Shown: one piece after another, positions 1 through 64,000 of the stretch
How the letters are laid out: each line of letters begins with the position of its first letter
Numbering within the stretch: the stretch's first letter is position 1
Assembly: GCA_013298595.1 (NCBI GenBank)
Contig: JAAFIG010000013.1
Location: forward strand, 56,886 to 120,885
Direction of reading: 5' to 3'
Length of the DNA stretch: 64,000 nt
Source: Deinococcales bacterium
GTDB taxonomy: Bacteria; Deinococcota; Deinococci; Deinococcales; JAAFIG01
Notes under the pieces: model-generated
Told to the model about the DNA's origin: nothing
Database searches by the model: none
Seen by the model: only the letters and a program-made list of their open reading frames with translations
Program-made: the position numbers and the translations under genes

Positions 1-552
1 ACGCCCCTCGAGTAACGACAATATATCAGCTTGGTTGTTTTCGCGGGCAAGGTCTAAAGCGGTTTTGCCTTTCATATTTTTCCATTGTAAATCTGGTTTG
101 GTTTGCTCGAGTAAGAATTGCACAATTGCGTAATCTGCAAAATCTACAGCAATATTAAATGCCATTGAAGCGCCTTCCGTTGCCCCTAAAGTAACCAAGT
201 GGCGTATGAGTTCTTCATGACCAGAAATGACAGCATGAACCAATAAAGAAATGCCATGAGCACCTCTGGTACGAATAGCATTGCTATCAGCAGCAATAAA
301 ATCTTTGACCGAGGCTAAATCGCCAAGCATCGCGGCTGTGGTAATCTCGAGTTTTGCACCATGCTCGAGTAAATACAAAGCAATGGCGCTCTGACCAACG
401 TGCGAAGCGGCTTGTAATGCTGTTTCAAAATCCCCTTCACGCCATTCAAAAGCAGCATCTAGTAAATCTGGGTTTGCCGATAACATGGTTTTGACCTGCT
501 CGAGATTGCCATGACCTGCGCTAACAAAGGCTTTAATTGTTTCTTGATTCAT
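1..552 (-). CDS. Ankyrin-repeat protein, C-terminus beyond the window
   Basis: The reading frame is open for 184 codons from ATG at 552 to the window edge, so the C-terminus is missing. The translation shows degenerate ankyrin-type helical repeats: 'GHGNLEQVKTML', 'ALQAASHVGQSAIALYLLEHG', 'ISGHEELIRHLVTLGA' and 'KGKTALDLARENNQADILSLL'. There is no signal peptide, so it is probably a cytoplasmic protein-binding scaffold. Its start overlaps the end of the upstream VOC gene by 20 nt, making it the last visible gene of the prfA operon and probably translationally coupled. Its partner cannot be told from sequence. Confidence 0.85.
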   Translation of the reverse strand, partial: MNQETIKAFVSAGHGNLEQVKTMLSANPDLLDAAFEWREGDFETALQAASHVGQSAIALYLLEHGAKLEITTAAMLGDLASVKDFIAADSNAIRTRGAHGISLLVHAVISGHEELIRHLVTLGATEGASMAFNIAVDFADYAIVQFLLEQTKPDLQWKNMKGKTALDLARENNQADILSLLEGR

Positions 553-961
553 GTTTAACCTCGCGTTGACCTAGATCTTCGGCGAATCTGAGTAAATAAC
601 CATCTGGGTCTTGTACCAGAAACTGGCGATTGCCTAATTCTACATGATCTTTTCGATACCAGCGTTCCTCGAGGGGCATCATCAAATGGATCTGACGTTG
701 CGCTAATTGCTCGAGGATTGGTTGCAGACTTGAAACAGTGATTTGAAAATTGACACCTCGTCCTAATGGATGTTCAAATACGGCTGTTTGCCAAGTTCTG
801 CCAACACCAATCTGATCTATCATCAGTTGCGTATCTTCAAGCACTAGAAAAGCAAAACCTTCTTCGGGGCGCTGATATAAGACAGTAAAACCAAGTACTT
901 TGGTATAAAACTCGAGGCTAATTTGAAAATCTTGCACACTGAGTTCTGGAATTAAACTCAT
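533..961 (-). CDS. VOC-superfamily (glyoxalase/bleomycin-resistance-like) protein
   Basis: A 142-residue single-domain protein. The opening 'PELSVQDFQISLEFYTKVLGF' and the closing 'FLVQDPDGYLLRF' are the hallmark strands of the vicinal-oxygen-chelate fold, similar to bleomycin/antibiotic-binding members. These act as dimers in the cytoplasm, either as metalloenzymes or as drug binders, and the substrate cannot be deduced. The start codon overlaps the stop of the Nudix gene as ATGA, so the two are translationally coupled within the prfA-Nudix-VOC-ankyrin operon. Confidence 0.85.
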   Translation of the reverse strand: MSLIPELSVQDFQISLEFYTKVLGFTVLYQRPEEGFAFLVLEDTQLMIDQIGVGRTWQTAVFEHPLGRGVNFQITVSSLQPILEQLAQRQIHLMMPLEERWYRKDHVELGNRQFLVQDPDGYLLRFAEDLGQREVKHESRNN

Positions 962-1440
962 AACCCCGGGACTCGAGTTCCGCCGCGTCCATCCCAGCCA
1001 TTAAAACCATAGAAACGTCCTGCTAAACCTGTGTTTAAGTAATCCAGCAATGGGTCGCGCATGGGTACAGGTCCGAGTTTTTCAACAGCTTCTTTAGGAT
1101 CAAAAAACCGTGCTTCGACAATAAAACCATCAGGGTCTCGAGGGTTGAGTAAACCATCCCATTCGACATCGAAAGCAAAGACAATGGTGCGTTCGTTTTT
1201 CATCTCATCTTCGATATGCACGCTGTACGCCAAGCAGTTGACATGTTTAACTTTTAACCCTGTCTCCTCGAGTACTTCGCGTTTCACAGCTTGTAAAGCA
1301 GTTTCACCATGTTCAACCATACCACCTGGTACGGTGTAGCGCACCCGTCCTAAACCCTGCCAATCGTTGGCAACCAACAGCACCCGACCCATTTTGTCAC
1401 GTAAGACTGCGGCAGCAACCAAAAGTTCACGCCGAGCCAT
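958..1440 (-). CDS. Nudix hydrolase
   Basis: A 160-residue Nudix protein expected to hydrolyse a nucleoside diphosphate linked to another moiety. The Nudix box lies at about residues 40-62, with G40, E46, R54, E55, E58, E59 and G61 following the GX5EX7REUXEEXGU pattern, so it should be an active Mg-dependent enzyme. Nothing beyond the box identifies the substrate; housecleaning of a damaged nucleotide is a reasonable guess. Its ATG overlaps the TAA of prfA by one base (TAATG) and its TGA overlaps the VOC start, so it is embedded in a coupled operon. Confidence 0.9.
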   Translation of the reverse strand: MARRELLVAAAVLRDKMGRVLLVANDWQGLGRVRYTVPGGMVEHGETALQAVKREVLEETGLKVKHVNCLAYSVHIEDEMKNERTIVFAFDVEWDGLLNPRDPDGFIVEARFFDPKEAVEKLGPVPMRDPLLDYLNTGLAGRFYGFNGWDGRGGTRVPGL

Positions 1441-2540
1441 TACGCAACCACTTTCTGCATTTGCTTTTCTAAGCGTTCAGCAATCAAAGTTTCTTTTTCA
1501 AGGGCACGCAAAGCAGTGGATAATTCATTTAACCCACCTTGCATCACAGACTCGAGAGGATAATTTTTGTTCTCACCCTCGAGCCGATGATCGGTGACAC
1601 GATTTTGTGGATAATTATAAGTACGGATTTTTTCGCTACGCTCACCACTACCAATTAAACTCGAGCGTGCTTCGGAGCGTTCACGCATGGTGCGTTCACG
1701 TTCACGTTCAAATAATCTCGAGCGCAAAACAGTCATGGCTTTTTCACGGTTTTTCATTTGGCTGCGCCCATCTTGGCAAGTGACCACAATTTCATCAGCT
1801 GTGCCTTCGCGGTAAACCACGCGTACAGCGCTATCGGTGGTGTTCACACCTTGTCCACCATGCCCACCAGCGCGGAAAACATCCACCCGAATCTCAGCAG
1901 GATTAATTTGTACATCCACATCTTCAGCTTCTGGCAATACTGCTACGGTGGTGGTACTGGTATGAATCCGCCCAGCTGATTCTGTTGCAGGAATCCGTTG
2001 CACACGATGCACACCTGATTCAAACTTAAACACAGCAAATGCCCCAGTGCCACGAACTTCGGCGGTTAATTTGGCAAAACCACCAATATCAGATTCGTTT
2101 GTATCAATCACCTCGAGCTTAAAGCCCAAGCCTTCACAATAGCGTTGATACATCTGCAACATATCGGCTGCAAATAACCCAGCTTCTGCGCCACCTGTAC
2201 CAGCCCGAATCTCGAGAATCACATCTCTAGCATCAGCCACATCTTTAGGCAATGTTAAATCCTCAAATTCTGCCTCGAGCAAAGGAATTTTTTCCTCGCA
2301 TTCAAGTACATCTAAAGCTGCTAATTCGCCCAGATCGGCATCGGAAAGCAAACCCAGAGCTTCGCTTAAACGTTGACGCGTTTCCAATAATTCACGACTA
2401 ATTCGCGCTAATTCGCGCATTTCGCCATACTTACGCTGCACACGGGCGTATGCCGCGCCATCCGCCATCAAAGCAGGATCGGCAAGACTCGCCTCGAGTT
2501 GTGCAAACTCGGCAAGAATGATTTCAAGTGACTCGTTCAT
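1440..2540 (-). CDS. prfA: Peptide chain release factor 1
   Basis: A full-length 366-residue class I release factor that reads UAA and UAG on the ribosome. The catalytic GGQ lies at about residues 228-230 inside 'GGHGGQGVNTTDSAVR', and the codon-recognition tripeptide is PAT (about 184-186), the PxT type that marks RF1, not the SPF of RF2. It heads a four-gene minus-strand operon. A TAGACT box ends 8 nt before the ATG, so the mRNA may have almost no leader. The GGQ glutamine is normally methylated by PrmC, which is not in this window. Confidence 0.97.
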   Translation of the reverse strand: MNESLEIILAEFAQLEASLADPALMADGAAYARVQRKYGEMRELARISRELLETRQRLSEALGLLSDADLGELAALDVLECEEKIPLLEAEFEDLTLPKDVADARDVILEIRAGTGGAEAGLFAADMLQMYQRYCEGLGFKLEVIDTNESDIGGFAKLTAEVRGTGAFAVFKFESGVHRVQRIPATESAGRIHTSTTTVAVLPEAEDVDVQINPAEIRVDVFRAGGHGGQGVNTTDSAVRVVYREGTADEIVVTCQDGRSQMKNREKAMTVLRSRLFERERERTMRERSEARSSLIGSGERSEKIRTYNYPQNRVTDHRLEGENKNYPLESVMQGGLNELSTALRALEKETLIAERLEKQMQKVVA

Positions 2541-2693
2541 AACTCGAGAGTCTACCGTTTCTGGAGGGGTTTGTGCTAAGGACGGAGGTCGGGACGAAAG
2601 AAAAAGGATTAATAGAGGGATAAGTTCACAAACGAGTAGCTAGAAGCTAACCGCCAAATCTTGCTAGACTGGTCTGACTTATAAGGGGGCATC

Positions 2694-4847
2694 ATGTTTG
2701 AACTATCTTTACTCGAGAAGATTGCTTTTATTTTAGTGGCTGGTTTTTTTGGTTCTTGGGCATTATTGTATTTTGCTCGGATTTACCAAGCCATTGCTCG
2801 AGGCAGTGCAGATTCTGAAGATCGGTTCGATAACTTACCAAACCGAATTGGTGCGGCATTATGGGCAACACTTTTACAAACTCGAGTTTTCCGAGATCGT
2901 TTCTGGGTCAGTGTTTTACATGCGGGGATTTTCTTTGGGTTTACTTATTATTTATTGGTTAATGTTGTAGATGGACTCGAGGGTTTCTTTGGTTTTCATG
3001 TGCAAAGTAATACTTGGTATACTGCTTTGTATTTGCTCAGTGCAGATTTATTAACAGGAGCGATCTTACTGGGTGTCATAAGCTTGTGGATACGCCGATT
3101 TTTTACCTCGAGTGGCGAAAAAACCTTTTCTTTTAATCCGCGAACATTGTTACATGAAGCTATTCAAAACGGCAAAATTCGTTCAGATAGTGGCATTGTT
3201 TCAGGATTTATTACCTTCCACGTCGGTATGCGTTTTCTTGGGCAGGGTTTAAAGTTGCTCGAGTCTGGAACAAACCCAGATTTATTTCAACCATTTGCTT
3301 CGTTATTGGCTGGGGCATTAACAACGCTGGGTTTATCTGAACAAGCTTTAATTTCAGGTTTGCATTTTACATATTGGGGAGCACTTGGCAGTATTTTGGT
3401 TTTTCTGCCTTACTTTGCCCGTAGTAAACACATTCACATTGCCACAGCACCAATCAATTATGCACTCGAGCGTCGTCGTGATGGACAGGTACTCTCGAGC
3501 GGAGTCATTCCACTGATGGATCTGAGTAGTCTCGAGCAGGACGAACCTAAAGTTGGTGCTTTACGGCTCGAGGATTTATCATTTCCTAGGTTACTCGATG
3601 CCTATGCTTGTATTCAATGCAATCGCTGCCAAGATGTTTGCCCTGCCAATGCCACTGGCAAGGCGTTATCGCCAGCTGCACTCGAGATTAATAAACGCAT
3701 GGAATTAAATTCCTTAATTGGCAGCCCATTCGAGTTACGCCCAAGTTTCTTGGCTGGCGAGGCATCTCCCAGACCACTACTCGAGTTTGCCATTAACGAA
3801 GAATCGGTGTGGGGTTGTACCACTTGTGGCGCTTGTATGCAGGTCTGCCCTGTCCAAGATGAACAAATGCTCGACATTATAGATATTCGCCGTGAACGTG
3901 TAATGATGGCGGGTGAATTCCCGAAACAATTGCAAACCGCTTTTACAGGTATGGAACGCCAAGGCAACCCGTGGGGCATCAGTGCCGACAAACGTATGGA
4001 TTGGGCAGATGGTTTAACTGTTCCAACCATAGACCAAAACCCAAATCCAGATGTCTTGTATTGGGTTGGTTGTGCTGCCAGTTACGACCCCAGCGCACAA
4101 AAAGTCTCGAGAAGCTTTGTGCAACTTTTGCAAGCTGCCAATGTTAATTTTGCTGTACTAGGCAAAAAAGAAAGTTGTACAGGCGATACAGCACGGCGTA
4201 GTGGCAACGAGTACTTGTACCAAGAACTTGCAACAAAAAATATTGCTACTTTAAATAGTCTGCAACCCAAACTGATTGTGGCAACGTGTCCGCACTGCAT
4301 GAATATGATTGGTAACGAATACCCGCAACTGGGTGGCAATTATACTGTCATGCACCACACAACCTACCTCGAGCAATTGGTTTCCGATAAACTGCTTGCC
4401 ACGGGTGATTTCTCGAGTGGTAATGTCACGTATCACGACCCTTGTTATTTAGGACGACATAACGATGTCTACGATGCACCAAGGGAAAATTTACGCAGTC
4501 TTGGTTTTGATATTCTTGAACTCGAGCGTTCACGTGAAAAAAGTTTTTGTTGTGGTGCTGGTGGTAGCCAATTCTGGAAAGAAGAAGAACATGGTACCGA
4601 ACGTATCTCGGACAATCGAATGCGAGAAATTAAACAAACCGTGGCTGGAGAAGCCACCAAAACAGTGGCAGTTGGTTGCCCATTTTGTAAATCCATGTTA
4701 GCCAGTACCCCAGAAGCTCAAGATAGTGGTGTGGCTATCAAAGACATTGCTGAACTGATGCTCGAGAATCTTGAAACTGGACGCAGCAAAGGTGTGATTG
4801 TATCGCCAAAAGTACCCTCGAGTATTGGCATCAGTGGTGATGATTAG
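2694..4847 (+). CDS. Membrane-anchored Fe-S oxidoreductase, HdrD/GlpC-like (two 4Fe-4S plus two CCG domains)
   Basis: A 717-residue fusion. The N-terminal ~290 residues hold about five hydrophobic helices resembling the cytochrome-b-like gamma subunit of respiratory enzymes. Then come two ferredoxin clusters, CIQCNRCQDVCP near residue 305 and CTTCGACMQVCP near 375. The C-terminal half has two cysteine-rich CCG modules (cysteines in 'WVGCAAS', 'TCPHC', 'DPCYLGRH', 'FCCGAGG', 'GCPFC'). This architecture is known for proteins passing electrons from acyl-CoA or electron-transfer-flavoprotein oxidation to membrane quinone. SD AAGGGGG precedes the ATG. It is transcribed alone, divergently from prfA. 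The electron donor is inferred, not seen. Confidence 0.85.
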   Translation: MFELSLLEKIAFILVAGFFGSWALLYFARIYQAIARGSADSEDRFDNLPNRIGAALWATLLQTRVFRDRFWVSVLHAGIFFGFTYYLLVNVVDGLEGFFGFHVQSNTWYTALYLLSADLLTGAILLGVISLWIRRFFTSSGEKTFSFNPRTLLHEAIQNGKIRSDSGIVSGFITFHVGMRFLGQGLKLLESGTNPDLFQPFASLLAGALTTLGLSEQALISGLHFTYWGALGSILVFLPYFARSKHIHIATAPINYALERRRDGQVLSSGVIPLMDLSSLEQDEPKVGALRLEDLSFPRLLDAYACIQCNRCQDVCPANATGKALSPAALEINKRMELNSLIGSPFELRPSFLAGEASPRPLLEFAINEESVWGCTTCGACMQVCPVQDEQMLDIIDIRRERVMMAGEFPKQLQTAFTGMERQGNPWGISADKRMDWADGLTVPTIDQNPNPDVLYWVGCAASYDPSAQKVSRSFVQLLQAANVNFAVLGKKESCTGDTARRSGNEYLYQELATKNIATLNSLQPKLIVATCPHCMNMIGNEYPQLGGNYTVMHHTTYLEQLVSDKLLATGDFSSGNVTYHDPCYLGRHNDVYDAPRENLRSLGFDILELERSREKSFCCGAGGSQFWKEEEHGTERISDNRMREIKQTVAGEATKTVAVGCPFCKSMLASTPEAQDSGVAIKDIAELMLENLETGRSKGVIVSPKVPSSIGISGDD

Positions 4848-4916
4848 CAGTCTCGAGTTTGAAGTGGTTTTATTGGATTTGTACCAGAATTTACCACCAC
4901 TCGAGTCAGATGAAAT

Positions 4917-5375
4917 TTAAATCACAGGTTCGAGTGGTTGATGTTCAAACAGCGTTGATAGTGTCACTAACGTATTGGTACGAATTACACCAGGCACTTG
5001 TTTAATTCGGTAGAGTAAATTCTCGAGTTCGTGTGGGTTAAAGGCACGCACTTTTAAAATCACATCTAAGTCTCCTGCAACGCTATGACATTCTTCGATT
5101 TCGGGTAACTGAATAAAATTCGCCGCTACAGCTAAACCATTAGAGTTATTTTCTAAACGAATTTGAATAAAAGCCAAAGTGCTCAGTCCAACTGCTGGAG
5201 CATTAATACGAGCACCATAACCCGAAATAATCCCGCGTTTCTCGAGGTTTTTGACTCGAGCGTGTACTGTGGCGGCACTCAAGCTAACCTTTTGGGCGAT
5301 ATCGGCGTAGGTTTGGCGACAGTCTTGTTGTAGCTCTTTGAGGATACTGCGGTCAGCTTCATCTAACTGAATCAT
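4917..5375 (-). CDS. Lrp/AsnC-family transcriptional regulator
   Basis: A 152-residue one-component regulator. The N-terminal winged HTH ('LDEADRSILKELQQDCRQTY', then 'VSLSAATVHARVKNLEKRGII') is followed by an Lrp RAM domain (about 65-150) that binds amino acids and assembles octamers. It lies head to head with an EamA exporter and starts about 70 bp away, the arrangement of a local regulator that senses a metabolite and controls its efflux. It probably also controls its own promoter. The effector is not deducible. Confidence 0.93.
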   Translation of the reverse strand: MIQLDEADRSILKELQQDCRQTYADIAQKVSLSAATVHARVKNLEKRGIISGYGARINAPAVGLSTLAFIQIRLENNSNGLAVAANFIQLPEIEECHSVAGDLDVILKVRAFNPHELENLLYRIKQVPGVIRTNTLVTLSTLFEHQPLEPVI

Positions 5376-5408
5376 ATTCGGATTCTAGCACATAAGCAGA
5401 ACCACGTA

Positions 5409-5438
5409 TTGACGAAACAGGATTTCTTCACATATTGT
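5409..5438 (+). promoter_or_regulatory. Sigma-70-type promoter of the EamA gene, leaderless
   Basis: TTGACG at 5409-5414 and TATTGT at 5433-5438 are separated by 18 bp. The -10 ends 5 nt before the ATG at 5444, so transcription should begin at or next to the start codon, with no Shine-Dalgarno sequence. It lies in the spacer shared with the lrp-type gene, where that regulator would bind. Confidence 0.75.
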
Positions 5439-5443
5439 TAGCT

Positions 5444-6358
5444 ATGACTACTGCCGCAGCCACCACACCTAAATCTCGAGATACTTTGCTGATAATTCTA
5501 GCGCTGATTTCACTTTACTTTATTTGGGGCAGTACCTACTTAGGTATTCATCAAGCAGTACAAACTGGAGGATTTGCCAGTTTTCAATTAAATGCCCTGA
5601 GATTTATTTTTTCAGGTGTTTTACTACTTGGTATTTTAATGGCTCGAGGTGGCAAAATTCCGCCAGCTATTCAAATTCGTAACGCTGCCCTGATTGGTTT
5701 ATTTTTAGTGATTGGTGGTAATGGCTTAACAACTTTAGCCTTAAAATGGGGTGCACCCAGTGGTTTAAGTGCCACAATTATCGCTACCACGTCCCTCTGG
5801 GCTGGTTTATGGAGCACACTTTGGGGTAACCGTCCACGTAAACTCGAGTGGATTGGTATGGGCATTGGTGTGATTGGTGTGGCAGTGCTGACCTTTGACG
5901 GCAACCTTCGCAGTAATCCAGCTATTTTCATTCAATTTGCTGCACCAATGCTCTGGGCACTTGGCAGTATTTTGTCACGCAAACTCGAGATGCCATCTGG
6001 ACTGATGGCAAGTGCTATCGAAATGATCGCTGGGGGGTTAGCGGCACTGCCAATCAGTTTTGCCCTTGGCGAAACATGGGCAATGCCAAACCTCAATGCT
6101 TGGGGCGCTTGGTTGTATTTGGTTTTTGCGGGCAGCATGATTGGTTATAACGCCTATATATTTTTACTCGAAAAAGTCCGCCCAGCCGTGGCAACTAGTT
6201 ATGCGTATGTTAATCCTTTGGTTGCACTTGGCTTAGGGGCATGGTTGATAGGCGAAAAAATCGAAGCCAGAACGCTACTCGCTTTACCAATTATTTTTAT
6301 TGGTATGGGATTTATTGCTTGGGCACAAAATAGTAAAGGGATCAAGGAAAAAGGGTAA
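5444..6358 (+). CDS. EamA/DMT-superfamily membrane transporter
   Basis: A 304-residue inner-membrane protein with about ten hydrophobic helices in two homologous EamA halves ('LISLYFIWGSTYLGIH' opens the first, 'FAAPMLWALGSILSRKLE' the second). The family includes amino-acid and metabolite exporters of the RhaT/YddG type. I start at ATG 5444, not the TTG at 5435, because the -10 box leaves no room for the longer form. The divergent Lrp-type regulator suggests export of an amino acid or related compound; this is inference from context. Confidence 0.9.
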   Translation: MTTAAATTPKSRDTLLIILALISLYFIWGSTYLGIHQAVQTGGFASFQLNALRFIFSGVLLLGILMARGGKIPPAIQIRNAALIGLFLVIGGNGLTTLALKWGAPSGLSATIIATTSLWAGLWSTLWGNRPRKLEWIGMGIGVIGVAVLTFDGNLRSNPAIFIQFAAPMLWALGSILSRKLEMPSGLMASAIEMIAGGLAALPISFALGETWAMPNLNAWGAWLYLVFAGSMIGYNAYIFLLEKVRPAVATSYAYVNPLVALGLGAWLIGEKIEARTLLALPIIFIGMGFIAWAQNSKGIKEKG

Positions 6359-6411
6359 GGTCAAACTGTACTCACTTTTCTTTAAGCCATAGAGTTCATG
6401 TTAGGAGCAGT

Positions 6412-6747
6412 ATGAATCCACATTTTTCTTTAAGTACACTTGAAAAAAGCCGTCTCGATGAGCAAAAAAACTATCTCGAGTTTCTGCGTGTTCCTGATAT
6501 GAGCGCAGGTTTGTATGTGCTTGAGGTAGGAGCAACAGATCTTCAACAGCCGCACTCCGAGGATGAAATTTATGTTGTTCTTGAAGGCAAAGCCCAGATT
6601 CGAGTTGCCGATAAAGATTACCCTGCTTGTGTAGGTGACACGATTTTTGTACCTGCTAAGGTGGTTCATTACTTTCATAGCATTCTCGAGACACTGAAAG
6701 TCATTGTGATTTTTGCACCTGCAGAATATGCTCGGCAGGGATTATGA
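6412..6747 (+). CDS. Cupin-domain protein
   Basis: A 111-residue single cupin barrel. Motif 1 includes 'HSEDEIYVVLEGKAQI' (His and Glu metal ligands) and motif 2 'PAKVVHYFHS' (His ligand), so a metal can probably bind. Small cupins act as dioxygenases, isomerases or ligand sensors and the role here is open. SD TTAGGAG precedes the ATG. It is the first gene of an overlapping plus-strand run (cupin, flavin reductase, isochorismatase-like, arginase-like, two GNATs); its TGA overlaps the next ATG. Confidence 0.88.
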   Translation: MNPHFSLSTLEKSRLDEQKNYLEFLRVPDMSAGLYVLEVGATDLQQPHSEDEIYVVLEGKAQIRVADKDYPACVGDTIFVPAKVVHYFHSILETLKVIVIFAPAEYARQGL

Positions 6748-7313
6748 ATTATCTTTTTCTGCTTGCCAGCCCTCGAGCCAATGGCAATAGCGAAACATTA
6801 GCGCGAATTGCGGCTCAAAGCCTTTCAAATCAAACGCAACAATGGCTTGCTTTACGCGATTACCCACTCGAGCCATTTGCTGATTTACGACATGTTGCAC
6901 CAATCAACCCAGATTTTCCATTATCAGGTGGGTATGGGCAACCAACAGGACATTCAAAAGCTTTGCTCGAGACGACATTGGCTGCCACAGATATAGTTTT
7001 TGTTGCCCCAGTACATTGGTACTCGGTGCCGACGTTGTTAAAACGTTACTTAGACGAATGGAGCGCGTGGCTTCGTATTCCAGATGGGACGTTCAAAGCG
7101 CAAATGAGCCAGAAACGTTATTGGGCAATATCCACAAGCACGGGTGCAAATATCAGCGAAGCTGAACCGTTATTTAGCACACTCGAGCTAAGTGCTAAAT
7201 ACTTTGGCTGTTCCCTCGAGAAACGCTTACTTGGCATTGGTGGTAAACCCGATTCGGTGCTGCTGGATGCTGAAACACTGAAAGCGGCAAAACAATTTTT
7301 TATGGGGGATTAA
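6744..7313 (+). CDS. Flavodoxin-fold NAD(P)H-dependent FMN oxidoreductase
   Basis: A 189-residue soluble flavoprotein. 'LLASPRANGNSETLARIA' near the N-terminus is the FMN-phosphate loop of the NADPH-dependent FMN reductase/quinone reductase family, and 'DIVFVAPVHWYSVPTLLKRY' is the second conserved segment. It should reduce a quinone, azo compound or flavin with NAD(P)H. ATGA overlap with the cupin gene implies coupled translation. The substrate is unknown. Confidence 0.87.
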   Translation: MNYLFLLASPRANGNSETLARIAAQSLSNQTQQWLALRDYPLEPFADLRHVAPINPDFPLSGGYGQPTGHSKALLETTLAATDIVFVAPVHWYSVPTLLKRYLDEWSAWLRIPDGTFKAQMSQKRYWAISTSTGANISEAEPLFSTLELSAKYFGCSLEKRLLGIGGKPDSVLLDAETLKAAKQFFMGD

Positions 7314-7318
7314 TTACG

Positions 7319-7876
7319 ATGAATGCGTTATTGGTTATAGATGTGCAACAAGGATTTACAGAATACGAACGTCTGGCAGGTGGTCGTAATAATCCAGATG
7401 CTGAAAACAATATTGCACATATTTTGCAAGCTTACCGAGATGCACAAAAACCTGTTATTCATGTGCATCATGCCAGTACAGAAGCCAATTCGCCACTTCG
7501 ACCTGATTCAGCTGGGTACGCTGTTAAACCAGAAGCTCAACCGCTCGAGTCTGAAATTGTTTTTGTCAAACACGTTAACAGTGCTTTTATTGGCACTCGT
7601 CTCGAGGCATATTTGCGTGAAAATGGTATTTCAGGTGTGACGATTGTAGGAGCAACCACTGATCATTGTTGTTCAACAACAGCTCGAATGGCAGCGAATC
7701 TTGGTTTTGAAGTTTGGTATATCACCGATGCACTATGGACTTTTGATAAGTTTATGCCTGATGGCACTCGAGTTCCAGCGCAATTGGTGCATGATGTCAA
7801 TATTGCCAGTCTAAATGGCGAATTCGCTGAAATTCTGACTACCAAGGCATTACTCGAGCGAGTTGTGAACCCATGA
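7319..7876 (+). CDS. Isochorismatase-family cysteine hydrolase
   Basis: A 185-residue hydrolase. The expected triad is visible: Asp in 'LLVIDVQQGF', Lys in 'VFVKHVNSAF' and the nucleophilic Cys in 'TTDHCCSTTARMAANLGF'. Members hydrolyse amides, nicotinamide-like rings, ureido groups or isochorismate. Sitting directly before an arginase-like gene (ATGA overlap), it fits nitrogen scavenging from an amide or ureido compound, but the substrate is inference. Confidence 0.88.
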   Translation: MNALLVIDVQQGFTEYERLAGGRNNPDAENNIAHILQAYRDAQKPVIHVHHASTEANSPLRPDSAGYAVKPEAQPLESEIVFVKHVNSAFIGTRLEAYLRENGISGVTIVGATTDHCCSTTARMAANLGFEVWYITDALWTFDKFMPDGTRVPAQLVHDVNIASLNGEFAEILTTKALLERVVNP

Positions 7877-8691
7877 AGTATCATCGAATTTTCTGCCCAC
7901 TTTGGATGGGTGCAGGGCAGCATACTCAAGTGCCAGTGGGTGCTCGAGCTATTCAAGCAGCACTGGGTGGAGCTGCTCTCGAGATACCTGTGGCTGAGAT
8001 TGCCAATCTCAAGAAAACAAATTTGATCAAAGCTAAACCAGAAATTCTTGATGTCCAAAAAGCTTTACAAAACCAGTTAAAGCCTGATGCTCGAGTGGCA
8101 TTGCTAGGCGGGGATTGCTCGAGCGACTTTGCTTTGTTAGCCCATTTGGGGAAAGTTTATGGTGCGGATGTGGCTATACTTTGGCTTGATACACACGCCG
8201 ATTTGAATACCGCTGCCTCGAGTCCAAGTGGTCATTTTCATGGCATGGTTTTACGGGCGAGTTTGGGTGGTTGTGATACCGATTTTGCGGCACTTTTACC
8301 CAAGCCACTTTTGCCACAACAAGTTTTCTTAGCTGGTGCTCGGGATTTTGACCCATCAGAACTCGAGTTTATTCAGCAGCACAATATTCATATCTCAAGT
8401 GTCGAAGATTTACGTGATAATGTTGCACACTTAGCGGTTGCAGTTGCCGCTGCTGGGTTTAAAAAAGTCCATGTTCATTTGGATGTTGATGTTTTAGATA
8501 TCAGCAGTTTTCGTAGTTCAGGATTCTCGAGTCAAGGTGGTTTGCACACTCGGGAAGTGCTGACAATGATTGAGAGTATTAGGGCGAATTTTGAACTGGT
8601 TAGTTTTGCTGTCACCGAGTATGCTCCAGCTTATGAAAATGATGATCTGGAGACTGTGTTGCAACTGATTAAAGCCTTGGAGGGAGTATGA
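7873..8691 (+). CDS. Arginase/agmatinase-family ureohydrolase with a Cys at the first metal ligand
   Basis: A 272-residue protein of the ureohydrolase fold. Motif 2 is intact (D106-T-H108-A-D110 in 'WLDTHADLNT'), as is motif 3 ('HLDVDVLDIS'). Motif 1, normally GGDHS with a metal-binding His, reads GGDCS (79-83), so one Mn ligand is a Cys. Such variants occur in uncharacterised subgroups, so arginase or agmatinase activity should not be assumed. It is shorter than typical arginases (about 300). It is coupled by ATGA overlap to genes on both sides. Confidence 0.85.
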   Translation: MKYHRIFCPLWMGAGQHTQVPVGARAIQAALGGAALEIPVAEIANLKKTNLIKAKPEILDVQKALQNQLKPDARVALLGGDCSSDFALLAHLGKVYGADVAILWLDTHADLNTAASSPSGHFHGMVLRASLGGCDTDFAALLPKPLLPQQVFLAGARDFDPSELEFIQQHNIHISSVEDLRDNVAHLAVAVAAAGFKKVHVHLDVDVLDISSFRSSGFSSQGGLHTREVLTMIESIRANFELVSFAVTEYAPAYENDDLETVLQLIKALEGV

Positions 8692-9131
8692 AAATAATCA
8701 AAGCTGATAGTTCATATCTCGAGCAAATCGTGCCATTGTTTGATGCGTATCGTCAATTCTATCAACAACCATCAGATACTGTTGCCGCTAAAGCTTATTT
8801 GCAAGCTCGGCTCGAGAACCAAGAAGCTACCGTTTTTTTGGCACTTGGCGAGTCTGATACTGTACTGGGGTTTGCTTTGTGTTACAGCACTTTCTCGAGT
8901 GTTGCCTTAAAACCATTGGTGATTCTCAATGATTTATTTACCACCCCTGAAGCTCGAGGGCAGGGTGTTGGCACAGCACTTTTAGCAACTTGTCAGGATT
9001 TTGCCAAAGCTGCTGGTTGTGCCATTTTACGTTTACGAACCGCGCAAGATAATGTTGTTGCCCAAAGTGTTTACGAAAAATTTGGTTTCACTCGAGACAA
9101 AATTTATTTCACTTACGATTTAAAACTCTAA
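8688..9131 (+). CDS. GNAT-family N-acetyltransferase (tandem copy 1)
   Basis: A 147-residue GCN5-type acetyltransferase. The acetyl-CoA loop is 'ARGQGVGTALLATCQ' and the C-terminal 'VYEKFGF' is typical. SD GGAGGGAG lies just before the ATG, inside the end of the arginase-like gene. The next gene encodes a clear paralogue of the same length with the same opening ('MKII…LEQI.PLFDAYR.FY'), so the pair arose by tandem duplication. The acceptor substrate is unknown. Confidence 0.92.
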   Translation: MKIIKADSSYLEQIVPLFDAYRQFYQQPSDTVAAKAYLQARLENQEATVFLALGESDTVLGFALCYSTFSSVALKPLVILNDLFTTPEARGQGVGTALLATCQDFAKAAGCAILRLRTAQDNVVAQSVYEKFGFTRDKIYFTYDLKL

Positions 9132-9147
9132 TGCAAAGGGAATAACC

Positions 9148-9591
9148 ATGAAAATCATCACTGTAACCTTAGACCAACTCGAGCAAATTGCACCATTGTT
9201 CGATGCGTACCGCGTTTTCTATGAACAGACTTCTGATCTAAGTTCGGCTCGAGCATTCTTGCAACAACGTTTGTTATTGCGCGAAACTGTGCTTTTTATG
9301 GCATTAGATGGCGAAACTCCGCTTGGATTTACACAACTTTTCCCCAGTTTTAGCAGTGTTGGTATGAAACGCCTTTGGATTCTTAACGATTTATACGTGA
9401 TAGCAGAAGCTCGAGGGCAGCGAGTCGGTGAAAAACTGATTGAACGCGCCTTAGTTCATGCCAAGGAGAGCGGCGCTAAAGGTGTGGTACTCGAGACAGC
9501 CCACAGCAATACCTCTGGGCAAAAATTGTATGAACGCATGGGTTTTGTACGCGAAGACCTCGAGTATCGCACGTACTTTAAGGCTGTTTAA
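9148..9591 (+). CDS. GNAT-family N-acetyltransferase (tandem copy 2)
   Basis: A 147-residue paralogue of the preceding gene. The acetyl-CoA loop reads 'ARGQRVGEKLIERAL', with Arg in place of the third Gly of the usual Q/R-x-x-G-x-G/A run; this is tolerated in many GNATs. SD AAAGGGA precedes the ATG, 16 nt after the stop of copy 1. The two have diverged most in the substrate-facing middle part, which suggests different acceptors. Last gene of the operon. Confidence 0.92.
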   Translation: MKIITVTLDQLEQIAPLFDAYRVFYEQTSDLSSARAFLQQRLLLRETVLFMALDGETPLGFTQLFPSFSSVGMKRLWILNDLYVIAEARGQRVGEKLIERALVHAKESGAKGVVLETAHSNTSGQKLYERMGFVREDLEYRTYFKAV

Positions 9592-9679
9592 ACTCGAGTT
9601 TATGGTGCGTATAAAGATTTTTACACGAAACCGTCTGATGTAACTGGTAATTTGTAACTGCTTAAAATAAAGTACTTAG

Positions 9680-10663
9680 GTGCCCGATGTTGCCAAAGCG
9701 ATTCTTGAATTTATAGACGGTGTTTTACCAAAAACCCATGCTACTCCCGAAATTGCCGAGTTATACCGCATGATGCGCGATTACCCGTGGCGTGGTGGCA
9801 AAATGATCCGCTCGAGGTTGTTATTGGCAATGTGCGAAGCCTTTTCAGGGCGTTTTCAGGATGCTTTGCCGTTAGCGGCTGCGCTCGAGTTATTTCAGAA
9901 TTGGGTGTTGATCCATGATGATATCGAAGATGATTCCGATGAACGCCGAGGCAAACCTGCCTTACACCGAATTCATGGCATGCCGCTGGCTTTAAATGCT
10001 GGGGATGCTTTACATGTTTATATGTGGCAGGTGGTGCATGGTTCGGGTGTGCAGGGCGCATTTGCCGCTTTTCTCGAGATGATTCATCGCACTGCCGAAG
10101 GGCAACAACTGGATTTAGCTTGGGTTGAACAAAAACGTTTTGATTTAACCACCGAGGATTATTTTCAATTAGTGCACTTAAAAACAGCGTATTATACTGT
10201 GGTTGCGCCACTGCATCTGGGAATGTTGGCAGCGGGCGTTAAACCTAACCCTGTGTTTGTGCAAGCGGGTTTAGATTTAGGGGCAGCTTTTCAAATTCGT
10301 GATGATGTGCTGAATTTAATTGCTGATTTTAAGGAATACGGTAAAGAAATCGCTGGTGATCTACTCGAGGGTAAACGCACACTTATGCTGTTGCATTTAT
10401 TAGAACACGCTTCTGAGACGGTTAAAAACCGAGTGATTGATATTCTTGGGCAACCACGAACAGCCAAATCTGTTGAGGATGTGCAATGGATTTTGCAGCA
10501 AATGCAAGTATTAGAAAGTATTCCCTTTGCACAAAACCAAGCGGATTTGCTTGCCACTCGAGGTTTAGCTTTACTGGAAAAAGGTTTGCAATCTGCGCCT
10601 AATCAGCAAGCGGCTCAGTTGATTCTCGAGACAGCACGCAGTTTGGCAACTCGAGTGGCATAA
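9680..10663 (+). CDS. Polyprenyl (geranylgeranyl/farnesyl-type) diphosphate synthase
   Basis: A 327-residue trans-isoprenyl synthase that condenses isopentenyl diphosphate with an allylic primer. The first Asp-rich motif is HDDIEDDSDERRG (D80, D81, D84, D85). The second is QIRDDVLNL (D208, D209), with Asn where the third Asp often stands. The start is GTG at 9680: a TAAAAT -10 ends 11 nt before it and no good SD is visible. The product, probably C15-C20 for carotenoids or quinones, cannot be fixed from sequence alone. Confidence 0.9.
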   Translation: MPDVAKAILEFIDGVLPKTHATPEIAELYRMMRDYPWRGGKMIRSRLLLAMCEAFSGRFQDALPLAAALELFQNWVLIHDDIEDDSDERRGKPALHRIHGMPLALNAGDALHVYMWQVVHGSGVQGAFAAFLEMIHRTAEGQQLDLAWVEQKRFDLTTEDYFQLVHLKTAYYTVVAPLHLGMLAAGVKPNPVFVQAGLDLGAAFQIRDDVLNLIADFKEYGKEIAGDLLEGKRTLMLLHLLEHASETVKNRVIDILGQPRTAKSVEDVQWILQQMQVLESIPFAQNQADLLATRGLALLEKGLQSAPNQQAAQLILETARSLATRVA

Positions 10664-10672
10664 TGCCTAACG

Positions 10673-10699
10673 CAATAAATCGGTTTATTGGAATTTTTT
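10673..10699 (+). terminator. Intrinsic terminator after the polyprenyl synthase gene
   Basis: Stem CAATAAA/TTTATTG with a TCGG loop at 10673-10690, followed by GAATTTTTT. The stem is AT-rich, so the hairpin is modest. Confidence 0.55.
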
Positions 10700-10759
10700 G
10701 AACTTTTAATGTGATTACGCGCACGTCCGATTGGCAATTAGAATGCTAACCTGAGGAAT

Positions 10760-11809
10760 ATGCCAAATGTTCTGGTGCTAGACGATGAACCTTCTTTGCT
10801 GCGCTTAATTGTGACGATTCTCGAGCGAGCAGGTCATCATGTTCGGAGTTTTCGTAAACCAGCAGATGCTCTAACCGAACTCGAGAGTTTTGTGCCTGAT
10901 GCAATTTTATCAGATATTCAAATGCCTGGTATGTCGGGTTTAGAATTCTGTCAACAAGTGCGAGCAATGCCTCATTTGCAATCCACGCCCTTTTTATTTA
11001 TGTCAGCATTGGGGAACCGTACCGATGTCCGCACAGGTATGAACATCGGCGCAGATGATTACTTGGTTAAACCATTTACCCCAACCGAAATCATCGAAGC
11101 GCTCGATGCGCGTTTAACTCGAGCGGCGGCTAATCGCAATTCGAGCAGTATCAGCGCACCCAGTAATGGTTTACAAGCCAAAGCACTGGGTGGTTTTAAT
11201 GTTGTCTATAAAGGAATTGAGGTTTCTTGGGCTTCTAAAAAAGCGGCTGAATTCTTTTTCTTTTTAATCGAACGTCCAAATGGTGTCACCACTTGGGAAG
11301 CTGCCGAAGCTTTATGGCGCGATAAAGACGAATCTCGAGCTGCTAGTGTGTTCCACACAACGTTGCATCGTTTACGTAAAACGCTCGATGAAGACATGGT
11401 TTTTACCAAAAGCAGACGCTATTTTTTACGCACGGGCTTAGATGTCAAATTCGATGTTAGCGATTATCTCGAGTTAGTTCGTCAAGCCAAGCAAACACCA
11501 ACTAACGAAGCTTTCTCGAGTGCTGTGGCATTGTACGGTGGCGCGTATATGGATGGTTGTGATTCGGTTTGGTGTGAAGATAAACGCGAAATGTTACATG
11601 CTGCTCATTTTAGTTTATTACTCGAGGCAGCCAAATTCTCCTCAGCTGTTGGTGATCCACGCAATGCAGCTTGGTATGCTCATCTTGCTACGCAACACGA
11701 ACCTTTTGCCGACCAAGCTTGGACAGACCTTGGACTGTACTACGATGCCTTAGGTGATTCACGCCGTGCCGAGTCGGCGCGTAACCGCATGTCAACTTGG
11801 GATGAGTAA
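10760..11809 (+). CDS. Response regulator: receiver domain fused to a SARP/BTAD-type output domain
   Basis: A 349-residue protein. The receiver (about 1-120) has the acidic pair D8-D9, phospho-acceptor D52 in 'AILSDIQMPG', and K104 in 'YLVKPF'. A winged-HTH DNA-binding segment follows (about 150-235: 'KAAEFFFFLIERPNGVTTWE', 'SVFHTTLHRLRKTL'), then a bacterial transcriptional activation (TPR-like) domain to the C-terminus. This is the SARP-type output coupled to a phosphorelay. No histidine kinase lies beside it, so it is an orphan regulator. GAGGAAT before the ATG can serve as an SD. Confidence 0.9.
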   Translation: MPNVLVLDDEPSLLRLIVTILERAGHHVRSFRKPADALTELESFVPDAILSDIQMPGMSGLEFCQQVRAMPHLQSTPFLFMSALGNRTDVRTGMNIGADDYLVKPFTPTEIIEALDARLTRAAANRNSSSISAPSNGLQAKALGGFNVVYKGIEVSWASKKAAEFFFFLIERPNGVTTWEAAEALWRDKDESRAASVFHTTLHRLRKTLDEDMVFTKSRRYFLRTGLDVKFDVSDYLELVRQAKQTPTNEAFSSAVALYGGAYMDGCDSVWCEDKREMLHAAHFSLLLEAAKFSSAVGDPRNAAWYAHLATQHEPFADQAWTDLGLYYDALGDSRRAESARNRMSTWDE

Positions 11810-11892
11810 AATCCAGTCTCGAGGTCAGCGCGTTCAATGCACTCATATTGAACTGGGTTACAATTGACTGTTGTTCCATTTTGGAGATACTT

Positions 11893-12885
11893 ATGAATAA
11901 TTCGGGTGACCCCCAATACCAAGAAAAATTAATTGCCATTGCAAACCAACTCAAAAACCATGCTGGTTGCATCGTCTTAGCTGCTCATGTAGACCCAGAT
12001 GGCGATGCCATTGGTAGTGTGCTTGGTGCATCTCGAGCCTTAGCCGCTCTGGGCAAAAAAGTCATACCTGTGGCTGTCGCACCACGGTATCTCGAGTGGA
12101 TGCCTAAAGCAGGTGAATTAACCCCGAAACTCGAGGTTTTACCTGCTGATGCGCTTTTGTTGGTTTTAGATAGTGCCGAAGTGACAAGGGTAGATGGTGT
12201 CCCTATGAATCAAGTTGGTATTCCAATCATAAACATAGATCATCACGGCTCGAATCCACGTTTTGGTGACTTGTCCTTGGTCAGTCCAGATAAAGCGGCT
12301 TGTGCTGCTATCCTGACCGATTTAGTCGCAGCACTTGGTGTTACGATGACTGCCGAAATTGCTGAACCGATCTTAACTGGTATCATGACTGACACAGGTT
12401 TTTTCCGTAATTCCAACACTGATGCTGGTGTTATGCACACGGCTGCTGAGTTATTAAATGCAGGGGTTAGCCTTGCCAAAATTAACGAAGCTTTGTCTTC
12501 GCAGCCGCGCTCTTTTTTCAAATTGCAATCCGAAGTGTATGCCACCATCGAATACCCACTCGAGGAAAAAATGGTCACAGCTTTTGTCAATGGAGCAATG
12601 CTTGAGCGCTTAAATGCTAGTTGGGAAGATGTGGAAAGTTTGGTTGGGTACATCCGCAATGCCGAAGGGACGTACCTAGCGTGTTTGTATAAGGATTATG
12701 GTGATTCGGTCAAAGTCAGTTTGCGGTCTAAAGGTGGTGTGAGTGCCCAAAATATCGCTATTGCTTGTGGTGGTGGTGGGCATGTGCCAGCCGCTGGTGC
12801 AACTATCAATTTGCCCTTTGCTGAAGCTCGAGCCAAATTGCTATTTGAAGCTGAAAAAGAACTAAAACGCGTAGGTATTTTGTAG
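11893..12885 (+). CDS. nrnA: DHH/DHHA1 phosphoesterase, NrnA-type nanoRNase/pAp phosphatase
   Basis: A 330-residue cytoplasmic phosphoesterase. The N-terminal catalytic motif is 'AAHVDPDGDAIGS' (H32, D34, D38), the signature is 'NIDHHGSNPRFGD', and the C-terminal DHHA1 substrate-binding domain ends with 'GGGGHVPAAGA'. Enzymes of this type degrade 2-5-nt RNAs and 3'-phosphoadenosine-5'-phosphate and can hydrolyse linear dinucleotides. I start at ATG 11893, preceded by TTGGAG, and not at the TTG 45 nt upstream. A strong terminator follows. Confidence 0.9.
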   Translation: MNNSGDPQYQEKLIAIANQLKNHAGCIVLAAHVDPDGDAIGSVLGASRALAALGKKVIPVAVAPRYLEWMPKAGELTPKLEVLPADALLLVLDSAEVTRVDGVPMNQVGIPIINIDHHGSNPRFGDLSLVSPDKAACAAILTDLVAALGVTMTAEIAEPILTGIMTDTGFFRNSNTDAGVMHTAAELLNAGVSLAKINEALSSQPRSFFKLQSEVYATIEYPLEEKMVTAFVNGAMLERLNASWEDVESLVGYIRNAEGTYLACLYKDYGDSVKVSLRSKGGVSAQNIAIACGGGGHVPAAGATINLPFAEARAKLLFEAEKELKRVGIL

Positions 12886-12904
12886 TAAACACATAAACTC
12901 GAGA

Positions 12905-12937
12905 AATGGCGAGAGCATGCTCTCGCCATTATTTTTT
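12905..12937 (+). terminator. Intrinsic terminator after nrnA
   Basis: A perfect 26-bp palindrome at 12905-12930 (half-site AATGGCGAGAG, CATG centre) followed by ATTTTTT. It separates nrnA from the molybdopterin gene, whose own promoter follows. Confidence 0.9.
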
Positions 12938-12963
12938 GCCTGCAAATCCGTTAGACTTAGCCT

Positions 12964-14976
12964 ATGACCTTGGCTCGTTTAACCTGTCCTTTAGATTGTC
13001 CTGACGCGTGTTCTCTGCTGGTGACTGTTGAAAATGGTCGAGCCAGCAAAGTTGCTGGTGATCCAAATCATCCTGTGACCCAAGGTTTTGCGTGTAGCAA
13101 AACATATCGTTATCCAGAACGAGCGTACCTCGAGACGCGTCCCAAGTACCCCATGAAACGCGTTGGCGAAAAAGGTAGCGGACAATGGACTCGAGTCTCT
13201 TGGGATGAAGCACTGGATGAAATTGCCTCACGATTAACAAAAATCCTCGAGCAGCATGGTGCTGAAAGTATTTTGCCATATCACTATGCAGGTACGATGG
13301 GTTTGCACCAAGGTACCCATGCCCATGCACTTTTTCGGGCATTAGGCGTGATTGAACTCGAGGAAACCATCTGTGCCAGTACAGGAAGTGTTGCGTGGTC
13401 TGAAACATACGGCAATGCACGGCTAGGAACAAATCCTGAGGATGTACCAAATGCCAAACTGATTCTGCTTTGGGGTATCAATAGTCTAGCAACTAACAGC
13501 CACTTAACCCCATTTCTGACCAAGGCGCGGCGTAACGGCGCACGCATTATTCATATAGACCCCTACGAAAATAAAACCAGTTTATTTGCCGATCAGCACA
13601 TTCGTATTAAACCATGCACAGATGCAGCCTTGGCGCTGAGTATAGCCAATATTATCATCTCGAGAAATTTACACGACCAAGAATTTATTGATAAATATGC
13701 TCGAGGTTTTGCCGAGTATTGTGTAGCTGCTGAGGCTTGGACACTTGAGCGAACTGCTCAAGTTACAGGCATAAATGCAAATATTATCGAGGCATTAGCG
13801 CTCGAGTATGCCCAAACCACGCCATCTTTTATTCGCACCAGTTACGGCATGACTCGCCACGAAGGTGGCGGTAATGCCCAACGGGCTGTTACCATGCTGC
13901 CAATCCTTTGTGGGCAATGGCAATACCTAGGTGGTGGCGCTTTGCTTTCGACCAGTGGTGCATTTCAACTCAATCGTCAACACCTTGGTGCAGCCCATCT
14001 GGTCAAACCGAATACTCGCCGAGTGAACATGAACCAACTCGGGCAGGCACTCGAGCCAAAAAATGGTATCCATGCAATGTTTGTCTACAATTGCAACCCA
14101 GCGGTGGTAGCCCCAGACTCGAGCCGAGTGATTGCTGGTATGAAACGCGAAGATGTTCTGGTGGTGGTACTCGAGAATGCCATGACCGAAAGTGCCGACC
14201 TTGCCGATTATGTTTTGCCAGCCACAACGTTTCTCGAGCATGATGATATATATACGGCATATGGGCATTACTATCTTTCGTACAACCAAGCACCTTGCGA
14301 ACCGTACTTTGAAGCAAAGTCCAATACATGGATTTTTGCTGAACTTGCCAAACGATTAGGGTTGACTGAACCAAGTGTGTACTGGGATGCCGAAACTCTA
14401 GCGCGAGACTTGCTCGAGACACCCAATGCGTTTGTGCAAGGCATCACCCTCGAGCAATTACGGCAAAAGGGTTTTGTGCGTCTTAATGTACCAGAAGCCT
14501 TTCTGCCCTATGCCCAAGGCTCAAGCGCAACAACTGATGGTTTACTGCACTTAGACCCGATACCACAATTCCTTGCCCCTCGAGATGCTATTAGCGCTGA
14601 GTATCCATTGCAACTGATGACACCACCTGCCCATCACTTCTTAAACAGTACTTACGGTGAACTCGAGAAAATACGCAGCCTCGAGAAATCCGAACCGCAC
14701 GTCATGATTCACCCAGAAGATGCCGCTCAGTTCGGTGCGACTGATGGCGTATATGTGCAAATCTCGAGCAAACAAGGCAGTGTTAGGCGTATCGCTCGAG
14801 TTACCAATGCGACCAGCCAAGGTGTGGTAATTGTTGAAGGAACTTGGTGGGCAAAACATGCTCCTGATGGTAATGGAATCAATACACTGACCAGTCAAAA
14901 TGTGAATGATATTGGGGCTGGGAGCATTTTTCATAACACCCCCGTTCGACTCGAGCTAGTAAAACAAGCAGTATGA
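12964..14976 (+). CDS. Molybdopterin-dependent oxidoreductase (DMSO-reductase superfamily)
   Basis: A 670-residue catalytic subunit. The N-terminal 4Fe-4S ligands are C8, C12, C16 and C45, followed by the conserved 'RVSWDEALDEIASRL'. C138 in 'ETICASTGSVAW' is a candidate Mo ligand. The C-terminal third is the molydopterin-dinucleotide-binding domain ('HHFLNSTYGELEKIRS', 'VMIHPEDAAQFGATDG'). There is no twin-arginine signal and no partner subunit nearby, so it is probably cytoplasmic and takes electrons from a soluble donor. It belongs to the poorly characterised YyaE/formate-dehydrogenase-like branch. TAGACT ends 6 nt before the ATG, so it is probably leaderless. Confidence 0.9.
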   Translation: MTLARLTCPLDCPDACSLLVTVENGRASKVAGDPNHPVTQGFACSKTYRYPERAYLETRPKYPMKRVGEKGSGQWTRVSWDEALDEIASRLTKILEQHGAESILPYHYAGTMGLHQGTHAHALFRALGVIELEETICASTGSVAWSETYGNARLGTNPEDVPNAKLILLWGINSLATNSHLTPFLTKARRNGARIIHIDPYENKTSLFADQHIRIKPCTDAALALSIANIIISRNLHDQEFIDKYARGFAEYCVAAEAWTLERTAQVTGINANIIEALALEYAQTTPSFIRTSYGMTRHEGGGNAQRAVTMLPILCGQWQYLGGGALLSTSGAFQLNRQHLGAAHLVKPNTRRVNMNQLGQALEPKNGIHAMFVYNCNPAVVAPDSSRVIAGMKREDVLVVVLENAMTESADLADYVLPATTFLEHDDIYTAYGHYYLSYNQAPCEPYFEAKSNTWIFAELAKRLGLTEPSVYWDAETLARDLLETPNAFVQGITLEQLRQKGFVRLNVPEAFLPYAQGSSATTDGLLHLDPIPQFLAPRDAISAEYPLQLMTPPAHHFLNSTYGELEKIRSLEKSEPHVMIHPEDAAQFGATDGVYVQISSKQGSVRRIARVTNATSQGVVIVEGTWWAKHAPDGNGINTLTSQNVNDIGAGSIFHNTPVRLELVKQAV

Positions 14977-15016
14977 GCTATCAGTAGCGTTTGGCACTTG
15001 AAAGAATTGTTTGAGT

Positions 15017-15044
15017 TTTACACTTGTAACCGTTAAGCTATACT
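15017..15044 (+). promoter_or_regulatory. Promoter of the seven-repeat secreted protein
   Basis: TTTACA at 15017-15022 and TATACT at 15039-15044, 16 bp apart. A short leader carries the SD CGGAGG ahead of ATG 15067, a conventional leadered promoter. Confidence 0.65.
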
Positions 15045-15066
15045 TATTCAGTTACACGGAGGCATT

Positions 15067-16311
15067 ATGTGGAAATCAGCAAAATGGATTATTCTTGGCT
15101 TTGGTGTGTTCAGCGCTATTTTTTTGATTGCTTCTTCCTCGAGTTCAGCTCAAAATAGCAATAGTTTTACTCTTTTGAATAACAATGCCAGTGCCGATGC
15201 AGTTCGTCCTTCGTTGGTACTCGAGCGAAGTGGTACGCCTGTGGTGGCTTGGATTGAATCTTTGAATGGGGTATATCAGGCTTTTGTTAAACGTTGGAAT
15301 GGTAAAGCTTGGCAAACACTTGGCGCATCGCTGAATCGGGACGCAAAATTTAACGTTTTTAATGTCTCAATAGCAATTTCTCGAGATGATATACCGTTTG
15401 TTTCGTGGACAGAACGCAGCAATATCAATGAAGGATTTGATGGTAAAGGCAAAGGACCTGGAAAAGTCTATGTAGCGCGTTGGGCAAACAATACTTGGAA
15501 TATGTATCCTTCGCCAACCAAAAAAGAAAATTCGGCTGGGGATTTACCAAGTTTGCAGGTGGATTCCAAAGGTTTTCCTGTGCTGGCGTGGAGTGAATTA
15601 ACCCCTGATTTTAATGCGGATAGTTATTTTGTCGAGCGTTGGAATGGCAGCAAATGGGTTGGTATAGACCCTGGTTCGCTCAGTTCGGATATTTCCCATG
15701 CTTCACGGTCTCGAGAGTTAGCAGTCAACTCGAGGGATGAACCAATTTTAGCCTGGAGTTTACAACGTTATATTCAAGATGTTGGACCCCAAGATTTTAA
15801 TGTTTTTGTCGGTGGTTGGGATGGGCAACGCTGGTTACCGTTGGGTGGAACTTCGCTGAACATCAATCAGGAACGTTATGCGGCTCAGCCTTCGTTTGAT
15901 TTGGATAAAAACGATTACCCAACTATCACGTGGCTCGAGGCTTCGCTTGGTTTTAATGTGTTTGCTAAACGCTGGAATGGTAAAACTTGGGATCGGCTTG
16001 GCGGTTCGATTAATAATGATACAGGTTTAGCCAGCACACCGAAATTGCGTTTAGACTCGAGTGGTACGCCTTTTGTGGCATGGGTAGAAAATGCTGGTTC
16101 GTTAAAGGTAATGGTGGCAAAATTTGTGGGCAATACTTGGCAAAAGCTTGGAACGCATCTGAATGTGGATGCTAAAGCTTACTCGAGTGCGCCTAGTTTA
16201 GCGGTTTCCTCGAGTGGTGTGCCAGTTGTCACATGGAGCGAAGAAATTACGCTGACTCAGCAACGCATTTATGTTCGTCAGTGGAATGGCAAAGAATGGG
16301 TTGGGTTATAA
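15067..16311 (+). CDS. Secreted protein of seven ~50-residue W-x-G repeats, probable seven-bladed beta-propeller
   Basis: A 414-residue exported protein. The signal peptide is about residues 1-29 ('WIILGFGVFSAIFLIASS', cleavage near SSA-Q). The rest is seven repeats, each with a strand like 'SLVLERSGTPVVAWIES' and then 'FVKRWNGKAWQTLGASLN'. Aspartate/glycine turns and the invariant 'W-N-G-x-x-W' recur seven times, and the count matches a seven-bladed propeller. I do not recognise a named family and no catalytic motif stands out. It is transcribed alone from a TTTACA/TATACT promoter with SD CGGAGG. A surface binding or adhesion role is only a guess. Confidence 0.8.
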   Translation: MWKSAKWIILGFGVFSAIFLIASSSSSAQNSNSFTLLNNNASADAVRPSLVLERSGTPVVAWIESLNGVYQAFVKRWNGKAWQTLGASLNRDAKFNVFNVSIAISRDDIPFVSWTERSNINEGFDGKGKGPGKVYVARWANNTWNMYPSPTKKENSAGDLPSLQVDSKGFPVLAWSELTPDFNADSYFVERWNGSKWVGIDPGSLSSDISHASRSRELAVNSRDEPILAWSLQRYIQDVGPQDFNVFVGGWDGQRWLPLGGTSLNINQERYAAQPSFDLDKNDYPTITWLEASLGFNVFAKRWNGKTWDRLGGSINNDTGLASTPKLRLDSSGTPFVAWVENAGSLKVMVAKFVGNTWQKLGTHLNVDAKAYSSAPSLAVSSSGVPVVTWSEEITLTQQRIYVRQWNGKEWVGL

Positions 16312-16755
16312 CGAACGAATCGGAATCCAAATTTCAAAATTGGGATTTTCGGGAAATTCAGTGCCATAACGTTCAAGATCAGGTCCTGTGGCTCGAGTGA
16401 AACCTGAATTCGGTAGCCATTGAGAGTAGACTTCGGTAAATATACTCGAGACATTCTCGAGGTTGGCTTGAAAAATGGCGTAGCTGGATGCTGGAACTTC
16501 CCATAATGTCAGGTCTGGTGGGATATTTAGGTTGCTCAGGCAAGATTCTCCTGCCATGTACCGCAGCACGCCACTCGAGCGATCTAATTGCATCACACCG
16601 TAACAAACGCCTGGTTCGGCCCGATCGATAGCTTTGTTGTTTGTTGCAAAATACTTTTTCCACAACTGCCCAATTTCAGGAGAGCCTGGTTTGGTGTTCA
16701 TTGCCATGCCAATAATATTGAATGCAGAACTCGAGATGATACGTGGTGATTGCAT
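16306..16755 (-). CDS. GyrI-like/AraC effector-binding-domain protein
   Basis: A 149-residue stand-alone effector-binding domain of the kind found at the C-terminus of AraC and BmrR regulators ('IGQLWKKYFATNNKAI', 'CYGVMQLDRSSGVLRYMAG', 'YAIFQANLENVSSIFTEVYS', 'FEIWIPIRSL'). It has no DNA-binding domain, so it probably sequesters or hydrolyses a small hydrophobic compound. The start is ATG 16755, preceded by a strong SD GGGAGGAAAG; the open frame runs further upstream but that stretch is a shadow of the VOC gene. Its end overlaps the convergent propeller gene by 6 nt. Confidence 0.85.
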   Translation of the reverse strand: MQSPRIISSSAFNIIGMAMNTKPGSPEIGQLWKKYFATNNKAIDRAEPGVCYGVMQLDRSSGVLRYMAGESCLSNLNIPPDLTLWEVPASSYAIFQANLENVSSIFTEVYSQWLPNSGFTRATGPDLERYGTEFPENPNFEIWIPIRSL

Positions 16756-16771
16756 ACTTTCCTCCCAGGGC

Positions 16772-17122
16772 TTATAGACGGCTCGAGATTGAAAACGGAT
16801 TGCCTTCTGGGTCTTTGCCGTTGCAGAATGCAAAATCTTCGGTGCTGACAACATTACCAAGTTTGACTCCTCGAGCTTCGATTTGGCGCTTTGTGGTTTT
16901 AACATCATCACTATGAAACACAATTTTTGTGGCAATACGCCGTGGTTTTGGAGCATCAGATTTATGCAAAGCAAGGGTGATACTACCCGCAAAAAATTCT
17001 TGCCATTCTTTAGGGTCGTCAGCACAAACTTTGGCTTCTAAACCCAATACATCGCGGTAAAACGCAGCGACTCGAGGCACATCATTGACAAAAATAATAA
17101 CTCGACTGGTGATAAGTTTCAT
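16772..17122 (-). CDS. VOC-superfamily protein
   Basis: A 116-residue glyoxalase/bleomycin-resistance-fold protein: 'SRVIIFVNDVPRVAAFYRDV' at the N-terminus and 'FCNGKDPEGNPFSIS' at the C-terminus. Its function is unknown; dimeric metal-binding or ligand-binding roles are typical. It is followed after 16 nt by the effector-binding protein gene, and the pair looks like a small stress or drug-response operon. The promoter is leaderless. Confidence 0.87.
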   Translation of the reverse strand: MKLITSRVIIFVNDVPRVAAFYRDVLGLEAKVCADDPKEWQEFFAGSITLALHKSDAPKPRRIATKIVFHSDDVKTTKRQIEARGVKLGNVVSTEDFAFCNGKDPEGNPFSISSRL

Positions 17123-17128
17123 GCCTCG

Positions 17129-17157
17129 AGCCTAACGGTTCTCGAGGCATGGTGCAA
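17129..17157 (-). promoter_or_regulatory. Leaderless promoter of the VOC/effector-binding operon
   Basis: Reading on the minus strand: TTGCAC (17157-17152), 17 bp, TAGGCT (17134-17129), then 6 nt to the ATG at 17122. The promoter contains an 11-bp inverted repeat CATGCCTCGAG/CTCGAGGCATG (17120-17151) that spans the start codon. As the repeat is mostly upstream of transcription it could act as an operator. Confidence 0.7.
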
Positions 17158-17188
17158 GGCTATTTTTTTTACCCTCTAAACACCTTGT

Positions 17189-17773
17189 TTATCGTTTGCC
17201 TGTCAATGCCCAAGCACTTGGTAAGAGTACAGCTGCAAGCACGGCTTTGATGGTATCGCCAAGTAAAAAGGGTGTTAAACCTGCACTCAACAAAGAGCTG
17301 AGGCTCGAGAGAGCTGGTACAATGTGTTGCAACCAGATTAGCCCAGGAATGTAAATCAGGGTTGTGCCGATCAGCATTGCCAAGGCAACCAATAATGGTG
17401 ATTTTGTCCAGCCTTTGTCGGCTAGAAAGCCCACAACTACAGCGGCTATTAAAAATCCGAAGATATACCCACCTGTTGCGCCAAAGACTTTGGCTGCACC
17501 TCCAGAGAATTCAGCTAAGACTGGTAGACCTGCCCAAGCCTCGAGAATATAAGCAGCTACGGCTAGACCACCTAGTCGAGCACCAAGTACTAAGGCAACC
17601 AGAAAAACACCTAATGTCTGACCAGTTACAGGGACAGGTTGTAAAGGAATCGAAACTTGGGCTAATAGTGCAATCAATAGGCTGCCGCTAAGTACCAAGA
17701 AAATATCTCGAGGAATGCTTGAAGTAGGGAAGAATTTTTGAATTAAGGTGGATGGCTGGGCAATGGTCATCAT
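17189..17773 (-). CDS. bioY: Biotin transporter BioY (S component)
   Basis: A 194-residue membrane protein with about six helices. The family landmarks are present: 'ALLAQVSIPLQPVPVTGQTL', then 'GGAAKVFGATGGYIFGFL'. It binds biotin and imports it either alone or with an energy-coupling factor module, which is not in this window. The start is ATG 17773, with SD AAAGGAGAA. It lies about 50 bp downstream of birA on the same strand, joining biotin uptake with biotin attachment. No biotin-synthesis genes are nearby. Confidence 0.93.
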   Translation of the reverse strand: MMTIAQPSTLIQKFFPTSSIPRDIFLVLSGSLLIALLAQVSIPLQPVPVTGQTLGVFLVALVLGARLGGLAVAAYILEAWAGLPVLAEFSGGAAKVFGATGGYIFGFLIAAVVVGFLADKGWTKSPLLVALAMLIGTTLIYIPGLIWLQHIVPALSSLSSLLSAGLTPFLLGDTIKAVLAAVLLPSAWALTGKR

Positions 17774-17822
17774 GATGGTTCTCCTTTGAGTGAATGGCGA
17801 AAAACGAGTAGCTAAATTGTGT

Positions 17823-18743
17823 TTATACACGCACGCTGACTTCGGCAGCGTAAATGGTTCTCGAGCCGTTATCTGTCTGCACAATTAACGCACCACTAGG
17901 GTCGAGGTCTTGGGCAATTCCGATATAATTTGTGCCGTTTGGCTCGAGGATTTGGATGCTTTGCCCAAGAATGTTGTTTTGTTTTTTCCAGAGTGTTATG
18001 GCATGACTGGGTTGCTCAAGGAATTGTTGGTATTCATATTGAATGGTGCTCAGAATTTTTTGCAATAAGTTACGCCGATGAACAGGAACGTATTCTTCAA
18101 GGGCAGCAGCGCTAAATTCGGGTGGGAAATCTTGGCGGCGAATATTGATACCAATGCCCACTAAGGCAAAACGTGGTACGCCATCCTCGAGTTCAGATTC
18201 TAGTAAAATCCCTGCAAATTTTTGTTTTTTATCATTAAGAATGTCGTTGCTCCATTTGAGTTGTGTGACAATACTTGTTTCGAGTTCAATACTTTTAGCA
18301 ACACATGCGCCAATCAAAAGTGGTAGTAATCCTAGGTTCGAGAGAGCGATATTGGGGCGTAGAAGTATGGTGAAGTACAAGCCGCTGGCAGAAGCACCCT
18401 GCCAAGGTTTACCTCGTCTGCCTCGCCCAGTTGTTTGTTGCTCGGCAAGGAGTACCGTAAATTCGGCTGCTCCTGCTCGAGCTAAATTTCGGATTTCATC
18501 CATGGTACTACCAACTTTTGTTTTATAGATCACGCCTTGTAGCATGGGAATATCTGGTTCAAGGCGGTATCCGTTACGGCTGGCTTCAAGTGGGTATCCC
18601 TCGAGACGCAAGGCTTGAATCGCTTTCCAGATGGCGGGTCTGGTGACACCAAGTTGTGCGCCTAAGTCTTCGCCAGATGCCCAGATGCCCAAGTTTTGTT
18701 GTAAATGCCCAAGGATTTGTTTGGTTAATGAAATCTCGGACAT
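17823..18743 (-). CDS. birA: Bifunctional biotin ligase/repressor BirA
   Basis: A 306-residue protein. The N-terminal winged HTH (about 1-65, 'LGAQLGVTRPAIWKAIQALR') is followed by the biotin-protein ligase domain with the biotinoyl-AMP loop 'TTGRGRRGKPWQ' and 'LLRPNIALSNLGLLPLLIG', then a C-terminal SH3-like domain. It activates biotin to biotinoyl-AMP and attaches it to carboxylase carrier proteins; the HTH implies a repressor role as well. I could find only one half of a biotin-operator-like site in its promoter, so the regulon is not demonstrated. Confidence 0.95.
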   Translation of the reverse strand: MSEISLTKQILGHLQQNLGIWASGEDLGAQLGVTRPAIWKAIQALRLEGYPLEASRNGYRLEPDIPMLQGVIYKTKVGSTMDEIRNLARAGAAEFTVLLAEQQTTGRGRRGKPWQGASASGLYFTILLRPNIALSNLGLLPLLIGACVAKSIELETSIVTQLKWSNDILNDKKQKFAGILLESELEDGVPRFALVGIGINIRRQDFPPEFSAAALEEYVPVHRRNLLQKILSTIQYEYQQFLEQPSHAITLWKKQNNILGQSIQILEPNGTNYIGIAQDLDPSGALIVQTDNGSRTIYAAEVSVRV

Positions 18744-18750
18744 TTGGTTT

Positions 18751-18780
18751 ACGGTATCGTGATTGAAAGCAGAAAGTCAA
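18751..18780 (-). promoter_or_regulatory. Leaderless promoter of birA-bioY
   Basis: On the minus strand TTGACT (18780-18775), 18 bp, TACCGT (18756-18751), 7 nt, ATG at 18743. A half-site GTAAACC overlaps the -10 and resembles one arm of BirA operators (TTGTAAACC); no matching second arm was found. Confidence 0.7.
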
Positions 18781-18819
18781 GCTTGTTATTTAGTCTAAAG
18801 CTGCCTATAGCAAATTTAT

Positions 18820-19728
18820 TTATGGTGACTCGAGAAAATCTGATTTTTGTGCACTGAGTACAATAATGCGAAAACCTTTGCCCACCAAAACAACACATTC
18901 TGCCTGTAATTCGGGAACATAAGCAGTAGAAATCGTAAAAGCTTCTCTGCCACCTACACCATTAATAAAAGCAAGTGTCGCTGTGGCATTTGGTAGAATA
19001 ATCAGATTTTCGCTTGGATTGACTGGCATGGGTGCTGCCGAGGTTTTACCATTGTACCAATCCGTTAAAATAATTTCTTGCATAGTCAATTTAAGGTTAG
19101 CTTCAGCGGCTCTGATGGCAATATGAAAAACAAATTGTCCATGGGTTCTTTTTGAAATAGCAATAACTGCGTCTTGTCCTGTTAAAGCAGGATGTTCTGC
19201 TGCCACAATGAAACCTTGCTCGAGATAAATTTTTGCACTGTCTAATTCCAAACAACCAGTAGATTTGATTGTGGCAAGTAATTGTAGCACTGCGCTTACA
19301 CCACCAATTTCATCTAAGCGACCCTGATGAATACTGAGTGGTTTTTTATTTTGCAGTGCCATATCTGTTTGTACATAACCAAGAAATGTAGCAACAAATA
19401 AGATGCTTTCAAGTTTGGTATTACTTTTTTTCCCTTGGGCTAAAATACCAAGTTTTGTGTTTTCAATGACTAGAACTTCGTAAAATACCCGATCTGCTTG
19501 TAATTCTTCGAGCATCGAATTGGTTTGTTCGGCGAATAATTGCCAAATCGAATGACCAACCATAAAGCCCAAGTTTTTATTTTGTGCTTTTAGCCCGAGG
19601 TCTTCTGCCCAAAGTACCATGCCATTTTGATCGGTTTGCACAACCGCGATTGGCAATGTGTGAATCGCATTGCGGACACGGGTTTCGATTTGGAACGCAT
19701 GGCGGAACTCTCTGCTAGAAGAACTCAT
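18820..19728 (-). CDS. PAS-like plus DUF4388 domain protein
   Basis: A 302-residue cytoplasmic protein. The N-terminal part ('AIHTLPIAVVQTDQNGMVLW', then 'GHSIWQLFAE') looks like a PAS sensor. The middle ('GGVSAVLQLLATIKSTGCLE', then 'IYLEQGFIVAAEHPALTGQDAVIAI') is a DUF4388 domain, a module found in Deinococcus and myxobacterial signalling proteins. No catalytic or DNA-binding domain is evident, so it is probably a signalling adaptor. SD GAGG precedes the ATG. CTCGAG is sparse in this gene. The 180-bp upstream spacer holds the inverted repeats GGTAGT/ACTACC and GATAGC/GCTATC. Confidence 0.8.
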   Translation of the reverse strand: MSSSSREFRHAFQIETRVRNAIHTLPIAVVQTDQNGMVLWAEDLGLKAQNKNLGFMVGHSIWQLFAEQTNSMLEELQADRVFYEVLVIENTKLGILAQGKKSNTKLESILFVATFLGYVQTDMALQNKKPLSIHQGRLDEIGGVSAVLQLLATIKSTGCLELDSAKIYLEQGFIVAAEHPALTGQDAVIAISKRTHGQFVFHIAIRAAEANLKLTMQEIILTDWYNGKTSAAPMPVNPSENLIILPNATATLAFINGVGGREAFTISTAYVPELQAECVVLVGKGFRIIVLSAQKSDFLESP

Positions 19729-19910
19729 ATTACGACCTCATATTGTGTCATTGCTTGAATTGCAACCACCTCCCGTGGCTTTTGTTTACTAACCAATAGG
19801 TAGTCTACTTACTCAAGTGTAACCTAACTACCATTGTTTAAATCTAGGTGATAGCTTACAAACCAGTACCTGCGTCAGAGCAGGCTATCGCTCGAGAACA
19901 AAGTATTTTG

Positions 19911-20312
19911 TTATAGAAGTGTTATTTGCCTACCAGATTCAAGGATTTCGATTTGTAAATGCTTTGCTTCAGGAATATCCTCGAGTAAATCTTTGCCCCA
20001 TTCGATAACAATAACTTGGGCGGTTTCGAGATATTCGGCTAAACCCATCTGCCAAAGTTTTTTGGCTGTCTCGAGCCGATACGCATCTATGTGAATCAGT
20101 CTGCCCTGAGGGGTTGGGTACTCATGGATATATGTGTATGTCGGACTCGAGACTGCTACACTGGCTTTTAAACCTCGAGCTAAGCCTTTGACAAAAGTGG
20201 TTTTCCCAGCGCCCATTGCGCCAGTTAAAATCAGTACAGCTCCAAACTCGAGGGTGGTTGCAAACTGTTCTGCGTAACCTTCTAAAGCTGTGGCAGTCTC
20301 GAGGGTTGTCAT
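19911..20312 (-). CDS. tsaE: tRNA threonylcarbamoyladenosine biosynthesis ATPase TsaE
   Basis: A 133-residue P-loop protein with Walker A 'TGAMGAGKTTFVKGLARGL', followed by 'SPTYTYIHEYPTPQGRLIHI' and 'IVIEWGKDLLEDIPEA'. TsaE powers the TsaB-TsaD complex that makes t6A at position 37 of ANN-decoding tRNAs. It is full length for the family. It is divergent from the aldolase gene, with only 30 bp between the start codons; the opposing promoters therefore reach into each other's coding sequence. Confidence 0.93.
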   Translation of the reverse strand: MTTLETATALEGYAEQFATTLEFGAVLILTGAMGAGKTTFVKGLARGLKASVAVSSPTYTYIHEYPTPQGRLIHIDAYRLETAKKLWQMGLAEYLETAQVIVIEWGKDLLEDIPEAKHLQIEILESGRQITLL

Positions 20313-20342
20313 GGCAAAAAGTTATCATGCTAAGCTGGGTTT

Positions 20343-21224
20343 ATGTTCAAAGGATTATTCCCGCCAGTGCCAACTCCGTTTAAGAAAGATGGTTCTTTGG
20401 ATTTACCTGCGCTGCAAAGTCTGATTGCGTGGCTTGAACCGTATGTGGACGGATTTTTAATGCTTGGTAGCAATGGCGAAGTGGCGTACTTAGATGACGC
20501 TGAACGCCACCAAGTTTTAGCGGCGGCTCGAGAAGTTATTCCTACCGATAAAATTATGATTGCAGGAGCTGGTGGTGAAGCCACAGTCCATGTGATTGAA
20601 CGTTGCCGCGATGCTTCGGAAGCTGGAGCAGATGCAGTTTTAGTGATTGCGCCTTATTACAACCGTGGCAGTATGACTCCTAATGTTTTAGAAACCCATT
20701 TTATGATGGTGGCAAATTCAAGTCCTTTGCCAGTCTATGTGTATAACATCCCACAAGTTTCAGGTATTGCCCATAGTCCAGCTTGGTTCTCGAGAATTGG
20801 AATGCACCCCAATGTGGCTGGGGTTAAAGATTCGAGTGGCGATATCATGAATTTTACCGAAATTGCTCGAGTCACACCCAATGGGTTTAACCTATTAACG
20901 GGCAATGCTCCGACACTATTACCTGCGTTGTCGGTTGGTGCTCATGGTGCAATTTTGGCAGCGGGGAATATTATGCCACAAGTTTTCCAGACCATCATGC
21001 GTCATTTTGCCACTGGTAACCTCGAGCAAGCCTTGGATTTACAACGGCTGGCTAATCCGATGTCTTACGCAGTGACTCGAGATTATGGTGTGCCTGGCTT
21101 AAAAGCAGCCTTACGAATCATGGGAGTCAGTGCTGGGTATCCTCGAGCACCGTTACTAGATGTGGATGCAGATACCAATATTGTCATTGAAAAACTGGTG
21201 CAAAGTATTCCAAATTTAGAATAA
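20343..21224 (+). CDS. DapA-family aldolase/lyase (dihydrodipicolinate synthase superfamily)
   Basis: A 293-residue (beta/alpha)8 class I aldolase. The Schiff-base Lys lies in 'NVAGVKDSSGD' and the Tyr in 'VYVYNIPQVSG'. The substrate loop reads 'LGSNGE' where true DapA has the GTTGE type, so it may be a 4-hydroxy-2-oxoglutarate or related aldolase and not lysine biosynthesis. A leaderless promoter is visible: TTGTCA at 20306, 19 bp, TAAGCT, 6 nt, ATG. It is monocistronic, followed by a hairpin shared with the converging tRNA gene. Confidence 0.88.
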   Translation: MFKGLFPPVPTPFKKDGSLDLPALQSLIAWLEPYVDGFLMLGSNGEVAYLDDAERHQVLAAAREVIPTDKIMIAGAGGEATVHVIERCRDASEAGADAVLVIAPYYNRGSMTPNVLETHFMMVANSSPLPVYVYNIPQVSGIAHSPAWFSRIGMHPNVAGVKDSSGDIMNFTEIARVTPNGFNLLTGNAPTLLPALSVGAHGAILAAGNIMPQVFQTIMRHFATGNLEQALDLQRLANPMSYAVTRDYGVPGLKAALRIMGVSAGYPRAPLLDVDADTNIVIEKLVQSIPNLE

Positions 21225-21228
21225 CGCT

Positions 21229-21262
21229 AAAAAAGAAGCCCCTCGAGATTCTCAAGGGGCTT
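21229..21262 (-). terminator. Terminator of the tRNA-Ile transcript
   Basis: On the minus strand, stem AAGCCCCT…AGGGGCTT (21262-21236) with a T-G mismatch and an inner GAG/CTC, followed by CTTTTTT. The CTCGAG palindrome forms part of the stem. It also sits 5 nt after the stop of the converging aldolase gene and may terminate that weakly. Confidence 0.85.
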
Positions 21263-21267
21263 TGGCG

Positions 21268-21344
21268 TGGTGGGCGATCGCGGACTCGAACCGCGGACCT
21301 CCCCGTTATCAGCGGGGTGCTCTAACCAGCTGAGCTAACCGCCC
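21268..21344 (-). tRNA. tRNA-Ile (anticodon GAT)
   Basis: A 77-nt cloverleaf including an encoded 3' CCA. Acceptor GGGCGGT pairs with ATCGCCC (one G-U), the D-arm is GCTC…GAGC, the anticodon stem is CCCCG/CGGGG around CTGATAA (anticodon GAT), and the T-arm is CGCGG-TTCGAGT-CCGCG. It stands alone, not between rRNA genes, where tRNA-Ile(GAT) is often found. Confidence 0.98.
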
Positions 21345-21462
21345 ACGCCGTGCATGGCTTCGTTGCCACGCGAGGGCAGACTTTAACATGAGGGGCGCGG
21401 CTCGTCAAGCACCTTTATAAAACTTGACCAAAAGCAGATGTGTTACTGCGTCAGAGAATAGC

Positions 21463-21648
21463 TTATTGATTAGCTGCAAGTACCCGAACTTCGCCTAGAA
21501 AGGCTTGTAATTCGTGTAATTCGAGTTTCTTTTCGCTGTGCAGTATGACACTTCCATCGGGTAGTGTTTGCTCGAGTAAAATATGGACTTGTTGGTTACG
21601 ATGCGTCACAAGTAAACGATAACCATTGCTGATTTCGATTTTATTCAT
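21463..21648 (-). CDS. Small conserved-looking hypothetical protein
   Basis: A 61-residue protein with ATG at 21648 and SD GGTGAG 5 nt upstream. It carries CTCGAG inside a Leu-Glu pair as its neighbours do, which supports it as a native coding gene. The sequence alternates beta-like segments ('YRLLVTHRNQQVHILLEQT') and ends with a helix ('HELQAFLGEVRVLAAN'), suggesting one small folded domain. I do not recognise the family. The 225 bp upstream hold only weak signals. Confidence 0.55.
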   Translation of the reverse strand: MNKIEISNGYRLLVTHRNQQVHILLEQTLPDGSVILHSEKKLELHELQAFLGEVRVLAANQ

Positions 21649-21873
21649 GGTAGCTCACCGCGAGGCAGAAAAAAGGGTGATACTGTTGCCAAAATCTTTG
21701 GACAACGCTGATTACCTGTTTTCGCGGCTGCCTCGGGATGGGATTTCCGCGATCAGCGCAACTGAAAGTATTGTAAGCGGTTACGGTGATTTTACGAACC
21801 AGCCAAAGAACAGCTTTTAACCAATCCTTTGGATAGGGGAGAAGTGTTACGGGGAATGCAAAATAATCAAACC

Positions 21874-22833
21874 TTAAATACCCAGTTTCCTAGGAGATTT
21901 CTTTTGCAGATATTGGTCAATCATGACAGCTGCGATATTGCCACTACCTGCTGCAATACTGACTTGCTGGGTTTGTGGTTGCACATCACCTGCTGCCCAG
22001 ACACCCTCGAGCCAATCACCATCAACTGCGCCAAGTAATTTGGTTTGACCACGCCAACCCGTTTTAATATGTCCACGTTCGCTTAACTCCAGAGCAAGTT
22101 GCTGAGCTAATTGGTTACGTGGAAACTTCGGACTGGACACATAATACCCATCAGCGGTGACCCGAGCACCATCTTCTAGAATCAAAGCTGTGATAATGCC
22201 TCTCGAGCCTTCAATAGCGGCAATTTGTCCATGAATCACCTCGAGTTTATGGGCAACTCGTTTTTCTTCCCATTCGGGTTTAAAATCCTGACCAGCAGTT
22301 AACAATAAGCGAATACTAGCAGCAAACTCGAGCAATGGTAGTGCTTCTGCGATGGCACTGTTCGCGCCACCAACACCAATCACAACAATATGTTTACCAA
22401 GTAGCTCGGGGCTTTCGCAGTCGGGGCAATAATAGGTATTGCCTTTGGCAGCATAAGGTAAAAAAGGCTGGTAAGAACCAGCCACCAATGGATGATAACG
22501 AGCAACACCAGTGGCAAGTAAAACCGTTTTTGCTTGAAAAATAGTGCTACTTTCGAGTTGAATAGTAAAATCTCCAGCTGCTCCACTGATTTGTTGGACA
22601 TTGCCACGCTCGAGCCGTGCGCCTGCTTTGATGGCTTCTTGTTCCATGTGTTTAATAATGTCTACGCCACGTTTATGGACAAAACCAGGTACGTTATAGA
22701 GTGGTGTCAGAGTAAATGGTAATGGACCAGTTCGCCGATCTATGACCAATACCGAACGTTGATGGAAAGCAAGATGTAATGCAGCACTCAAACCTGCAGG
22801 TCCTGCACCAATAATAATTGTGTCGTATTTCAT
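21874..22833 (-). CDS. Thioredoxin-reductase-like FAD/NAD(P) oxidoreductase
   Basis: A 319-residue class II flavoprotein. It has the FAD-binding 'IIIGAGPAGLSAALHL', a redox-active-looking CPDC in 'NTYYCPDCESPEL', the NAD(P)-binding 'IVVIGVGGANSAIAEALPLL' and the C-terminal FAD motif 'GVWAAGDVQ'. The CxxC sits where thioredoxin reductase has CATC, so it probably reduces a disulfide, but the partner may not be thioredoxin. It lies alone on the minus strand. Confidence 0.88.
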   Translation of the reverse strand: MKYDTIIIGAGPAGLSAALHLAFHQRSVLVIDRRTGPLPFTLTPLYNVPGFVHKRGVDIIKHMEQEAIKAGARLERGNVQQISGAAGDFTIQLESSTIFQAKTVLLATGVARYHPLVAGSYQPFLPYAAKGNTYYCPDCESPELLGKHIVVIGVGGANSAIAEALPLLEFAASIRLLLTAGQDFKPEWEEKRVAHKLEVIHGQIAAIEGSRGIITALILEDGARVTADGYYVSSPKFPRNQLAQQLALELSERGHIKTGWRGQTKLLGAVDGDWLEGVWAAGDVQPQTQQVSIAAGSGNIAAVMIDQYLQKKSPRKLGI

Positions 22834-23076
22834 AAAATTATCGTAACCGGTCTCTCAAATGAAACAAACAACAAATAGCCATAAAAGTCTCCTGCGGTGC
22901 CAGTCTTTTGGTAAGATTTTGCGTTACCTAGACGAAAGAATTGCTTGACTTTAACGTGGCGGAAGATAGCATACTCATTTCTATACCGATGAATTGGAGT
23001 CATCATAATATGATTAGACAAGTTGGAGCAAACTTTCAAGTAATTCGCATTCCGAGCAAAAGATTTGGCGGCAATT

Positions 23077-23415
23077 GTGAAGCGTGAACGAATCTCAATT
23101 GGAAGATTCTCGAAAGTGACTGGTTTGTCTGTGCGAGCCTTACGTTTATATGACGAAGTTGGTTTGCTCAAACCAGCACAAATCGAAAGTCATAATAAAT
23201 ATCGGTACTACGAACAAAAACAAATCGCTATTGCCCAAAGAATCAAAATGTTCCGCGAATGTGAATTATCACTCGAGGATATTCGCAATATTCTTGAACA
23301 ACCTAAAAATAGTAGAACCATTTTCGAGCAGCACTTGGTTCGTTTACATCAACGACTCGAGCAGCATAAAACAATGATTGGTCAACTCGAGCAATTGATC
23401 ACCGAAACCCGTTAA
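23077..23415 (+). CDS. MerR-family transcriptional regulator
   Basis: About 112 residues: a MerR winged HTH ('ISIGRFSKVTGLSVRALRLY', 'KYRYYEQKQIAIAQRIKMF') and a C-terminal coiled coil ('HLVRLHQRLEQHKTMIGQLE') for dimerisation, without an effector domain. I prefer GTG 23077; a TTG four codons upstream is possible, and a stop blocks anything further. It lies 9 nt before a GNAT gene. In such pairs the MerR protein usually remodels a promoter in response to a signal; no cysteine pair for metal or redox sensing is visible. Confidence 0.85.
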   Translation: MKRERISIGRFSKVTGLSVRALRLYDEVGLLKPAQIESHNKYRYYEQKQIAIAQRIKMFRECELSLEDIRNILEQPKNSRTIFEQHLVRLHQRLEQHKTMIGQLEQLITETR

Positions 23416-23424
23416 ACTGCTGTT

Positions 23425-24024
23425 GTGCTGCAAATCCGAAATTATCAAACAACAGATTGGGAAACTCTGTACAGAATTTGTTTAGAGACAGGTGATAGTG
23501 GCGCTGATGCCACCCATTTGTACACCGACCCTAAGTTGCTTGGACATTTTTACGCTGCACCATATGCTTCCCTCGAGCCTGAACTGGTTTTTGTGCTCGA
23601 GGATGGTAGTGGTGTTTGTGGCTATATTCTTGGTACAACCGATTCACAAGGGTTTGCTCGGAAAATGGAACAAGATTGGTTACCCGCTTTGCGCTTAGCC
23701 TATCCATTACCTCCAGAAACGAATACCAGCCGAGATGCTGCGATGATTCGTATTATTCACAAAGGATACTCGGTCAGCGACACAATTGCGCTCGAGTACC
23801 CAGCCCATTTGCACATTGATATTTTAGCTCGAGCACAGCAAAAAGGGCAGGGGAAATTGCTGATGCAAACTTTTTTTAGAGCATTACAAACCAGAGGTGT
23901 GCCAGGTGTGCATCTTGGTGTCGGCAGTCGAAACCTTAATGGTATTGCTTTCTACGAGCGAATTGGTTTTACACGGCTCGAGGAACACCCTTGGGGTATC
24001 ACATTTGGTATGAAACTTGTATGA
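23425..24024 (+). CDS. GNAT-family N-acetyltransferase
   Basis: A 199-residue acetyltransferase. The conserved C-terminal half has 'AHLHIDILARAQQKGQGKLL' (acetyl-CoA loop) and 'HLGVGSRNLNGIAFYERIGF'. The N-terminal insert ('LGHFYAAPYASLEPELVFVL') resembles the acetyltransferase-like domain associated with O-GlcNAcase-type proteins. The start is GTG 23425 with a TAAACT box 6 nt upstream. It forms a run with the MerR gene and the next gene (ATGA overlap). Confidence 0.88.
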   Translation: MLQIRNYQTTDWETLYRICLETGDSGADATHLYTDPKLLGHFYAAPYASLEPELVFVLEDGSGVCGYILGTTDSQGFARKMEQDWLPALRLAYPLPPETNTSRDAAMIRIIHKGYSVSDTIALEYPAHLHIDILARAQQKGQGKLLMQTFFRALQTRGVPGVHLGVGSRNLNGIAFYERIGFTRLEEHPWGITFGMKLV

Positions 24025-24458
24025 CCATGCAGCCTACAGCCCACGCTGTGTTTGTTTACGGCACACTCAAACGCAAGCAAATCAATCATGTATTGCTGCA
24101 AGGCATTGGCATTACCCGTATTCGTTTTGCTGTTTTGTATGGCGTACAATTATTTGATATCACCCACCCAATGCGTCCATACCCGTACCCTGCCATGCTA
24201 CGAGGACAAGGCAAACTTCTCGGTGAACTGGTCGAACTTGAGCTTGGACAACACCCAGACGATGGTTTACTAGTCTTAGACCACCTCGAGTTAGAAGGCT
24301 TAGAATACACACGCAAACGTTGTTGGGTACGCGTTCAAGGGCAATTCCAACGGGCTTGGGTTTATCTGTACGCCTCGAGAAAATACTTGCAACGGATGGG
24401 TGGTAAGCGCCGATCAGAGGTAACGTGGTTGCCTCGTAAGCAGCCAACCGTAGCCTAA
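24021..24458 (+). CDS. Gamma-glutamylcyclotransferase-like (AIG2/GGCT) protein
   Basis: A 145-residue small beta-barrel protein. 'HAVFVYGTLKRKQINHVLL' is the signature substrate loop and 'LVLDHLELEGLEYTRKRCWV' carries the Glu that acts as general base in this family. Relatives release 5-oxoproline from gamma-glutamyl amines; the actual substrate is unknown. The ATG overlaps the GNAT stop (ATGA), so I reject the 10-codon upstream extension. Confidence 0.87.
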   Translation: MTMQPTAHAVFVYGTLKRKQINHVLLQGIGITRIRFAVLYGVQLFDITHPMRPYPYPAMLRGQGKLLGELVELELGQHPDDGLLVLDHLELEGLEYTRKRCWVRVQGQFQRAWVYLYASRKYLQRMGGKRRSEVTWLPRKQPTVA

Positions 24459-24512
24459 GGAAATGGTTTTTTTTAAAAAATTGTGTAATATGATGTGAAA
24501 CAGGGGGTCAAA

Positions 24513-24926
24513 ATGAAAAAAGTATTGGGAATAGGATTAGCTGCATTGGCATTCGTAGGTTGCGCTCCAGCCAGTAATCTCTCGAGTTATGGTCTGGAAT
24601 TTGCACCAGCCAGCCCACTCGGAGCACAAGTCACAGGGACAGGTTCGTATGTCAGTGTGGCAGATGGTAAAAGCCGAGTCAAACTCGAGTTGCGTGGTTT
24701 ACCAGCCAACGCCGTACTTGGTTCGGCATTAATGGTTGGTTCTTGCACCAACCAAGGGCATATCGCGGCAGCTATGCCAGATATTCGCAGTGATGCAAAT
24801 GGCAATGCCACACTGGAGACAACGGTTCGTAATGGTTTATTACCAGTGCAAGCTTATGTCAATGTGTACCAGAAAACCCAAGCTGATGGGTACGGAACAG
24901 CTTTAGCTTGCGCTAATATTAAGTAG
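24513..24926 (+). CDS. Lipoprotein, unknown function
   Basis: A 137-residue lipoprotein. The signal peptide ends in the lipobox LAFVGC, with the lipidated Cys about residue 17. The mature part is beta-rich ('GSYVSVADGKSRVKLELRGL', 'AAMPDIRSDANGNATLETTV') and recalls CHRD or Cu/Zn-superoxide-dismutase-like folds, but no metal-binding histidine set is present. The start is ATG 24513 behind SD AGGGGG; the upstream start is rejected. It is monocistronic. Confidence 0.8.
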   Translation: MKKVLGIGLAALAFVGCAPASNLSSYGLEFAPASPLGAQVTGTGSYVSVADGKSRVKLELRGLPANAVLGSALMVGSCTNQGHIAAAMPDIRSDANGNATLETTVRNGLLPVQAYVNVYQKTQADGYGTALACANIK

Positions 24927-24933
24927 ATTTTTC

Positions 24934-24975
24934 AATAAACTCGAGCCAAGCTTGGCTCGAGTTTATTTATTTTTG
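24934..24975 (+). terminator. Terminator between the lipoprotein gene and murJ
   Basis: A perfect 34-bp palindrome at 24934-24967 containing two CTCGAG sites around CCAAGCTTGG, followed by TATTTTTG on the plus strand. The convergent murJ stop codon lies inside the stem. Confidence 0.9.
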
Positions 24976-26519
24976 TTCAAGCGCTTAACTAAGCTCGAGA
25001 CTTCAGGGACTTGCAAAACCACACACATCAAAACATATGCAACAATGCCAACTCCACCAGCAACAACACAATGCAAAATGCCATTGATTGCACCTCTGGT
25101 GTAAGGCAGTAAACTCGAGATAAATTGTGCTACAAAAAACGTAATGACCGCAGCAATGCCAACTTTGATGGTGTGCCCAACCAATTTTTTATAATTTAAA
25201 CCAATTTGTAGGTGCAGCGCACCAACATAAACCCCAACCATCAACCAACCTGTGATGGCAGTGGCAAAATTCATAATCACAATGCCACGAGGTGCAAGCA
25301 AAATATACAATAAGGTATTTAAAGCAAAAGCAATGGTGCTAATAATTACTGCATCTCGAGAACGTTCTCGAGCGTAAAAAGCTCGAGTTAATAATTGCAC
25401 TAAACCCCACGGGGCAATGGCTAAGGCAAACGAAGGCAGCAATGCCAATGTGGGATTAAATTTATCATCCGAGATAATGCCTGGTAATTCAAAAATTGCA
25501 CTGGTGATATTGCTGGCTAATGCCCAAACCAATGCCGAAACACCAGCTGATAAAAACAAAACCAAGCGAGCATAGCGCGTTACGGTATCGCGGAAAGCTT
25601 CCCAATTTTTCTGAGCTGCAAATTCGGCAAAACGTGGATATGCTGCTGTGGCTGGAGAAACTGCAAATAAACCTTGTAAGGTTAAGAAAATAAATTCGGC
25701 ATTGCGAAAACCTGTAATTGACCCAGCCCCAAACCCAGCCAGTAACCCAGTTAAAATGACACTCAGAAACTGCCGTGTACTGGTGGTAAAGGCAAAAGGA
25801 GCCATCAGCAGTAAAGCTCTGGTTAAACCAGGATGCCATTGCAATCTGGGCATGGTCAACAAGCCAAATTGCCGTAAACTGGGTAACTGCACCAATAATT
25901 GAGCTAAACCACCAAAACTGGTAAATAAACCCAACCACAAGGCTTGATTTTGAAAAAGTACCAATCCTAAAATCGTTACAACATTAAAAGCCAGCGGTGC
26001 AAAAGCTGTTGCACCAAAACGCTCTTCGGCATTAAGTAAACCCATAGCTAAAGCACTAAACGAAATTCCCATTAAAAACGGCATAATCAAACGGGTTAAA
26101 AAAATGGTTAACTCTGTATCTAAACTCGAGCCTCTGGTGGCAACATTCAGTGCATTGGATGCCTGCATCAATGCCACCAATTGCGGTGCAAACAAAATCC
26201 CTAAACCAACAATGATTGCGTTGACTGCAATTAGTAAAGCAATAAAACTCGAGACAAAAGCTTTGCGTTCACTTGGCTCGAGTTTTTTATAAACAGGAAT
26301 AATGCTGTTAGATAAAGCTCCTTCGGCGAGTAATTCGCGGAATAAATTTGGAATGTTATAGGCAACATTAAAAGCATCGGTTAAACGGGTATCTAAGCGA
26401 TTAAAAAGGGTTTGCCGTAGTAAACCCAGCACTCGACTCGAGAGCGTGCCGCTCATGACAGTCAGGATGTTGCGAGTTGCGCTTTTACGAATTGGAGCGG
26501 TTACAGTTTCGGTTTCCAT
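24963..26519 (-). CDS. murJ: Lipid II flippase MurJ
   Basis: A 518-residue polytopic membrane protein with about 14 helices, full length for MurJ/MviN. The opening 'MSGTLSSRVLGLLRQTLFNR' and 'AYNIPNLFRELLAEGALSNS' are the most conserved MurJ segments, including the Arg residues of the central cavity. It moves lipid II across the inner membrane for peptidoglycan synthesis. It is transcribed alone on the minus strand. Confidence 0.95.
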   Translation of the reverse strand: METETVTAPIRKSATRNILTVMSGTLSSRVLGLLRQTLFNRLDTRLTDAFNVAYNIPNLFRELLAEGALSNSIIPVYKKLEPSERKAFVSSFIALLIAVNAIIVGLGILFAPQLVALMQASNALNVATRGSSLDTELTIFLTRLIMPFLMGISFSALAMGLLNAEERFGATAFAPLAFNVVTILGLVLFQNQALWLGLFTSFGGLAQLLVQLPSLRQFGLLTMPRLQWHPGLTRALLLMAPFAFTTSTRQFLSVILTGLLAGFGAGSITGFRNAEFIFLTLQGLFAVSPATAAYPRFAEFAAQKNWEAFRDTVTRYARLVLFLSAGVSALVWALASNITSAIFELPGIISDDKFNPTLALLPSFALAIAPWGLVQLLTRAFYARERSRDAVIISTIAFALNTLLYILLAPRGIVIMNFATAITGWLMVGVYVGALHLQIGLNYKKLVGHTIKVGIAAVITFFVAQFISSLLPYTRGAINGILHCVVAGGVGIVAYVLMCVVLQVPEVSSLVKRLNKNK

Positions 26520-26567
26520 ACAAACTGCGTGTAGGGTATCACTTTGTATGAACCTAAAGTGAATGCC

Positions 26568-28064
26568 TTAAATTTGCTCGAGGTTCTGCAAAATATGCTT
26601 GGCTTGCTCGAGGATGGCTGCTTGGGTGGTTTGATCTCGTTTTTGCCAATTGGCAAGAATAATGCTCATTCGGGGATTCTTTGCCAGACTGAGCAAGTGT
26701 TGGTTAATAAAGTTCCAGTACAAACTGTTAAAAGGGCAGGCATTTGCGCCAATGGTTTCTTTGGGATTGTACTGGCAGTGCTGGCAATGGTTGCTCATGC
26801 GGTTGATATAGGCTGCACCGCTGATATACGGTTTAGAAGTGAAAGTGCCACCATCGGCGTATTGACTCATACCAATGACATTAGGTGTCACAACCCAATC
26901 AAAAGCATCGACAAAACCCAGTAAAAACCAATCATTAACCGCTTGCGGTCGGATACCTGCTAACAAAGCAAAGTTGCCAAGGATCATTAAACGCTGAATA
27001 TGGTGAGCATGACCAGTATTCCAGACTTGTGTTACAGCACTCGAGACACAGTGCATCTTGGTTTTGCTCGTCCAATAAAAATGAGGTAAGTCTCGAGTCA
27101 AGCTATACCCATTGGCTTCTCGGAAATCTGGCATCAGTGTACTGTAAATGTGGTGCATAAATTCGCGCCAACCAAGGATTTGTCGAATAAATCCCTCAAG
27201 ACTACTCAGTGGCACTTGATCAATGTACTTTAGCGCAGTTTCACAAACTTCTTTAGCGGTTAAAAGACCAAGGTTGATAGCAGGGGAGAGTAAACTATGG
27301 TAGAGCTGTGCTTGACCAACAACAATGGCATCTTCGTAAGCGCCAAAATCGTGCAACCGAAACTCGAGAAAATGATCCAGTACTTGCAAGGCTTGTTGAC
27401 GAGTAACAGCCCAGTTAAACTGCTCGAGTGTACCAAAATGATTGGCGAAGTGCTGTTCAATAAAGGCTTTTGTCTCGAGTGTGATTGCATCTGGTTTTAA
27501 TTCAAGTGGTTTTGGGAAAATATGATTTTTAGGTGGAACTAAGCGATTTTCACTATCAAAATTCCATTTGCCACCCAAGGGTTCCGAGCCATCCATGAGC
27601 CAATTGGTTTTGCGTCGCAACTGACGATAAAAAAATTCCATACGATACGATTTTTTATCCGCAGCATATGTTTGCCAATCGGCGTGGGTGGATAACCATA
27701 AACAGTTTTCTATGATCTCGAGCTGCCCATCAAGACCAGAAACGATGGTCTGTAGTTTTTCGGCAACCCCATATTCGGCAGGCTGCATGACCGTAATGGT
27801 TGCTTTCGGAAATTGCTGCAAATACGCAGCAAAGCCTTCTTCAAAAGTTTGACCTTGCCAATAAAAAACCTGAAAACCTTTTAACTCGAGTTCAACCTTA
27901 AAATGCCGCATGGCACTATAAAGCAACAGCAATTTTTGCTTATGGTACTGCATCACTTGACCTCGAGCAATGCTTTCAATCATCAGTATTTGAGTTTGCT
28001 TGGGTGGATATAAATCAAAACGCTCGAGATTTAATTGATCGCCTAGTACAAGCACATGCTGCAT
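26568..28064 (-). CDS. FeS-type cryptochrome/photolyase (PhrB-like)
   Basis: A 498-residue DNA photolyase-related protein. 'VLVLGDQLNLERFDLYPPKQ' opens the antenna domain. The C-terminal FAD domain has 'FIRQILGWREFMHHIYSTL' and 'AHHIQRLMILGNFALLAGIR'. The cysteines expected to hold a 4Fe-4S cluster are in 'MHCVSS' and 'HCQHCQYNPKETIGANACPF'. The family repairs (6-4) photoproducts with light or acts as a photoreceptor. TAGGCT ends 6 nt before the ATG, so it is probably leaderless. Confidence 0.92.
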   Translation of the reverse strand: MQHVLVLGDQLNLERFDLYPPKQTQILMIESIARGQVMQYHKQKLLLLYSAMRHFKVELELKGFQVFYWQGQTFEEGFAAYLQQFPKATITVMQPAEYGVAEKLQTIVSGLDGQLEIIENCLWLSTHADWQTYAADKKSYRMEFFYRQLRRKTNWLMDGSEPLGGKWNFDSENRLVPPKNHIFPKPLELKPDAITLETKAFIEQHFANHFGTLEQFNWAVTRQQALQVLDHFLEFRLHDFGAYEDAIVVGQAQLYHSLLSPAINLGLLTAKEVCETALKYIDQVPLSSLEGFIRQILGWREFMHHIYSTLMPDFREANGYSLTRDLPHFYWTSKTKMHCVSSAVTQVWNTGHAHHIQRLMILGNFALLAGIRPQAVNDWFLLGFVDAFDWVVTPNVIGMSQYADGGTFTSKPYISGAAYINRMSNHCQHCQYNPKETIGANACPFNSLYWNFINQHLLSLAKNPRMSIILANWQKRDQTTQAAILEQAKHILQNLEQI

Positions 28065-28149
28065 ATCCCGAGCCTACGCCGCGTGATCATTTTTAATTGT
28101 AAGCAATGCGTATTGTCTCCAGCCCTTCTCGTTTTTAGAAAAAACCGCT

Positions 28150-29115
28150 ATGCTCGAGATGATGTTAGATTCTTTTGAAAATTACGAAACCGATTCTCAG
28201 CACTTAGCCCGACAACTCGAGGCATTGCCACACAGTTACGATGGTGCAACTAGGGCTTTACCTGCACCTCATGGTGTGATTGGTTTTGGTGAGGGTGCAT
28301 TAGCAGCCGAACTGATGCGTTCCCTGATAGATGATGCCACGGTTTCTGGTGGTACACAATTTGTGCTGGCAGGTGGTTTGGATTTTGGGGCAGTGGATGC
28401 AGCCAGTGTAATTGCCGAGGCAGCAGGTGCAAAAGTGTTTCGTATGGGTTTACCACGTAGCAGTGTGCTGAGTATCTCCGAGGATGAATTATCGTATTCG
28501 CTCGAGGAAGACCCAGATGACGAACCTCGAGATGATTTTTTCCCTGTGCCGAGTCATAGTTTTAGTACCTACACCTATTCGCAAGCCTTGGCGTACCTGA
28601 CCAATCATGGCAAAGAAGCTCAAGCCGCCGATGCAGTGCTGGCGAAGTTGCGCGAACAATGCAAAACCGAAATCCCTACAGATCAAAATCCAGCTAAACA
28701 ACTGGCTTGGAGTTTATGGACCCGTACGCCAATTCTGATTCCAACCAGTGGTTTTACAGTGCAAGCTTGGGTTTGGCAACTTGCCCTCTCGAGACTTGGT
28801 AAAAGCCTGAGTATCCCCCTTGCTCATAATGCCCTCGAGATCATTGCCAGTGGTTTTGAAGCTCGTCATGAAAGTGGCGATGCTTTGGTGGCTTTGCTGA
28901 TTGGTAGCGAAGATCAGAATTTGGTAGTGGCAAAAGAAATTCTTGAAACTCGAGTAGACGAAGTCATCGAAGTGCCAGCCCCAGCAGGTGATGCCTACAC
29001 AGCCAATCTTGGCTTATGGTACATGGCATCATGGGTTGGTTTATACCTTGCCCTGCTTTACAAACAAGACCCAAAGGATAGCGCACCGCTCGAAACGGTA
29101 CGCAAAGCGCGATGA
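28150..29115 (+). CDS. SIS-domain protein, phosphoglucose/phosphomannose-isomerase-like
   Basis: A 321-residue cytoplasmic protein. The first half has a Gly-rich nucleotide-like fold ('GVIGFGEGALAAELMRSLI'). The second half ('KQLAWSLWTRTPILIPTSGF', 'GLWYMASWVGLYLALLYKQD') matches the C-terminal module of bifunctional phosphoglucose/phosphomannose isomerases. I do not see a clear catalytic triad, so it could be a sugar-phosphate-binding protein. Its stop overlaps the start of the HtrA-like gene (ATGA). Confidence 0.72.
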   Translation: MLEMMLDSFENYETDSQHLARQLEALPHSYDGATRALPAPHGVIGFGEGALAAELMRSLIDDATVSGGTQFVLAGGLDFGAVDAASVIAEAAGAKVFRMGLPRSSVLSISEDELSYSLEEDPDDEPRDDFFPVPSHSFSTYTYSQALAYLTNHGKEAQAADAVLAKLREQCKTEIPTDQNPAKQLAWSLWTRTPILIPTSGFTVQAWVWQLALSRLGKSLSIPLAHNALEIIASGFEARHESGDALVALLIGSEDQNLVVAKEILETRVDEVIEVPAPAGDAYTANLGLWYMASWVGLYLALLYKQDPKDSAPLETVRKAR

Positions 29116-30068
29116 AAGCATTGCCGTGGATAATTGCGGTTGTACTGGCTGGCATCGTTGGCTTTTTAATACCACGCCAGACCTCGAGTCCAACAGAAAT
29201 CCCACTCGAGCAGGTGTACAGCAAAGTCTCGAGCGCGATTGTTTCGGTACGAACTGATATTGCTGATTTATCCGACCCTGAATTACAGGGTTTGGGTTCA
29301 GCTTTTCATATTGGCAATGGTGTTTATATTACCGCTGCCCATGTTGTTGAAGGTGGCACAAAAGTCTACATAGACACTCGAGCCAGAACAGTTAAACACC
29401 TTGAAGGTGTACAACAAGCCAAAATTCTGGGCGTGGTTAAAGCCCTTGATTTAGCAGTTTTACAAGGCGAAACCATAGCAACCCAAGTGACATGGGCAAG
29501 TACCATTCCTGCAATTGGCTCGAGGTGTATGGCAATTGGTAATCCATTTGCTAGAGCACCTAGAACTTTGACGGTTGGTGTGATTTCAGGACTTGCTCGA
29601 GTCCAACAAACCCCAAATGGGGCACTCGCAGGTTTAGTGCAATTCGATGCCCAAGTCAACCCTGGTAACAGTGGTGGAGCACTACTAAATGGCAATGGTG
29701 AGGTGCTCGGTATTGTCTCGAGTATTCTTTCGGGGACTGGCTCGAGTGCAGGTGTTGGTTTTGCTATTTCCACAACCCAAGCTCGAGCGGTTGTCGAAGC
29801 GATTGTGCGTGGTGAAAAACCAGTCCTACCCAGCCTCGGTGCAAGCAGTCAAGATGACAGTGCAGTTCTACAAACCACACTTCCAGGCGGTATTGCCGAA
29901 AGTGCGGGGTTACAAGCAGGAGACGAAATTCTCGAGATTGCAGGTCTACCAGTCGAATCTCTGATCGAAGCCAGTGCTGTGGTCAGTGCCTCGGCAAAAG
30001 GTGCAAAACTGAGTCTGCAAGCCAAACGCAATGGCAAAATTCGCAGTTTTGAATTGCTGATTCCATAA
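29112..30068 (+). CDS. Membrane-anchored HtrA/DegP-type serine protease with one PDZ domain
   Basis: A 318-residue S1C protease. One N-terminal helix ('LPWIIAVVLAGIVGFLI') anchors it outside the membrane. The catalytic triad is His near residue 77 ('ITAAHVVEG'), Asp near 113 ('KALDLAVLQG') and Ser near 187 ('NPGNSGGALL'). A PDZ domain follows ('GGIAESAGLQAGDEILEIAG'). It should degrade misfolded envelope proteins. It is coupled to the SIS gene upstream. Confidence 0.93.
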   Translation: MKALPWIIAVVLAGIVGFLIPRQTSSPTEIPLEQVYSKVSSAIVSVRTDIADLSDPELQGLGSAFHIGNGVYITAAHVVEGGTKVYIDTRARTVKHLEGVQQAKILGVVKALDLAVLQGETIATQVTWASTIPAIGSRCMAIGNPFARAPRTLTVGVISGLARVQQTPNGALAGLVQFDAQVNPGNSGGALLNGNGEVLGIVSSILSGTGSSAGVGFAISTTQARAVVEAIVRGEKPVLPSLGASSQDDSAVLQTTLPGGIAESAGLQAGDEILEIAGLPVESLIEASAVVSASAKGAKLSLQAKRNGKIRSFELLIP

Positions 30069-30119
30069 TAAGCCGCTCTAGAATTTCGTGATTATGACTT
30101 TCCAAGGTAAAATTAAGCC

Positions 30120-30437
30120 ATGAACCAATCTGAAATAAAAGCATTGATACTCCAAGAACTCGAGCCGTTCAAAACAGAAATAAAGGCTTTACGCAACGAA
30201 CTCGAGGCGCTAAAAAATCCGTACAGAAGCGCTGAAATACCAATGCCTGAAGTTGCCCAAGAGATTACACCTGAATCTGCTCCTCCGCTCGAGGTTGCAG
30301 TGGGTGCACCACAAGAACGCCAAGATTTTATGCGCTTCTTACAACGAGGACTCGAGCAAGAACAACGCGAATTTTCTGAAGAACCCATAGATACCAAACC
30401 CGAGCCTAAAAAAGGTTGGAATCCATTCAAAAGATGA
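30120..30437 (+). CDS. Small coiled-coil protein upstream of miaA
   Basis: A 105-residue acidic protein. Residues 1-35 form a strong coiled coil ('LEPFKTEIKALRNELEALKN'), the middle is Pro/Glu-rich and disordered, and it ends with a basic 'KKGWNPFKR'. No family is recognised. TTCGTG, 17 bp, TAAAAT and 6 nt precede the ATG, a leaderless promoter that would drive both this gene and miaA. Its stop overlaps the miaA start (ATGA). Confidence 0.75.
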   Translation: MNQSEIKALILQELEPFKTEIKALRNELEALKNPYRSAEIPMPEVAQEITPESAPPLEVAVGAPQERQDFMRFLQRGLEQEQREFSEEPIDTKPEPKKGWNPFKR

Positions 30438-31375
30438 CACCCATTCCTGTGCTTTGCGGCGTAACTGCCAGTGGCAAAACAGCTTTATCCCTCGAGTTAG
30501 CAACAGCTTTTCCGCTCGAAGTGATCTCAGCCGATGCCATGATGGTCTATCAAGGTATGGATATTGGCACGGCTAAACCTAGCCTCGAGGAACGTTTGCG
30601 AGTACCGCATCATGGCATTGATATTTTAGCGCCTAACACCGATTTTTCTGTGGCTGCTTGGGTGGCAATGGCAGAAACAGCCATTGCTGATATTCTGTCT
30701 CGAGGACGGATTCCTTTTGTTGTTGGTGGCACTGGTTTTTATATTCGGGCTTTAACCCAAGGTTTACCAAGTACCCCAATCAGCGACCCAGAAGCCATAG
30801 CCCAACTCGAGGTTGAATTAAAAGCCCAAGGTTTAGACGCATTACTTGCTGAAATAGAAGCAGTTAGCCCAGAAGATGCTAGTAAAATGCAACGCAATCC
30901 ACGCCGCATCCTAAGAGCACTCGAGATTCTACGAGGCACAGGGAAACCCCCTTCAAGTTTTGCACCAATGCCTGCCAAGTATTTGTTCAAGAAAATCGCC
31001 TTGATTCCAGAAACCAGTGTGCTCGAGGAACGCATCGCCTTACGCACCCGTTGGATGTTAGAAACTGGCTTGCTCGAAGAAGCCGCAGGTCTTGCCAGTG
31101 TGTTTGTTCGCCAAGGCAGACGTGCCACAAGTTTTCAAGCTATTGGCTATAAACAAGCTTTAGATCATCTGTTTGGCACCCAAGATTCTATGGGGCAACA
31201 AGTTGCCATCTCACTCAAGGAGACCGAACGACGCATCAATCTTGCCACACGGCAATACGCTAAACGCCAAGGGACATGGTTTAAAGCCGAACCAAACACA
31301 ACAGTATTCACGCAATTAACCCAAGTGCAAACAGCGCTGCAAATAGCTTTCGAGTCGTTGGTGAGAAAAAACTAG
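30434..31375 (+). CDS. miaA: tRNA dimethylallyltransferase
   Basis: A 313-residue enzyme that adds the dimethylallyl group to A37 of tRNAs reading UNN codons. It has P-loop 'CGVTASGKTALS' (about 8-19), 'VISADAMMVYQGMDIGTAKP', 'FVVGGTGFYIRAL' and the C-terminal 'TRQYAKRQGTWF'. The start is ATG 30434, overlapping the stop of the coiled-coil gene, so I reject the six-codon extension. Confidence 0.96.
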   Translation: MTPIPVLCGVTASGKTALSLELATAFPLEVISADAMMVYQGMDIGTAKPSLEERLRVPHHGIDILAPNTDFSVAAWVAMAETAIADILSRGRIPFVVGGTGFYIRALTQGLPSTPISDPEAIAQLEVELKAQGLDALLAEIEAVSPEDASKMQRNPRRILRALEILRGTGKPPSSFAPMPAKYLFKKIALIPETSVLEERIALRTRWMLETGLLEEAAGLASVFVRQGRRATSFQAIGYKQALDHLFGTQDSMGQQVAISLKETERRINLATRQYAKRQGTWFKAEPNTTVFTQLTQVQTALQIAFESLVRKN

Positions 31376-31398
31376 TGCCAATATCGTAAAATACTGCT

Positions 31399-32715
31399 AT
31401 GTCTCAATTCGAGCGACCTTTGCGGGTAGCGTTATTCACCGATACGTACCTGCCTCAAATCAACGGCGTTGTTACCAGCGTGGTCAATCTTAAACGTGGA
31501 CTCGAGGAAGCAGGGCATCACGTGACAATTGTTGCGCCTAAGCATCCACAACAAAAACCAGAAGTTGGTGTGATTCGCTTGCGTTCAACCACGTACCGCC
31601 CTCAACCCGAACAGCGCTACGCTTTTCCGCCATCGTTACGAAAAATGCTCGAGTTTCGACGCTTAAAATTTGACATCATTCACACCCACGGTTTACTGAT
31701 GCCAGCCCTTGGATTAGGTGTAGGACGAGTCCTCAATGTACCCGTCGTCATGACCTATCACACCCGAATTCGGGATTACGTGCATTATGCCCCGTTTTAC
31801 GCCACCATGTCTTGGCTGATGAACGACAAACGCTGGTATGTACGTGGCTCGAGAACCCGCACCAGAGTCTCACATCGCCTCAGTGATAGCCTCGAGCATG
31901 GCACCCAAGCCATTGCTGCTCGAGTAGACCAATGGATTTGTAATCGTAACCTCGAGATCATCTCACCCGCTGCTCCAATGGCAGATGAATTGGTTGAAAT
32001 GGGCGTACAAACCCCAATCAGTGTCGTACCAAACGGCATTAACCTCGAGTTATTAGCACAACCACGCCCAAACCCATATGGCAAACATAACATCCCGAAT
32101 GGAGTGAAACGACTCCTAACCGTCTCGAGAATTGGCAAAGAAAAATCCATAGATTTACTGCTCGAGCGTTTCAAACTGATTCACACTGCCATGCCAGAAA
32201 CCCATTTAATTATTGTAGGTGACGGACCAGAACGCAAACCCCTCGAGCAATACACAAAGGAACTTGGTCTCAGTAATGCTGTTACCTTTGTTGGTTACGT
32301 AGCCAACACCGAAGTTGGTGCGTACTACCAACACGCAGACCTATTTATCTTTGCCAGTACCTCCGAAACCCAAGGTATGGTCGCACTTGAAGCCAATGCG
32401 TGCAGTTGCCCAGTGGTCGCTCGAGCCGAAATGGGTATTATTTCTTGTGTACTAGACGGACAAACAGGTTATTTAGTAGACCCAGCCGATGCCCAAGCCT
32501 TTGCCCAACGTTCCCTCGAGTTACTGCAAAACGAAACAAAACGCCTCGAGTTTGCAACGGCTGCCAAAGCCTTTGCCTTTATTGAAGGTTCGCATCAAAC
32601 CATGACCAAACGGGTACTCGAGGTATATGAAAGAGCCATTGGTACATCCAAAGGTTGGTCTGATCTGAGTTTTGCAGATGCTATAACTACTGCTCGAGAC
32701 GAATTAATTGGATGA
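31399..32715 (+). CDS. GT4-family glycosyltransferase
   Basis: A 438-residue GT-B glycosyltransferase. 'VALFTDTYLPQINGVVTSVV' opens the acceptor domain, and the donor domain has 'LLTVSRIGKEKSIDLLLERF', 'LIIVGDGPERKPLEQYTKEL' and the E-x7-E region 'ASTSETQGMVALEANACSCP'. The opening is typical of diacylglycerol or phosphatidylinositol glycosyltransferases, so a membrane glycolipid role is likely. TAAAAT ends 6 nt before the ATG, so it is leaderless. Confidence 0.9.
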   Translation: MSQFERPLRVALFTDTYLPQINGVVTSVVNLKRGLEEAGHHVTIVAPKHPQQKPEVGVIRLRSTTYRPQPEQRYAFPPSLRKMLEFRRLKFDIIHTHGLLMPALGLGVGRVLNVPVVMTYHTRIRDYVHYAPFYATMSWLMNDKRWYVRGSRTRTRVSHRLSDSLEHGTQAIAARVDQWICNRNLEIISPAAPMADELVEMGVQTPISVVPNGINLELLAQPRPNPYGKHNIPNGVKRLLTVSRIGKEKSIDLLLERFKLIHTAMPETHLIIVGDGPERKPLEQYTKELGLSNAVTFVGYVANTEVGAYYQHADLFIFASTSETQGMVALEANACSCPVVARAEMGIISCVLDGQTGYLVDPADAQAFAQRSLELLQNETKRLEFATAAKAFAFIEGSHQTMTKRVLEVYERAIGTSKGWSDLSFADAITTARDELIG

Positions 32716-32930
32716 TTGTTGAACAATAGATGTTTGTGATTGTACTGAAAATGTTTCAGAAGCCTTGCACTCAAATGGTACTCGCTGAAATTCAGGTTCT
32801 GAACAGCGTAGATGAAAAATTTATCCCTCCTGTACTATATTGCCGATAATGACTGCAAATTGCACAAAATTATTTTCTAAAAGATTTACTGCAGGCGTTT
32901 AAAGCTTGCGATGGGTAAGGGATCTTAGTT

Positions 32931-33371
32931 GTGATAGAAAATAAAGAAATTTTTTTTGAAGAGTGGTCTGAAATATTATGGCAGTCGTGGGCAAATCCAA
33001 ATAGTGATTCCCAATCGCTATCTGCTTTTGAATTACTAGAAATATTCAAGCACAATGCGCTTACAAGACAAATTCCGAATCTGATTCAAGATTCAGAGTT
33101 GAATTTCTTTCAGTATTTAATGAAAGAGCGTGATTGGGATCAGGCACTGCTACTTGCATATGTTGATTATGGCAATATAGGTTACTATTTTTATGATGTT
33201 TGTGAGATTTATGTAGAACACTTTATGAAATTAGGGGAGTTTGCCGAAGTGATTATCACGAGTTTTTTGAACTCAAAAATGGGTGCTGATTTTCTTGAAA
33301 AGCGAGAGAAATCCCAGTATTACTTGGAAATGGCTTTGGAACAACTGAAAACTCCTAATCCAAAAAGCTAA
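32931..33371 (+). CDS. Orphan hypothetical protein in a CTCGAG-free segment
   Basis: A 146-residue acidic helical protein starting at GTG 32931; no strong SD is visible. Aromatic and acidic residues dominate ('NKEIFFEEWSEILWQSW', 'YVDYGNIGYYFYDVCEIYV'). I recognise no family. It contains no CTCGAG, uses GAG codons outside that context, and is preceded by 215 bp of AT-rich DNA also free of CTCGAG, which suggests recent acquisition. Size and composition would suit an immunity or antitoxin-like protein, but no toxin lies beside it. Confidence 0.6.
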   Translation: MIENKEIFFEEWSEILWQSWANPNSDSQSLSAFELLEIFKHNALTRQIPNLIQDSELNFFQYLMKERDWDQALLLAYVDYGNIGYYFYDVCEIYVEHFMKLGEFAEVIITSFLNSKMGADFLEKREKSQYYLEMALEQLKTPNPKS

Positions 33372-33375
33372 ACTT

Positions 33376-33395
33376 AAGACTGTGCCAGTCTTTGT
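33376..33395 (+). terminator. Possible terminator after the orphan gene
   Basis: Stem AAGACTG/CAGTCTT with a 3-nt TGC loop (33376-33392), then a T-rich stretch. A short stem, moderate support. Confidence 0.45.
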
Positions 33396-33469
33396 CTATG
33401 TTTTTGGTTTCTCTAGTCATTCTGGATACTAGAGTAAAAGCAGAGGAATCAGGATAATTGGAATGGCTT

Positions 33470-33859
33470 TTACCCCTGTAACAGCCATCGGTTGCTTTCC
33501 AGTAACTTGGCTTGTCCCTTACGCTCGAGTTCTTGTAAAGCAGTTAAGGCTGCGCTTTCCTCGAGCATGGTTTCTTGCAAAATTTGTTCAAGGGTTACTT
33601 CCCAGCCTTTGCGGTACGCTAAGCGCCAAATGGCTCGTTCGCCTCGGTGGGTGATGGGTTGGTTTTGTTGTTGTGTGGCTACTTTTTGGCAGAGTGTAAA
33701 ACTGAGTATGCCAACCACAATGGCTATCAGTGGCTCGAGCCACCAGAATGTTAGACCAAGTCGGGTCGAACCAATGATTGATAGTGTACCGAGTGTGGCA
33801 TAACCAAAGCCAATACCAACGGCACTGCTGACAAGAAGCCACGGGAGTTTTTTGGTCAT
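33470..33859 (-). CDS. Small membrane protein with a C-terminal winged-helix-like domain
   Basis: A 129-residue protein. Two hydrophobic helices ('LPWLLVSSAVGIGFGYATLG', 'LEPLIAIVVGILSFTL') are followed by a cytoplasmic part resembling a winged helix ('GERAIWRLAYRKGWEVTLEQ', 'ESAALTALQELERKGQAKLL'). It starts 2 nt after the stop of the DsbA-like gene, so they form an operon. The function is unknown; a membrane-tethered regulator is possible. Confidence 0.75.
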   Translation of the reverse strand: MTKKLPWLLVSSAVGIGFGYATLGTLSIIGSTRLGLTFWWLEPLIAIVVGILSFTLCQKVATQQQNQPITHRGERAIWRLAYRKGWEVTLEQILQETMLEESAALTALQELERKGQAKLLESNRWLLQG

Positions 33860-33861
33860 TT

Positions 33862-34644
33862 TTATACTCCAAAGTGTTCAAAAATCTTTTGGTAGACTTC
33901 AAATGGTAGTGCGCCACTGAAAAAATAGCCATTAATCACAAATGCGGGTGTGCCAGTCACACCGAAGCGTCTCGAGAGTTCGATTTCGGTGGTGTATTTT
34001 TGGTCGTGGCGTTTGCTGCTTAGACAGGCTTGTAATTCGTTGTCTTTCATGCCAAAACCACTGCTCATTTTAACCAAGGTAGCTGTTAAATTCTCGCCTG
34101 TTAAGCTAGTTAATTCGCTCGAGCGCAAATGTGCCATGTTGTGAAAATCCCAGAATTTACCTTGTTCATTGGCACAAGCCGCAACGCTGGCGGTGGCTAC
34201 GGTTTCGTTGCCGCCAACGCTGATGGTGTCGCGGTAAATATAACGAACTTTACCTGTTTTAATGTATTGCTCGAGAATTCTTGGCATGGTCTGGGCGGTG
34301 TACAAATGACAATAGCCGCATCGATAATCGCCAAATTCGATCATGGTGATTTTGGCATTGGCATCGCCTTGGATATAGGTTGCGCCTGTGGCAGCATCGG
34401 CGAGTAATGGATTGCCAACGATTTGTGTTTTTTGTCCATTCATCTCGAGATTTAAGACCAAAGGTGGTTGGCTAATTAGGCTTGTTGGTGCGCTTGCTGC
34501 GGGTGTATTGCCAGTCGTTGTAGACATCAAATTTTGTTTTGGTGCAGCCAGTAAACCTGCAAAAAAACCAATAATTAAGGTGATAATACCAATCCCCCAA
34601 GCATTGCTACGCTTTTTTTGGGGTGCCGAAACAGTTTCTTCCAT
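33862..34644 (-). CDS. DsbA/thioredoxin-fold disulfide oxidoreductase, membrane-anchored
   Basis: A 260-residue protein. One N-terminal helix ('GIGIITLIIGFFAGLLA') anchors a periplasm-side thioredoxin fold with active site CGYC in 'GDYRCGYCHLYTAQTM' and the cis-Pro segment 'FGVTGTPAFVINGYFF'. It resembles the DsbA/BdbD group that forms or shuffles disulfides in exported proteins. I start at ATG 34644; the longer frame upstream is out of character and reaches into the divergent S41 gene. Confidence 0.9.
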   Translation of the reverse strand: MEETVSAPQKKRSNAWGIGIITLIIGFFAGLLAAPKQNLMSTTTGNTPAASAPTSLISQPPLVLNLEMNGQKTQIVGNPLLADAATGATYIQGDANAKITMIEFGDYRCGYCHLYTAQTMPRILEQYIKTGKVRYIYRDTISVGGNETVATASVAACANEQGKFWDFHNMAHLRSSELTSLTGENLTATLVKMSSGFGMKDNELQACLSSKRHDQKYTTEIELSRRFGVTGTPAFVINGYFFSGALPFEVYQKIFEHFGV

Positions 34645-34743
34645 AATGAGTAGCGTATCAGAAATTGCCCATAGCAGATGTCTCGAGTGAAAAATGTCTA
34701 TTTCCCCCTTGAGACCTAGACCCGAATACGGCAGAATATAGGT

Positions 34744-35946
34744 ATGAAGTTTTTTGTGGTTTGTTTTATGGTGCTGATGGGTTCGGCATATGCTTCGCCT
34801 GCCAGTGATTTGGTCAAGCAATACCTCGAGTTTGTTTCGCAATACCATGTGGATGCCGAACAACTCGACTTAGAAGGTTTAAACACTCGAGCCAATCAAA
34901 TGGTACAAGCTCGTTGTGGTAACGATGTTGCTTGCGCTGCTAGTAAAGTCTATGAGGATTTAAAAGCCATGACGAGGGGTTTAGATGCCACCTCGAGTTT
35001 TGTGGCTGAACCAGAATTGCTTAATATTCGTTTGGATCAAGTTGGTGATGCAAGCCTTGACACGCGTTACGCCTTGGGTTTAGAAATTCGTGACAACATT
35101 GTGTACCGTGTGCTGGCTGGTTCGAGTGCCTTTGAAGCTGGTTTTAAACGTGGCGATAAAATACTGGGTATGTCCAGAAAAGGGCAGGTTTGGCAAATTG
35201 CTAACCCTATTTTCCCAGATTCAACAGCAGTGGTTATTCGGCTCGAGCGAGCAGGTCAAGCTTTTGATTTAACTGTGACACCAAGTGCAGGTTTACTTTC
35301 GGGTTTGCTGACACCAGAAGGGCGTTTACTCGAGAATGGTGTTGGTTATATCCGATTGCCTAGTTTTAAAGCGGTTGGTTCGGCGCAAAAATTGCATAAT
35401 TTATTGGCAAATTTGCAAACTCGAGGAATGAATCGTTTGCTGCTCGATTTGCGTTTTAATTCGGGTGGGTATTTAGACGAAACATTGTTGTGTTTGAGTG
35501 CATTTTTTGAAGGCGATATTTTAAAATTACGTTCACGTTTAGGGGCTGTGACATATTCAATTAAAAATGGAATACTCGAGGCAGCGGGTAGTGCTGGTAA
35601 AATTTCGCTTGAGTATCCTAGTCATTTCAAAGGTAAAGTGGTGGTTTTGGTCAATGCCCAAACTGCTAGTGCCGCAGAGGTGTTGGCATTAACTTGGCAG
35701 CGAGCCTCGTATGTGCAATTTATTGGTGAAAATACAGCGGGGCGTTCGCGGTATGCCACATTGCCATTGCGTTTACTTGATGGCAGCGAATTGCGTTTAG
35801 CTGTGGTGCGGCATTTGTATCCTGTGGGCGAACCTTTGCTCGAGCGTTTAACTCCAGATCAAGCAGTTAAAGATAACCTACAAGCTTTAAATACAGGTTC
35901 AGACCCCATTTTAGAAGCAGGTTTGAAATTAATCGAAGCACCATAA
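34744..35946 (+). CDS. S41-family (C-terminal processing) peptidase, catalytic Lys replaced by Arg
   Basis: A 400-residue exported protein: signal peptide 1-17 ('FFVVCFMVLMGSAYA'), helical N-terminal part, PDZ ('VLAGSSAFEAGFKRGDKILG'), then the S41 core ('GVGYIRLPSFKAVGSAQKLH', 'LLLDLRFNSGGYLDETLLCL'). The nucleophile S309 is present in 'NAQTASAAEVLAL'. The general-base Lys, expected 25 residues on, is Arg334 ('ENTAGRSRYA' instead of the usual TFGKG). The enzyme may be inactive or use another base. A MITE-like element begins 2 bp after its stop. Confidence 0.87.
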   Translation: MKFFVVCFMVLMGSAYASPASDLVKQYLEFVSQYHVDAEQLDLEGLNTRANQMVQARCGNDVACAASKVYEDLKAMTRGLDATSSFVAEPELLNIRLDQVGDASLDTRYALGLEIRDNIVYRVLAGSSAFEAGFKRGDKILGMSRKGQVWQIANPIFPDSTAVVIRLERAGQAFDLTVTPSAGLLSGLLTPEGRLLENGVGYIRLPSFKAVGSAQKLHNLLANLQTRGMNRLLLDLRFNSGGYLDETLLCLSAFFEGDILKLRSRLGAVTYSIKNGILEAAGSAGKISLEYPSHFKGKVVVLVNAQTASAAEVLALTWQRASYVQFIGENTAGRSRYATLPLRLLDGSELRLAVVRHLYPVGEPLLERLTPDQAVKDNLQALNTGSDPILEAGLKLIEAP

Positions 35947-35948
35947 TA

Positions 35949-36156
35949 CCAAATTGTGTTAATCAGTCGCGTATTTTGACTGATTAACCGACTAAGCGCG
36001 AACAGCCCGAAGGTGCTGTCTTGTGAGCAAGAAAAGGAGTAGCAACAAAACCAAATTAACGCTTGAAGCGCGAACAGCCCGTAAGGTGCTGTCTTGTGAG
36101 CAAGAACGACAGTTTGACCGCTTTTTGGTCAAACGAGAGTGATTAAGTTAATTTGG
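35949..36156. mobile_element. MITE-like non-autonomous element, 208 bp, with internal repeats and hairpins
   Basis: Imperfect terminal inverted repeats: CCAAATTGTGTTAATCA at 35949-35965 and TGATTAAGTTAATTTGG at 36140-36156 (14 of 17 matching). Inside are two ~40-bp direct repeats (35994-36033 and 36066-36106) sharing AAGCGCGAACAGCCCG and GGTGCTGTCTTGTGAGCAAG, each able to form ACAGC/GCTGT and CTTG/CAAG stems. There are two further hairpins, TTAATCAGTC/GACTGATTAA (35959-35987) and GTTTGACC/GGTCAAAC (36112-36134). It encodes no protein and contains no CTCGAG. ATA on both sides may be a short target duplication. Confidence 0.6.
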
Positions 36157-36210
36157 CATAAGGTAGGCTGGGCTACCCCATTGCAACCTTTTGGCTTTAC
36201 ACTGCGTATT

Positions 36211-36744
36211 ATGGGTATGGAACTCAAGACGCACCAGCAAGAAGTGGTCGAAGTTGTTGTAGCCGATGGTTCACGCGAACATGCCCAAACGCATGAATTA
36301 ATTCAGCAGCGTGCCATGTGGTGTGCAGCGGTTTCGTTGCAACCTATTCCGCTACTTGATACTGCGGTGATTATTCCAACCCATATCAATCTGGTTTTGG
36401 ATATTGGTAAAGTTTATGGTTTTAATATCACCCCGCAGCGGGCTAAAGAAATTGCGCTCGAGTTGGCTGGTACGATGGCGGTCAGTTATGCCACCAGAGT
36501 TGCAACCCGCAGTGCTTTAAAGGTGATTCCAGTGGTTGGTTGGATACTCAATGCACCTCTTGTGTATGCCAGTACTTTTGCTGTCGGAGGACTTGCCGAG
36601 CGGTACTTCCGAGCACGCCGACCAGAATTACCAGCTTTACCTGCAAGCGAACTCAGCCAGAATTTATTTGAACAAGGTAAAAAATTAGCGCAACAACTCG
36701 ATTGGCAAGAGCTGCTGCGCTTAGGACGCAAAAAACAAAATTAA
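36211..36744 (+). CDS. DUF697-family protein
   Basis: About 177 residues. 'MWCAAVSLQPIPLLDTAVII' and 'ALKVIPVVGWILNAPLVYAS' are hydrophobic segments typical of DUF697, a domain often attached to small GTPases; here it stands alone. It probably associates with the membrane. I prefer ATG 36211, with TACACT 7 nt upstream; a GTG at 36139 lies inside the MITE-like element and is unlikely. Its end overlaps the convergent RNase R-like gene by 4 nt. Confidence 0.82.
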   Translation: MGMELKTHQQEVVEVVVADGSREHAQTHELIQQRAMWCAAVSLQPIPLLDTAVIIPTHINLVLDIGKVYGFNITPQRAKEIALELAGTMAVSYATRVATRSALKVIPVVGWILNAPLVYASTFAVGGLAERYFRARRPELPALPASELSQNLFEQGKKLAQQLDWQELLRLGRKKQN

Positions 36745-39700
36745 GCGGCTGGTGGTTTATGACGTTGCGGACGGCGCTTAGGGCGACGATTGGCATCACC
36801 AGCAACCACTGCATCGCTCGAGGGCGCAGATGGTGCTGGGCTATGCTGAGCGCGGTTAGCGTTTCGCTCGAGGGCTTGTAATTGGCGTTGACGCAACTGT
36901 TCGATTCTCGAGTTGCGACTGAGATCTGGTTGGGCAGTTGTTGGTGGTGTGGTTGGGGTTACTGCTGCAGCGACTGGGTTGTTTGTGCGTTGCTGTTGTG
37001 GGTGCGGACGGCGAGGTTGGTGCTGACCCTGTGGTCGTTGTCCTCGAGGATCTGGGCTTCGAGCAGGACGGGTATCCTGATGCCGTGGTTGATGTGGACG
37101 GTGGGTATTGGTGCGTGGTGTTACTTCAAATTCGGGGTTATCACCCTCGAGTTCGGCAAATTTTTCTCGGCTCCATTCACCAAAGTACAATTTACGAGCG
37201 GTAATTCGTACAGGTCTTGGGTATTCAGCTCGGGGGCGGTTGCCAAGCACCACGACTCCGCGACGGGTAGGGCTTTTACCCACTGTGGTTTTGCTGCCAG
37301 CAACGGCATTGGCAGTTGAAGCGCCTGGTTTACGGCGGCGCAATCTGGTCATGTTTGACTCCTTCTGATAGAGACACAAACGTGCCTCTCGGGTGGCAGG
37401 ACGAGTGCTTTCAACAACCACTCGAACGATACTGCCAAGTTTGAAAACCCTTCCTAAACGGGTTTTCCATTGATTCGGTGAATAGGTTACTTCTTCACCG
37501 AGGTCTTCGACCAATAAGCGTCCAATTGCGCCTTGCTCGAGAACCAATTCTAAGGCAAATTGATCGATGCCAATCACCACACCGCGCATTGGAATGTGAA
37601 GCGGTAAGGTTTTGATCATTTCAAACTGCTCGAGGCTGGTGGCTGCGTGAACAGCGCGTTGCTCGAGCAGTTCTAATGGCTTTGTCAGTGTGGGCAAACT
37701 GGTTTTGAGGTGCTCGCGTTTGCGTTGCGATAATTTTGTGGCACACCAACCAAGGATTCGTACATTGAGAAAATCGGCAGCTAAACCCAGTGGTTGCTCG
37801 AGACAGAATTGTTGGTTGCCTTCGGTACTTTCGGCTGCGAGTAATTTGCTTTTTTCGGTTAAACGGGTTTTCAGGGTTTGAACCACTAAACTGTTTTGAT
37901 CAAAGCCACTCGAGCGTTCTAGCGCCGAGGGTAATTCAAAACTGGTGTTACCTGGTGTGCGGTACAAGGCGGTGATTTCTGCGCCACTAATCAGTGTGGC
38001 AGATAAATGATTGGCTAAGTTGAGGGTGCGTTCGACTCCACCGATTTGCATAAATAAATCGCGTTCGGTTTGGTTGGCTCCGCTGAGGGTAGCGGCAATA
38101 CTAATCACACTTGGGCGTACCACATAATTGACCACACCACCATCAGCTGTGGTTTCTATCAGAACCGATAAAGCAAGGCGTTCAGTGTTTGTCTCAAAAC
38201 GCAGTTGTGCTAGTAATACCTCTGGTAAAATGGATAGGGTTTCGCCACGCAGATTCACGTGAGCACCACGCTCGAGAATGGCGGCTTCTAAAGCGGTATT
38301 TTCGTCTATCCAGTAGCCAGCATCGGCATAATGGACTGCTAACAAAACATTGCCATTACCAAGTGGTTCGATTTGTACAGCAAGCTCGAGTCCTGGTAGG
38401 GCAAAGACTCGTTTGGCACGTAAATCAATCCGACCTTTGAGGTCTTTAGCGGTGATTGTGCCGAGTTTACTGGCTTCGCTTAGGGCTGCACTCGAGAATG
38501 GATTGGGCAGTTCAAGTCGAGCGATTAAAGCGGCTCTTTCGGCATTTAAACTGGCAGAATCACCAAGGATTTCACGAACTCGAGCCACAGCTTCGTCTTC
38601 GCCTGTGTCTTCTGGGTACAGCACATCAGCAAGGATTCGTGTGCCACTGGCAAGTAAAGCAGTGCTATCAAGCACCACACTTGGTAGGTTGGCTTGGTCT
38701 GGTCGTAAGACCGCATAGCCTCGTTGGTACTCGAGGGTGCCTGTCATGGTGTTGCGAACGCGTTCGAGAACCCGAATAACTTCGCCTTCGCTATGCCCAT
38801 TGCGGCGTAATTCTCGAGCTACAACTCGGTCGCCACTCCAAGCAAATAACAAGGCATTGGCTGGGATCAACATTGGGCGTAAACCAGGGGTTTCTGGTGT
38901 AAACCAACCACTGTTATCTTGGCGAATCTCGAGTTTACCAACCACAGCAGTCAGTTCTCGAGTGGCTTGGAAGGTGCCTTTGCGGATTGAACTGAGATAC
39001 CCTATTTGCTCGAGTTCGATTAATGCCTCTTCAATACCTTTGCGTCCGCCTAAACGGTTTTGTAAGACATCATCAAGTTCGGCGCTGAGTTCGCGGCTAT
39101 TAAAGCCATTGTTATTGGCACGGAAATACTCGAGGACTGCCTCGAGTGGGTTATGTAGAGCGCCTTGATGCGAGAAGACATGTTCTCGAGCTTCGCGGCG
39201 TAATCGCACCAGTTTCTTAGCAGCTGGGGCTTCAGGGATGATTTCTAGTGTTTCAGGATTGATTTGGGTTATTGGTTCTGTTGGTTCGGCAAACCCTTCG
39301 TCCTCGAGTTGTATGGCTGTTTCGGGTTCTGGTGTTTTACTATTTTTACCACGAACTCGAGCTTTGGGTTTTTCAACAGTTTCGGTCACAACAGCTTTTT
39401 TACGGGTTTTTACAGGTTTCTCGAGCTGAAGTACTTCGGTTGGTTTTTTAAGCGGAGGTACTTCGCTTGGCGTGCTTGTTTCTGGAATAGGTTCGACAGG
39501 AGCGCCTAATTCTAACGGGACATCAGCTTCAGAACTTGGTAATTGTTTTTTTGGTCGTCCTTTGGCTTTGGGTTTCACTATTTCAGGGGCAACCACAGCA
39601 ACTGGTTCGAGCAAAGGCTGGACGACATCTGTTTCGTTAACGATTTTGCGACGACGACCTCGAGCGGCAGGAGCGCTCAGCTCGGCTGGATTTTCGATAA

Positions 39701-39770
39701 CCACTTCTGTGGGCGGGATTTCGGCTTTGGGATTACGACGTAAACGGGGAGTACGAATTGACGTGCTAAT
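36741..39770 (-). CDS. RNase R/RNase II-like protein with a degenerate active site and long low-complexity tails
   Basis: About 1010 residues. 1-185: Pro/Glu/Lys-rich, disordered. About 190-260: RNase R-type winged helix ('GFNSRELSAELDDVLQNRLG'). Then cold-shock domains ('LEIRQDNSGWFTPETPGLRP') and a full RNB fold (about 440-680), an S1 domain (about 725-775, 'MRGVVIGIDQFALELVL') and an Arg/Pro/Gln-rich tail. The catalytic DPxxARDFDDA block is shortened to 'RVFALPGLELAVQIE' (near residue 450) with all four Asp gone, and 'SPIRRYADL' reads 'QPLGLAADF' (near 656). It is thus probably an RNA-binding pseudo-exonuclease. The best start is ATT 39770, 5 nt after AGGAG; TTG 39866 is the alternative. 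Confidence 0.85.
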   Translation of the reverse strand: MSTSIRTPRLRRNPKAEIPPTEVVIENPAELSAPAARGRRRKIVNETDVVQPLLEPVAVVAPEIVKPKAKGRPKKQLPSSEADVPLELGAPVEPIPETSTPSEVPPLKKPTEVLQLEKPVKTRKKAVVTETVEKPKARVRGKNSKTPEPETAIQLEDEGFAEPTEPITQINPETLEIIPEAPAAKKLVRLRREAREHVFSHQGALHNPLEAVLEYFRANNNGFNSRELSAELDDVLQNRLGGRKGIEEALIELEQIGYLSSIRKGTFQATRELTAVVGKLEIRQDNSGWFTPETPGLRPMLIPANALLFAWSGDRVVARELRRNGHSEGEVIRVLERVRNTMTGTLEYQRGYAVLRPDQANLPSVVLDSTALLASGTRILADVLYPEDTGEDEAVARVREILGDSASLNAERAALIARLELPNPFSSAALSEASKLGTITAKDLKGRIDLRAKRVFALPGLELAVQIEPLGNGNVLLAVHYADAGYWIDENTALEAAILERGAHVNLRGETLSILPEVLLAQLRFETNTERLALSVLIETTADGGVVNYVVRPSVISIAATLSGANQTERDLFMQIGGVERTLNLANHLSATLISGAEITALYRTPGNTSFELPSALERSSGFDQNSLVVQTLKTRLTEKSKLLAAESTEGNQQFCLEQPLGLAADFLNVRILGWCATKLSQRKREHLKTSLPTLTKPLELLEQRAVHAATSLEQFEMIKTLPLHIPMRGVVIGIDQFALELVLEQGAIGRLLVEDLGEEVTYSPNQWKTRLGRVFKLGSIVRVVVESTRPATREARLCLYQKESNMTRLRRRKPGASTANAVAGSKTTVGKSPTRRGVVVLGNRPRAEYPRPVRITARKLYFGEWSREKFAELEGDNPEFEVTPRTNTHRPHQPRHQDTRPARSPDPRGQRPQGQHQPRRPHPQQQRTNNPVAAAVTPTTPPTTAQPDLSRNSRIEQLRQRQLQALERNANRAQHSPAPSAPSSDAVVAGDANRRPKRRPQRHKPPAA

Positions 39771-39906
39771 GATGACTCCTATCGCATCACACGGGTTAGC
39801 CTCGAGAACATGGTTCGCGTAGCGCATAACCTCGATGCGCGGTATTTTTTTCGGTGTTCGCAACAATAGCCTTTGAAGCTATGCAACACCAACGATTTTG
39901 AGTATA
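39771..39906 (-). promoter_or_regulatory. Structured 5' leader and -10 box of the RNase R-like gene
   Basis: On the minus strand a TATACT box (39906-39901) is followed by about 130 nt of leader. It holds a two-part hairpin GGTGTT…ATAGC/GCTAT…AACACC (39890-39853), an A-rich linker, a second hairpin GCGCAT/ATGCGC (39840-39822) and then AGGAG at 39780-39776. The layout recalls leaders through which RNases control their own mRNA, which is inference. A weak TTGCTC -35 lies 19 bp upstream. Confidence 0.5.
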
Positions 39907-39919
39907 GCACAAAAGCCCT

Positions 39920-40321
39920 TTACTCGAGCAAATCTCGCAAATACTGTGGCACAGGAATGGCTCGTTTCTCAAAATCAGTGGCAATATGTTCAGTTGAACC
40001 TTCAGCAATCAGCGATTGATCGCTGGCTCGTTCGATGGCGTATTCAAAGCGAATTAACCGAGATTTTAGCAAGCCAACGCGGGTGGTTAAGAGCAATTCA
40101 TCATCAAAAAAGGCAGGTCGGCGATACTTGACTGCCACACCACTGACCACCAAAAGCACACCACGCTTCTCGACTTCGCGGTAGGGCAACCCCAGCGAAG
40201 TCATAAAATCCACGCGTCCCATCTCGAGCCAAATCACATAATTGCTGTGATGCGCGATTCCCATAGCATCGGTCTCGGCATATCTGACCTTGAATCGGGT
40301 TTGTGATTGTTTAACAAACAT
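39920..40321 (-). CDS. 4-hydroxybenzoyl-CoA-thioesterase-family (YbgC/FadM-like) acyl-CoA thioesterase
   Basis: A 133-residue hot-dog-fold thioesterase. 'VRYAETDAMGIAHHSNYVIW' carries the catalytic Asp and the HxxY segment of the family, and 'VAVKYRRPAFFDDELLL' is the second conserved strand. It hydrolyses short or medium acyl-CoA esters in the cytoplasm. I start at ATG 40321; nine codons further upstream overlap the divergent promoter region. Confidence 0.9.
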   Translation of the reverse strand: MFVKQSQTRFKVRYAETDAMGIAHHSNYVIWLEMGRVDFMTSLGLPYREVEKRGVLLVVSGVAVKYRRPAFFDDELLLTTRVGLLKSRLIRFEYAIERASDQSLIAEGSTEHIATDFEKRAIPVPQYLRDLLE

Positions 40322-40388
40322 ATAAGAGTAGCATACAAAATTTTGCAATCCTCGCAGGTCATGCCATAATCGCGTCAGAGGTTACATT

Positions 40389-41186
40389 GTGCTGAGAGGA
40401 AATATCGCTGATTTCCCATTAGTGGGTATTTTACAAATGTTGCAACGCGATAATCGGAGCGGAACGATACGCTTTGATTATGCCCAAGGAGCCACAATTG
40501 GTGTGCTCAGCGGCAGGGTGGTTCATGCTTTTTACGCACCATCTAAAGGTGAGCGAGCACTGAGTTTAATCTCGAGTATTCAAACTTCTTCATTTGAATT
40601 CCATGCCGATCATCTGCCAATCGAAGAAAGTATAGATCGTCCTGCTCAAATTCTCATGATGGAAATCCACCGAGAAGCTTCCGAATGGCGGAATTTGCGT
40701 TCGAGATTACGTAACTGGACATTAGCTCCAATTTGGGCAACGTCTGTACCAAGTAGCGAAAACCCTGAACGGCTCGAGGTGATTGGTTTAATCGATGGTC
40801 AACGTAGTATCGAAGATATTTTGCATCAAAGCGATTTACCTCCGCGCCGAGCGGCTGAATTACTGATTGAATTTGCCAACGAACAATTGATTCATATGGG
40901 CAGTGCCAGCCAGATTACCCAACCACTCGAGTTGATGGTTTTACCAATTTATGCCCCTGATGAAACCACCATATTTGTAGACCAAACTTTGTATACATCA
41001 TGGAAAACTATTTATGGTACGGTACTTGCCACATTATTTGGGGCGAAAGGTGAACGTCAAACTTTTCGGGTCAAAGGGCGCGATAACATTCTTGGTAGGG
41101 TGCAAATTGCCGAAACTGCCATGCGAAAACTCAAATTAACCCGAGGCGTTAAGGTTACCATCGTGCCATCGGGCGGTACACGTTAA
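40389..41186 (+). CDS. DUF4388-domain protein
   Basis: A 265-residue cytoplasmic protein. The N-terminal DUF4388 domain ('GNIADFPLVGILQMLQRDNR', 'IGVLSGRVVHAFYAP', 'ALSLISSIQTSSFEF') is followed by a helical region ('DGQRSIEDILHQSDLPPRRA') of winged-helix character and a beta-rich tail. DUF4388 modules accompany two-component and gliding/polarity regulators. The start is GTG 40389 with AGAGG 7 nt upstream. A second DUF4388 protein lies at 18.8 kb. Confidence 0.83.
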   Translation: MLRGNIADFPLVGILQMLQRDNRSGTIRFDYAQGATIGVLSGRVVHAFYAPSKGERALSLISSIQTSSFEFHADHLPIEESIDRPAQILMMEIHREASEWRNLRSRLRNWTLAPIWATSVPSSENPERLEVIGLIDGQRSIEDILHQSDLPPRRAAELLIEFANEQLIHMGSASQITQPLELMVLPIYAPDETTIFVDQTLYTSWKTIYGTVLATLFGAKGERQTFRVKGRDNILGRVQIAETAMRKLKLTRGVKVTIVPSGGTR

Positions 41187-41228
41187 TAAATCCTGCACGC
41201 TGCACCAATTTCCGTTACAGTAATAACT

Positions 41229-42674
41229 ATGAACTTAGACTTGATTCGCTCGCTGATCCTGATTGTGCCATTATTGATCGCAGCTATTTTGTACACCGTC
41301 ATCAGCGGTGGTATCCAATTTGCTAAATTACCACTGATATTTTCCGAAACCCTAGGCGCAATCCGCGAACGACACTTTGGCTCGAGCGGACAAATCAGCG
41401 CCTATCAAGCCACCATGATTGCTCTGTGTGGCACTGTTGGCACAGGCAGTATTGTTGGCATTACAGGTGGTATTTTGCTTGGTGGACCTGGCACAATTTT
41501 ATGGCTTTGGGTTTTTGGTGTTCTGGCCATGGCATTAAAGTACGGCGAAGTCACGCTGGCGCAACACCTAAGACGGATTTATAACGACGGCAGTATTCTT
41601 GGTGGACCCTTTTTGTACATTGCTCGAGGTGTGATGCCAAATACTTTTGCCAAGTTCCTTGGTGCGATTTTTGCAGTACTATCCATTATTGCTGCTTTTG
41701 CAATTGGTAATTTAGCACAAATTTCAGGAGCCACCACCGCACTTGAAGCCAGTTTTGATTTACGCCCAGTATTCACCAGTTTGTTACTTGCCATTGTGGT
41801 TCTGGTAATTATCGGTGGTGGGGCAACACGTGTCGCTCGAGTCGCTCAAGTGTTATTTCCACTTATGCTGGCTATTTACACTATTTTGGTACTTGGTTTG
41901 ATTATTAAAAATATTGCTGTGTTACCCAGTGCACTTTCGAGTATTTTCATAGGTGCTTTTTCCTTAAAATCAGCCGTCGCTGGCGGTGGAACTTTTGCTA
42001 TTATCAGCGTTATTTCTCAAGGGTTTGCCCGCAGTATTTTTGCTACCAATGCAGGGCTTGGTGTCTCGAGTATTGCCCATGCTCAGGCGCAAGTGGATCA
42101 TCCTGTAAGACAAGGTTTTTGGGGAGTGGTCGAAGTGTTTGTTGCTTTAATGATTTCAACCTTAACAGCTGTTGCAGTGTTAACTGTGCCTGCTGTTTGG
42201 CAAGGTATGCAAGAAGCTATTCCTGCTGAAACAATCACCAGTGCTTTTCGTTCCCTCGGGCAAGTTGGCACGACTTTCAACGATCAATTTGCCAGTTTGG
42301 GAACAGGTACACTCGCGGTTGTAATCACATTATTTGCAGTGGCTACAACTATTGCTTGGGCATTTTATGCCGAGGAAGCTTTAGGGCATTTATTTGGTGA
42401 TGGAATGCGTTGGACATTGCGTTTAATCTGGGTGGGTATGGTGTTCTTAGCACCATTTATTGTTGTTGAATACACTTCATTTGTTGTCAGTGCCGAATTT
42501 TTACTGGCAATCATGTCTATTCCAAATATTGTTGCGCTTTTTATTCTCATGCCAACCGTGCAAAACTTAACTCGAGGTTTTTTTAGAGGCGAGCCGTACC
42601 AAGCACCAGATATGCCAAACCAACGAACCACTTCTTTGGACGCATATGACAGCATGGAATTTAATCTCGAGTAA
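41229..42674 (+). CDS. Alanine/glycine:sodium symporter (AGCS family)
   Basis: A 481-residue membrane protein with about 11 helices. The family signature is visible in 'MIALCGTVGTGSIVGITGGI' and 'GPGTILWLWVFGVLAMALKY', and 'NAGLGVSSIAHAQAQVDHPV' is the second conserved block. It imports alanine or glycine with Na+ (or H+). TACAGT ends 7 nt before the ATG, so it is probably leaderless. Monocistronic. Confidence 0.93.
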   Translation: MNLDLIRSLILIVPLLIAAILYTVISGGIQFAKLPLIFSETLGAIRERHFGSSGQISAYQATMIALCGTVGTGSIVGITGGILLGGPGTILWLWVFGVLAMALKYGEVTLAQHLRRIYNDGSILGGPFLYIARGVMPNTFAKFLGAIFAVLSIIAAFAIGNLAQISGATTALEASFDLRPVFTSLLLAIVVLVIIGGGATRVARVAQVLFPLMLAIYTILVLGLIIKNIAVLPSALSSIFIGAFSLKSAVAGGGTFAIISVISQGFARSIFATNAGLGVSSIAHAQAQVDHPVRQGFWGVVEVFVALMISTLTAVAVLTVPAVWQGMQEAIPAETITSAFRSLGQVGTTFNDQFASLGTGTLAVVITLFAVATTIAWAFYAEEALGHLFGDGMRWTLRLIWVGMVFLAPFIVVEYTSFVVSAEFLLAIMSIPNIVALFILMPTVQNLTRGFFRGEPYQAPDMPNQRTTSLDAYDSMEFNLE

Positions 42675-42753
42675 AGCCCAACTCATGATCTCACATTTGC
42701 TTACGGCATCATATTGATATGCCTTACGGCTCGAGACAATCAAGAGGAAAGAA

Positions 42754-43872
42754 TTGATGAAAAAAGTTGTTGTCGCCTTTGGAACCCGTCCCGAAGCCAT
42801 CAAAATGGCACCTGTGATCTTTGGTTTACGCCAACAACCTGGTCTCGAGACCATTGTGCTTTCGACGGGTCAACACAAAGAACAATTACTTGATGGCTTA
42901 CGGATTTTTGGTATCACCCCAGATATTGACCTTGAAGTCATGACTGATCGGCAAACCTTACCGATTTTAATGGGTAAAATTGTGCCGTTAGCTGCCGAGA
43001 AATTACGTGAATTAAAAGCCGATTATGTGCTGGTACATGGCGATACCCTGACCAGTTTTGCTGTTTGTTTAGCTGCGTTTTTTGAACGCATTCCTGTTGG
43101 GCATGTTGAAGCGGGCTTACGCAGTTTTAACATGGCAGAACCATTCCCAGAAGAAGCCAATCGGCGTTTAACCGATGTGCTGACTGACCTTGATTTACCA
43201 CCAACTCGAGGTAATGCCGAAAATATTTTACGCGAAGCCAAAATTAACCCCAATATTGTGGTCACAGGTCAAACCGAAGTGGATGCCGTGTTATATGCCA
43301 GCACTCGAGGAACATTGCCAAAAATCCCCACAGACAAACGAATTGTTACCATGACCATGCACCGCCGCGAAAACCTGCCATTTATGACAGACATTGCCAA
43401 AGCAATTGCCAAAGTTGCTTTGGCACACCCAGAATGTCACTTTGTTTACCCTGTCCATCTCAACCCAGCAGTGCGCGAAGCTGTTTACCCAAGTTTGCAA
43501 CCCTTAGAAAATTGTAGTTTACTCGAGCCACTGGATTTTGGCAGTATGGCTGCTCTGATGAAAGCCTCGAGCCTGATTGTCACAGACAGCGGTGGCTTAC
43601 AAGAAGGTGGAGCAACCCTAGGTGTACCAGTGGTTGTGTTACGAAACGTCACAGAACGCCCAGAGGGATTAACGGTTAATGCTCTGAAACTGGCGGGTAC
43701 AGACCCAGAAACAGTTTTTGAAATCATTCATACGTTGCTCTCGAGCGACGAAGAGTTAAGCAAAATGCAAAACCGACCAAATCCGTATGGTGATGGACAT
43801 GCGGGGATCCGCTGCGCTCAAGCGGTGGCATGGCGTTTAGGCTTAGCCGAACGACCAAAAGATTGGCAGTAA
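42754..43872 (+). CDS. wecB: UDP-N-acetylglucosamine 2-epimerase (non-hydrolysing)
   Basis: A 372-residue GT-B-fold enzyme converting UDP-GlcNAc to UDP-ManNAc for cell-surface polysaccharide. It has '[20 protein letters not shown]', '[20 protein letters not shown]', '[12 protein letters not shown]' and the UDP-binding '[20 protein letters not shown]'. SD AGAGGAAAG precedes the ATG. No other envelope-sugar genes are adjacent. Confidence 0.95.
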
Positions 43873-43873
43873 A

Positions 43874-44500
43874 TTAGCTTGGTGAGCGTACCAATAAGCC
43901 TTGTAGCAATGTTGTTTGTACCACCCAAGTAATTTCCTCGAGATATGTGTCTGTGATTGGTTGTTGGGCTATTGGGGCTTCGATTAAAAGGTTTGCAAGT
44001 CCATGAATAGTGCTCCAAACAACCAGTGCCAGCGCTTGAGCTTGACCTGTTATCACTAGTTTGGTTGTTTGCATACTGCGAATGGTTGCAATTAAAATTT
44101 CAAAAGTTTCATTGGCAATGTCGGTTAGTTCATCAGGTGTGCCCGGCGGTTCACATAACGTTTTGCGGAACATAAAGCGGAATTCTGTTGCGTGGGTCAA
44201 GGCAAATTGTATGTAACCAATTCCGATTCCTTGCATTGTGGCAATGGGGTCTTGTTGTTGTTTGTTGTGCATAATATTTTTCAGTTCAATAAAAGCATCT
44301 ATGGCAAGGGCACGCAATAAGGCGCGTTTATCGACAAAGTGGTGGTATGGCGCTGCGTGGCTGACTCCTGCTCGGCGAGCAACTTCACGCAGTGTGATGG
44401 TGTCTATATTGTTTTCGGCGGCTAAGGCTCGGGCTGCCTCGAGTAAGGCTTGGCGTAAATTGCCGTGGTGGTATGTGGTGTTTTTGTTGGGTTGGCTCAT
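43874..44500 (-). CDS. TetR/AcrR-family repressor (WHG-domain type)
   Basis: A 208-residue repressor. The N-terminal HTH ('YHHGNLRQALLEAARALAAE', 'TLREVARRAGVSHAAPYHHF') is followed by a helical ligand-binding domain with the WHG-like 'ALVVWSTIHGLANLL'. It is divergent from a quinone-reductase gene whose promoter contains a clear operator, so it most likely represses that gene in response to an electrophile or quinone. Its own promoter (TTGTCA, 17 bp, TAAGGT) shares the -35 region with the divergent one. Confidence 0.92.
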   Translation of the reverse strand: MSQPNKNTTYHHGNLRQALLEAARALAAENNIDTITLREVARRAGVSHAAPYHHFVDKRALLRALAIDAFIELKNIMHNKQQQDPIATMQGIGIGYIQFALTHATEFRFMFRKTLCEPPGTPDELTDIANETFEILIATIRSMQTTKLVITGQAQALALVVWSTIHGLANLLIEAPIAQQPITDTYLEEITWVVQTTLLQGLLVRSPS

Positions 44501-44534
44501 AGGTATGGTTTTACCTTAGCCGAAATCGCTTAAC

Positions 44535-44595
44535 TTGACAATAGAAAGATTATGGTTTATCTTTACGATGTAAAGAATCTAGGCGATGTAAAGAT
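44535..44595 (+). promoter_or_regulatory. TetR-controlled promoter and operator of the quinone-reductase gene
   Basis: TTGACA 44535-44540, 17 bp, TATCTT 44558-44563. The palindrome CTTTAC-GAT-GTAAAG (44561-44575) overlaps the -10 and the likely transcription start. A third half-site GATGTAAAGA repeats at 44585-44594. Repressor binding would block polymerase directly. Confidence 0.8.
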
Positions 44596-44605
44596 AAGGA
44601 GTTTT

Positions 44606-45220
44606 ATGAAAATACTGTTGATCCTCGGACACCCAAACCAACAATCCTTTTGCAACGCAATACTCGAGCAATATGCGCAAGGCGTGCAAAGTAACCAAGC
44701 AGAAGTCAAAATCTTGCGACTTGGCAATTTGCAATTTAATCCAATCAGTCAAGGGTACGGGCAACCAATGGTACTCGAGCCAGATTTAATCCAAGCTCAG
44801 CAACAAATCGCTTGGGCAGATCATTTGGTTTTTGTATATCCAACTTGGTGGGGTAACACACCCGCTATACTGCAAGGTTTTATTGACCGAACCTTTTTGC
44901 CTGGTTTTGCCTTTCAATACAAACAGGATTCGATTTGGTGGGATAGGTTACTGACGGGTAAAACTGCCAGAATTATCACCACAATGGATGGCACCAGTTG
45001 GTGGCATTACCTGATGCACTTTGCCCCTGGAATTAACAGTTTAAAACGCTCGGTATTGCATTTTTGTGGTGTCAAAACAGTTAAAACAACCATCATCGAA
45101 AGTGTCCGTTCTTCCAGCCTCGAGCAACGCCAAAAATGGCTTGAGCAAATAAAAAACCTTGGATCTCGAGATTCGCAATCAGTACAACGCCGCACCGACC
45201 AGCCCAGCATCCGCACCTAA
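44606..45220 (+). CDS. Flavodoxin-like NAD(P)H:quinone oxidoreductase
   Basis: A 204-residue FMN or FAD quinone reductase of the NQO/KefF family. 'ILLILGHPNQQSFCNAILEQ' is the phosphate loop and 'DHLVFVYPTWWGNTPAILQG' with 'FIDRTFLPGFAFQY' is the family signature. It carries out two-electron reduction of quinones, protecting against redox cycling. The start is ATG 44606 with SD AAGGAG. The divergent TetR gene and its operator indicate inducible expression. The 3' end overlaps the convergent ROK gene by 42 nt. Confidence 0.92.
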   Translation: MKILLILGHPNQQSFCNAILEQYAQGVQSNQAEVKILRLGNLQFNPISQGYGQPMVLEPDLIQAQQQIAWADHLVFVYPTWWGNTPAILQGFIDRTFLPGFAFQYKQDSIWWDRLLTGKTARIITTMDGTSWWHYLMHFAPGINSLKRSVLHFCGVKTVKTTIIESVRSSSLEQRQKWLEQIKNLGSRDSQSVQRRTDQPSIRT

Positions 45221-46009
45221 TTTTGCCTGTACAACCTCGAGTGTATTCCACGGTAGCCCAAATTGCTCGAGGTGTGATTGAACTTGTGGTAAGTATCCAG
45301 ATGCTAAACCTAAGCCCCCGCCCAGTGCTGCCCGTTCAATACCCAAAATAGCTCTGAGATTGGCTAAGAGCCGTGCTATTCGCTTAGTACTATCTGTCAG
45401 TATTGCCTGTGCCTGTGTATCACCTGCATTTGCTCGAGTGACAATTTCTTTAGCCCCTGCCCAATGATGTTTCTCAGCTAATTGATCGAGTGCAGACCCG
45501 CTGGCAATAAACTCGAGTGGTGTGTCGGTATCGGTCAGGGTAAAACCAAGTTCAGCATGAAGTCCGTGTGGTGTTGTATGCAAGGCTTGATTGATGATTA
45601 ACCCCCCACCAATGCCAGTCGAAACTGTAATAAAAGCAAAATCTCGAGTACCCTGCCCAGCCCCAAGCATAAACTCTCCCCAAGCAGCGGCATCGGCATC
45701 ATTAAGCACTTTTGTCTCGAGTTGCGTGCGTTCTGTAAACCAAGTAGCAACATCTATGCCATTATGCCAATTGTGCAAAGTGTGGTTATTTAAGGCAGTT
45801 ACAACACCATTTGCCACACTGCCACAAGCGGCGACACGAATGTCTCGAGTAACAGGTAATTTCGCTTGAATCAGCGTCAGACATGCCTCGAGTAGGTTAT
45901 TTGGGCTGCGATCATCTGGGGTGGGTATTTGTGACCGCTCGAGTAGTTGCGAACCGTCCCAGAGAGCCGCCGCGAGTTTTGTGCCACCAATATCAAGAGC
46001 AAGTATCAT
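45179..46009 (-). CDS. ROK-family sugar kinase
   Basis: A 276-residue kinase. The phosphate-1 motif is 'LALDIGGTKLAAALWDG', the catalytic region 'LNDADAAAWGEFMLGAGQGT' and phosphate-2 'FAFITVSTGIGGGLIINQ'. The Cys cluster of Zn-binding ROK glucokinases is absent ('LGFTLTDTDTPLEFIASGSA'), so it belongs to the zinc-free branch; glucose or an amino sugar is a likely substrate. Its ATG overlaps the stop of the FtsX-type gene (ATGA). Confidence 0.88.
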   Translation of the reverse strand: MILALDIGGTKLAAALWDGSQLLERSQIPTPDDRSPNNLLEACLTLIQAKLPVTRDIRVAACGSVANGVVTALNNHTLHNWHNGIDVATWFTERTQLETKVLNDADAAAWGEFMLGAGQGTRDFAFITVSTGIGGGLIINQALHTTPHGLHAELGFTLTDTDTPLEFIASGSALDQLAEKHHWAGAKEIVTRANAGDTQAQAILTDSTKRIARLLANLRAILGIERAALGGGLGLASGYLPQVQSHLEQFGLPWNTLEVVQAKLGADAGLVGAALY

Positions 46010-47223
46010 CGGATGATTTTAGCGGGTTCGATACCCACAGCGCGACGCGCAGGAATAAAAGCAGCTAGTAAAGTGGCAATTAGACTTACGGCACTGACCC
46101 AGAGAAAATCGGTCACTCGAGGGTCAGCGGGTAAGGCGTTGATAAAAAATAAATCTCCAGGTAGCCGAAATGGAAAGATCACAAAATAATAACTGACTAA
46201 CAGCCCTAGAATATTGCCAAGGATTAAGCCAATACCGCCCAGTACTGCCCCCTCGAGTAAAAAAATATTTTGTACAGTTTTCGCACTTGCGCCCATAGCA
46301 CGCAAAATAGCGATTTCTTGGGTTTTTTCAAATACAGTTAGTAAAAAAACATTGACCATGCCAAATGCAGCCACAATTAAAATCAGTACCAGCACCGCGC
46401 CAATAACTTGTTTTTGTAAGGTCATCGAGTCAATTAGGTTACGGTAGGCATCTTGCCAAGGTCTGCCATAAAATTCTGAGCCACTGTTTGGATTTGGGCT
46501 AATGGGTAAAGTATTTGCTAGTTTAGGGGCAAGATTTGGATTGGTTAAACGCACATGATAACCACTGATATTGACTCCCGATTTTTTCTCGAGTTGCAAT
46601 TTTTGTAAGTTCACAAAAGCAATAACATTATCAATTTGGTAATTGTTGGTTGTATAAGACCCGTGATAGACAAACTTAGCAACTTTTGATGTAGACAAAT
46701 TAAAACCATCAAACAGCAACATATAAATTTCATCACCAGGCAGTGGTGACAAGGTTCTGGCAATATCTCGACCCAGCAAAATACCATTGACTGGTAGCGT
46801 CTCGAGGCGTTTTCGATCATCGGCGTTCAGATTCAGAGATTTGGCTTCCTCGAGCGGGACAACACCGTACAACAAGGCTGGGGCTTGTGCACCGCCACGT
46901 CCTTTTGAAGCGCGGCGCGATAGTAAACTAAAACTCTCGAGGTACGGCGCAAATGCCACAACATCTTTATTTTTGCTCAGGCGTTGCTCGAGATTTGTAT
47001 CTGGTTTTGTTCCACCATAATCTTTTTGCCAAGACTCGAGTGAAATATGCGGTTGGGCTTTGATGGTGGCACTAAAAAGTGCATCTATAAAACCATTGGT
47101 TAAGGATAACGCTGTGGTTAAAACCATCACCCCAATGGCAACACCTAACACACTGATCAGATTTTGGGTGGTTCGACGACGCAAATGGCGTTGCGCTAAA
47201 AACCAAGAAAGTTGAAGATTCAT
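46006..47223 (-). CDS. FtsX/LolC-like ABC transporter permease
   Basis: A 405-residue membrane protein with four helices in the MacB/LolC layout. The N-terminal helix ('TTQNLISVLGVAIGVMVLTT') is followed by a large extracytoplasmic domain (about 45-265) and three C-terminal helices ('QVIGAVLVLILIVAAFGMVN', 'LLEGAVLGGIGLILGNILGL'). Such permeases power lipoprotein release or peptide export with a separate ATPase, which is not adjacent. It overlaps neighbours on both sides by 4 nt, in one transcript with the amidase and ROK kinase. Confidence 0.88.
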   Translation of the reverse strand: MNLQLSWFLAQRHLRRRTTQNLISVLGVAIGVMVLTTALSLTNGFIDALFSATIKAQPHISLESWQKDYGGTKPDTNLEQRLSKNKDVVAFAPYLESFSLLSRRASKGRGGAQAPALLYGVVPLEEAKSLNLNADDRKRLETLPVNGILLGRDIARTLSPLPGDEIYMLLFDGFNLSTSKVAKFVYHGSYTTNNYQIDNVIAFVNLQKLQLEKKSGVNISGYHVRLTNPNLAPKLANTLPISPNPNSGSEFYGRPWQDAYRNLIDSMTLQKQVIGAVLVLILIVAAFGMVNVFLLTVFEKTQEIAILRAMGASAKTVQNIFLLEGAVLGGIGLILGNILGLLVSYYFVIFPFRLPGDLFFINALPADPRVTDFLWVSAVSLIATLLAAFIPARRAVGIEPAKIIR

Positions 47224-48089
47224 CGCTTTGTTTTACCATCCAATGTTAAGAGTGGTGCATATAAATCTGGACGACGGTCGCGGAAGAATCCCATACCAGC
47301 CCGATGACTTCTGGCTTTCTCGAGGTCAAGGTCTGCATAAAGAATAGTTTCTTCGCTTTGGTTGGCTTCAGCAATTTTTTCACCATTGTAATCGCAAATA
47401 AAACTTGAGCCATAATAGGTTTGGCTTAAACCATGAATGACTTCTGTGCCAACTCGGTTGGCTGCGCCTAAGTACATGGCATTACAAACAGCATGTCCAA
47501 TCATGGCGCGTTGCCATGCCACATGGGTATTGGGCGAAGCAACTTCGGCTGGTTCAGAACCAATAGCGGTTGGGTACAATAAAATTTCTGCACCCAGTAA
47601 TGCCATAGCTCGAGCCGATTCTGGGTACCACTGATCCCAACAAATACCGGTGCCAACATGTCCAACAGCGGTTTTATAAGCTTGAAAACCAGTATCACCA
47701 GGATTGAAATAATATTTTTCTGCATATCCAGGACCATCGGGGATATGGCTTTTGCGGTAAACCCCAAGAATTTCGCCACTCGAGTCTATTGTTGCTAGGC
47801 TATTAAATCTTGCCTGACCAGCTAATTCAAAAAAAGAAACAGGTAAAACCGAATTGTTTTCTTTGGCTAATTTCTGAAAAATTGATAAAAAAGGATGTCC
47901 CTCGAGCGGATGTGCTAATGCAAAAAATTCTTCGCGTTGCACTTGACACCAATACAAATTCTCGAATAGCTCGGGTAATAAAATCAGGTTTGCACCATTT
48001 TTAGCAGCTATCGAAACAAAAGCAATGGCTTTCTCGAGATTTTGGCGTAAAGAATTGGTCATGGACATTTGAATAACGGCTAGTTTCAT
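47220..48089 (-). CDS. aguB: N-carbamoylputrescine amidase (nitrilase superfamily)
   Basis: A 289-residue carbon-nitrogen hydrolase. The Glu-Lys-Cys triad is seen in 'ANLILLPELFENLYWCQ', 'VYRKSHIPDGPGYAEKYYFN' and 'VGTGICWDQWYPESAR'. 'FFRDRRPDLYAPL' near the end is typical of AguB. It hydrolyses N-carbamoylputrescine to putrescine, CO2 and ammonia, following agmatine deiminase, which lies 0.4 kb away on the same strand with a DUF4180 gene between. I start at ATG 48089 (SD GGAG). Confidence 0.93.
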   Translation of the reverse strand: MKLAVIQMSMTNSLRQNLEKAIAFVSIAAKNGANLILLPELFENLYWCQVQREEFFALAHPLEGHPFLSIFQKLAKENNSVLPVSFFELAGQARFNSLATIDSSGEILGVYRKSHIPDGPGYAEKYYFNPGDTGFQAYKTAVGHVGTGICWDQWYPESARAMALLGAEILLYPTAIGSEPAEVASPNTHVAWQRAMIGHAVCNAMYLGAANRVGTEVIHGLSQTYYGSSFICDYNGEKIAEANQSEETILYADLDLEKARSHRAGMGFFRDRRPDLYAPLLTLDGKTKR

Positions 48090-48122
48090 AGTAACTCCAG
48101 AATAAATGGCTAAGATGGTTGA

Positions 48123-48452
48123 ATGCAAAAAAGTCTGGTGATTGCTGCTGATGTGGGCTTACGAATAACGGCGATTGCTGATATTGCCGAGGTGTTTGGT
48201 CAGTGTTATGGAAAAGATGGTTTGTTGCTGACCCAAGCCGATTTGACTGCGGATTTTTTTGATTTACAAACAGGAATAGCTGGTGAGTTATTCCAGAAAT
48301 GTACCAATTATCAAATACAACTTGCGTTGGTGGTTACTGATTTACAGGCTTACAGTCCAAGAATTGCAGAACTTGCTTTTGAACATCGTCATCATCGGCT
48401 CATTCGATTTTTTGAGTCTGTCGCCCAAGCCAAAGCATGGCTAGAAGCCTAA
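48123..48452 (+). CDS. DUF4180-family protein
   Basis: A 109-residue protein matching DUF4180: 'VGLRITAIADIAEVFGQCYG' and 'FFDLQTGIAGELFQKCTNYQ', with the end 'HRLIRFFESVAQAKAWL'. The fold looks STAS-like, so an anti-sigma-antagonist-type regulator is possible. It lies between aguB and aguA on the opposite strand. TAAGAT ends 6 nt before the ATG, so it is leaderless; its stop overlaps the end of aguA by 4 nt. Confidence 0.83.
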   Translation: MQKSLVIAADVGLRITAIADIAEVFGQCYGKDGLLLTQADLTADFFDLQTGIAGELFQKCTNYQIQLALVVTDLQAYSPRIAELAFEHRHHRLIRFFESVAQAKAWLEA

Positions 48453-49498
48453 ATAGCTGGTTGTTGTTGTGTGACACAATGAAAACTACCACCACCATGA
48501 ATTAACCCATGACTGTTGCAACCAATTACTTGCCGATCAGGGAAATGGGGTCTTAGTAACTCGAGAACGCGTTGATCGTTAGGGTCGTTGTAGGTTGGTA
48601 CAATCACACAACCATTGCCGATATAAAAATTGGCATAGGTTGGTGGTAAACGAGCACCATCTAAACCTTCGGCTTTGGCATATTCACCACTGAGAAATAT
48701 TTTATTTTTTGGTAATGGAATCGTAACAATTGTAAATGGCTGTCCCTGTAAATCTGTAAAACTTCGTAGCAACTCGAGGTTGTGCTCAAGTACAGCGTAA
48801 TTTGGGTCGGTTGGGTCTTCGCAAATACAAGTCACGATTGTATCAGCAGCAATAAATCGTGTGATCGTATCCACATGCCCGTCGGTGTGATCGTTTTCTA
48901 AACCATCTTCAAGCCATAAAATTTTTTCTACACCCAGATAATCACGCAGTACTTGCTCGAGCTGATCTTGGTTCATTTGCGGGTTGCGGTGTTTCTCGAG
49001 TAAGCATTGACGTGTGGTTAACAGTATACCCGCGCCGTTCACCTCGAGCGCACCTCCTTCCATAACAACTTTTGTTTGTGTGCGTTGAATGTTTTGCTGC
49101 TGACAAATAAAAGTTGGCATTTGATCATCTAATTCAGCAGCAAACTTTTCGCCCCAACCATTAAATTTCCAATCTATTGCCATAATTTCTTGATTTCGAG
49201 TGACAAATATAGGCGCGCAATCTCGAAACCAAACATCGTTATGGGCTTGCAAATGAAAACCAATATTTGCGCTACCTAGCCTCGCCTTGGCATCTTCGTG
49301 TGCTTCGGTATCTCGGCAGACTAATTCGACTCGTTCAAACTGAGCTAAAACTTGTAAAAACGCAGCAAAATCTTGGCGTACAGGCTCGAGATACCCAAGC
49401 CACATTTCATTATTGGCAGGATAACCAGTCCAAACGCATTGGTGGGCTGCCCATTCTGGGGGCATGGTAAAACCTTGTTCTCGAGGAGTTTGACTCAT
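48449..49498 (-). CDS. aguA: Agmatine deiminase
   Basis: A 349-residue enzyme of the peptidyl-arginine-deiminase superfamily that converts agmatine to N-carbamoylputrescine and ammonia. It has 'HNDVWFRDCAPIFVTRN', 'VMEGGALEVNGAGILLTT', 'DHTDGHVDTITRF' (catalytic His/Asp) and the C-terminal nucleophilic Cys in 'HGGGSFHCVTQQQP'. With aguB it provides the arginine-decarboxylase-dependent putrescine route; no decarboxylase is in this window. Confidence 0.94.
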   Translation of the reverse strand: MSQTPREQGFTMPPEWAAHQCVWTGYPANNEMWLGYLEPVRQDFAAFLQVLAQFERVELVCRDTEAHEDAKARLGSANIGFHLQAHNDVWFRDCAPIFVTRNQEIMAIDWKFNGWGEKFAAELDDQMPTFICQQQNIQRTQTKVVMEGGALEVNGAGILLTTRQCLLEKHRNPQMNQDQLEQVLRDYLGVEKILWLEDGLENDHTDGHVDTITRFIAADTIVTCICEDPTDPNYAVLEHNLELLRSFTDLQGQPFTIVTIPLPKNKIFLSGEYAKAEGLDGARLPPTYANFYIGNGCVIVPTYNDPNDQRVLELLRPHFPDRQVIGCNSHGLIHGGGSFHCVTQQQPAI

Positions 49499-49568
49499 GG
49501 TCTTAGCATACGTGATTTAGGACTTTGATGAACAGTTTGGTTTGGCAATTTCGAGTACACTATTTGTC

Positions 49569-50030
49569 ATGAAAAAGAATTTCATTGGGATTTTAGCGTT
49601 GTTTGTGCTGTTTTTTGCCGCTTGTGCTCCAGCACCTATGGCTCGAGTAGCTGCTAAAGATGTTTTTCCATTAAAACTCAACGAAGTTTGGGAATTACGC
49701 GCTTTTAAACCCGCAGAGCCTGCTCCTCAAGTTTTTCCATTTGAACTCTACGACGAACCAGAATTTGATGAAGACGGCGATGTGGCTGCTTTTGCCGAAG
49801 CTGGAAAATACGAAGCTGAAATGTATTATTTGATTAAAGATCAAGTCTTACTGGTGGCTATTTCGCTTACCAAAGGTTCAGACCCCGAACTGGTTTTTTG
49901 TGTGCTCGATACCTCGCGCAACAAAGTCAAATTAACAGGTACATCGTTTTTTGGTCGCACGAGCGAATTACAAACCATTGGTTCCTTGCCCCGCACCCGT
50001 TTTGCGGTTTGCGAATTGAGCCGTAAATAA
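49569..50030 (+). CDS. Lipoprotein, unknown function
   Basis: A 153-residue lipoprotein with a signal peptide ending in the lipobox FFAAC ('FIGILALFVLFFAACAPAP'). The mature part is acidic, with 'FELYDEPEFDEDGDVAAF' and a beta-rich second half. I recognise no family. The start is ATG 49569, because TACACT ends 7 nt upstream; the nine-codon extension is rejected. It lies 40 nt before the helicase gene. Confidence 0.75.
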   Translation: MKKNFIGILALFVLFFAACAPAPMARVAAKDVFPLKLNEVWELRAFKPAEPAPQVFPFELYDEPEFDEDGDVAAFAEAGKYEAEMYYLIKDQVLLVAISLTKGSDPELVFCVLDTSRNKVKLTGTSFFGRTSELQTIGSLPRTRFAVCELSRK

Positions 50031-50069
50031 ATATTTTGTTTGTAACAGAATCATGGTAGGCTCGAGGCT

Positions 50070-51644
50070 ATGGACTCGAGCCTGACTTCTTCACCAACTT
50101 CCCCTGAGTCCACGCATTTTCCTTATGCTGCATATCGTCCTGGGCAGCGTGAAGCTTTGGATGCTGCCCGTAGTGCCTATGCCAGGGGAAAACGCTTTGT
50201 GGTTATCGAAGCACCGACAGGCGCAGGTAAAAGCGGTATTGCTGTTACCTTAGCTCGAGAAGCTAAGCAAGCTTATATTTTAACAGCTCAAAAAATTTTA
50301 CAAGACCAGTACATCCGCGATTTCCCTGATTTAGCTGTGGTCAAAGGTCGGAGTAACTATCCGTGTTTGGTAATGGATACCCATGCAGGCGCAGCACCGT
50401 GCTTGGCTGGAAAAAAATTCCCAGCCTGTGATGATTGCACCTACTTAATTGCCAAAGATGATGCGCTTCATGCCAGTATTGCCACACTCAATTACCCATA
50501 CTTTATGGGTGAAATCAACCATGCGGGTGCATTTCAAAAACGCGATTTATTGGTTTTAGATGAAGCCCATAACACCGAAGAAATGTTGATGCGTTTTGTC
50601 GAAGTCTCGATTGCAAAAAATACCTTTGCTCGAGCTGGAATCGAATTTGATTTTCCGCAAACCACAGACCTCGAAGACCGCATTGCTTTTGTCTCGAGTT
50701 TAATTCCAGATGCCATCCGAGCCTTAACGAAACTCGAGGAGCAAATCAAAACCCTCGAAGCCCCACCACCAGATTTATCAGTACATAAAAACGAACTCGA
50801 GAATCTGGTACGGCGCATGATTATGCTGCGCGATGCCCCAGATGCGGGTTGGATTGCCGAACAATCTGAAGATGTGTCTTTTGATGGTGCTGTGCAATGG
50901 TGGAAATTTCGTCCGATCATGGTGGCTGCTTTTGCCGAGGAATTCTTGTTTCGTCACTCAAGTCGAGTGCTGATGCTATCAGCCACAATTCTTGATGCTG
51001 AAACCTTTTTACGCGCCCTTGGTATAGACCCAGCCGATGCGGCTTTTATTCGGGTGCCAAGTTCGTTCCCACCACAAAATCGCCCAATTTATCCACTCAA
51101 TATTGCACGGCTGAACCGCGATACCTTAGAAGCAGAATTACCGAAACTCAGTGCCGTTATTGCTAAATTGCTCGAGAAACACAAAGGCGAAAAAGGGATT
51201 ATTCATGCCCATTCTTATAAAATTTTGCGTTACTTGGTCAGTACTTTACCCGCAGGTAAACGCCTGATTTACCATTACGACAGCGCCAGCCGCGAAGATG
51301 CCCTCGAGCGACACCTGACCTCGAGTTTACCAACAGTTTTACTGACCCCAAGTATGACTGAAGGTGTGGATTTAGCCGATGACCAAGCCCGTTGGCAAGT
51401 GATTGTCAAAGTGCCATACCCATACCTTGGCGACCCTCAAGTCAATGCTCGCCGACTTGCCGACCCATCGTGGTATGAGTGGCGCACAGCTTTACGCATT
51501 GTGCAAGCGTATGGGCGAGCAGTGCGAAGTTCAGAAGACCACGCAACTACCTATGTGCTTGATTCAATGTTTCCGATGTGGGTTTCTAGGCAACAAAAAC
51601 GCTTACCAAAATGGTTTCTCGAAGCGATTGCACAAAGTCGGTAA
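50070..51644 (+). CDS. DinG/XPD-type ATP-dependent DNA helicase with Fe-S cluster
   Basis: A 524-residue superfamily 2 helicase. Walker A is 'IEAPTGAGKSGIAVTLA'. Four cysteines near residues 98, 111, 119 and 122 ('YPCLVMDTHAGAAPCLAGKK', 'PACDDCTYL') should hold the 4Fe-4S cluster. The DEAH box is 'LVLDEAHNTEEML' and motif VI 'RIVQAYGRAVRSSEDHA'. It unwinds 5' tails, D-loops or R-loops in repair. It is compact for DinG, closer to small archaeal XPD-like forms, and has no exonuclease domain. Confidence 0.92.
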   Translation: MDSSLTSSPTSPESTHFPYAAYRPGQREALDAARSAYARGKRFVVIEAPTGAGKSGIAVTLAREAKQAYILTAQKILQDQYIRDFPDLAVVKGRSNYPCLVMDTHAGAAPCLAGKKFPACDDCTYLIAKDDALHASIATLNYPYFMGEINHAGAFQKRDLLVLDEAHNTEEMLMRFVEVSIAKNTFARAGIEFDFPQTTDLEDRIAFVSSLIPDAIRALTKLEEQIKTLEAPPPDLSVHKNELENLVRRMIMLRDAPDAGWIAEQSEDVSFDGAVQWWKFRPIMVAAFAEEFLFRHSSRVLMLSATILDAETFLRALGIDPADAAFIRVPSSFPPQNRPIYPLNIARLNRDTLEAELPKLSAVIAKLLEKHKGEKGIIHAHSYKILRYLVSTLPAGKRLIYHYDSASREDALERHLTSSLPTVLLTPSMTEGVDLADDQARWQVIVKVPYPYLGDPQVNARRLADPSWYEWRTALRIVQAYGRAVRSSEDHATTYVLDSMFPMWVSRQQKRLPKWFLEAIAQSR

Positions 51645-51692
51645 AGTGATAGGTTTGGGGTGTGTGCATTGTCTAATGAAATTTTACTCGAG

Positions 51693-51725
51693 CTAAAAAA
51701 AGCGAGCCTTTCGGCTCGCTTTTTT
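51693..51725. terminator. Bidirectional intrinsic terminator
   Basis: Stem AGCGAGCC/GGCTCGCT with a TTTC loop (51701-51720), flanked by A7 on the left and T6 on the right. It can stop both the helicase transcript and the converging binding-protein transcript. Confidence 0.95.
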
Positions 51726-51736
51726 CATTAAGGCAA

Positions 51737-52996
51737 TTATTTAGTACGTCCGCTGAGTAAATCTTCAACTTGTTTTTGGGCTTTGTCCAAAGCATCTTTG
51801 GCTGTGGCTTTACCAGCAACTGCTTCTTTAATCGCTGCCTCGAGAATATTAAAACGAATAGCTTCCCAATCCGAGATGCGTGGTTCGTAATCGGCAAAAC
51901 GGGCTTGTTTAATCACATTGTCAAAATCTGGATTAGTTTTGGTAAATGCTTTGTACTCGGCGGTTTCTGAAGCAAGGTCGCTCGAGGGGACATAACCTGT
52001 TTGGGTAGCAAAAATGGCGCTGTTGCGTGGTTGCATGGCAAAGTTCATGAATTTTGCAGCTAAGGCTTGTTGGTTTTTTGGTGCATCGTTAAAGACAACA
52101 AGGTTTGTGCCTTGAATCAGGGCGACACCCGGTACGCCACGTTTTGCGCCAGGTAAAGTGCTGATGCCTAAATTGAATTTGGCGGCGCTTTTGTAGAATG
52201 GCATACCTGCGCTGGTATCCAGAGCAAAACCAAAGGTGTCGTTCAATTGGCTGTTAATAAAGCCACTGGTGATTGGTTTAGCGGCTTTTTCTTTGGTTAA
52301 ATCTAAGAACCATTGTAAGGCTTTAACTGCAATCGCTCCGTTGATTTGAATTTTGCCATTGACTTCGTATTCGCCACCAAGGGTTAAGAAAATTGGGGCA
52401 AAGGTGCTGGCAGTTGGTTGGAACCAGAAGGCAGGTGCATTTTGGGCTTTGGAAATACTTCGGACAACTTCGGTGAATTCAGTTAAAGAAGTTGGGGCTT
52501 TGGCATTAAATTTCTTTAAAAGGTCTTTGTTAAAGTACATCAATTGCACGCTTTTGTTAAAAGGTAAGCCGTATAGCACACCTTTAAATGTGGCTGCATC
52601 AATAAAGCGTTTTTGAATGTACTGCGGGCGAACACCGATGGATTTAAGATCGATAAGTTTATCAGCCTCGAGATACAAAGCGATATTATTCTCGAAAGCT
52701 TGTGCCATAGCAGGGACTTTGCCAGCTGCAAAACCAGCTTTGATTTTGGTGGATAAATCAGCATAACCACCTTGTGGAATTGGTAAAATACAGCCACCTT
52801 CATTGGTTTTATTAAATTCGGCAGCTAAGGCATTGAGCACATTTTGTTGTACGGCATCACGGAAACCATGCCAGAATTCGGTGACATTGGAGGCTTTGGC
52901 GCACTGGGCTTTGACGACATCGGCAGGGGTTTGTTGCGCCCAAGTGGTTGCGGCTGCAATCACACCAAACGCTCCGAGTATGGCTAATTTCTTCAT
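51737..52996 (-). CDS. ABC transporter extracellular solute-binding protein (UgpB/sugar type), orphan
   Basis: A 419-residue exported protein with a signal peptide ('LAILGAFGVIAAATTWAQ'). The body matches cluster 1 sugar/glycerol-phosphate binding proteins: 'DLSTKIKAGFAAGKVPAMAQ', 'GVLYGLPFNKSVQLMYFNKD', and a late 'GATAKDALDKAQKQVEDLL'-like helix. No permease or ATPase is adjacent. SD TTGAGGAG lies just before the ATG, directly after a terminator-like hairpin, so expression may be attenuated. Confidence 0.9.
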   Translation of the reverse strand: MKKLAILGAFGVIAAATTWAQQTPADVVKAQCAKASNVTEFWHGFRDAVQQNVLNALAAEFNKTNEGGCILPIPQGGYADLSTKIKAGFAAGKVPAMAQAFENNIALYLEADKLIDLKSIGVRPQYIQKRFIDAATFKGVLYGLPFNKSVQLMYFNKDLLKKFNAKAPTSLTEFTEVVRSISKAQNAPAFWFQPTASTFAPIFLTLGGEYEVNGKIQINGAIAVKALQWFLDLTKEKAAKPITSGFINSQLNDTFGFALDTSAGMPFYKSAAKFNLGISTLPGAKRGVPGVALIQGTNLVVFNDAPKNQQALAAKFMNFAMQPRNSAIFATQTGYVPSSDLASETAEYKAFTKTNPDFDNVIKQARFADYEPRISDWEAIRFNILEAAIKEAVAGKATAKDALDKAQKQVEDLLSGRTK

Positions 52997-53007
52997 AATT
53001 TCTCCTC

Positions 53008-53033
53008 AAAAAACGCCTCGAGTGATCTCGAGG
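53008..53033 (-). terminator. Terminator-like hairpin in the leader of the orphan binding-protein gene
   Basis: On the minus strand CCTCGAG-ATCA-CTCGAGG (53033-53016), then CG and TTTTTT (53013-53008), ending 2 nt before the SD GAGGAG. It lies between promoter and gene, as an attenuator would. Two clustered CTCGAG copies could also produce it by chance. Confidence 0.5.
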
Positions 53034-53053
53034 AACCAAGCTTACTTTAACAT

Positions 53054-53083
53054 TTGATACGATTCTTGTCAGGAAACCGTCAA
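53054..53083 (-). promoter_or_regulatory. Promoter of the orphan binding-protein gene
   Basis: On the minus strand TTGACG (53083-53078), 18 bp, TATCAA (53059-53054). It lies directly after the slyD stop codon and gives a leader of about 50 nt containing the terminator-like hairpin. Confidence 0.65.
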
Positions 53084-53086
53084 GTT

Positions 53087-53560
53087 TTAGTGCTGATGTT
53101 CAACGCCACCGACTCCATGAGCGTGTCCATGCTCGAGTTCTTCTGCTTCGGCAGCTCGAGTACGATGAATTTTGATGTGATACTCAAGGGTTTTGCCTGC
53201 CCGAGGATGATTCATGTCTATTGTGGCAGTGGCATCTGTTAGCGCAATCACTCGAGCTTCAAAATTTTGACCGTTGGCATCCGAAGCGCTGAATTTACTA
53301 CCAATTTCGGGGTTTTTGATTGGCAATTTTGCCAGTTCGACATTCATGACTTTATGATCATCTCGAGTCCCATACGCATTTTCTAGCGCAGCTGTAAACT
53401 CGAGTGGAGCAGTTTTGCCAATCAACAACGCCTCGAGTCCAATGGGTAAATCGCGTTCATGTCCTATCAGAATAAGTTTGGGTTTATGGGTATGGGCAAC
53501 CACAACCCCCTCAAGTTTAGCTTCGTACTCGAGAGTCACGACCATGTTTTGTGTAATCAT
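53087..53560 (-). CDS. slyD: FKBP-type peptidyl-prolyl isomerase, SlyD-like
   Basis: A 157-residue SlyD-type protein. The FKBP part ('NMVVTLEYEAKLEGVVVAHT', 'LIGHERDLPIGLEALLIGKT') is interrupted by an insert-in-flap chaperone domain ('ENAYGTRDDHKVMNVELAKL', 'HPRAGKTLEYHIKI'). The C-terminus is His-rich ('EEHGHAHGVGGVEHQH'), suited to binding Ni or Zn. It catalyses proline isomerisation and chaperones metalloprotein maturation in the cytoplasm. Confidence 0.93.
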   Translation of the reverse strand: MITQNMVVTLEYEAKLEGVVVAHTHKPKLILIGHERDLPIGLEALLIGKTAPLEFTAALENAYGTRDDHKVMNVELAKLPIKNPEIGSKFSASDANGQNFEARVIALTDATATIDMNHPRAGKTLEYHIKIHRTRAAEAEELEHGHAHGVGGVEHQH

Positions 53561-53611
53561 TGTTTAGTGATAACACATTCTCAATTACTTTACAAACAGC
53601 TATTGCACTTT

Positions 53612-54737
53612 TTAGCGCATGTTGCTGACATCGTATGTAAAGATTCGACCATCACGTTCACGCAACGAAAATGCACGTGGTATTCGGTTTTGATCGATTT
53701 CATAATACACCCGAAAACGTGCTTCTGCTTCGGGTTTTAGATTGGTTCTAAAAGCATCACCTGTACTTGTACCAACCAAGTAATTATCGTTCGTAGTACT
53801 GACCCATCAGTATCAGTCAGTATTGCCAGCACTGTTTATAGTAAATGTCAATATCGGTGTTTTTGGTCAAGTTACGAACAGTGATTGTGGCAGTCAAAAA
53901 TCGCTTACCAGCACTAGGTGTTTTACCTTCAATGGCTTCGTTGGTAAAAGCAAAACTTTCAACTCGAGCGGCTAGTTGTTTTAATGGGTAAAAAATGCCA
54001 ACTAAAGCTTGAACTTCTGGTAAAGCAGTAAAACCGTCATTGCTAAATGGAGCAGCTAAGGGTTTAATATTGCTACGTAAGTCGTAACGTACAATCGGAG
54101 CGATTTCCTGAGTGCGTTCAATCAGTAATTTAACAATTTTAGCTCGAGCTGAAACTTGCCAAGCGGCAACTAAATTAACCTTTTGTGCAGGTTTAAGGTA
54201 AACGCTATAATCGGTAAATTCGCCTGCTCGAGCAAAATAACTATCAAAAACATAATTCTCGTCACGGTCATCTACAGCGGTGATTTTAAAACTATTAAAA
54301 CGAACCTGTTGATCTTCTTTACTTGGATTTTGCACCGTAAAACGAAGTACTAAAAGTTTTTGATTTTGTTCAGCAGAATAGACATTTTTCAGTGTAATAG
54401 GTTCAATACTATACTCGGCTGCGGTTAGGGCAAAATTAAGTGGTTTATTGCGCCCCAAAGTGTACTGAGTACCAATTTGCCCAGTATTACCAGCCAATTG
54501 TGTTGTGCCAGCTGTACTCGAGTTGCTCAGTAATAGATTATTGCCTTGGGTTGCTGTGTTGATACCAAAGGTTTTTAATACTCGAGTTGGTACATATGTG
54601 GTGTTGTTGATAACAATAGCTTTGTCAGCAGCAGCTTGTCCATTGATTAATACATTGAGGTTTTTTTGTACGCTTTGTGCTAAAACAATGCTACTGATAC
54701 CAAGGAGTGCACCAACAATAAGTTCTTTGAGTTTCAT
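53612..54737 (-). pseudogene. Secreted stalk-domain (copper-amine-oxidase N-terminal-like) protein, frameshifted near its C-terminus
   Basis: From ATG 54737 the frame encodes a signal peptide ('ELIVGALLGISSIVLAQ'), a stalk-like motif ('VLINGQAAADKAIVINNTTY', 'VPTRVLKTFGI') and beta-rich modules. It stops at 53817 after 'DIYYKQCWQY'. A second frame, open from 53806 to a stop at 53612, continues plausibly with 'WVSTTNDNYLVGTST' and 'ARFRVYYEIDQNRIPRAFSL'. Removing the 25 nt at 53831-53807 restores 'YYKQWVSTTNDN'. That stretch is rich in CTGA/ATACTGA repeats, suggesting slippage. The first part alone (53817-54737, 306 residues) could still be made. Confidence 0.65.
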
Positions 54738-54892
54738 AATGATACCTCGTGATTTCTTAACATCAATCACAAAATAAGTGTTTTATGTCTTGCAGATTAT
54801 GTGCAAAGACATAGTTGATTTGTTGGGAACGCTAAATAATTTTTCTCGAGCGGGTAAATATTTTTTGCCCATTTACCCGTTGGGTATTTTGA

Positions 54893-56359
54893 CTAATCAA
54901 TAGAAGTTGATATCAGAGCTTTATCATGCACTATTTTTGCCCAAGCTACCAAATAATCCACTGTCCAGTGCATGAGTTTTTCAACACTATCAACTGTAAA
55001 ATACTCGTCGGGTGCATGAGCACGGTCACCATGACCTGTTCCTGCTATCGAAAATGGGATTTGCTTACCGAGCGTGGTTAATAAACTAGCGGGACAGCAA
55101 TTATTGGCAATTGCCCAGACTGAAATTGGCACATTATGGGCTGAACCTACAACTCGAGCCGCTTGTAGCAGCGTGTCATCGGCTTCTGGTAGTGCAGCCG
55201 CAGCGCTATACCCTCGTAATTGCCGTAACTTAACCATGGTATGCCCACGTTTATTCAGGTGTTCTTGTACCAAATCGGCTACCTCGAGTGGAGTAACACC
55301 TGGTGGAAAACGAATATCTACTTTGGCTCGAGCTTTGCCGGGCATATTGGTGTAATAAACATCATCTTGGTAACCGCCTTGCACGCCTTGAATATTGATT
55401 GTGGCTGCCAGCATATAATGTGCGAGGTGGTCGGATAACCGCTTAGCTCCAATAAATTTTTTGACATTCAAGTTATGTAGCATATTGGTTTCCCATTGCG
55501 GATTATCCGCAAATAATTGCTCAAGTTGTTTGACTTCAGGGCTATCGGGTTGCACAGGAGGCTCGAGACGTTCGGTCAGCCCATCCACGGTTAGGCGTTG
55601 CTCATCGGTATAAAGAGTTCCAAGGGCTTTTACGAGGCGCATTAAAGGTGCGTCTATCCAAGCGCTGTTGCCTGCCCAAACATGGCGTGCATCTGTTGTG
55701 CCACCCCACTGTCCACCATTGCACTCGAGGGTTGCAAAAAGTGTTCCCTTGAAAGCTCGGCGTAAGGTCATTGTGCCAGCACTGTTCTGCTGCATACAAG
55801 GTAGCCACGCGCCTTGGGCTTTTTCGAGGAGGCTGCGGTGCTGTTCGACAAAAGCTGCCATGCTTGGGCTACCAATTTCTTCTTCACCTTCGATTAAATA
55901 AATTAAATTCACAGGCATTTCTGTGTTGCTCTCGAGCATAGCAGCAACGCCTAGAATACTGGCAAGCACAGGTCCTTTATGGTTATTTGCACCGCGTCCA
56001 ACAACAATTTTCCCAAGATGTGGCAACAAACCAAGGTCGGCGGCTTCAACAATCCGAGCCTCGAGCGGTGGCACAGACCATTCTTCTTCCCATGTTGGGG
56101 TGATGTCGTACAAGCCATAAACCAAAAGCCACGGTGCATCTGGTTTACTTGAGCGCACTGTTCCCATTACCATTGGATGCCCTTGGGTTGGATAAATAGC
56201 TGCATCTGGCGCGATGCGTTGCAATAAATTCTTAGTGTACTCTGCGCCCTGCACTATCCCTACACCAGTATCCGAAAAACTAGGAATGCGAATCCAAGCC
56301 CGTACTGCCTCGAGTGATTCGTCTGCTCGAGCTGTGATTAAATCATGAACTTTTTTCAT
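54893..56359 (-). CDS. M20-family peptidase/deacylase homologue with altered metal ligands
   Basis: A 488-residue M20 protein. The metal-site Glu pair is kept ('YLIEGEEEIGSPSMAAF'), as is a late His ('GTGHGDRAHAPDEY'), but the first ligand motif reads YGLYDITP where the family has YGHYD (His to Leu), and 'RGANNHKGP' replaces RGxxDDKG, losing the bridging Asp. The dimerisation domain is present ('VQGGYQDDVYYTNMPGKARA'). A standard di-zinc mechanism therefore looks unlikely. It ends the LacI-controlled transport operon and its ATG overlaps the permease stop. Confidence 0.85.
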   Translation of the reverse strand: MKKVHDLITARADESLEAVRAWIRIPSFSDTGVGIVQGAEYTKNLLQRIAPDAAIYPTQGHPMVMGTVRSSKPDAPWLLVYGLYDITPTWEEEWSVPPLEARIVEAADLGLLPHLGKIVVGRGANNHKGPVLASILGVAAMLESNTEMPVNLIYLIEGEEEIGSPSMAAFVEQHRSLLEKAQGAWLPCMQQNSAGTMTLRRAFKGTLFATLECNGGQWGGTTDARHVWAGNSAWIDAPLMRLVKALGTLYTDEQRLTVDGLTERLEPPVQPDSPEVKQLEQLFADNPQWETNMLHNLNVKKFIGAKRLSDHLAHYMLAATINIQGVQGGYQDDVYYTNMPGKARAKVDIRFPPGVTPLEVADLVQEHLNKRGHTMVKLRQLRGYSAAAALPEADDTLLQAARVVGSAHNVPISVWAIANNCCPASLLTTLGKQIPFSIAGTGHGDRAHAPDEYFTVDSVEKLMHWTVDYLVAWAKIVHDKALISTSID

Positions 56360-57198
56360 CCTTTGACTGCTCCTGCGGTCAAGCCTTTAATTAAGAACTT
56401 TTGTAAGTAAAGCACAATAATCACCATTGGAATTGCAATACTAATTGCACCAGCCGCCGAGATGCTCCAATATCGCAAATCCTCTGCGCCAAACTGCGAT
56501 ATTGCCACAGGCATGGTTACGGCATTGGTAGCGGTTAAGGTCAGGGGAATCAAAAATTCGTTATAAGCAAGTAACATACTAAAGATACTGGCTGTGACAA
56601 TGCCAGGTCCCATAATTGGCACGATCACATACCAAAAGGCTTGAAAGCGTGTGCAACCATCAACCATAGCGCTTTCCTCGAGCGAATCAGGGATTTCTTG
56701 AAAGAAACTTCGTAACATCCAGATTGTAAATGGTTGGTTAATCGCCACCAGAACCAAAATCAGTAAGAGTTGTGTGTCATGTAAACCTGTTAAACGCGCT
56801 AAGTAATAAAAAGGCAACAAAAATGTAAGGCGTGGCAATGCCCTAAACACAAAAGCTGCAAATAAAATCCAAAAACCCGCAGCGCGGTTATAGCGGGCTA
56901 AACCATACCCTGCAAAACAGCCAACACTGATTGAAATGGTGACTGTACCAAAAGTAACAATGGCGCTGTTGATTAAATACTTGGTAAATCCTTCTTCAAT
57001 CCATAAGGTTTGGTACGCCACCAGTGTTGGCTTAAAAACCCAGATAGGTGGTAGGGCAAAGGCATCCACCACTTCTTTAATGCTAATTAAAAAAGTCCAG
57101 AAAAAAGGAAAAATAGCCAAAATAAGCCAAACTGTTAGAATAGCGTATGCGATAGCAGAAAAAAGTGCACGGCTCGAGGTACTGCTGTGCGCTTTCAT
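56356..57198 (-). CDS. ABC sugar-type transporter permease (MalG-like)
   Basis: A 280-residue inner-membrane protein with six helices. The ATPase-contact EAA loop is 'EIPDSLEESAMVDGCTRFQA'. It pairs with the permease encoded just upstream (ATGA overlap). The operon lacks an ATPase gene; a shared MsmK/UgpC-type ATPase elsewhere is expected. Its ATG overlaps the upstream stop. Confidence 0.93.
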   Translation of the reverse strand: MKAHSSTSSRALFSAIAYAILTVWLILAIFPFFWTFLISIKEVVDAFALPPIWVFKPTLVAYQTLWIEEGFTKYLINSAIVTFGTVTISISVGCFAGYGLARYNRAAGFWILFAAFVFRALPRLTFLLPFYYLARLTGLHDTQLLLILVLVAINQPFTIWMLRSFFQEIPDSLEESAMVDGCTRFQAFWYVIVPIMGPGIVTASIFSMLLAYNEFLIPLTLTATNAVTMPVAISQFGAEDLRYWSISAAGAISIAIPMVIIVLYLQKFLIKGLTAGAVKG

Positions 57199-58055
57199 TT
57201 TTTGCCTCCGACAATATCAATGTAAGTTTGACGCAAAAACGGGTACAGCAATGTGATAATCACAAAAACAGCCAGAATGACCGAGGCGCTGGCACGTCCG
57301 ATGAGCTGTTCTTGGAAAGCAATACTGTAAGTGTAGTACATAATTGTAGCGGTAGCATTACCAGGTCCGCCTTGGGTCATGACTGCGACACTATCAAATA
57401 AGCGATAGGCATCCATGATATTGACCATAGCAATAAAAATAAAAATGGGACGTAAGTATGGCATCATCACAAAACGCACCCGTTGCCACCAAGTTGCCCC
57501 ATCCATAATTGCAGCTTCGATTGGGTCGGCAGGCATGGCTTGTAAACCCGCATATAGCATCAGCATGACAAATGGTACTGCCCCCCAAATACCATAACCA
57601 ATCAATAATCCACGAGCTGCAACCACATCGGCATACCATTGAATATTGATCCCGATACTCGAGAGCAACCAAGTGATAAAACCTCTGTCCTTAAAAAGCC
57701 AACTGACTGCTAATGTACCAACCACTGGTGTGACAATATATGGCACAAGGTAAATACTGATAAAAAAGCGTTTTAGTCCAGAAATTTCGTTGAGCAGCAG
57801 TGCTAAACCAAACCCCAAAGCAATCTGAATTGGAATACTAACCACCATGTAAAAAAGTGTAAAGCCAAGGGCTTGCCAGAACCGAGTATCCTCGAGGATT
57901 CGTGTGTAATTCAGTAAGCCAATAAATTTTGGTGTTGTGCCAAAGTTAAAATTGAAAAAACTTAGGTAGATTGTGGTGAATAACGGCAAAACCATTAACA
58001 CGGTCATGACCACCACACTTGGTGAAACAAAAGCCCAGAATTCTCGAGGTTTCAC
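57195..58055 (-). CDS. ABC sugar-type transporter permease (MalF/UgpA-like)
   Basis: A 286-residue membrane protein with six helices ('SPSVVVMTVLMVLPLFTTIY' is the first). The EAA loop is 'AMPADPIEAAIMDGATWWQR'. I start at GTG 58055 ('VKPREFWAF'), preceded by AAGAAGG, because the longer open frame runs through two stable hairpins of the intercistronic region and has no homologous look. Confidence 0.9.
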   Translation of the reverse strand: MKPREFWAFVSPSVVVMTVLMVLPLFTTIYLSFFNFNFGTTPKFIGLLNYTRILEDTRFWQALGFTLFYMVVSIPIQIALGFGLALLLNEISGLKRFFISIYLVPYIVTPVVGTLAVSWLFKDRGFITWLLSSIGINIQWYADVVAARGLLIGYGIWGAVPFVMLMLYAGLQAMPADPIEAAIMDGATWWQRVRFVMMPYLRPIFIFIAMVNIMDAYRLFDSVAVMTQGGPGNATATIMYYTYSIAFQEQLIGRASASVILAVFVIITLLYPFLRQTYIDIVGGKK

Positions 58056-58109
58056 AGGTATCACCTTCTTTGCTAAAAAACATGGCTCGAGCTTAGGACT
58101 TATACAAAT

Positions 58110-58190
58110 CAGGGCGGGCATAAAACCCGCCCCTGTGGTTGAACTTAAATAGGTTGAATCTGATCTAGGGGAGACTTTTGGGGTCTCCCT
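58110..58190 (-). other. Pair of stable intercistronic hairpins between binding-protein and permease genes
   Basis: Two GC-rich inverted repeats: GCGGG/CCCGC with flanking CAGG/CCTG (58110-58135), and AGGGGAGAC/GTCTCCCT (58167-58190). Neither is followed by a T-run on the minus strand, so they are not simple terminators. Placed after the binding-protein stop they could protect that mRNA from 3' decay and give more binding protein than permease, as REP elements do in malE-malF. Confidence 0.6.
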
Positions 58191-58244
58191 GTACAAATGA
58201 ATGTTACGAAATCTGAAAATTGAAAGGCTATCCCAAACTTTGGC

Positions 58245-59552
58245 TTACTTAATAAAGCCCTGAACGCGCATTTCGTCTTCGGTCTTTTTAGCAGCTAGAT
58301 CAAGGGCGGCTTTTAGATCGGTTTTATTAGCAAGAGCTGCTCTCAGTTCATTGCCAAGAATTGTGGTGGCAATACCTTGGAATGGTACGGCTGGACGCAG
58401 TGGCACGGCTTGACGAGCATTGCTGGCAGCAGCAACCCAAGCTCGGTTTTTAGCCACTAAAGTTGGATTAGTAGCGATGCTGTCGCGGCTGACCATACCA
58501 AGGCTGGCAGCGTTTAACTGATTGCTCTTGCCCAGCATTTCCATGACCACACGAAAAGCCAAATCAGGGTCTACTTTACTCGAGGCAGCAATTGCCAGTG
58601 CGTCGCCTTCGGCAGTATTTGCGCCTAATCCGTTACCACCAAACTTAAAAGCAGGTGCATAATCTATTTTACCAACCACTCGAGATACTTTTTCGTCTTC
58701 CATTGCTGAGGCTCGAGTTAACCAGATTTTACTCAGGGCAATATCGCCTTGTTGTAAACCAACCATAACATCATCATTGGTGTAATTTAAGACAGCAGGA
58801 GGCATAAACTCGAGCCAATCGCGGATGGCTTGGGCAGCTTTGACTCCGTTAGCGTTGTTAAAAGCGGGTTTTTTATTCTTATCAAACCACACGCCACCAA
58901 GTGCAGCATAATTGCTGTGGAACTCGCCAGCCAATGCGCCACCACCCAAGGCAATCGCCAATGGGTATTTGGTTTTACTGGCTTTTTTGAGTGCCTCGAG
59001 AACTGTCGTAAATTCTTCTAAGGTTTTGGCAGGTTTAAGGTCGAGTTCGGCAAAAACATCTTTGCGGTAGAACTGAATTTGCGTGTTGAAATTAACAGGC
59101 AGCGCATACTGACGACCATTTAAAGTGGTATTGTTGATCAGTTTGTCACTGATATCATCCAGATTATATTGTTTTTTGTATTTGGCAATAAAAACGTTTA
59201 ATGGCAATAACCAACCTTTAGAACCCCATTCTGTGACCAAACGCGGATTGACATGCAGAATCTGATATGGCGAGGTACCCGTGGCAAGTGCCGTGTTGAC
59301 TTGAGTTTCGTATTGTGCAGGTTGTAAGAAACTGGTTTTTACCGAGAGCGAGCCTTTGCTGCATGCTTCGGCAGCATTAAAGTAATATTCCATCATCGGG
59401 AAACGAAAGCCAAAGACATTGATTATGGTGGGATTGGCTGGGGCTTTAACATTACAAGCCGCCACTGTTTGCTGTGCCGAACCCATGCTTAGAGCGGCTG
59501 TGATTGCTAATGTACCAATTGTTAAACCAATACCAATGATGCGTTTTTTCAT
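58245..59552 (-). CDS. ABC transporter extracellular solute-binding protein
   Basis: A 435-residue exported protein with a signal peptide ('IIGIGLTIGTLAITAALSMG'). The body fits sugar-type cluster 1 binding proteins ('GRQYALPVNFNTQIQFYRKD', 'KYPLAIALGGGALAGEFHSN', 'FQGIATTILGNELRAALANK'). It supplies the two permeases downstream. The start is ATG 59552 behind GGAGGAA. Its promoter carries a LacI-type operator. The substrate is unknown; the cluster suggests a small polyol or hydroxy-acid. Confidence 0.92.
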   Translation of the reverse strand: MKKRIIGIGLTIGTLAITAALSMGSAQQTVAACNVKAPANPTIINVFGFRFPMMEYYFNAAEACSKGSLSVKTSFLQPAQYETQVNTALATGTSPYQILHVNPRLVTEWGSKGWLLPLNVFIAKYKKQYNLDDISDKLINNTTLNGRQYALPVNFNTQIQFYRKDVFAELDLKPAKTLEEFTTVLEALKKASKTKYPLAIALGGGALAGEFHSNYAALGGVWFDKNKKPAFNNANGVKAAQAIRDWLEFMPPAVLNYTNDDVMVGLQQGDIALSKIWLTRASAMEDEKVSRVVGKIDYAPAFKFGGNGLGANTAEGDALAIAASSKVDPDLAFRVVMEMLGKSNQLNAASLGMVSRDSIATNPTLVAKNRAWVAAASNARQAVPLRPAVPFQGIATTILGNELRAALANKTDLKAALDLAAKKTEDEMRVQGFIK

Positions 59553-59633
59553 ACATTCCTCCAACCTCTTTTGAGGGTTAAAACCTTTTCCTAAGCCTTC
59601 TGACTCGAGTTGATGTTTTGACGGTAAGCCAAC

Positions 59634-59662
59634 ATTCTAATGCAAGCGTATGCAATTTTGAA
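59634..59662 (-). promoter_or_regulatory. Promoter with LacI-type operator for the transport operon
   Basis: On the minus strand TTCAAA (59662-59657), 17 bp, TAGAAT (59639-59634). The spacer is occupied by ATTGCATACGCTTGCATTA, an imperfect palindrome around a central CG, the layout of LacI/PurR-family operators (5 of 8 positions symmetric). A LacI-type gene lies 3 kb upstream in the same cluster. Confidence 0.6.
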
Positions 59663-59680
59663 GAGGGTGCGTTTTAAATC

Positions 59681-60958
59681 CTATAAAAGCCCTTGTTTTT
59701 TAAGTCGAATATCGCACGAAAGCGCATGACCAAACATCAGTTCGGCTCGAGCCACTGCGGCTGCGTGCGGGGCAACGGTACGGCTACCTTCTTGGGTGCA
59801 ACGCTGATACGTGACAGTTTTGGTAAATTTACCCACCCATAAGCCGCCTGTGTAGCGTGCCGCACCACCTGTGGGCAGCACATGGTTTGTACCAATGGCT
59901 TTATCCGAATATGCCACAGTTGCCTCATGACCCAAAAATACCGAGCCATAATTTTGTAATCGCGCCAAAAACCAATCAGGGTCTTGGGTTTGCACCTCGA
60001 GATGCTCGGGGGCAAACTGATCAGAAACCAGCAACATTTCAGCATCTGATTCGCAAACAATAATGCTGCCACAATCACGCCAAGCCACACCAGCCACATC
60101 GCGGGTAGGATAATCCAGCAAAATTTTTAAGACCAAACTTTGCACCTCGAGTGCTAAGTCTCGAGAAGTGGTAATTAACGTAGCTGGGCTGTTTAAACCG
60201 TGTTCAGCTTGTCCAAGTAAATCTATGGCAACCACTTCTGGGTCGGCGCTCGAGTCAGCAATAATCAGAATATCGGTCGGTCCAGCCAGTAAATCAATGC
60301 CGCAAACCCCAAATAACTGGCGTTTAGCTTCGGCAACATAGGCATTACCCGCTCCAACTATCATGTCTACAGGTGCAAGTTCAAGTTCAGGTACACCAAA
60401 CGCCATGGCTGCCATGGCTTGTACGCCACCAATGCTATAAATTTCATCGGCTCCTGATGTGTGCATTGTAAAAAGTTGGGCTGCATAGATTCCTAAGCCA
60501 TCTTTGGGTGGTGCACTTGCCACGACCCGTTTAACCCCAGCAACTTTGGGTACAACTACGGTCATGGCACTCGAGGCGATAAGTGGGTAACGCCCACCAG
60601 GACTGTAACTACCAACACTCGAGACTGGGATTTGTTTTTGTCCAAGTATAATCCCTGGATGGGTTTCGACCTCGAATTCGGTTAGGGTAGCTTTTTGCAA
60701 TTGGGCGAAGCGTTTGACCTCTGCTTGTAGCCAACCTATATGTTCTTGCCAATCTGCTGGGGTGTTCTCGAGGGCTGCTTGGATTTCATCAAGTGAAACC
60801 CGAAACGAAGGTGGATTCCATTTATCAAAGGCTTGTGAGTAACGGCGTACTGCCGCCAGCCCTTCGGATTCGACAGCTAGAATAATTTCAGAAACAGTGT
60901 CCCTGATTTCCTTGGTAACGGCTTTGGGCGTGGGTGGCGGTTTTTTAATGTATTCCAT
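59681..60958 (-). CDS. Histidinol-dehydrogenase-family enzyme, HpsN-like (sulfopropanediol 3-dehydrogenase type)
   Basis: A 425-residue NAD-dependent dehydrogenase. It keeps the HisD fold and Zn-site surroundings ('GPTDILIIADSSADPEVVAI', 'LLGQAEHGLNSPATLI', 'DQFAPEHLEVQTQ'). Distinctive segments ('GGRYPLIASSAMTVVVPKVA', 'AARYTGGLWVGKFTKTVTYQ') match the HpsN branch, which oxidises 2,3-dihydroxypropane-1-sulfonate to sulfolactate, more than biosynthetic HisD. There are no histidine genes nearby, and the neighbours are an SDR, a transporter and a LacI regulator. I start at ATG 60958 (SD AAGGA). The exact substrate is inference. Confidence 0.85.
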   Translation of the reverse strand: MEYIKKPPPTPKAVTKEIRDTVSEIILAVESEGLAAVRRYSQAFDKWNPPSFRVSLDEIQAALENTPADWQEHIGWLQAEVKRFAQLQKATLTEFEVETHPGIILGQKQIPVSSVGSYSPGGRYPLIASSAMTVVVPKVAGVKRVVASAPPKDGLGIYAAQLFTMHTSGADEIYSIGGVQAMAAMAFGVPELELAPVDMIVGAGNAYVAEAKRQLFGVCGIDLLAGPTDILIIADSSADPEVVAIDLLGQAEHGLNSPATLITTSRDLALEVQSLVLKILLDYPTRDVAGVAWRDCGSIIVCESDAEMLLVSDQFAPEHLEVQTQDPDWFLARLQNYGSVFLGHEATVAYSDKAIGTNHVLPTGGAARYTGGLWVGKFTKTVTYQRCTQEGSRTVAPHAAAVARAELMFGHALSCDIRLKKQGLL

Positions 60959-60996
60959 TTTTTCCTTTTTATGACCAAAATAAGACCAAGGTATTT

Positions 60997-61728
60997 TTAA
61001 CGGGCAGTCCAACCACCATCTACCAGTAGGCTCGTACCAGTGATTAAATTGGCTTTGCTCGAGGCTAGAAAAGCCACAGCCTGAGCTACATCTTCGGGCG
61101 TACCAACATGACCAAGTGGAATGCTTTGAAGAACACTTTTTTGAAAATCAGGATTCTCTAGCATCGGACGGGTTAAATCGGTTTCAATAAAAGTTGGTGC
61201 CACACTGACCACCCGAATCTTATGTGGGGCTAGTTCAATTGCCAATGCCTTGGTCAAACCTTCAAGTGCGTGTTTACTGGAACAGTAAACACTTCGATTA
61301 ACCGCACCTACATGACCCATCTGCGAAGAAATATTGATGATCACCCCACCAGCGGCATGTTCGAGAATTTTTTGCACTGCGATTTGTGTAACAAAAAAAG
61401 CGGTTCTGACATTCAAATTAAAAATCTGGTCAAAATGGGCTTCTGAGACCTCGAGAAACGGCTCTGGGATGTTCGTGCCAACATTATTGACTAACACATC
61501 CAAACGTGGCAAGGAATGCAGTGCGGTTTGAAGTTGCTGAAAGCTGCTTGCATCGATTGGAATAACAAAAGCCATTTGGTTCAAGGCTTTTACTTCTACA
61601 GCGACAGTTTCTAATGATTCAAGGTTACGTCCAATCAAAGCCACAGCAAAACCATCTTGAGCAAGAGCTAAAGCACAAGCCTTGCCAATGCCTCGAGATG
61701 CGCCTGTGATGGCAGCAATTTTAATCAT
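60997..61728 (-). CDS. Short-chain dehydrogenase/reductase
   Basis: A 243-residue classical SDR. The NAD(P) loop is TGASRGIG (about 8-15), the structural motif is 'VLVNNVGTNIPEPFLEV', and the catalytic Ser and YxxxK lie in 'GVIINISSQMGHVGAVNRSV' and 'YCSSKHALEGLTKALAIELA'. The C-terminal 'DVAQAVAFLASSKANLITGT' is FabG-like. It is probably a hydroxyl oxidoreductase acting next to the HpsN-like enzyme in one pathway. I start at ATG 61728, 9 nt before the Rossmann strand; the SD is weak. Confidence 0.9.
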   Translation of the reverse strand: MIKIAAITGASRGIGKACALALAQDGFAVALIGRNLESLETVAVEVKALNQMAFVIPIDASSFQQLQTALHSLPRLDVLVNNVGTNIPEPFLEVSEAHFDQIFNLNVRTAFFVTQIAVQKILEHAAGGVIINISSQMGHVGAVNRSVYCSSKHALEGLTKALAIELAPHKIRVVSVAPTFIETDLTRPMLENPDFQKSVLQSIPLGHVGTPEDVAQAVAFLASSKANLITGTSLLVDGGWTAR

Positions 61729-61765
61729 GTGTTTACCCGAGTCATAAAAGAATGCCCATTTCCAC

Positions 61766-62878
61766 TCATAGTTCCCCTGCGGCTGGGGCATAAATTTGTT
61801 TTAGGAGCGCAAATTCATCAAAAACGGTGTATTCCTGCGCAACTCTGCCATTCTCGAGTTCAAAGTGGCTAATGCACATAAGTTTAATTCTTTGCCCAGT
61901 GGCATCACCGTACCAGCCAGTGCCAAGGTGGGTGCCTTGGAAAGTCCAACGCACCGCAATTTTTAGGTTTAGCCCAGTGCCAATGTAACAAATATGGTCT
62001 ACACTCACGCCAGCATCGGGGAAAGCTGCCAGTAAACTTAAAACAAAATGTTGGTAAGCACTAATTCCCTCGAGTTTTCGTGCTGTGGATACAAAAGCAG
62101 TTGGGGATTGCGTGTAATAACCGTGCACCCGATTTAGTAAACGCCAATTCCAGATTTCTTGAAACATCGAATATATAAAATCGGTTACGTCAAAACCATC
62201 ATTGGAACGAACAGGTAATTTGGGTGGAAGTTGCCCTTGGAGACGGTCTATTTCGGGTACACCAATTTGCACTGGGCTGTTTGCATTACGGATTGCATCG
62301 GCTTTTGCAAGGCGTTTAGCCAGTTCGATTTCGGGCAGACCAAGTTGCCGTACCAAAGCCAGTTCATCACGTACCAACCATTCTTCGGCAATGCGGTTTT
62401 CTTTAACAAAACAATGGGCAATGCCACGGCGCAAAATTCGTTTATTGGTCGGTGCGCCGTAAGCGCTATACCCCGTGTTGCGGGCAGTCCAAGTAATACG
62501 GTGACTCGAGTGAAACCCATCGGTTTCGTTGCCGCTCCAGATCACTTCATCGCCATGCAGCCGAGCATCTGGAAAGGCAGCAAGGGTTTTGAGTGTCCCT
62601 TCAACCACAGCTTCGCGTCCATAAATGGTTGCATCGGTCATGTAAATAGGGCAATTATGGGTGTAATGCGTGTAAATCAAACCAATTGCTTTTTCTTCCC
62701 AAATTTTATGAGTACAACGAATAATATAATCCACAAAATCGGGATAATCCTCGTCGAATCCTCGCAAGGCTTGACGACGTTCAAGAGGGCGTTCAGGACT
62801 CGAAAAACTCGAGATGTCGCGCCCGTTTACCATAATTTGGCTGCGCTCGAGCAGTTCTTGCTCAGATGGTTTGGTCAT
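61766..62878 (-). CDS. Double SnoaL-like (NTF2-fold) protein
   Basis: A 370-residue protein made of two SnoaL-like domains. The first has 'EEKAIGLIYTHYTHNCPIYM' and 'HRITWTARNTGYSAYGAPTN'. The second has 'QEIWNWRLLNRVHGYYTQSP', 'FVLSLLAAFPDAGVSVDHIC' and 'FELENGRVAQEYTVFDEFAL'. The duplicated polyketide-cyclase/ester-cyclase fold usually forms a hydrophobic catalytic or binding pocket. Its place between lacI and dehydrogenases suggests an isomerase, hydratase or lyase step. Coupled to lacI by a 4-nt overlap; SD AAGGTGA. Confidence 0.85.
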   Translation of the reverse strand: MTKPSEQELLERSQIMVNGRDISSFSSPERPLERRQALRGFDEDYPDFVDYIIRCTHKIWEEKAIGLIYTHYTHNCPIYMTDATIYGREAVVEGTLKTLAAFPDARLHGDEVIWSGNETDGFHSSHRITWTARNTGYSAYGAPTNKRILRRGIAHCFVKENRIAEEWLVRDELALVRQLGLPEIELAKRLAKADAIRNANSPVQIGVPEIDRLQGQLPPKLPVRSNDGFDVTDFIYSMFQEIWNWRLLNRVHGYYTQSPTAFVSTARKLEGISAYQHFVLSLLAAFPDAGVSVDHICYIGTGLNLKIAVRWTFQGTHLGTGWYGDATGQRIKLMCISHFELENGRVAQEYTVFDEFALLKQIYAPAAGEL

Positions 62879-63894
62879 GATTTCACCTTTTTTGCTCTGG
62901 TTTTCAGTGCTTTGACGCTGCCACGTTCGATTAAAACCCCTGGGATGAATCGTAAATTACTACCAAGTGGCGCATTTTCTATTGCCTCGAGTAAAATCTG
63001 TAAACTCGAATCGATCATGGTTTCGACAGGCTGGCGAATTGTGGTTAAATTATATGCGCCCCAAGCTGCCATTGGTATGTCATCAAAGCCAACAATGCTG
63101 ATGTCTGTACCAACTTGTACTCCCGCTTCTCGAGCTGCGTCTATCGCACCAATTGCTGTGATATCGTTGGCACAAAAAATTGCATCGGGTGCATCGGAAC
63201 GTGCCAGTAATCGCTGCATTGCAGCAAAACCAGCTTCGTAAGTAAAGTTTCCTGCCTCGTGTTGAACCATAAAACCAGCCTGCTCGAGCCGCAACGTATA
63301 ACTGCTTTCGCGGTCACGGTTGGTGCTGGTGTTCTCACGCCCTGCAATGTAAGCATAACGGCTGTGCGAACGCCCCAAGAGGTAATCGGCAATCGTTCGT
63401 CCGCCACCTCGGTTATCGCAGCATACAGCGCTTGAAGAGGCATCAGCGGCATAGCGATTAAACAAGACCACAGGCGTACCATGCCGACTGAGGGTTTCTG
63501 CCATGTGGCTGGATAACCTCGCCGAGGCAATCAGTAAGCCATCACACTGGTACTCGAGAACGAGCGGCAGTAAATCGTCTACTTCGTGTTCAGCATCGGT
63601 GCTAAAAAGGAGCACCCGCCAGCCCAGCGTATGCAGTTTAGAGGTGAGTTTCTCGAGCACAAACGGATAAAACGGACTGGTCATTTCCGACATGACAATG
63701 CCAATTAATTTGCTTTGCTGCGTGCTTAGACTCCGTGCCATCGCGTTGGGCGTGTAGCCCAATTTCAGCGCGAGATGTTGAACTTTTTCACGGGTTTTAA
63801 CAGCAATTCGCACATCATTGGATAATGCCCGCGAAACTGTACTTTGGCTAATTCCAAGCTCCTGAGCCAAATCCACACTGGTGACTCGAGCCAT
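62875..63894 (-). CDS. LacI-family transcriptional repressor
   Basis: A 339-residue repressor. The HTH and hinge are intact ('VTSVDLAQELGISQSTVSRA', 'NAMARSLSTQQSKLIGIV'), followed by a periplasmic-binding-protein-like effector domain ('GTDISIVGFDDIPMAAWGAY', 'LTTIRQPVETMIDSSLQILL'). It heads the catabolic cluster. An imperfect LacI-type operator in the promoter of the binding-protein gene is its probable target; the inducer should be the transported compound or a product of it. Confidence 0.94.
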   Translation of the reverse strand: MARVTSVDLAQELGISQSTVSRALSNDVRIAVKTREKVQHLALKLGYTPNAMARSLSTQQSKLIGIVMSEMTSPFYPFVLEKLTSKLHTLGWRVLLFSTDAEHEVDDLLPLVLEYQCDGLLIASARLSSHMAETLSRHGTPVVLFNRYAADASSSAVCCDNRGGGRTIADYLLGRSHSRYAYIAGRENTSTNRDRESSYTLRLEQAGFMVQHEAGNFTYEAGFAAMQRLLARSDAPDAIFCANDITAIGAIDAAREAGVQVGTDISIVGFDDIPMAAWGAYNLTTIRQPVETMIDSSLQILLEAIENAPLGSNLRFIPGVLIERGSVKALKTRAKKVKS

Positions 63895-64000
63895 TAATAA
63901 CTACCTGTCTTTTGACTCGAGCCACTTTTAAATGTTTCAAGCGCAGTTTTAGCGGCTGATGCCAGCAATCTGGAATCGCTACTGAGCACCAGAAATCTGT

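Follow-up and report, generated by a model that had tools for sequence, protein, structure and literature searches.

Why should one six-base palindrome, CTCGAG, recur hundreds of times along a single stretch of DNA? The window analysed here, a whole stretch of 64 kb at 45% GC, contains 412 copies, where base composition predicts 12.5 and dinucleotide shuffles predict 5.9 ± 2.3. CTCGAG is the top-ranked hexamer of the window, 3x ahead of the next, and the reversed word, GAGCTC, is absent (0 copies).

Abundance of CTCGAG in the window and the genome

The earlier note on this DNA had counted 40 copies in the first 4.9 kb, and that count is exact (positions 7 to 4900). Its statement that copies fall in every frame, in genes of both strands and in spacers is borne out over the window, where frame 0 has 224 copies, the remaining frames have 94 and 72, and the 4.0 kb of spacer has 22. 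It was also correct that there is no tandem clustering, a point that can be put more sharply, as spacings below 30 bp are depleted. The note named a genome count near expectation, or enrichment confined to the window, as what would refute it, and neither is the case: the source genome, G000 (4,582,226 bp over 68 contigs, with a completeness of 94%), has 27,159 copies of CTCGAG, 5.9/kb or about one per 170 bases, against 15 of the GAGCTC control.

An ordinary codon or dipeptide preference, in which Leu-Glu is written as CTC GAG, would be the simplest source of such a count, and frame 0 is indeed the commonest frame. However, frames 1 and 2 and the spacers are far above expectation, and in 1.18 Mb of G000 codon-shuffled genes predict 703 copies where 6968 are found (9.9x). 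An assembly artefact is opposed by the agreement of independent MAGs. Both ideas are refuted by these frame, spacer, codon-shuffle and independent-MAG controls, and the chance left to them is negligible.

Distribution within the order

The lineage comparison covers 111 genomes of the order, with G000 placed in an uncultured Deinococcales family (f1) that is related to Thermus and is represented by four genomes. All four have 6.0-6.5 CTCGAG/kb. In a second family the density depends on the genus, with 6.2-7.7/kb in f2-g5, 3.6/kb in f2-g4 and 0.3/kb in f2-g6 (G004). Genera g10-g12 of family f4 have about 1.4-3.4/kb, while f4-g13 has about 0.85/kb, with the GAGCTC control at a similar level. In a sample of g13, which is Thermus-like, the count of CTCGAG agrees with that expected from codon use (19 vs 20), and these relatives are thus without enrichment. 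The genus is taken as Thermus on the strength of a conserved methyltransferase that closely resembles PDB 2zie, an entry from T. thermophilus; g12 is probably Meiothermus. In a scan of named genomes, MAGs called 'Deinococcales bacterium' that bear the CTCGAG signature were among the matches listed.

Occupancy of permitted sites and site turnover

Over 513 kb of G000 there are 2366 Leu-Glu codon pairs, of which 1648 (0.70) are written CTCGAG; the word takes up 0.66 and 0.39 of the amino-acid-permitted sites in the other two frames, and its density in spacers, 5.9/kb, equals that of the genome as a whole. The Leu-Glu dipeptide occurs in G000 at 2.37x expectation and Glu-Leu at 0.98x. Other genomes with strong enrichment have a Leu-Glu ratio of 2.3-2.5; it is 1.95 in G001, 1.25 in G051 (g13) and 1.03 in G004. 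Since the excess of Leu-Glu has no counterpart in Glu-Leu and tracks enrichment across genomes, the word has altered proteins.

When aligned genes of four sister genomes are compared at permitted sites, CTCGAG is present in 64-79% of those where G000 has the word, and in 50-100% of the small group where G000 is without it. Occupancy in the sisters is high in either case, and it is therefore the word that is kept, not its positions. Examples from the window are collected in Table 1; UvrD-like helicases, an E2/ThiF/JAB protein and an AlgX-like protein are also among the low-occupancy genes.

Table 1. The window and the genes within it that serve as examples of high, low or compared occupancy
Feature	Position	Strand	Remark
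Whole window, 412 CTCGAG	1..64000	.	17-34 copies per 4 kb all along; 0 GAGCTC
Fe-S / heterodisulfide-reductase-like domain protein CDS	2694..4847	+	Example, dense in CTCGAG
DUF4388 protein gene	18820..19728	-	Low occupancy: CTCGAG at 20% of 10 permitted sites
murJ CDS	24963..26519	-	Conserved gene bearing CTCGAG, e.g. at 24994, 25114, 25355
UDP-GlcNAc 2-epimerase CDS	42754..43872	+	Conserved in sister genomes; part of site-turnover comparison
Short-chain dehydrogenase gene	60997..61791	-	Low occupancy: 25% of 12 permitted sites

Per-site bias by mutation class

Codon usage served as the neutral reference, and bias was measured as the excess of CTCGAG over its single-base synonymous variants. 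The bias of gain over loss is 16-55 against transition variants, whichever of the six positions is changed, and against transversion variants it is 37-408; the geometric means are 26 for transitions and 126 for transversions in G000, and 23 and 80 in the other f1 and f2 genomes. For each copy, gain thus outweighs loss by a factor of tens to hundreds. This holds at all six positions of the word, whatever the frame, and in spacer DNA as well, and it comes at the cost of changed amino acids.

The reading preferred here, to which we give somewhat less than an even chance, is that a putative host-encoded DNA-binding factor recognises CTCGAG and acts on whatever DNA resides in the cell, be it chromosome, islands or phages. 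Weak selection for binding would maintain the copies, bound copies may be the sites of a word-addressed nucleoid protein or of a self-marking code, and the footprint of the bound factor would lead to short-range exclusion between copies. The roughly 5x weaker bias against transition than against transversion variants counts against such a binding factor. A difference of this kind between mutation classes is not predicted by reversible selection on an all-or-none site, and it leaves room for a repair-based drive.

That drive is the main rival: in biased repair or gene conversion, mismatches in a CTCGAG context would be resolved toward CTCGAG, perhaps with the help of multiple genome copies in each cell, and the word would spread by molecular drive with no function of its own. 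Polyploidy in the organisms known or suspected to host such words (cyanobacteria, the Thermus group and haloarchaea) speaks for it, as do the dependence of the bias on mutation class, the all-or-none character of the word at six positions, its blindness to frame and protein cost, the involvement of phages and the islands that are filled only in part. Biased repair does not, however, predict the short-range exclusion described below, unless a bound neighbour blocks the repair protein itself. We regard it as unlikely, but as an explanation to be taken seriously.

Spacing between copies

In 1.31 Mb of G000, window included, occupancy of permitted sites relative to baseline falls to 0.38-0.39 when another copy starts 9-15 bp away, and recovers with distance (0.60 at 18-21 bp, 0.82 at 30-40, 0.95 at 60-80 and 1.0 beyond 100). 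The curve is unchanged without the overlap filter, and the use of CTC and GAG codons elsewhere is flat across the same distances. The other f1 and f2 genomes have a weaker exclusion, 0.60 at 9-18 bp. Hairpin avoidance was considered as its source and rejected, because avoidance does not extend to GC-rich inverted 6-mers at large, and site spacing has no helical phasing at 10.5 bp. Where a Leu-Glu site has no other copy nearer than 100 bp, its occupancy climbs from 0.27 to 0.83 as copies 100-1000 bp away increase, which partly reflects partly filled islands.

Exclusion below a distance of about 20 bp with recovery by about 90 bp, and no negative effect at the kilobase scale, is as a protein footprint would give. 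Against a binding factor, Natrialbaceae give no sign of the exclusion (0.89 ± 0.16), and site pairs within 15 bp, though disfavoured, are yet far above neutral expectation.

The rise of occupancy as copies 100-1000 bp away become more numerous excludes the kilobase-scale saturation predicted by uptake sequences or mismatch-repair marks. The earlier note had raised a DNA-uptake-like signal, by which competent cells would prefer CTCGAG-bearing DNA and recombination would spread the word. Thermus, a relative, is competent, and the genome-wide spread and the partial filling of islands are what such a process could produce. One copy per fragment would be enough for uptake, yet occupancy increases with the density of the surrounding kilobase; moreover, the word is a 6-bp palindrome at 6/kb, and phages have it too. 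The uptake sequences of Pasteurellaceae and Neisseriaceae likewise repeat a single word thousands of times genome-wide, but they are longer, non-palindromic and near 1/kb, and the kilobase-scale saturation expected of them is not seen for CTCGAG in G000. An uptake signal is thus very improbable.

Methyltransferases and XhoI

A highly iterated palindrome (HIP) might also arise by methylation. In Elhai's model, an orphan CTCGAG methyltransferase would mark sites for mismatch repair or replication and the word would accumulate. In support, HIP1 and the alternate HIPs of cyanobacteria accompany cognate methyltransferases (PMC4390886), orphan CTCGAG methyltransferases exist in Nocardia (PMC4752239), and CTCGAG methylation is reported in Halobacterium NMX12-1 (PMC11556058). 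A methyltransferase target had been suggested from the window as well, but the wider comparison lends it no support: five Pfam families (PF07669, PF02384, PF01555, PF00145 and PF02086) provide no orthologue common to the four f1 genomes, which are MAGs 91-94% complete. The A1 methyltransferase family of Meiothermus-like genomes was rejected as a candidate, given that it does not follow enrichment, a strong match being missing in 4 of 18 g12 genomes with equal enrichment. The model also saturates near 1 per kb (PMC4390886) against 6 per kb here, where there is no negative kilobase-scale effect.

The XhoI endonuclease (PF04555) is absent from f1 and f2, and within the order its homologues occur only in three f3-g8 genomes and in G108. 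The three g8 genomes with XhoI have roughly half the CTCGAG of their g8 sisters without it; XhoI and PaeR7I restriction-modification thus shares the word, but in g8 it goes with the usual avoidance, the opposite of the enrichment in f1. The methyltransferase adjacent to XhoI in g8 is 62-69% identical to one in g9 and 57-67% identical to one conserved in the Thermus-like genomes, where its CTCGAG specificity is predicted from the XhoI neighbour in other genomes. The f1 methyltransferases compared with it give weak matches, with full-length matches below 30%. A homologue conserved in unenriched Thermus-like genomes, together with the lack of a close match in f1, suggests that an XhoI-type methyltransferase would be neither needed nor sufficient. 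Methylation is, on this evidence, an improbable cause.

Other lineages, viruses and CRISPR arrays

Loci of Natrialbaceae and Myxococcota came from the matches listed and were picked for clusters of CTCGAG, which inflates the densities measured in them; the GAGCTC control lay outside the search pattern. In the Natrialbaceae loci listed, 77% of Leu-Glu pairs are CTCGAG, out-of-frame copies are at about 6x expectation, Leu-Glu is at 1.75x, and GAGCTC occurs 24 times vs 98 predicted. In the listed loci of the Myxococcota MAG Dive96, Leu-Glu is at 2.0x and GAGCTC is at 0.

Viruses follow their hosts in carrying or not carrying the excess. The Meiothermus phages MMP17 and MMP7 have 78-82 copies vs 25 expected (Leu-Glu 107-108 vs Glu-Leu 65-66), and the Natrinema virus SNJ1 has 48 vs 19 expected (45 vs 12). 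There is no excess in the Thermus phages Riverbug (23 vs 32 expected), phiFa (12 vs 22) and P23-45 (3 vs 25), or in the Halorubrum virus BJ1 (50 vs 46 expected). The Natrialba phage phiCh1, whose host belongs to the Natrialbaceae, is enriched only 1.7-fold (98 vs 57 expected), which counts against a binding factor. A 60-kb viral contig, of which 14.6 kb was examined, has 5.3 CTCGAG/kb and no GAGCTC, and its baseplate and tail-fibre genes best match Meiothermus and Thermus phages.

In the CRISPR arrays of G000, CTCGAG is found in 4 of about 13 spacers, near 8/kb, and also sits in the repeats; the spacers of G001 have 3 copies in 1687 bp. One CRISPR spacer searched against the viral contigs found no match.

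The preferred binding factor can be stated more broadly. A host factor other than a methyltransferase may read CTCGAG and drive or retain the word in chromosomal and viral DNA, in bacteria and archaea alike, as a word-addressed nucleoid or self-marking code that rewrites the proteome. This wider form is a real possibility that stays on the doubtful side.

Relation to known systems

The earlier note had likened CTCGAG to HIP1, and in its behaviour the likeness is sound: CTCGAG is a short palindrome that is many-fold enriched genome-wide, in coding and non-coding DNA and throughout a lineage, as are HIP1 (GCGATCGC) and the alternate HIPs of cyanobacteria (PMC4390886). In Synechocystis, the HIP1 core is reported to occur in CRISPR repeats (PMC6604393), as CTCGAG does in G000. 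The word and the phyla are different, and HIP1 8-mers reach 0.3-2.7/kb (PMC4390886) against 5.9/kb for CTCGAG. Unlike HIP1, CTCGAG fills most permitted sites, shifts dipeptides and shows exclusion at the scale of a footprint; no family-wide cognate methyltransferase was found for it, and the viruses checked follow their hosts. CTCGAG is not mentioned in Elhai 2015 (PMC4390886), and a literature search found no report that pairs it with a highly iterated palindrome, nor one for Meiothermus.

The orphan methyltransferase of Nocardia (Blow et al. 2016, PMC4752239) has the same word, but its motif clusters at the origin beside dnaA, whereas CTCGAG in f1 is at even saturation genome-wide, with no shared methyltransferase found. 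A Chi-like site is strand-oriented and dependent on RecBCD or AddAB. The CTCGAG palindrome has no orientation, and its signature occurs in haloarchaea too, which are not known to have RecBCD.

HIP words are a standing puzzle for which methylation has been a leading clue. CTCGAG adds a denser word that alters proteins and recurs in three distant lineages and in the viruses of its hosts, with no shared methyltransferase found. Meiothermus, with a weaker form, and Natrinema are cultured and both have sequenced viruses, and selection, biased repair and methylation could be separated experimentally in them. Analyses of codon usage, dipeptides and horizontal gene transfer in these lineages must allow for the word.

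GAGCTC and other palindromes

Among variants in the spacer between the half-sites, GAGCTC alone is abolished, and GAGNCTC is normal. A near depletion of GAGCTC is shared by the lineages that have the CTCGAG signature (the loci of Deinococcales, Natrialbaceae and Myxococcota) and by several of the viruses, and is not accounted for by a binding factor. Other 6-bp palindromes are avoided in f1 as well, at 0.34-0.54 of expectation; the corresponding values are 0.99 in G004 and 0.92 in Natrialbaceae.

Palindromes across the genome

In the window and in 1.31 Mb of the genome to which it belongs (G000), GGCC and CCGG are almost wholly avoided, and most 6-bp palindromes are strongly avoided (for example TTCGAA, 1 versus 348, and AGGCCT, 0 versus 158). 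For every 4-bp palindromic core, palindromic flanks are less frequent than other flanks. CTCGAG also lies inside the CRISPR repeat GTTTCAGTCCTCTATCGCTCGAGG of two G000 arrays. It is absent from a dispersed repeat of about 40 bp, GCGCGAACAGCCCGAAGGTGCTGTCTTGTGAGCAAGAA; two copies of this repeat occupy window positions 35990-36115, and others are scattered through the genomes G005, G006 and G007 of the order. On G000 contig C19, an open frame of 3,960 codons (L187:4400-16279) has a low CTCGAG occupancy of permitted sites, 0.18, and was probably acquired recently.

Methyltransferases and viruses

The methyltransferase retained in Thermus-like genomes is 57-67% identical to the methyltransferase adjoining XhoI homologues. 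In Thermus phage P23-45, CTCGAG is under-represented (3 copies, 25 expected). The viral contigs L401 and L416 are enriched in CTCGAG and GAGCTC alike and, in the enrichment of GAGCTC, differ from the signature treated here. At 26062-27388 in Meiothermus phage MMP17 (L499), a D12 methyltransferase adjoins an endonuclease annotated as VSR.

Methyltransferase genes and CRISPR arrays
Feature	Genome	Position	Locus	Remarks
Methyltransferase	G051 (g13, Thermus-like)	2481-3374	L345	
Methyltransferase	G012 (Thermus-like)	1036-2100	L352	
CRISPR array	G000	C23:126846-127313	L382	
CRISPR array	G000	C50:17561-18098	L373	
CRISPR array	G001	11534-14968	L360	49 repeats, 48 spacers

Follow-up and report, generated by a model that had tools for sequence, protein, structure and literature searches.

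Within 64,000 nucleotides of a Deinococcales genome (the window, meaning the whole stretch analysed), one long frame was described in an earlier note as a full-length RNase R-like protein that has lost all of its catalytic residues and is nevertheless maintained. The locus therefore raises two questions: whether an RNB-family enzyme has indeed become inactive without decaying, and what such a protein might do. The window belongs to a genome of 4.58 Mb that is 94.4% complete (G000). We compared it with three Deinococcales MAGs of the same family: JAAFJQ (G001), from the same genus as G000; JANYHH (G002), from a second genus; and JANXTZ (G003), from a third. The genomes that carry the degenerate version (G000, G001 and G002) are 91–94% complete. 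In G001 the gene lies on two contigs that share an identical 123-base stretch of its coding sequence where they overlap; once these are joined, the gene is intact.

Gene, domains and catalytic centre

The features of the locus are as follows.

36741..39770, minus strand: coding sequence of the degenerate RNase R, an open frame of ~1009 residues counted from the ATT at 39770
39768..39779, minus strand: Shine–Dalgarno GGAG (39776–39779) and apparent AUU start (39768–39770), conserved in 4/4 family genes
39213..39770, minus strand: low-complexity N-terminal tail, Pro/Glu/Lys-rich, with AT-hook-like RGRRRK and GRPKK patches; a similar tail occurs in the canonical G003 protein
38949..39212, minus strand: winged-helix domain (TIGR02063 match from residue 242; AlphaFold2 model)
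38769..38948, minus strand: cold-shock domain 1 (OB_RNB), the best conserved domain between species (75% identity, G000–G001)
38457..38759, minus strand: cold-shock domain 2, well kept at order-conserved columns
37632..38444, minus strand: RNB domain, which no longer has its catalytic centre and carries two large deletions within it (Pfam match; alignment)
38376..38402, minus strand: remnant of the catalytic Asp block, ALPGLELAV versus TIDGxDAKDFDDAI in relatives
about 37773..37799, minus strand: remnant of the FTSPIRRYPDL motif, reading LEQPLGLAADF
37371..37613, minus strand: S1 domain (AlphaFold2 model and structural matches)
37152..37271, minus strand: C-terminal motif RRxVVVL..EYxRPVRxTARKLYFGEW, related to a motif found across the order
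36744..37151, minus strand: low-complexity basic C-terminal tail, net charge about +12
39920..40348, minus strand: thioesterase-like gene (4HBT), upstream of the degenerate RNase R gene
36139–36744, plus strand: convergent DUF697/EcsC-like gene, whose stop codon overlaps the RNase R stop by a few bases

The frame at 36741–39770 is uninterrupted and encodes an intact RNB-family protein. The first NTG start in the open frame is a TTG at 39866, upstream of the ATT. The start region of rnr reads GGAGT, four variable bases, ATT and A(G/C)C in all four genomes of the family, in the degenerate and canonical genes alike. The ATT is the only credible start in G001 and G002, because there the frame has a stop directly upstream of it and then more than 35 codons without an NTG. 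Since position 39770 is an ATT preceded by GGAG, and the same combination occurs in all four family genes, 36741–39770 is probably the true coding sequence. A scan for Shine–Dalgarno and start combinations showed no evident AUU starts in the order's other families. In E. coli, infC and pcnB begin with AUU, a codon that renders their initiation IF3-sensitive; one may speculate that the start of the degenerate RNase R is likewise tied to the IF3 level.

The protein matches the Pfam RNB family (PF00773) above the curated cut-off (56.7 versus 29.3 bits, E 3e-15), which makes it a member of the RNB family, and two OB/CSD Pfam models match it below their cut-offs. Against the RNase R equivalog TIGR02063 (NCBIfam) it scores 137.8 bits, short of the cut-off of 597.85, and its N-terminal half alone matches well. 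Among solved structures, B. subtilis RNase R is the top match to its sequence (phmmer, 1.9e-27). An AlphaFold2 model of the core, computed from a 32-row alignment, predicts the whole WH-CSD-CSD-RNB-S1 fold (pLDDT 80.6, pTM 0.70); its RNB fold is partly imposed, and its compatibility with that fold is not independent proof, because the alignment included canonical relatives. An earlier model from five sequences (pLDDT 49) was discarded. Foldseek and VIA-align agree on the top match, a structure of B. subtilis RNase R on a 30S intermediate (Z 30.5), with other RNase R and Dis3-family structures close behind and Ssd1 at Z 28.5; the matches span Z 28–30 overall, and differences of less than 1 in Z count as ties. 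The open frame, the Pfam match and the predicted fold thus bear out the description of a full-length RNase R-like protein.

The catalytic centre was examined in an alignment of the three degenerate proteins and 35 canonical orthologues from their order. Of 176 columns that are at least 97% invariant, each degenerate protein keeps 70–72, with 16–22 deleted. The first, second and fourth catalytic Asp residues are deleted or replaced in all three, and the third is Glu in 3/3; the loss of the four Asp residues is thereby upheld, with the conserved Glu as a nuance. No intact catalytic Asp set was found elsewhere in the RNB domain in this alignment. The SPIRRY-type motif, also reported as degenerate, reads QPLGLA, QPLSRA or RGLSRH, so that its first (catalytic) Arg is replaced by Gly or Ser. 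The HFGL loop and the YNEVQ stretch are deleted, and about 90 residues are missing from the C-terminal half of the RNB domain. At columns conserved in at least 90% of sequences, the degenerate proteins keep 67% of cells in cold-shock domain 1, 77% in cold-shock domain 2, 41% in the N-terminal half of the RNB domain and 36% in S1; the C-terminal half of the RNB domain keeps 25%, with 26% deleted. Canonical control trios keep 86–88% across all such columns. The C-terminal motif RPV..T...YFGEW, present in most RNase R proteins of the order, is retained in the degenerate ones, and the basic N-terminal patches and basic C-terminal tail are common to the degenerate protein and canonical G003. Judged from these alignments, the loss of catalysis is close to certain; with its metal-binding Asp residues, catalytic Arg and RNA-channel loops gone, the protein is not expected to degrade RNA.

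Distribution and descent

The RNB family model finds a single match in G000, which is the degenerate gene itself, and one match each in G001 and G002, likewise degenerate with an intact frame; the altered site thus recurs both within the genus and in a second genus. G003 encodes one full canonical RNase R. All other relatives of the order that were read are also canonical, and every canonical one keeps DGxDAKDFDD and FTSPIRRYPDL. An RNB match is present in 51/51 genomes of the set that are at least 90% complete with low contamination. There is no second RNB protein in G000, G001 or G002 as judged with the family model and the canonical RNase R profile, the latter otherwise matching only S1 domains of other proteins. 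The proposal that the degenerate protein competes with the true RNase R therefore falls, because no true RNase R was found for it to compete with.

In a maximum-likelihood tree, rooted at the midpoint for drawing, the degenerate proteins are monophyletic (100/100), and together with G003 they group against all other families (100/99). The stem of the degenerate clade measures 0.88 changes per column, versus 0.20 for G003. Because the degenerate proteins form one clade with a long stem, a single inactivation event is probable: the protein is probably a direct orthologue of RNase R in the rest of the order, and its inactivation would date to the ancestor shared by the two genera. Most simply, the lineage's own RNase R became inactive once, after the line to G003 had branched off; a duplication in which the active copy later disappeared is a conceivable alternative route.

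RNase R-like proteins are also encoded by at least 80 putatively viral IMG/VR contigs (L052–L131), some of them longer than 300 kb, and all 43 that were translated keep the canonical catalytic motifs. A scan of viral contigs with the degenerate protein as the query gave no match.

A further observation concerns hexamer counts in these genomes. The palindrome CTCGAG, expected about 6 times in the 64 kb window, is present there in 412 copies; the 4.58 Mb of G000 contain 27,159 (one per 169 bases) but just 15 copies of GAGCTC. The count is 26,600–28,200 in all four genomes of the family, 21,868 in G012, 13,552 in G008 and lower in the others. Beside this excess, TTCGAA is absent from the window, versus about 19 copies expected. 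The CTCGAG excess resembles cyanobacterial HIP1; a paper on HIP mentions neither CTCGAG nor Deinococcus (PMC4390886).

Selection, proposed function and alternatives

We consider it reasonably likely that the protein is a non-catalytic RNA- or ribosome-binding protein derived from the lineage's only RNase R. RNA binding by the cold-shock and S1 domains, and ribosome contact by the basic tail, are established for other RNase R proteins. The inactivated protein was kept as the only RNB protein found in the lineage, retaining its cold-shock domains, YFGEW motif and basic tails along with the predicted WH-CSD-CSD-RNB-S1 body. Through the cold-shock domains, tails and S1, it may bind, but not cut, RNA or the small ribosomal subunit, and could serve as a factor in translation, RNA protection or ribosome quality control, akin to fungal Ssd1. 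PNPase and RNase PH would be the remaining candidates for 3'–5' exonuclease activity. In E. coli RNase R, the K/R-rich C-terminal extension is required for ribosome association during trans-translation (PMC12320835). The suggestion in the earlier note of an RNA-binding scaffold is plausible and is the reading favoured here. Against a binding role stand the low retention in S1 (36% of conserved cells), the fast evolution of the protein and the presence of smpB as a neighbour in one genome only.

The genomic context gives little clue to function. The thioesterase gene is the only shared neighbour, in the same orientation in G000 and G001. In G002, smpB (L033:4960-5433) adjoins the degenerate gene (L033:5753-9013) divergently. 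All four genomes of the family contain tmRNA and SmpB, and G000 also contains PNPase and RNase PH. An apparently truncated PNPase in G000 (a 524-residue frame) was rejected, as the gene runs off the contig end. This context bears on an alternative in which the protein is a scaffold of a degradation complex whose target is a protein, such as SmpB, a helicase or PNPase, rather than RNA. The smpB adjacency, the presence of PNPase and an order-wide C-terminal motif kept independently of catalysis would fit such a scaffold; however, the partner is hypothetical and the cold-shock domains are among the better kept parts, so that contact with nucleic acid is favoured and we regard a protein target as rather unlikely.

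Slow decay, in which catalysis was lost by relaxed selection and a functionless remnant happens to be still unbroken, is less probable again. It would account for the long stem, the large deletions in the RNB domain and an evolutionary rate above that of SmpB, PNPase and the thioesterase. Between G000 and G001 the degenerate protein is 55% identical, versus 86% for SmpB and 90% for the thioesterase; between G000 and G002 it is 39% identical, versus 77% for PNPase. Constraint is thus weaker than on these housekeeping genes. Nevertheless, the G000–G001 comparison gives dN 0.38 and dS 1.81, a dN/dS of about 0.2, for the one pair in which dS is not saturated. Counted from the first NTG start, the open frames of the three species run to 1041, 1008 and 1086 codons with zero internal stops across genus-level divergence, whereas neutral simulation at 0.9 changes per site produced ~39 stops on average and at least 27 (200 runs). 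The parts of the protein also differ in conservation, which is highest in the cold-shock domains and the C-terminal motif. From the coding sequences, selection still acts on the gene, and the view that it is maintained rather than decaying holds in three species and agrees with the confident predicted fold.

Two further alternatives are very improbable. Weak cutting by a residual or rebuilt active site could use the Glu that is invariant at the third Asp position, and Dss1 tolerates one Asp-to-Glu change in its signature (PMC8097288), but nothing is left of the other three Asp residues, the catalytic Arg, HFGL or YNEVQ. An assembly or binning artefact, with a canonical RNase R missing and the degenerate protein a second paralogue, draws on the three relatives being MAGs and on the incompleteness of the genomes, but three separate genomes lack a canonical copy (multiplying their missing fractions gives about 3 in 10,000) and the canonical profile found, beyond the degenerate gene, just S1 domains of other proteins.

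Relation to known RNB proteins and significance

The non-catalytic RNA- or ribosome-binding reading can be set beside three known groups. Bacterial RNase R (B. subtilis 8cdu, E. coli 5xgu, M. genitalium 7dic) resembles the protein in domain order, predicted fold (Z about 30), basic tails and descent, but the degenerate protein has neither the catalytic Asp set nor the catalytic Arg or HFGL, and ~90 residues are missing from its RNB domain. The Deinococcus radiodurans RNase II-family protein (2r7d) comes from the same phylum and also combines RNB with S1 (Z 28.2 across 363 residues); it is, however, a separate and shorter protein that matches only part of the model.

The closest parallel in kind is fungal Ssd1/Sts5 (7am1), an ex-enzyme of the RNB family that likewise lacks catalytic residues and keeps an intact fold and its cold-shock domains (PMC8934651, PMC8097288). 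The RNA-binding site of Ssd1 is the outer face of its cold-shock domains (PMC8934651). Both are RNB proteins that are maintained without the catalytic Asp residues. Nevertheless, there are clear differences. The first is origin: the degenerate protein arose independently and groups with the canonical RNase R of its family, rather than being derived from Dis3L2. The second is the route of inactivation, as the catalytic region is deleted here and Ssd1 is blocked by added loops. The third is that Ssd1 coexists with active Dis3, whereas no active RNB protein was found beside the degenerate RNase R.

A search of the searchable literature found no bacterial RNB pseudonucleases, the documented cases being fungal (Ssd1). 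What is new is most likely a bacterial RNB pseudonuclease of an origin separate from that of Ssd1, with a canonical sister in the same family. More tentatively, the lineage may have given up RNase R/II hydrolysis, and the protein may be the first bacterial RNB pseudonuclease, an AUU-started ribosome- or RNA-binding regulator with a possible tie to IF3. The non-catalytic roles of RNase R, ribosome contact and RNA binding, would here be separated from catalysis, which raises the question of how, lacking a hydrolytic RNB enzyme, these bacteria handle structured RNA, the turnover of rRNA and trans-translation.
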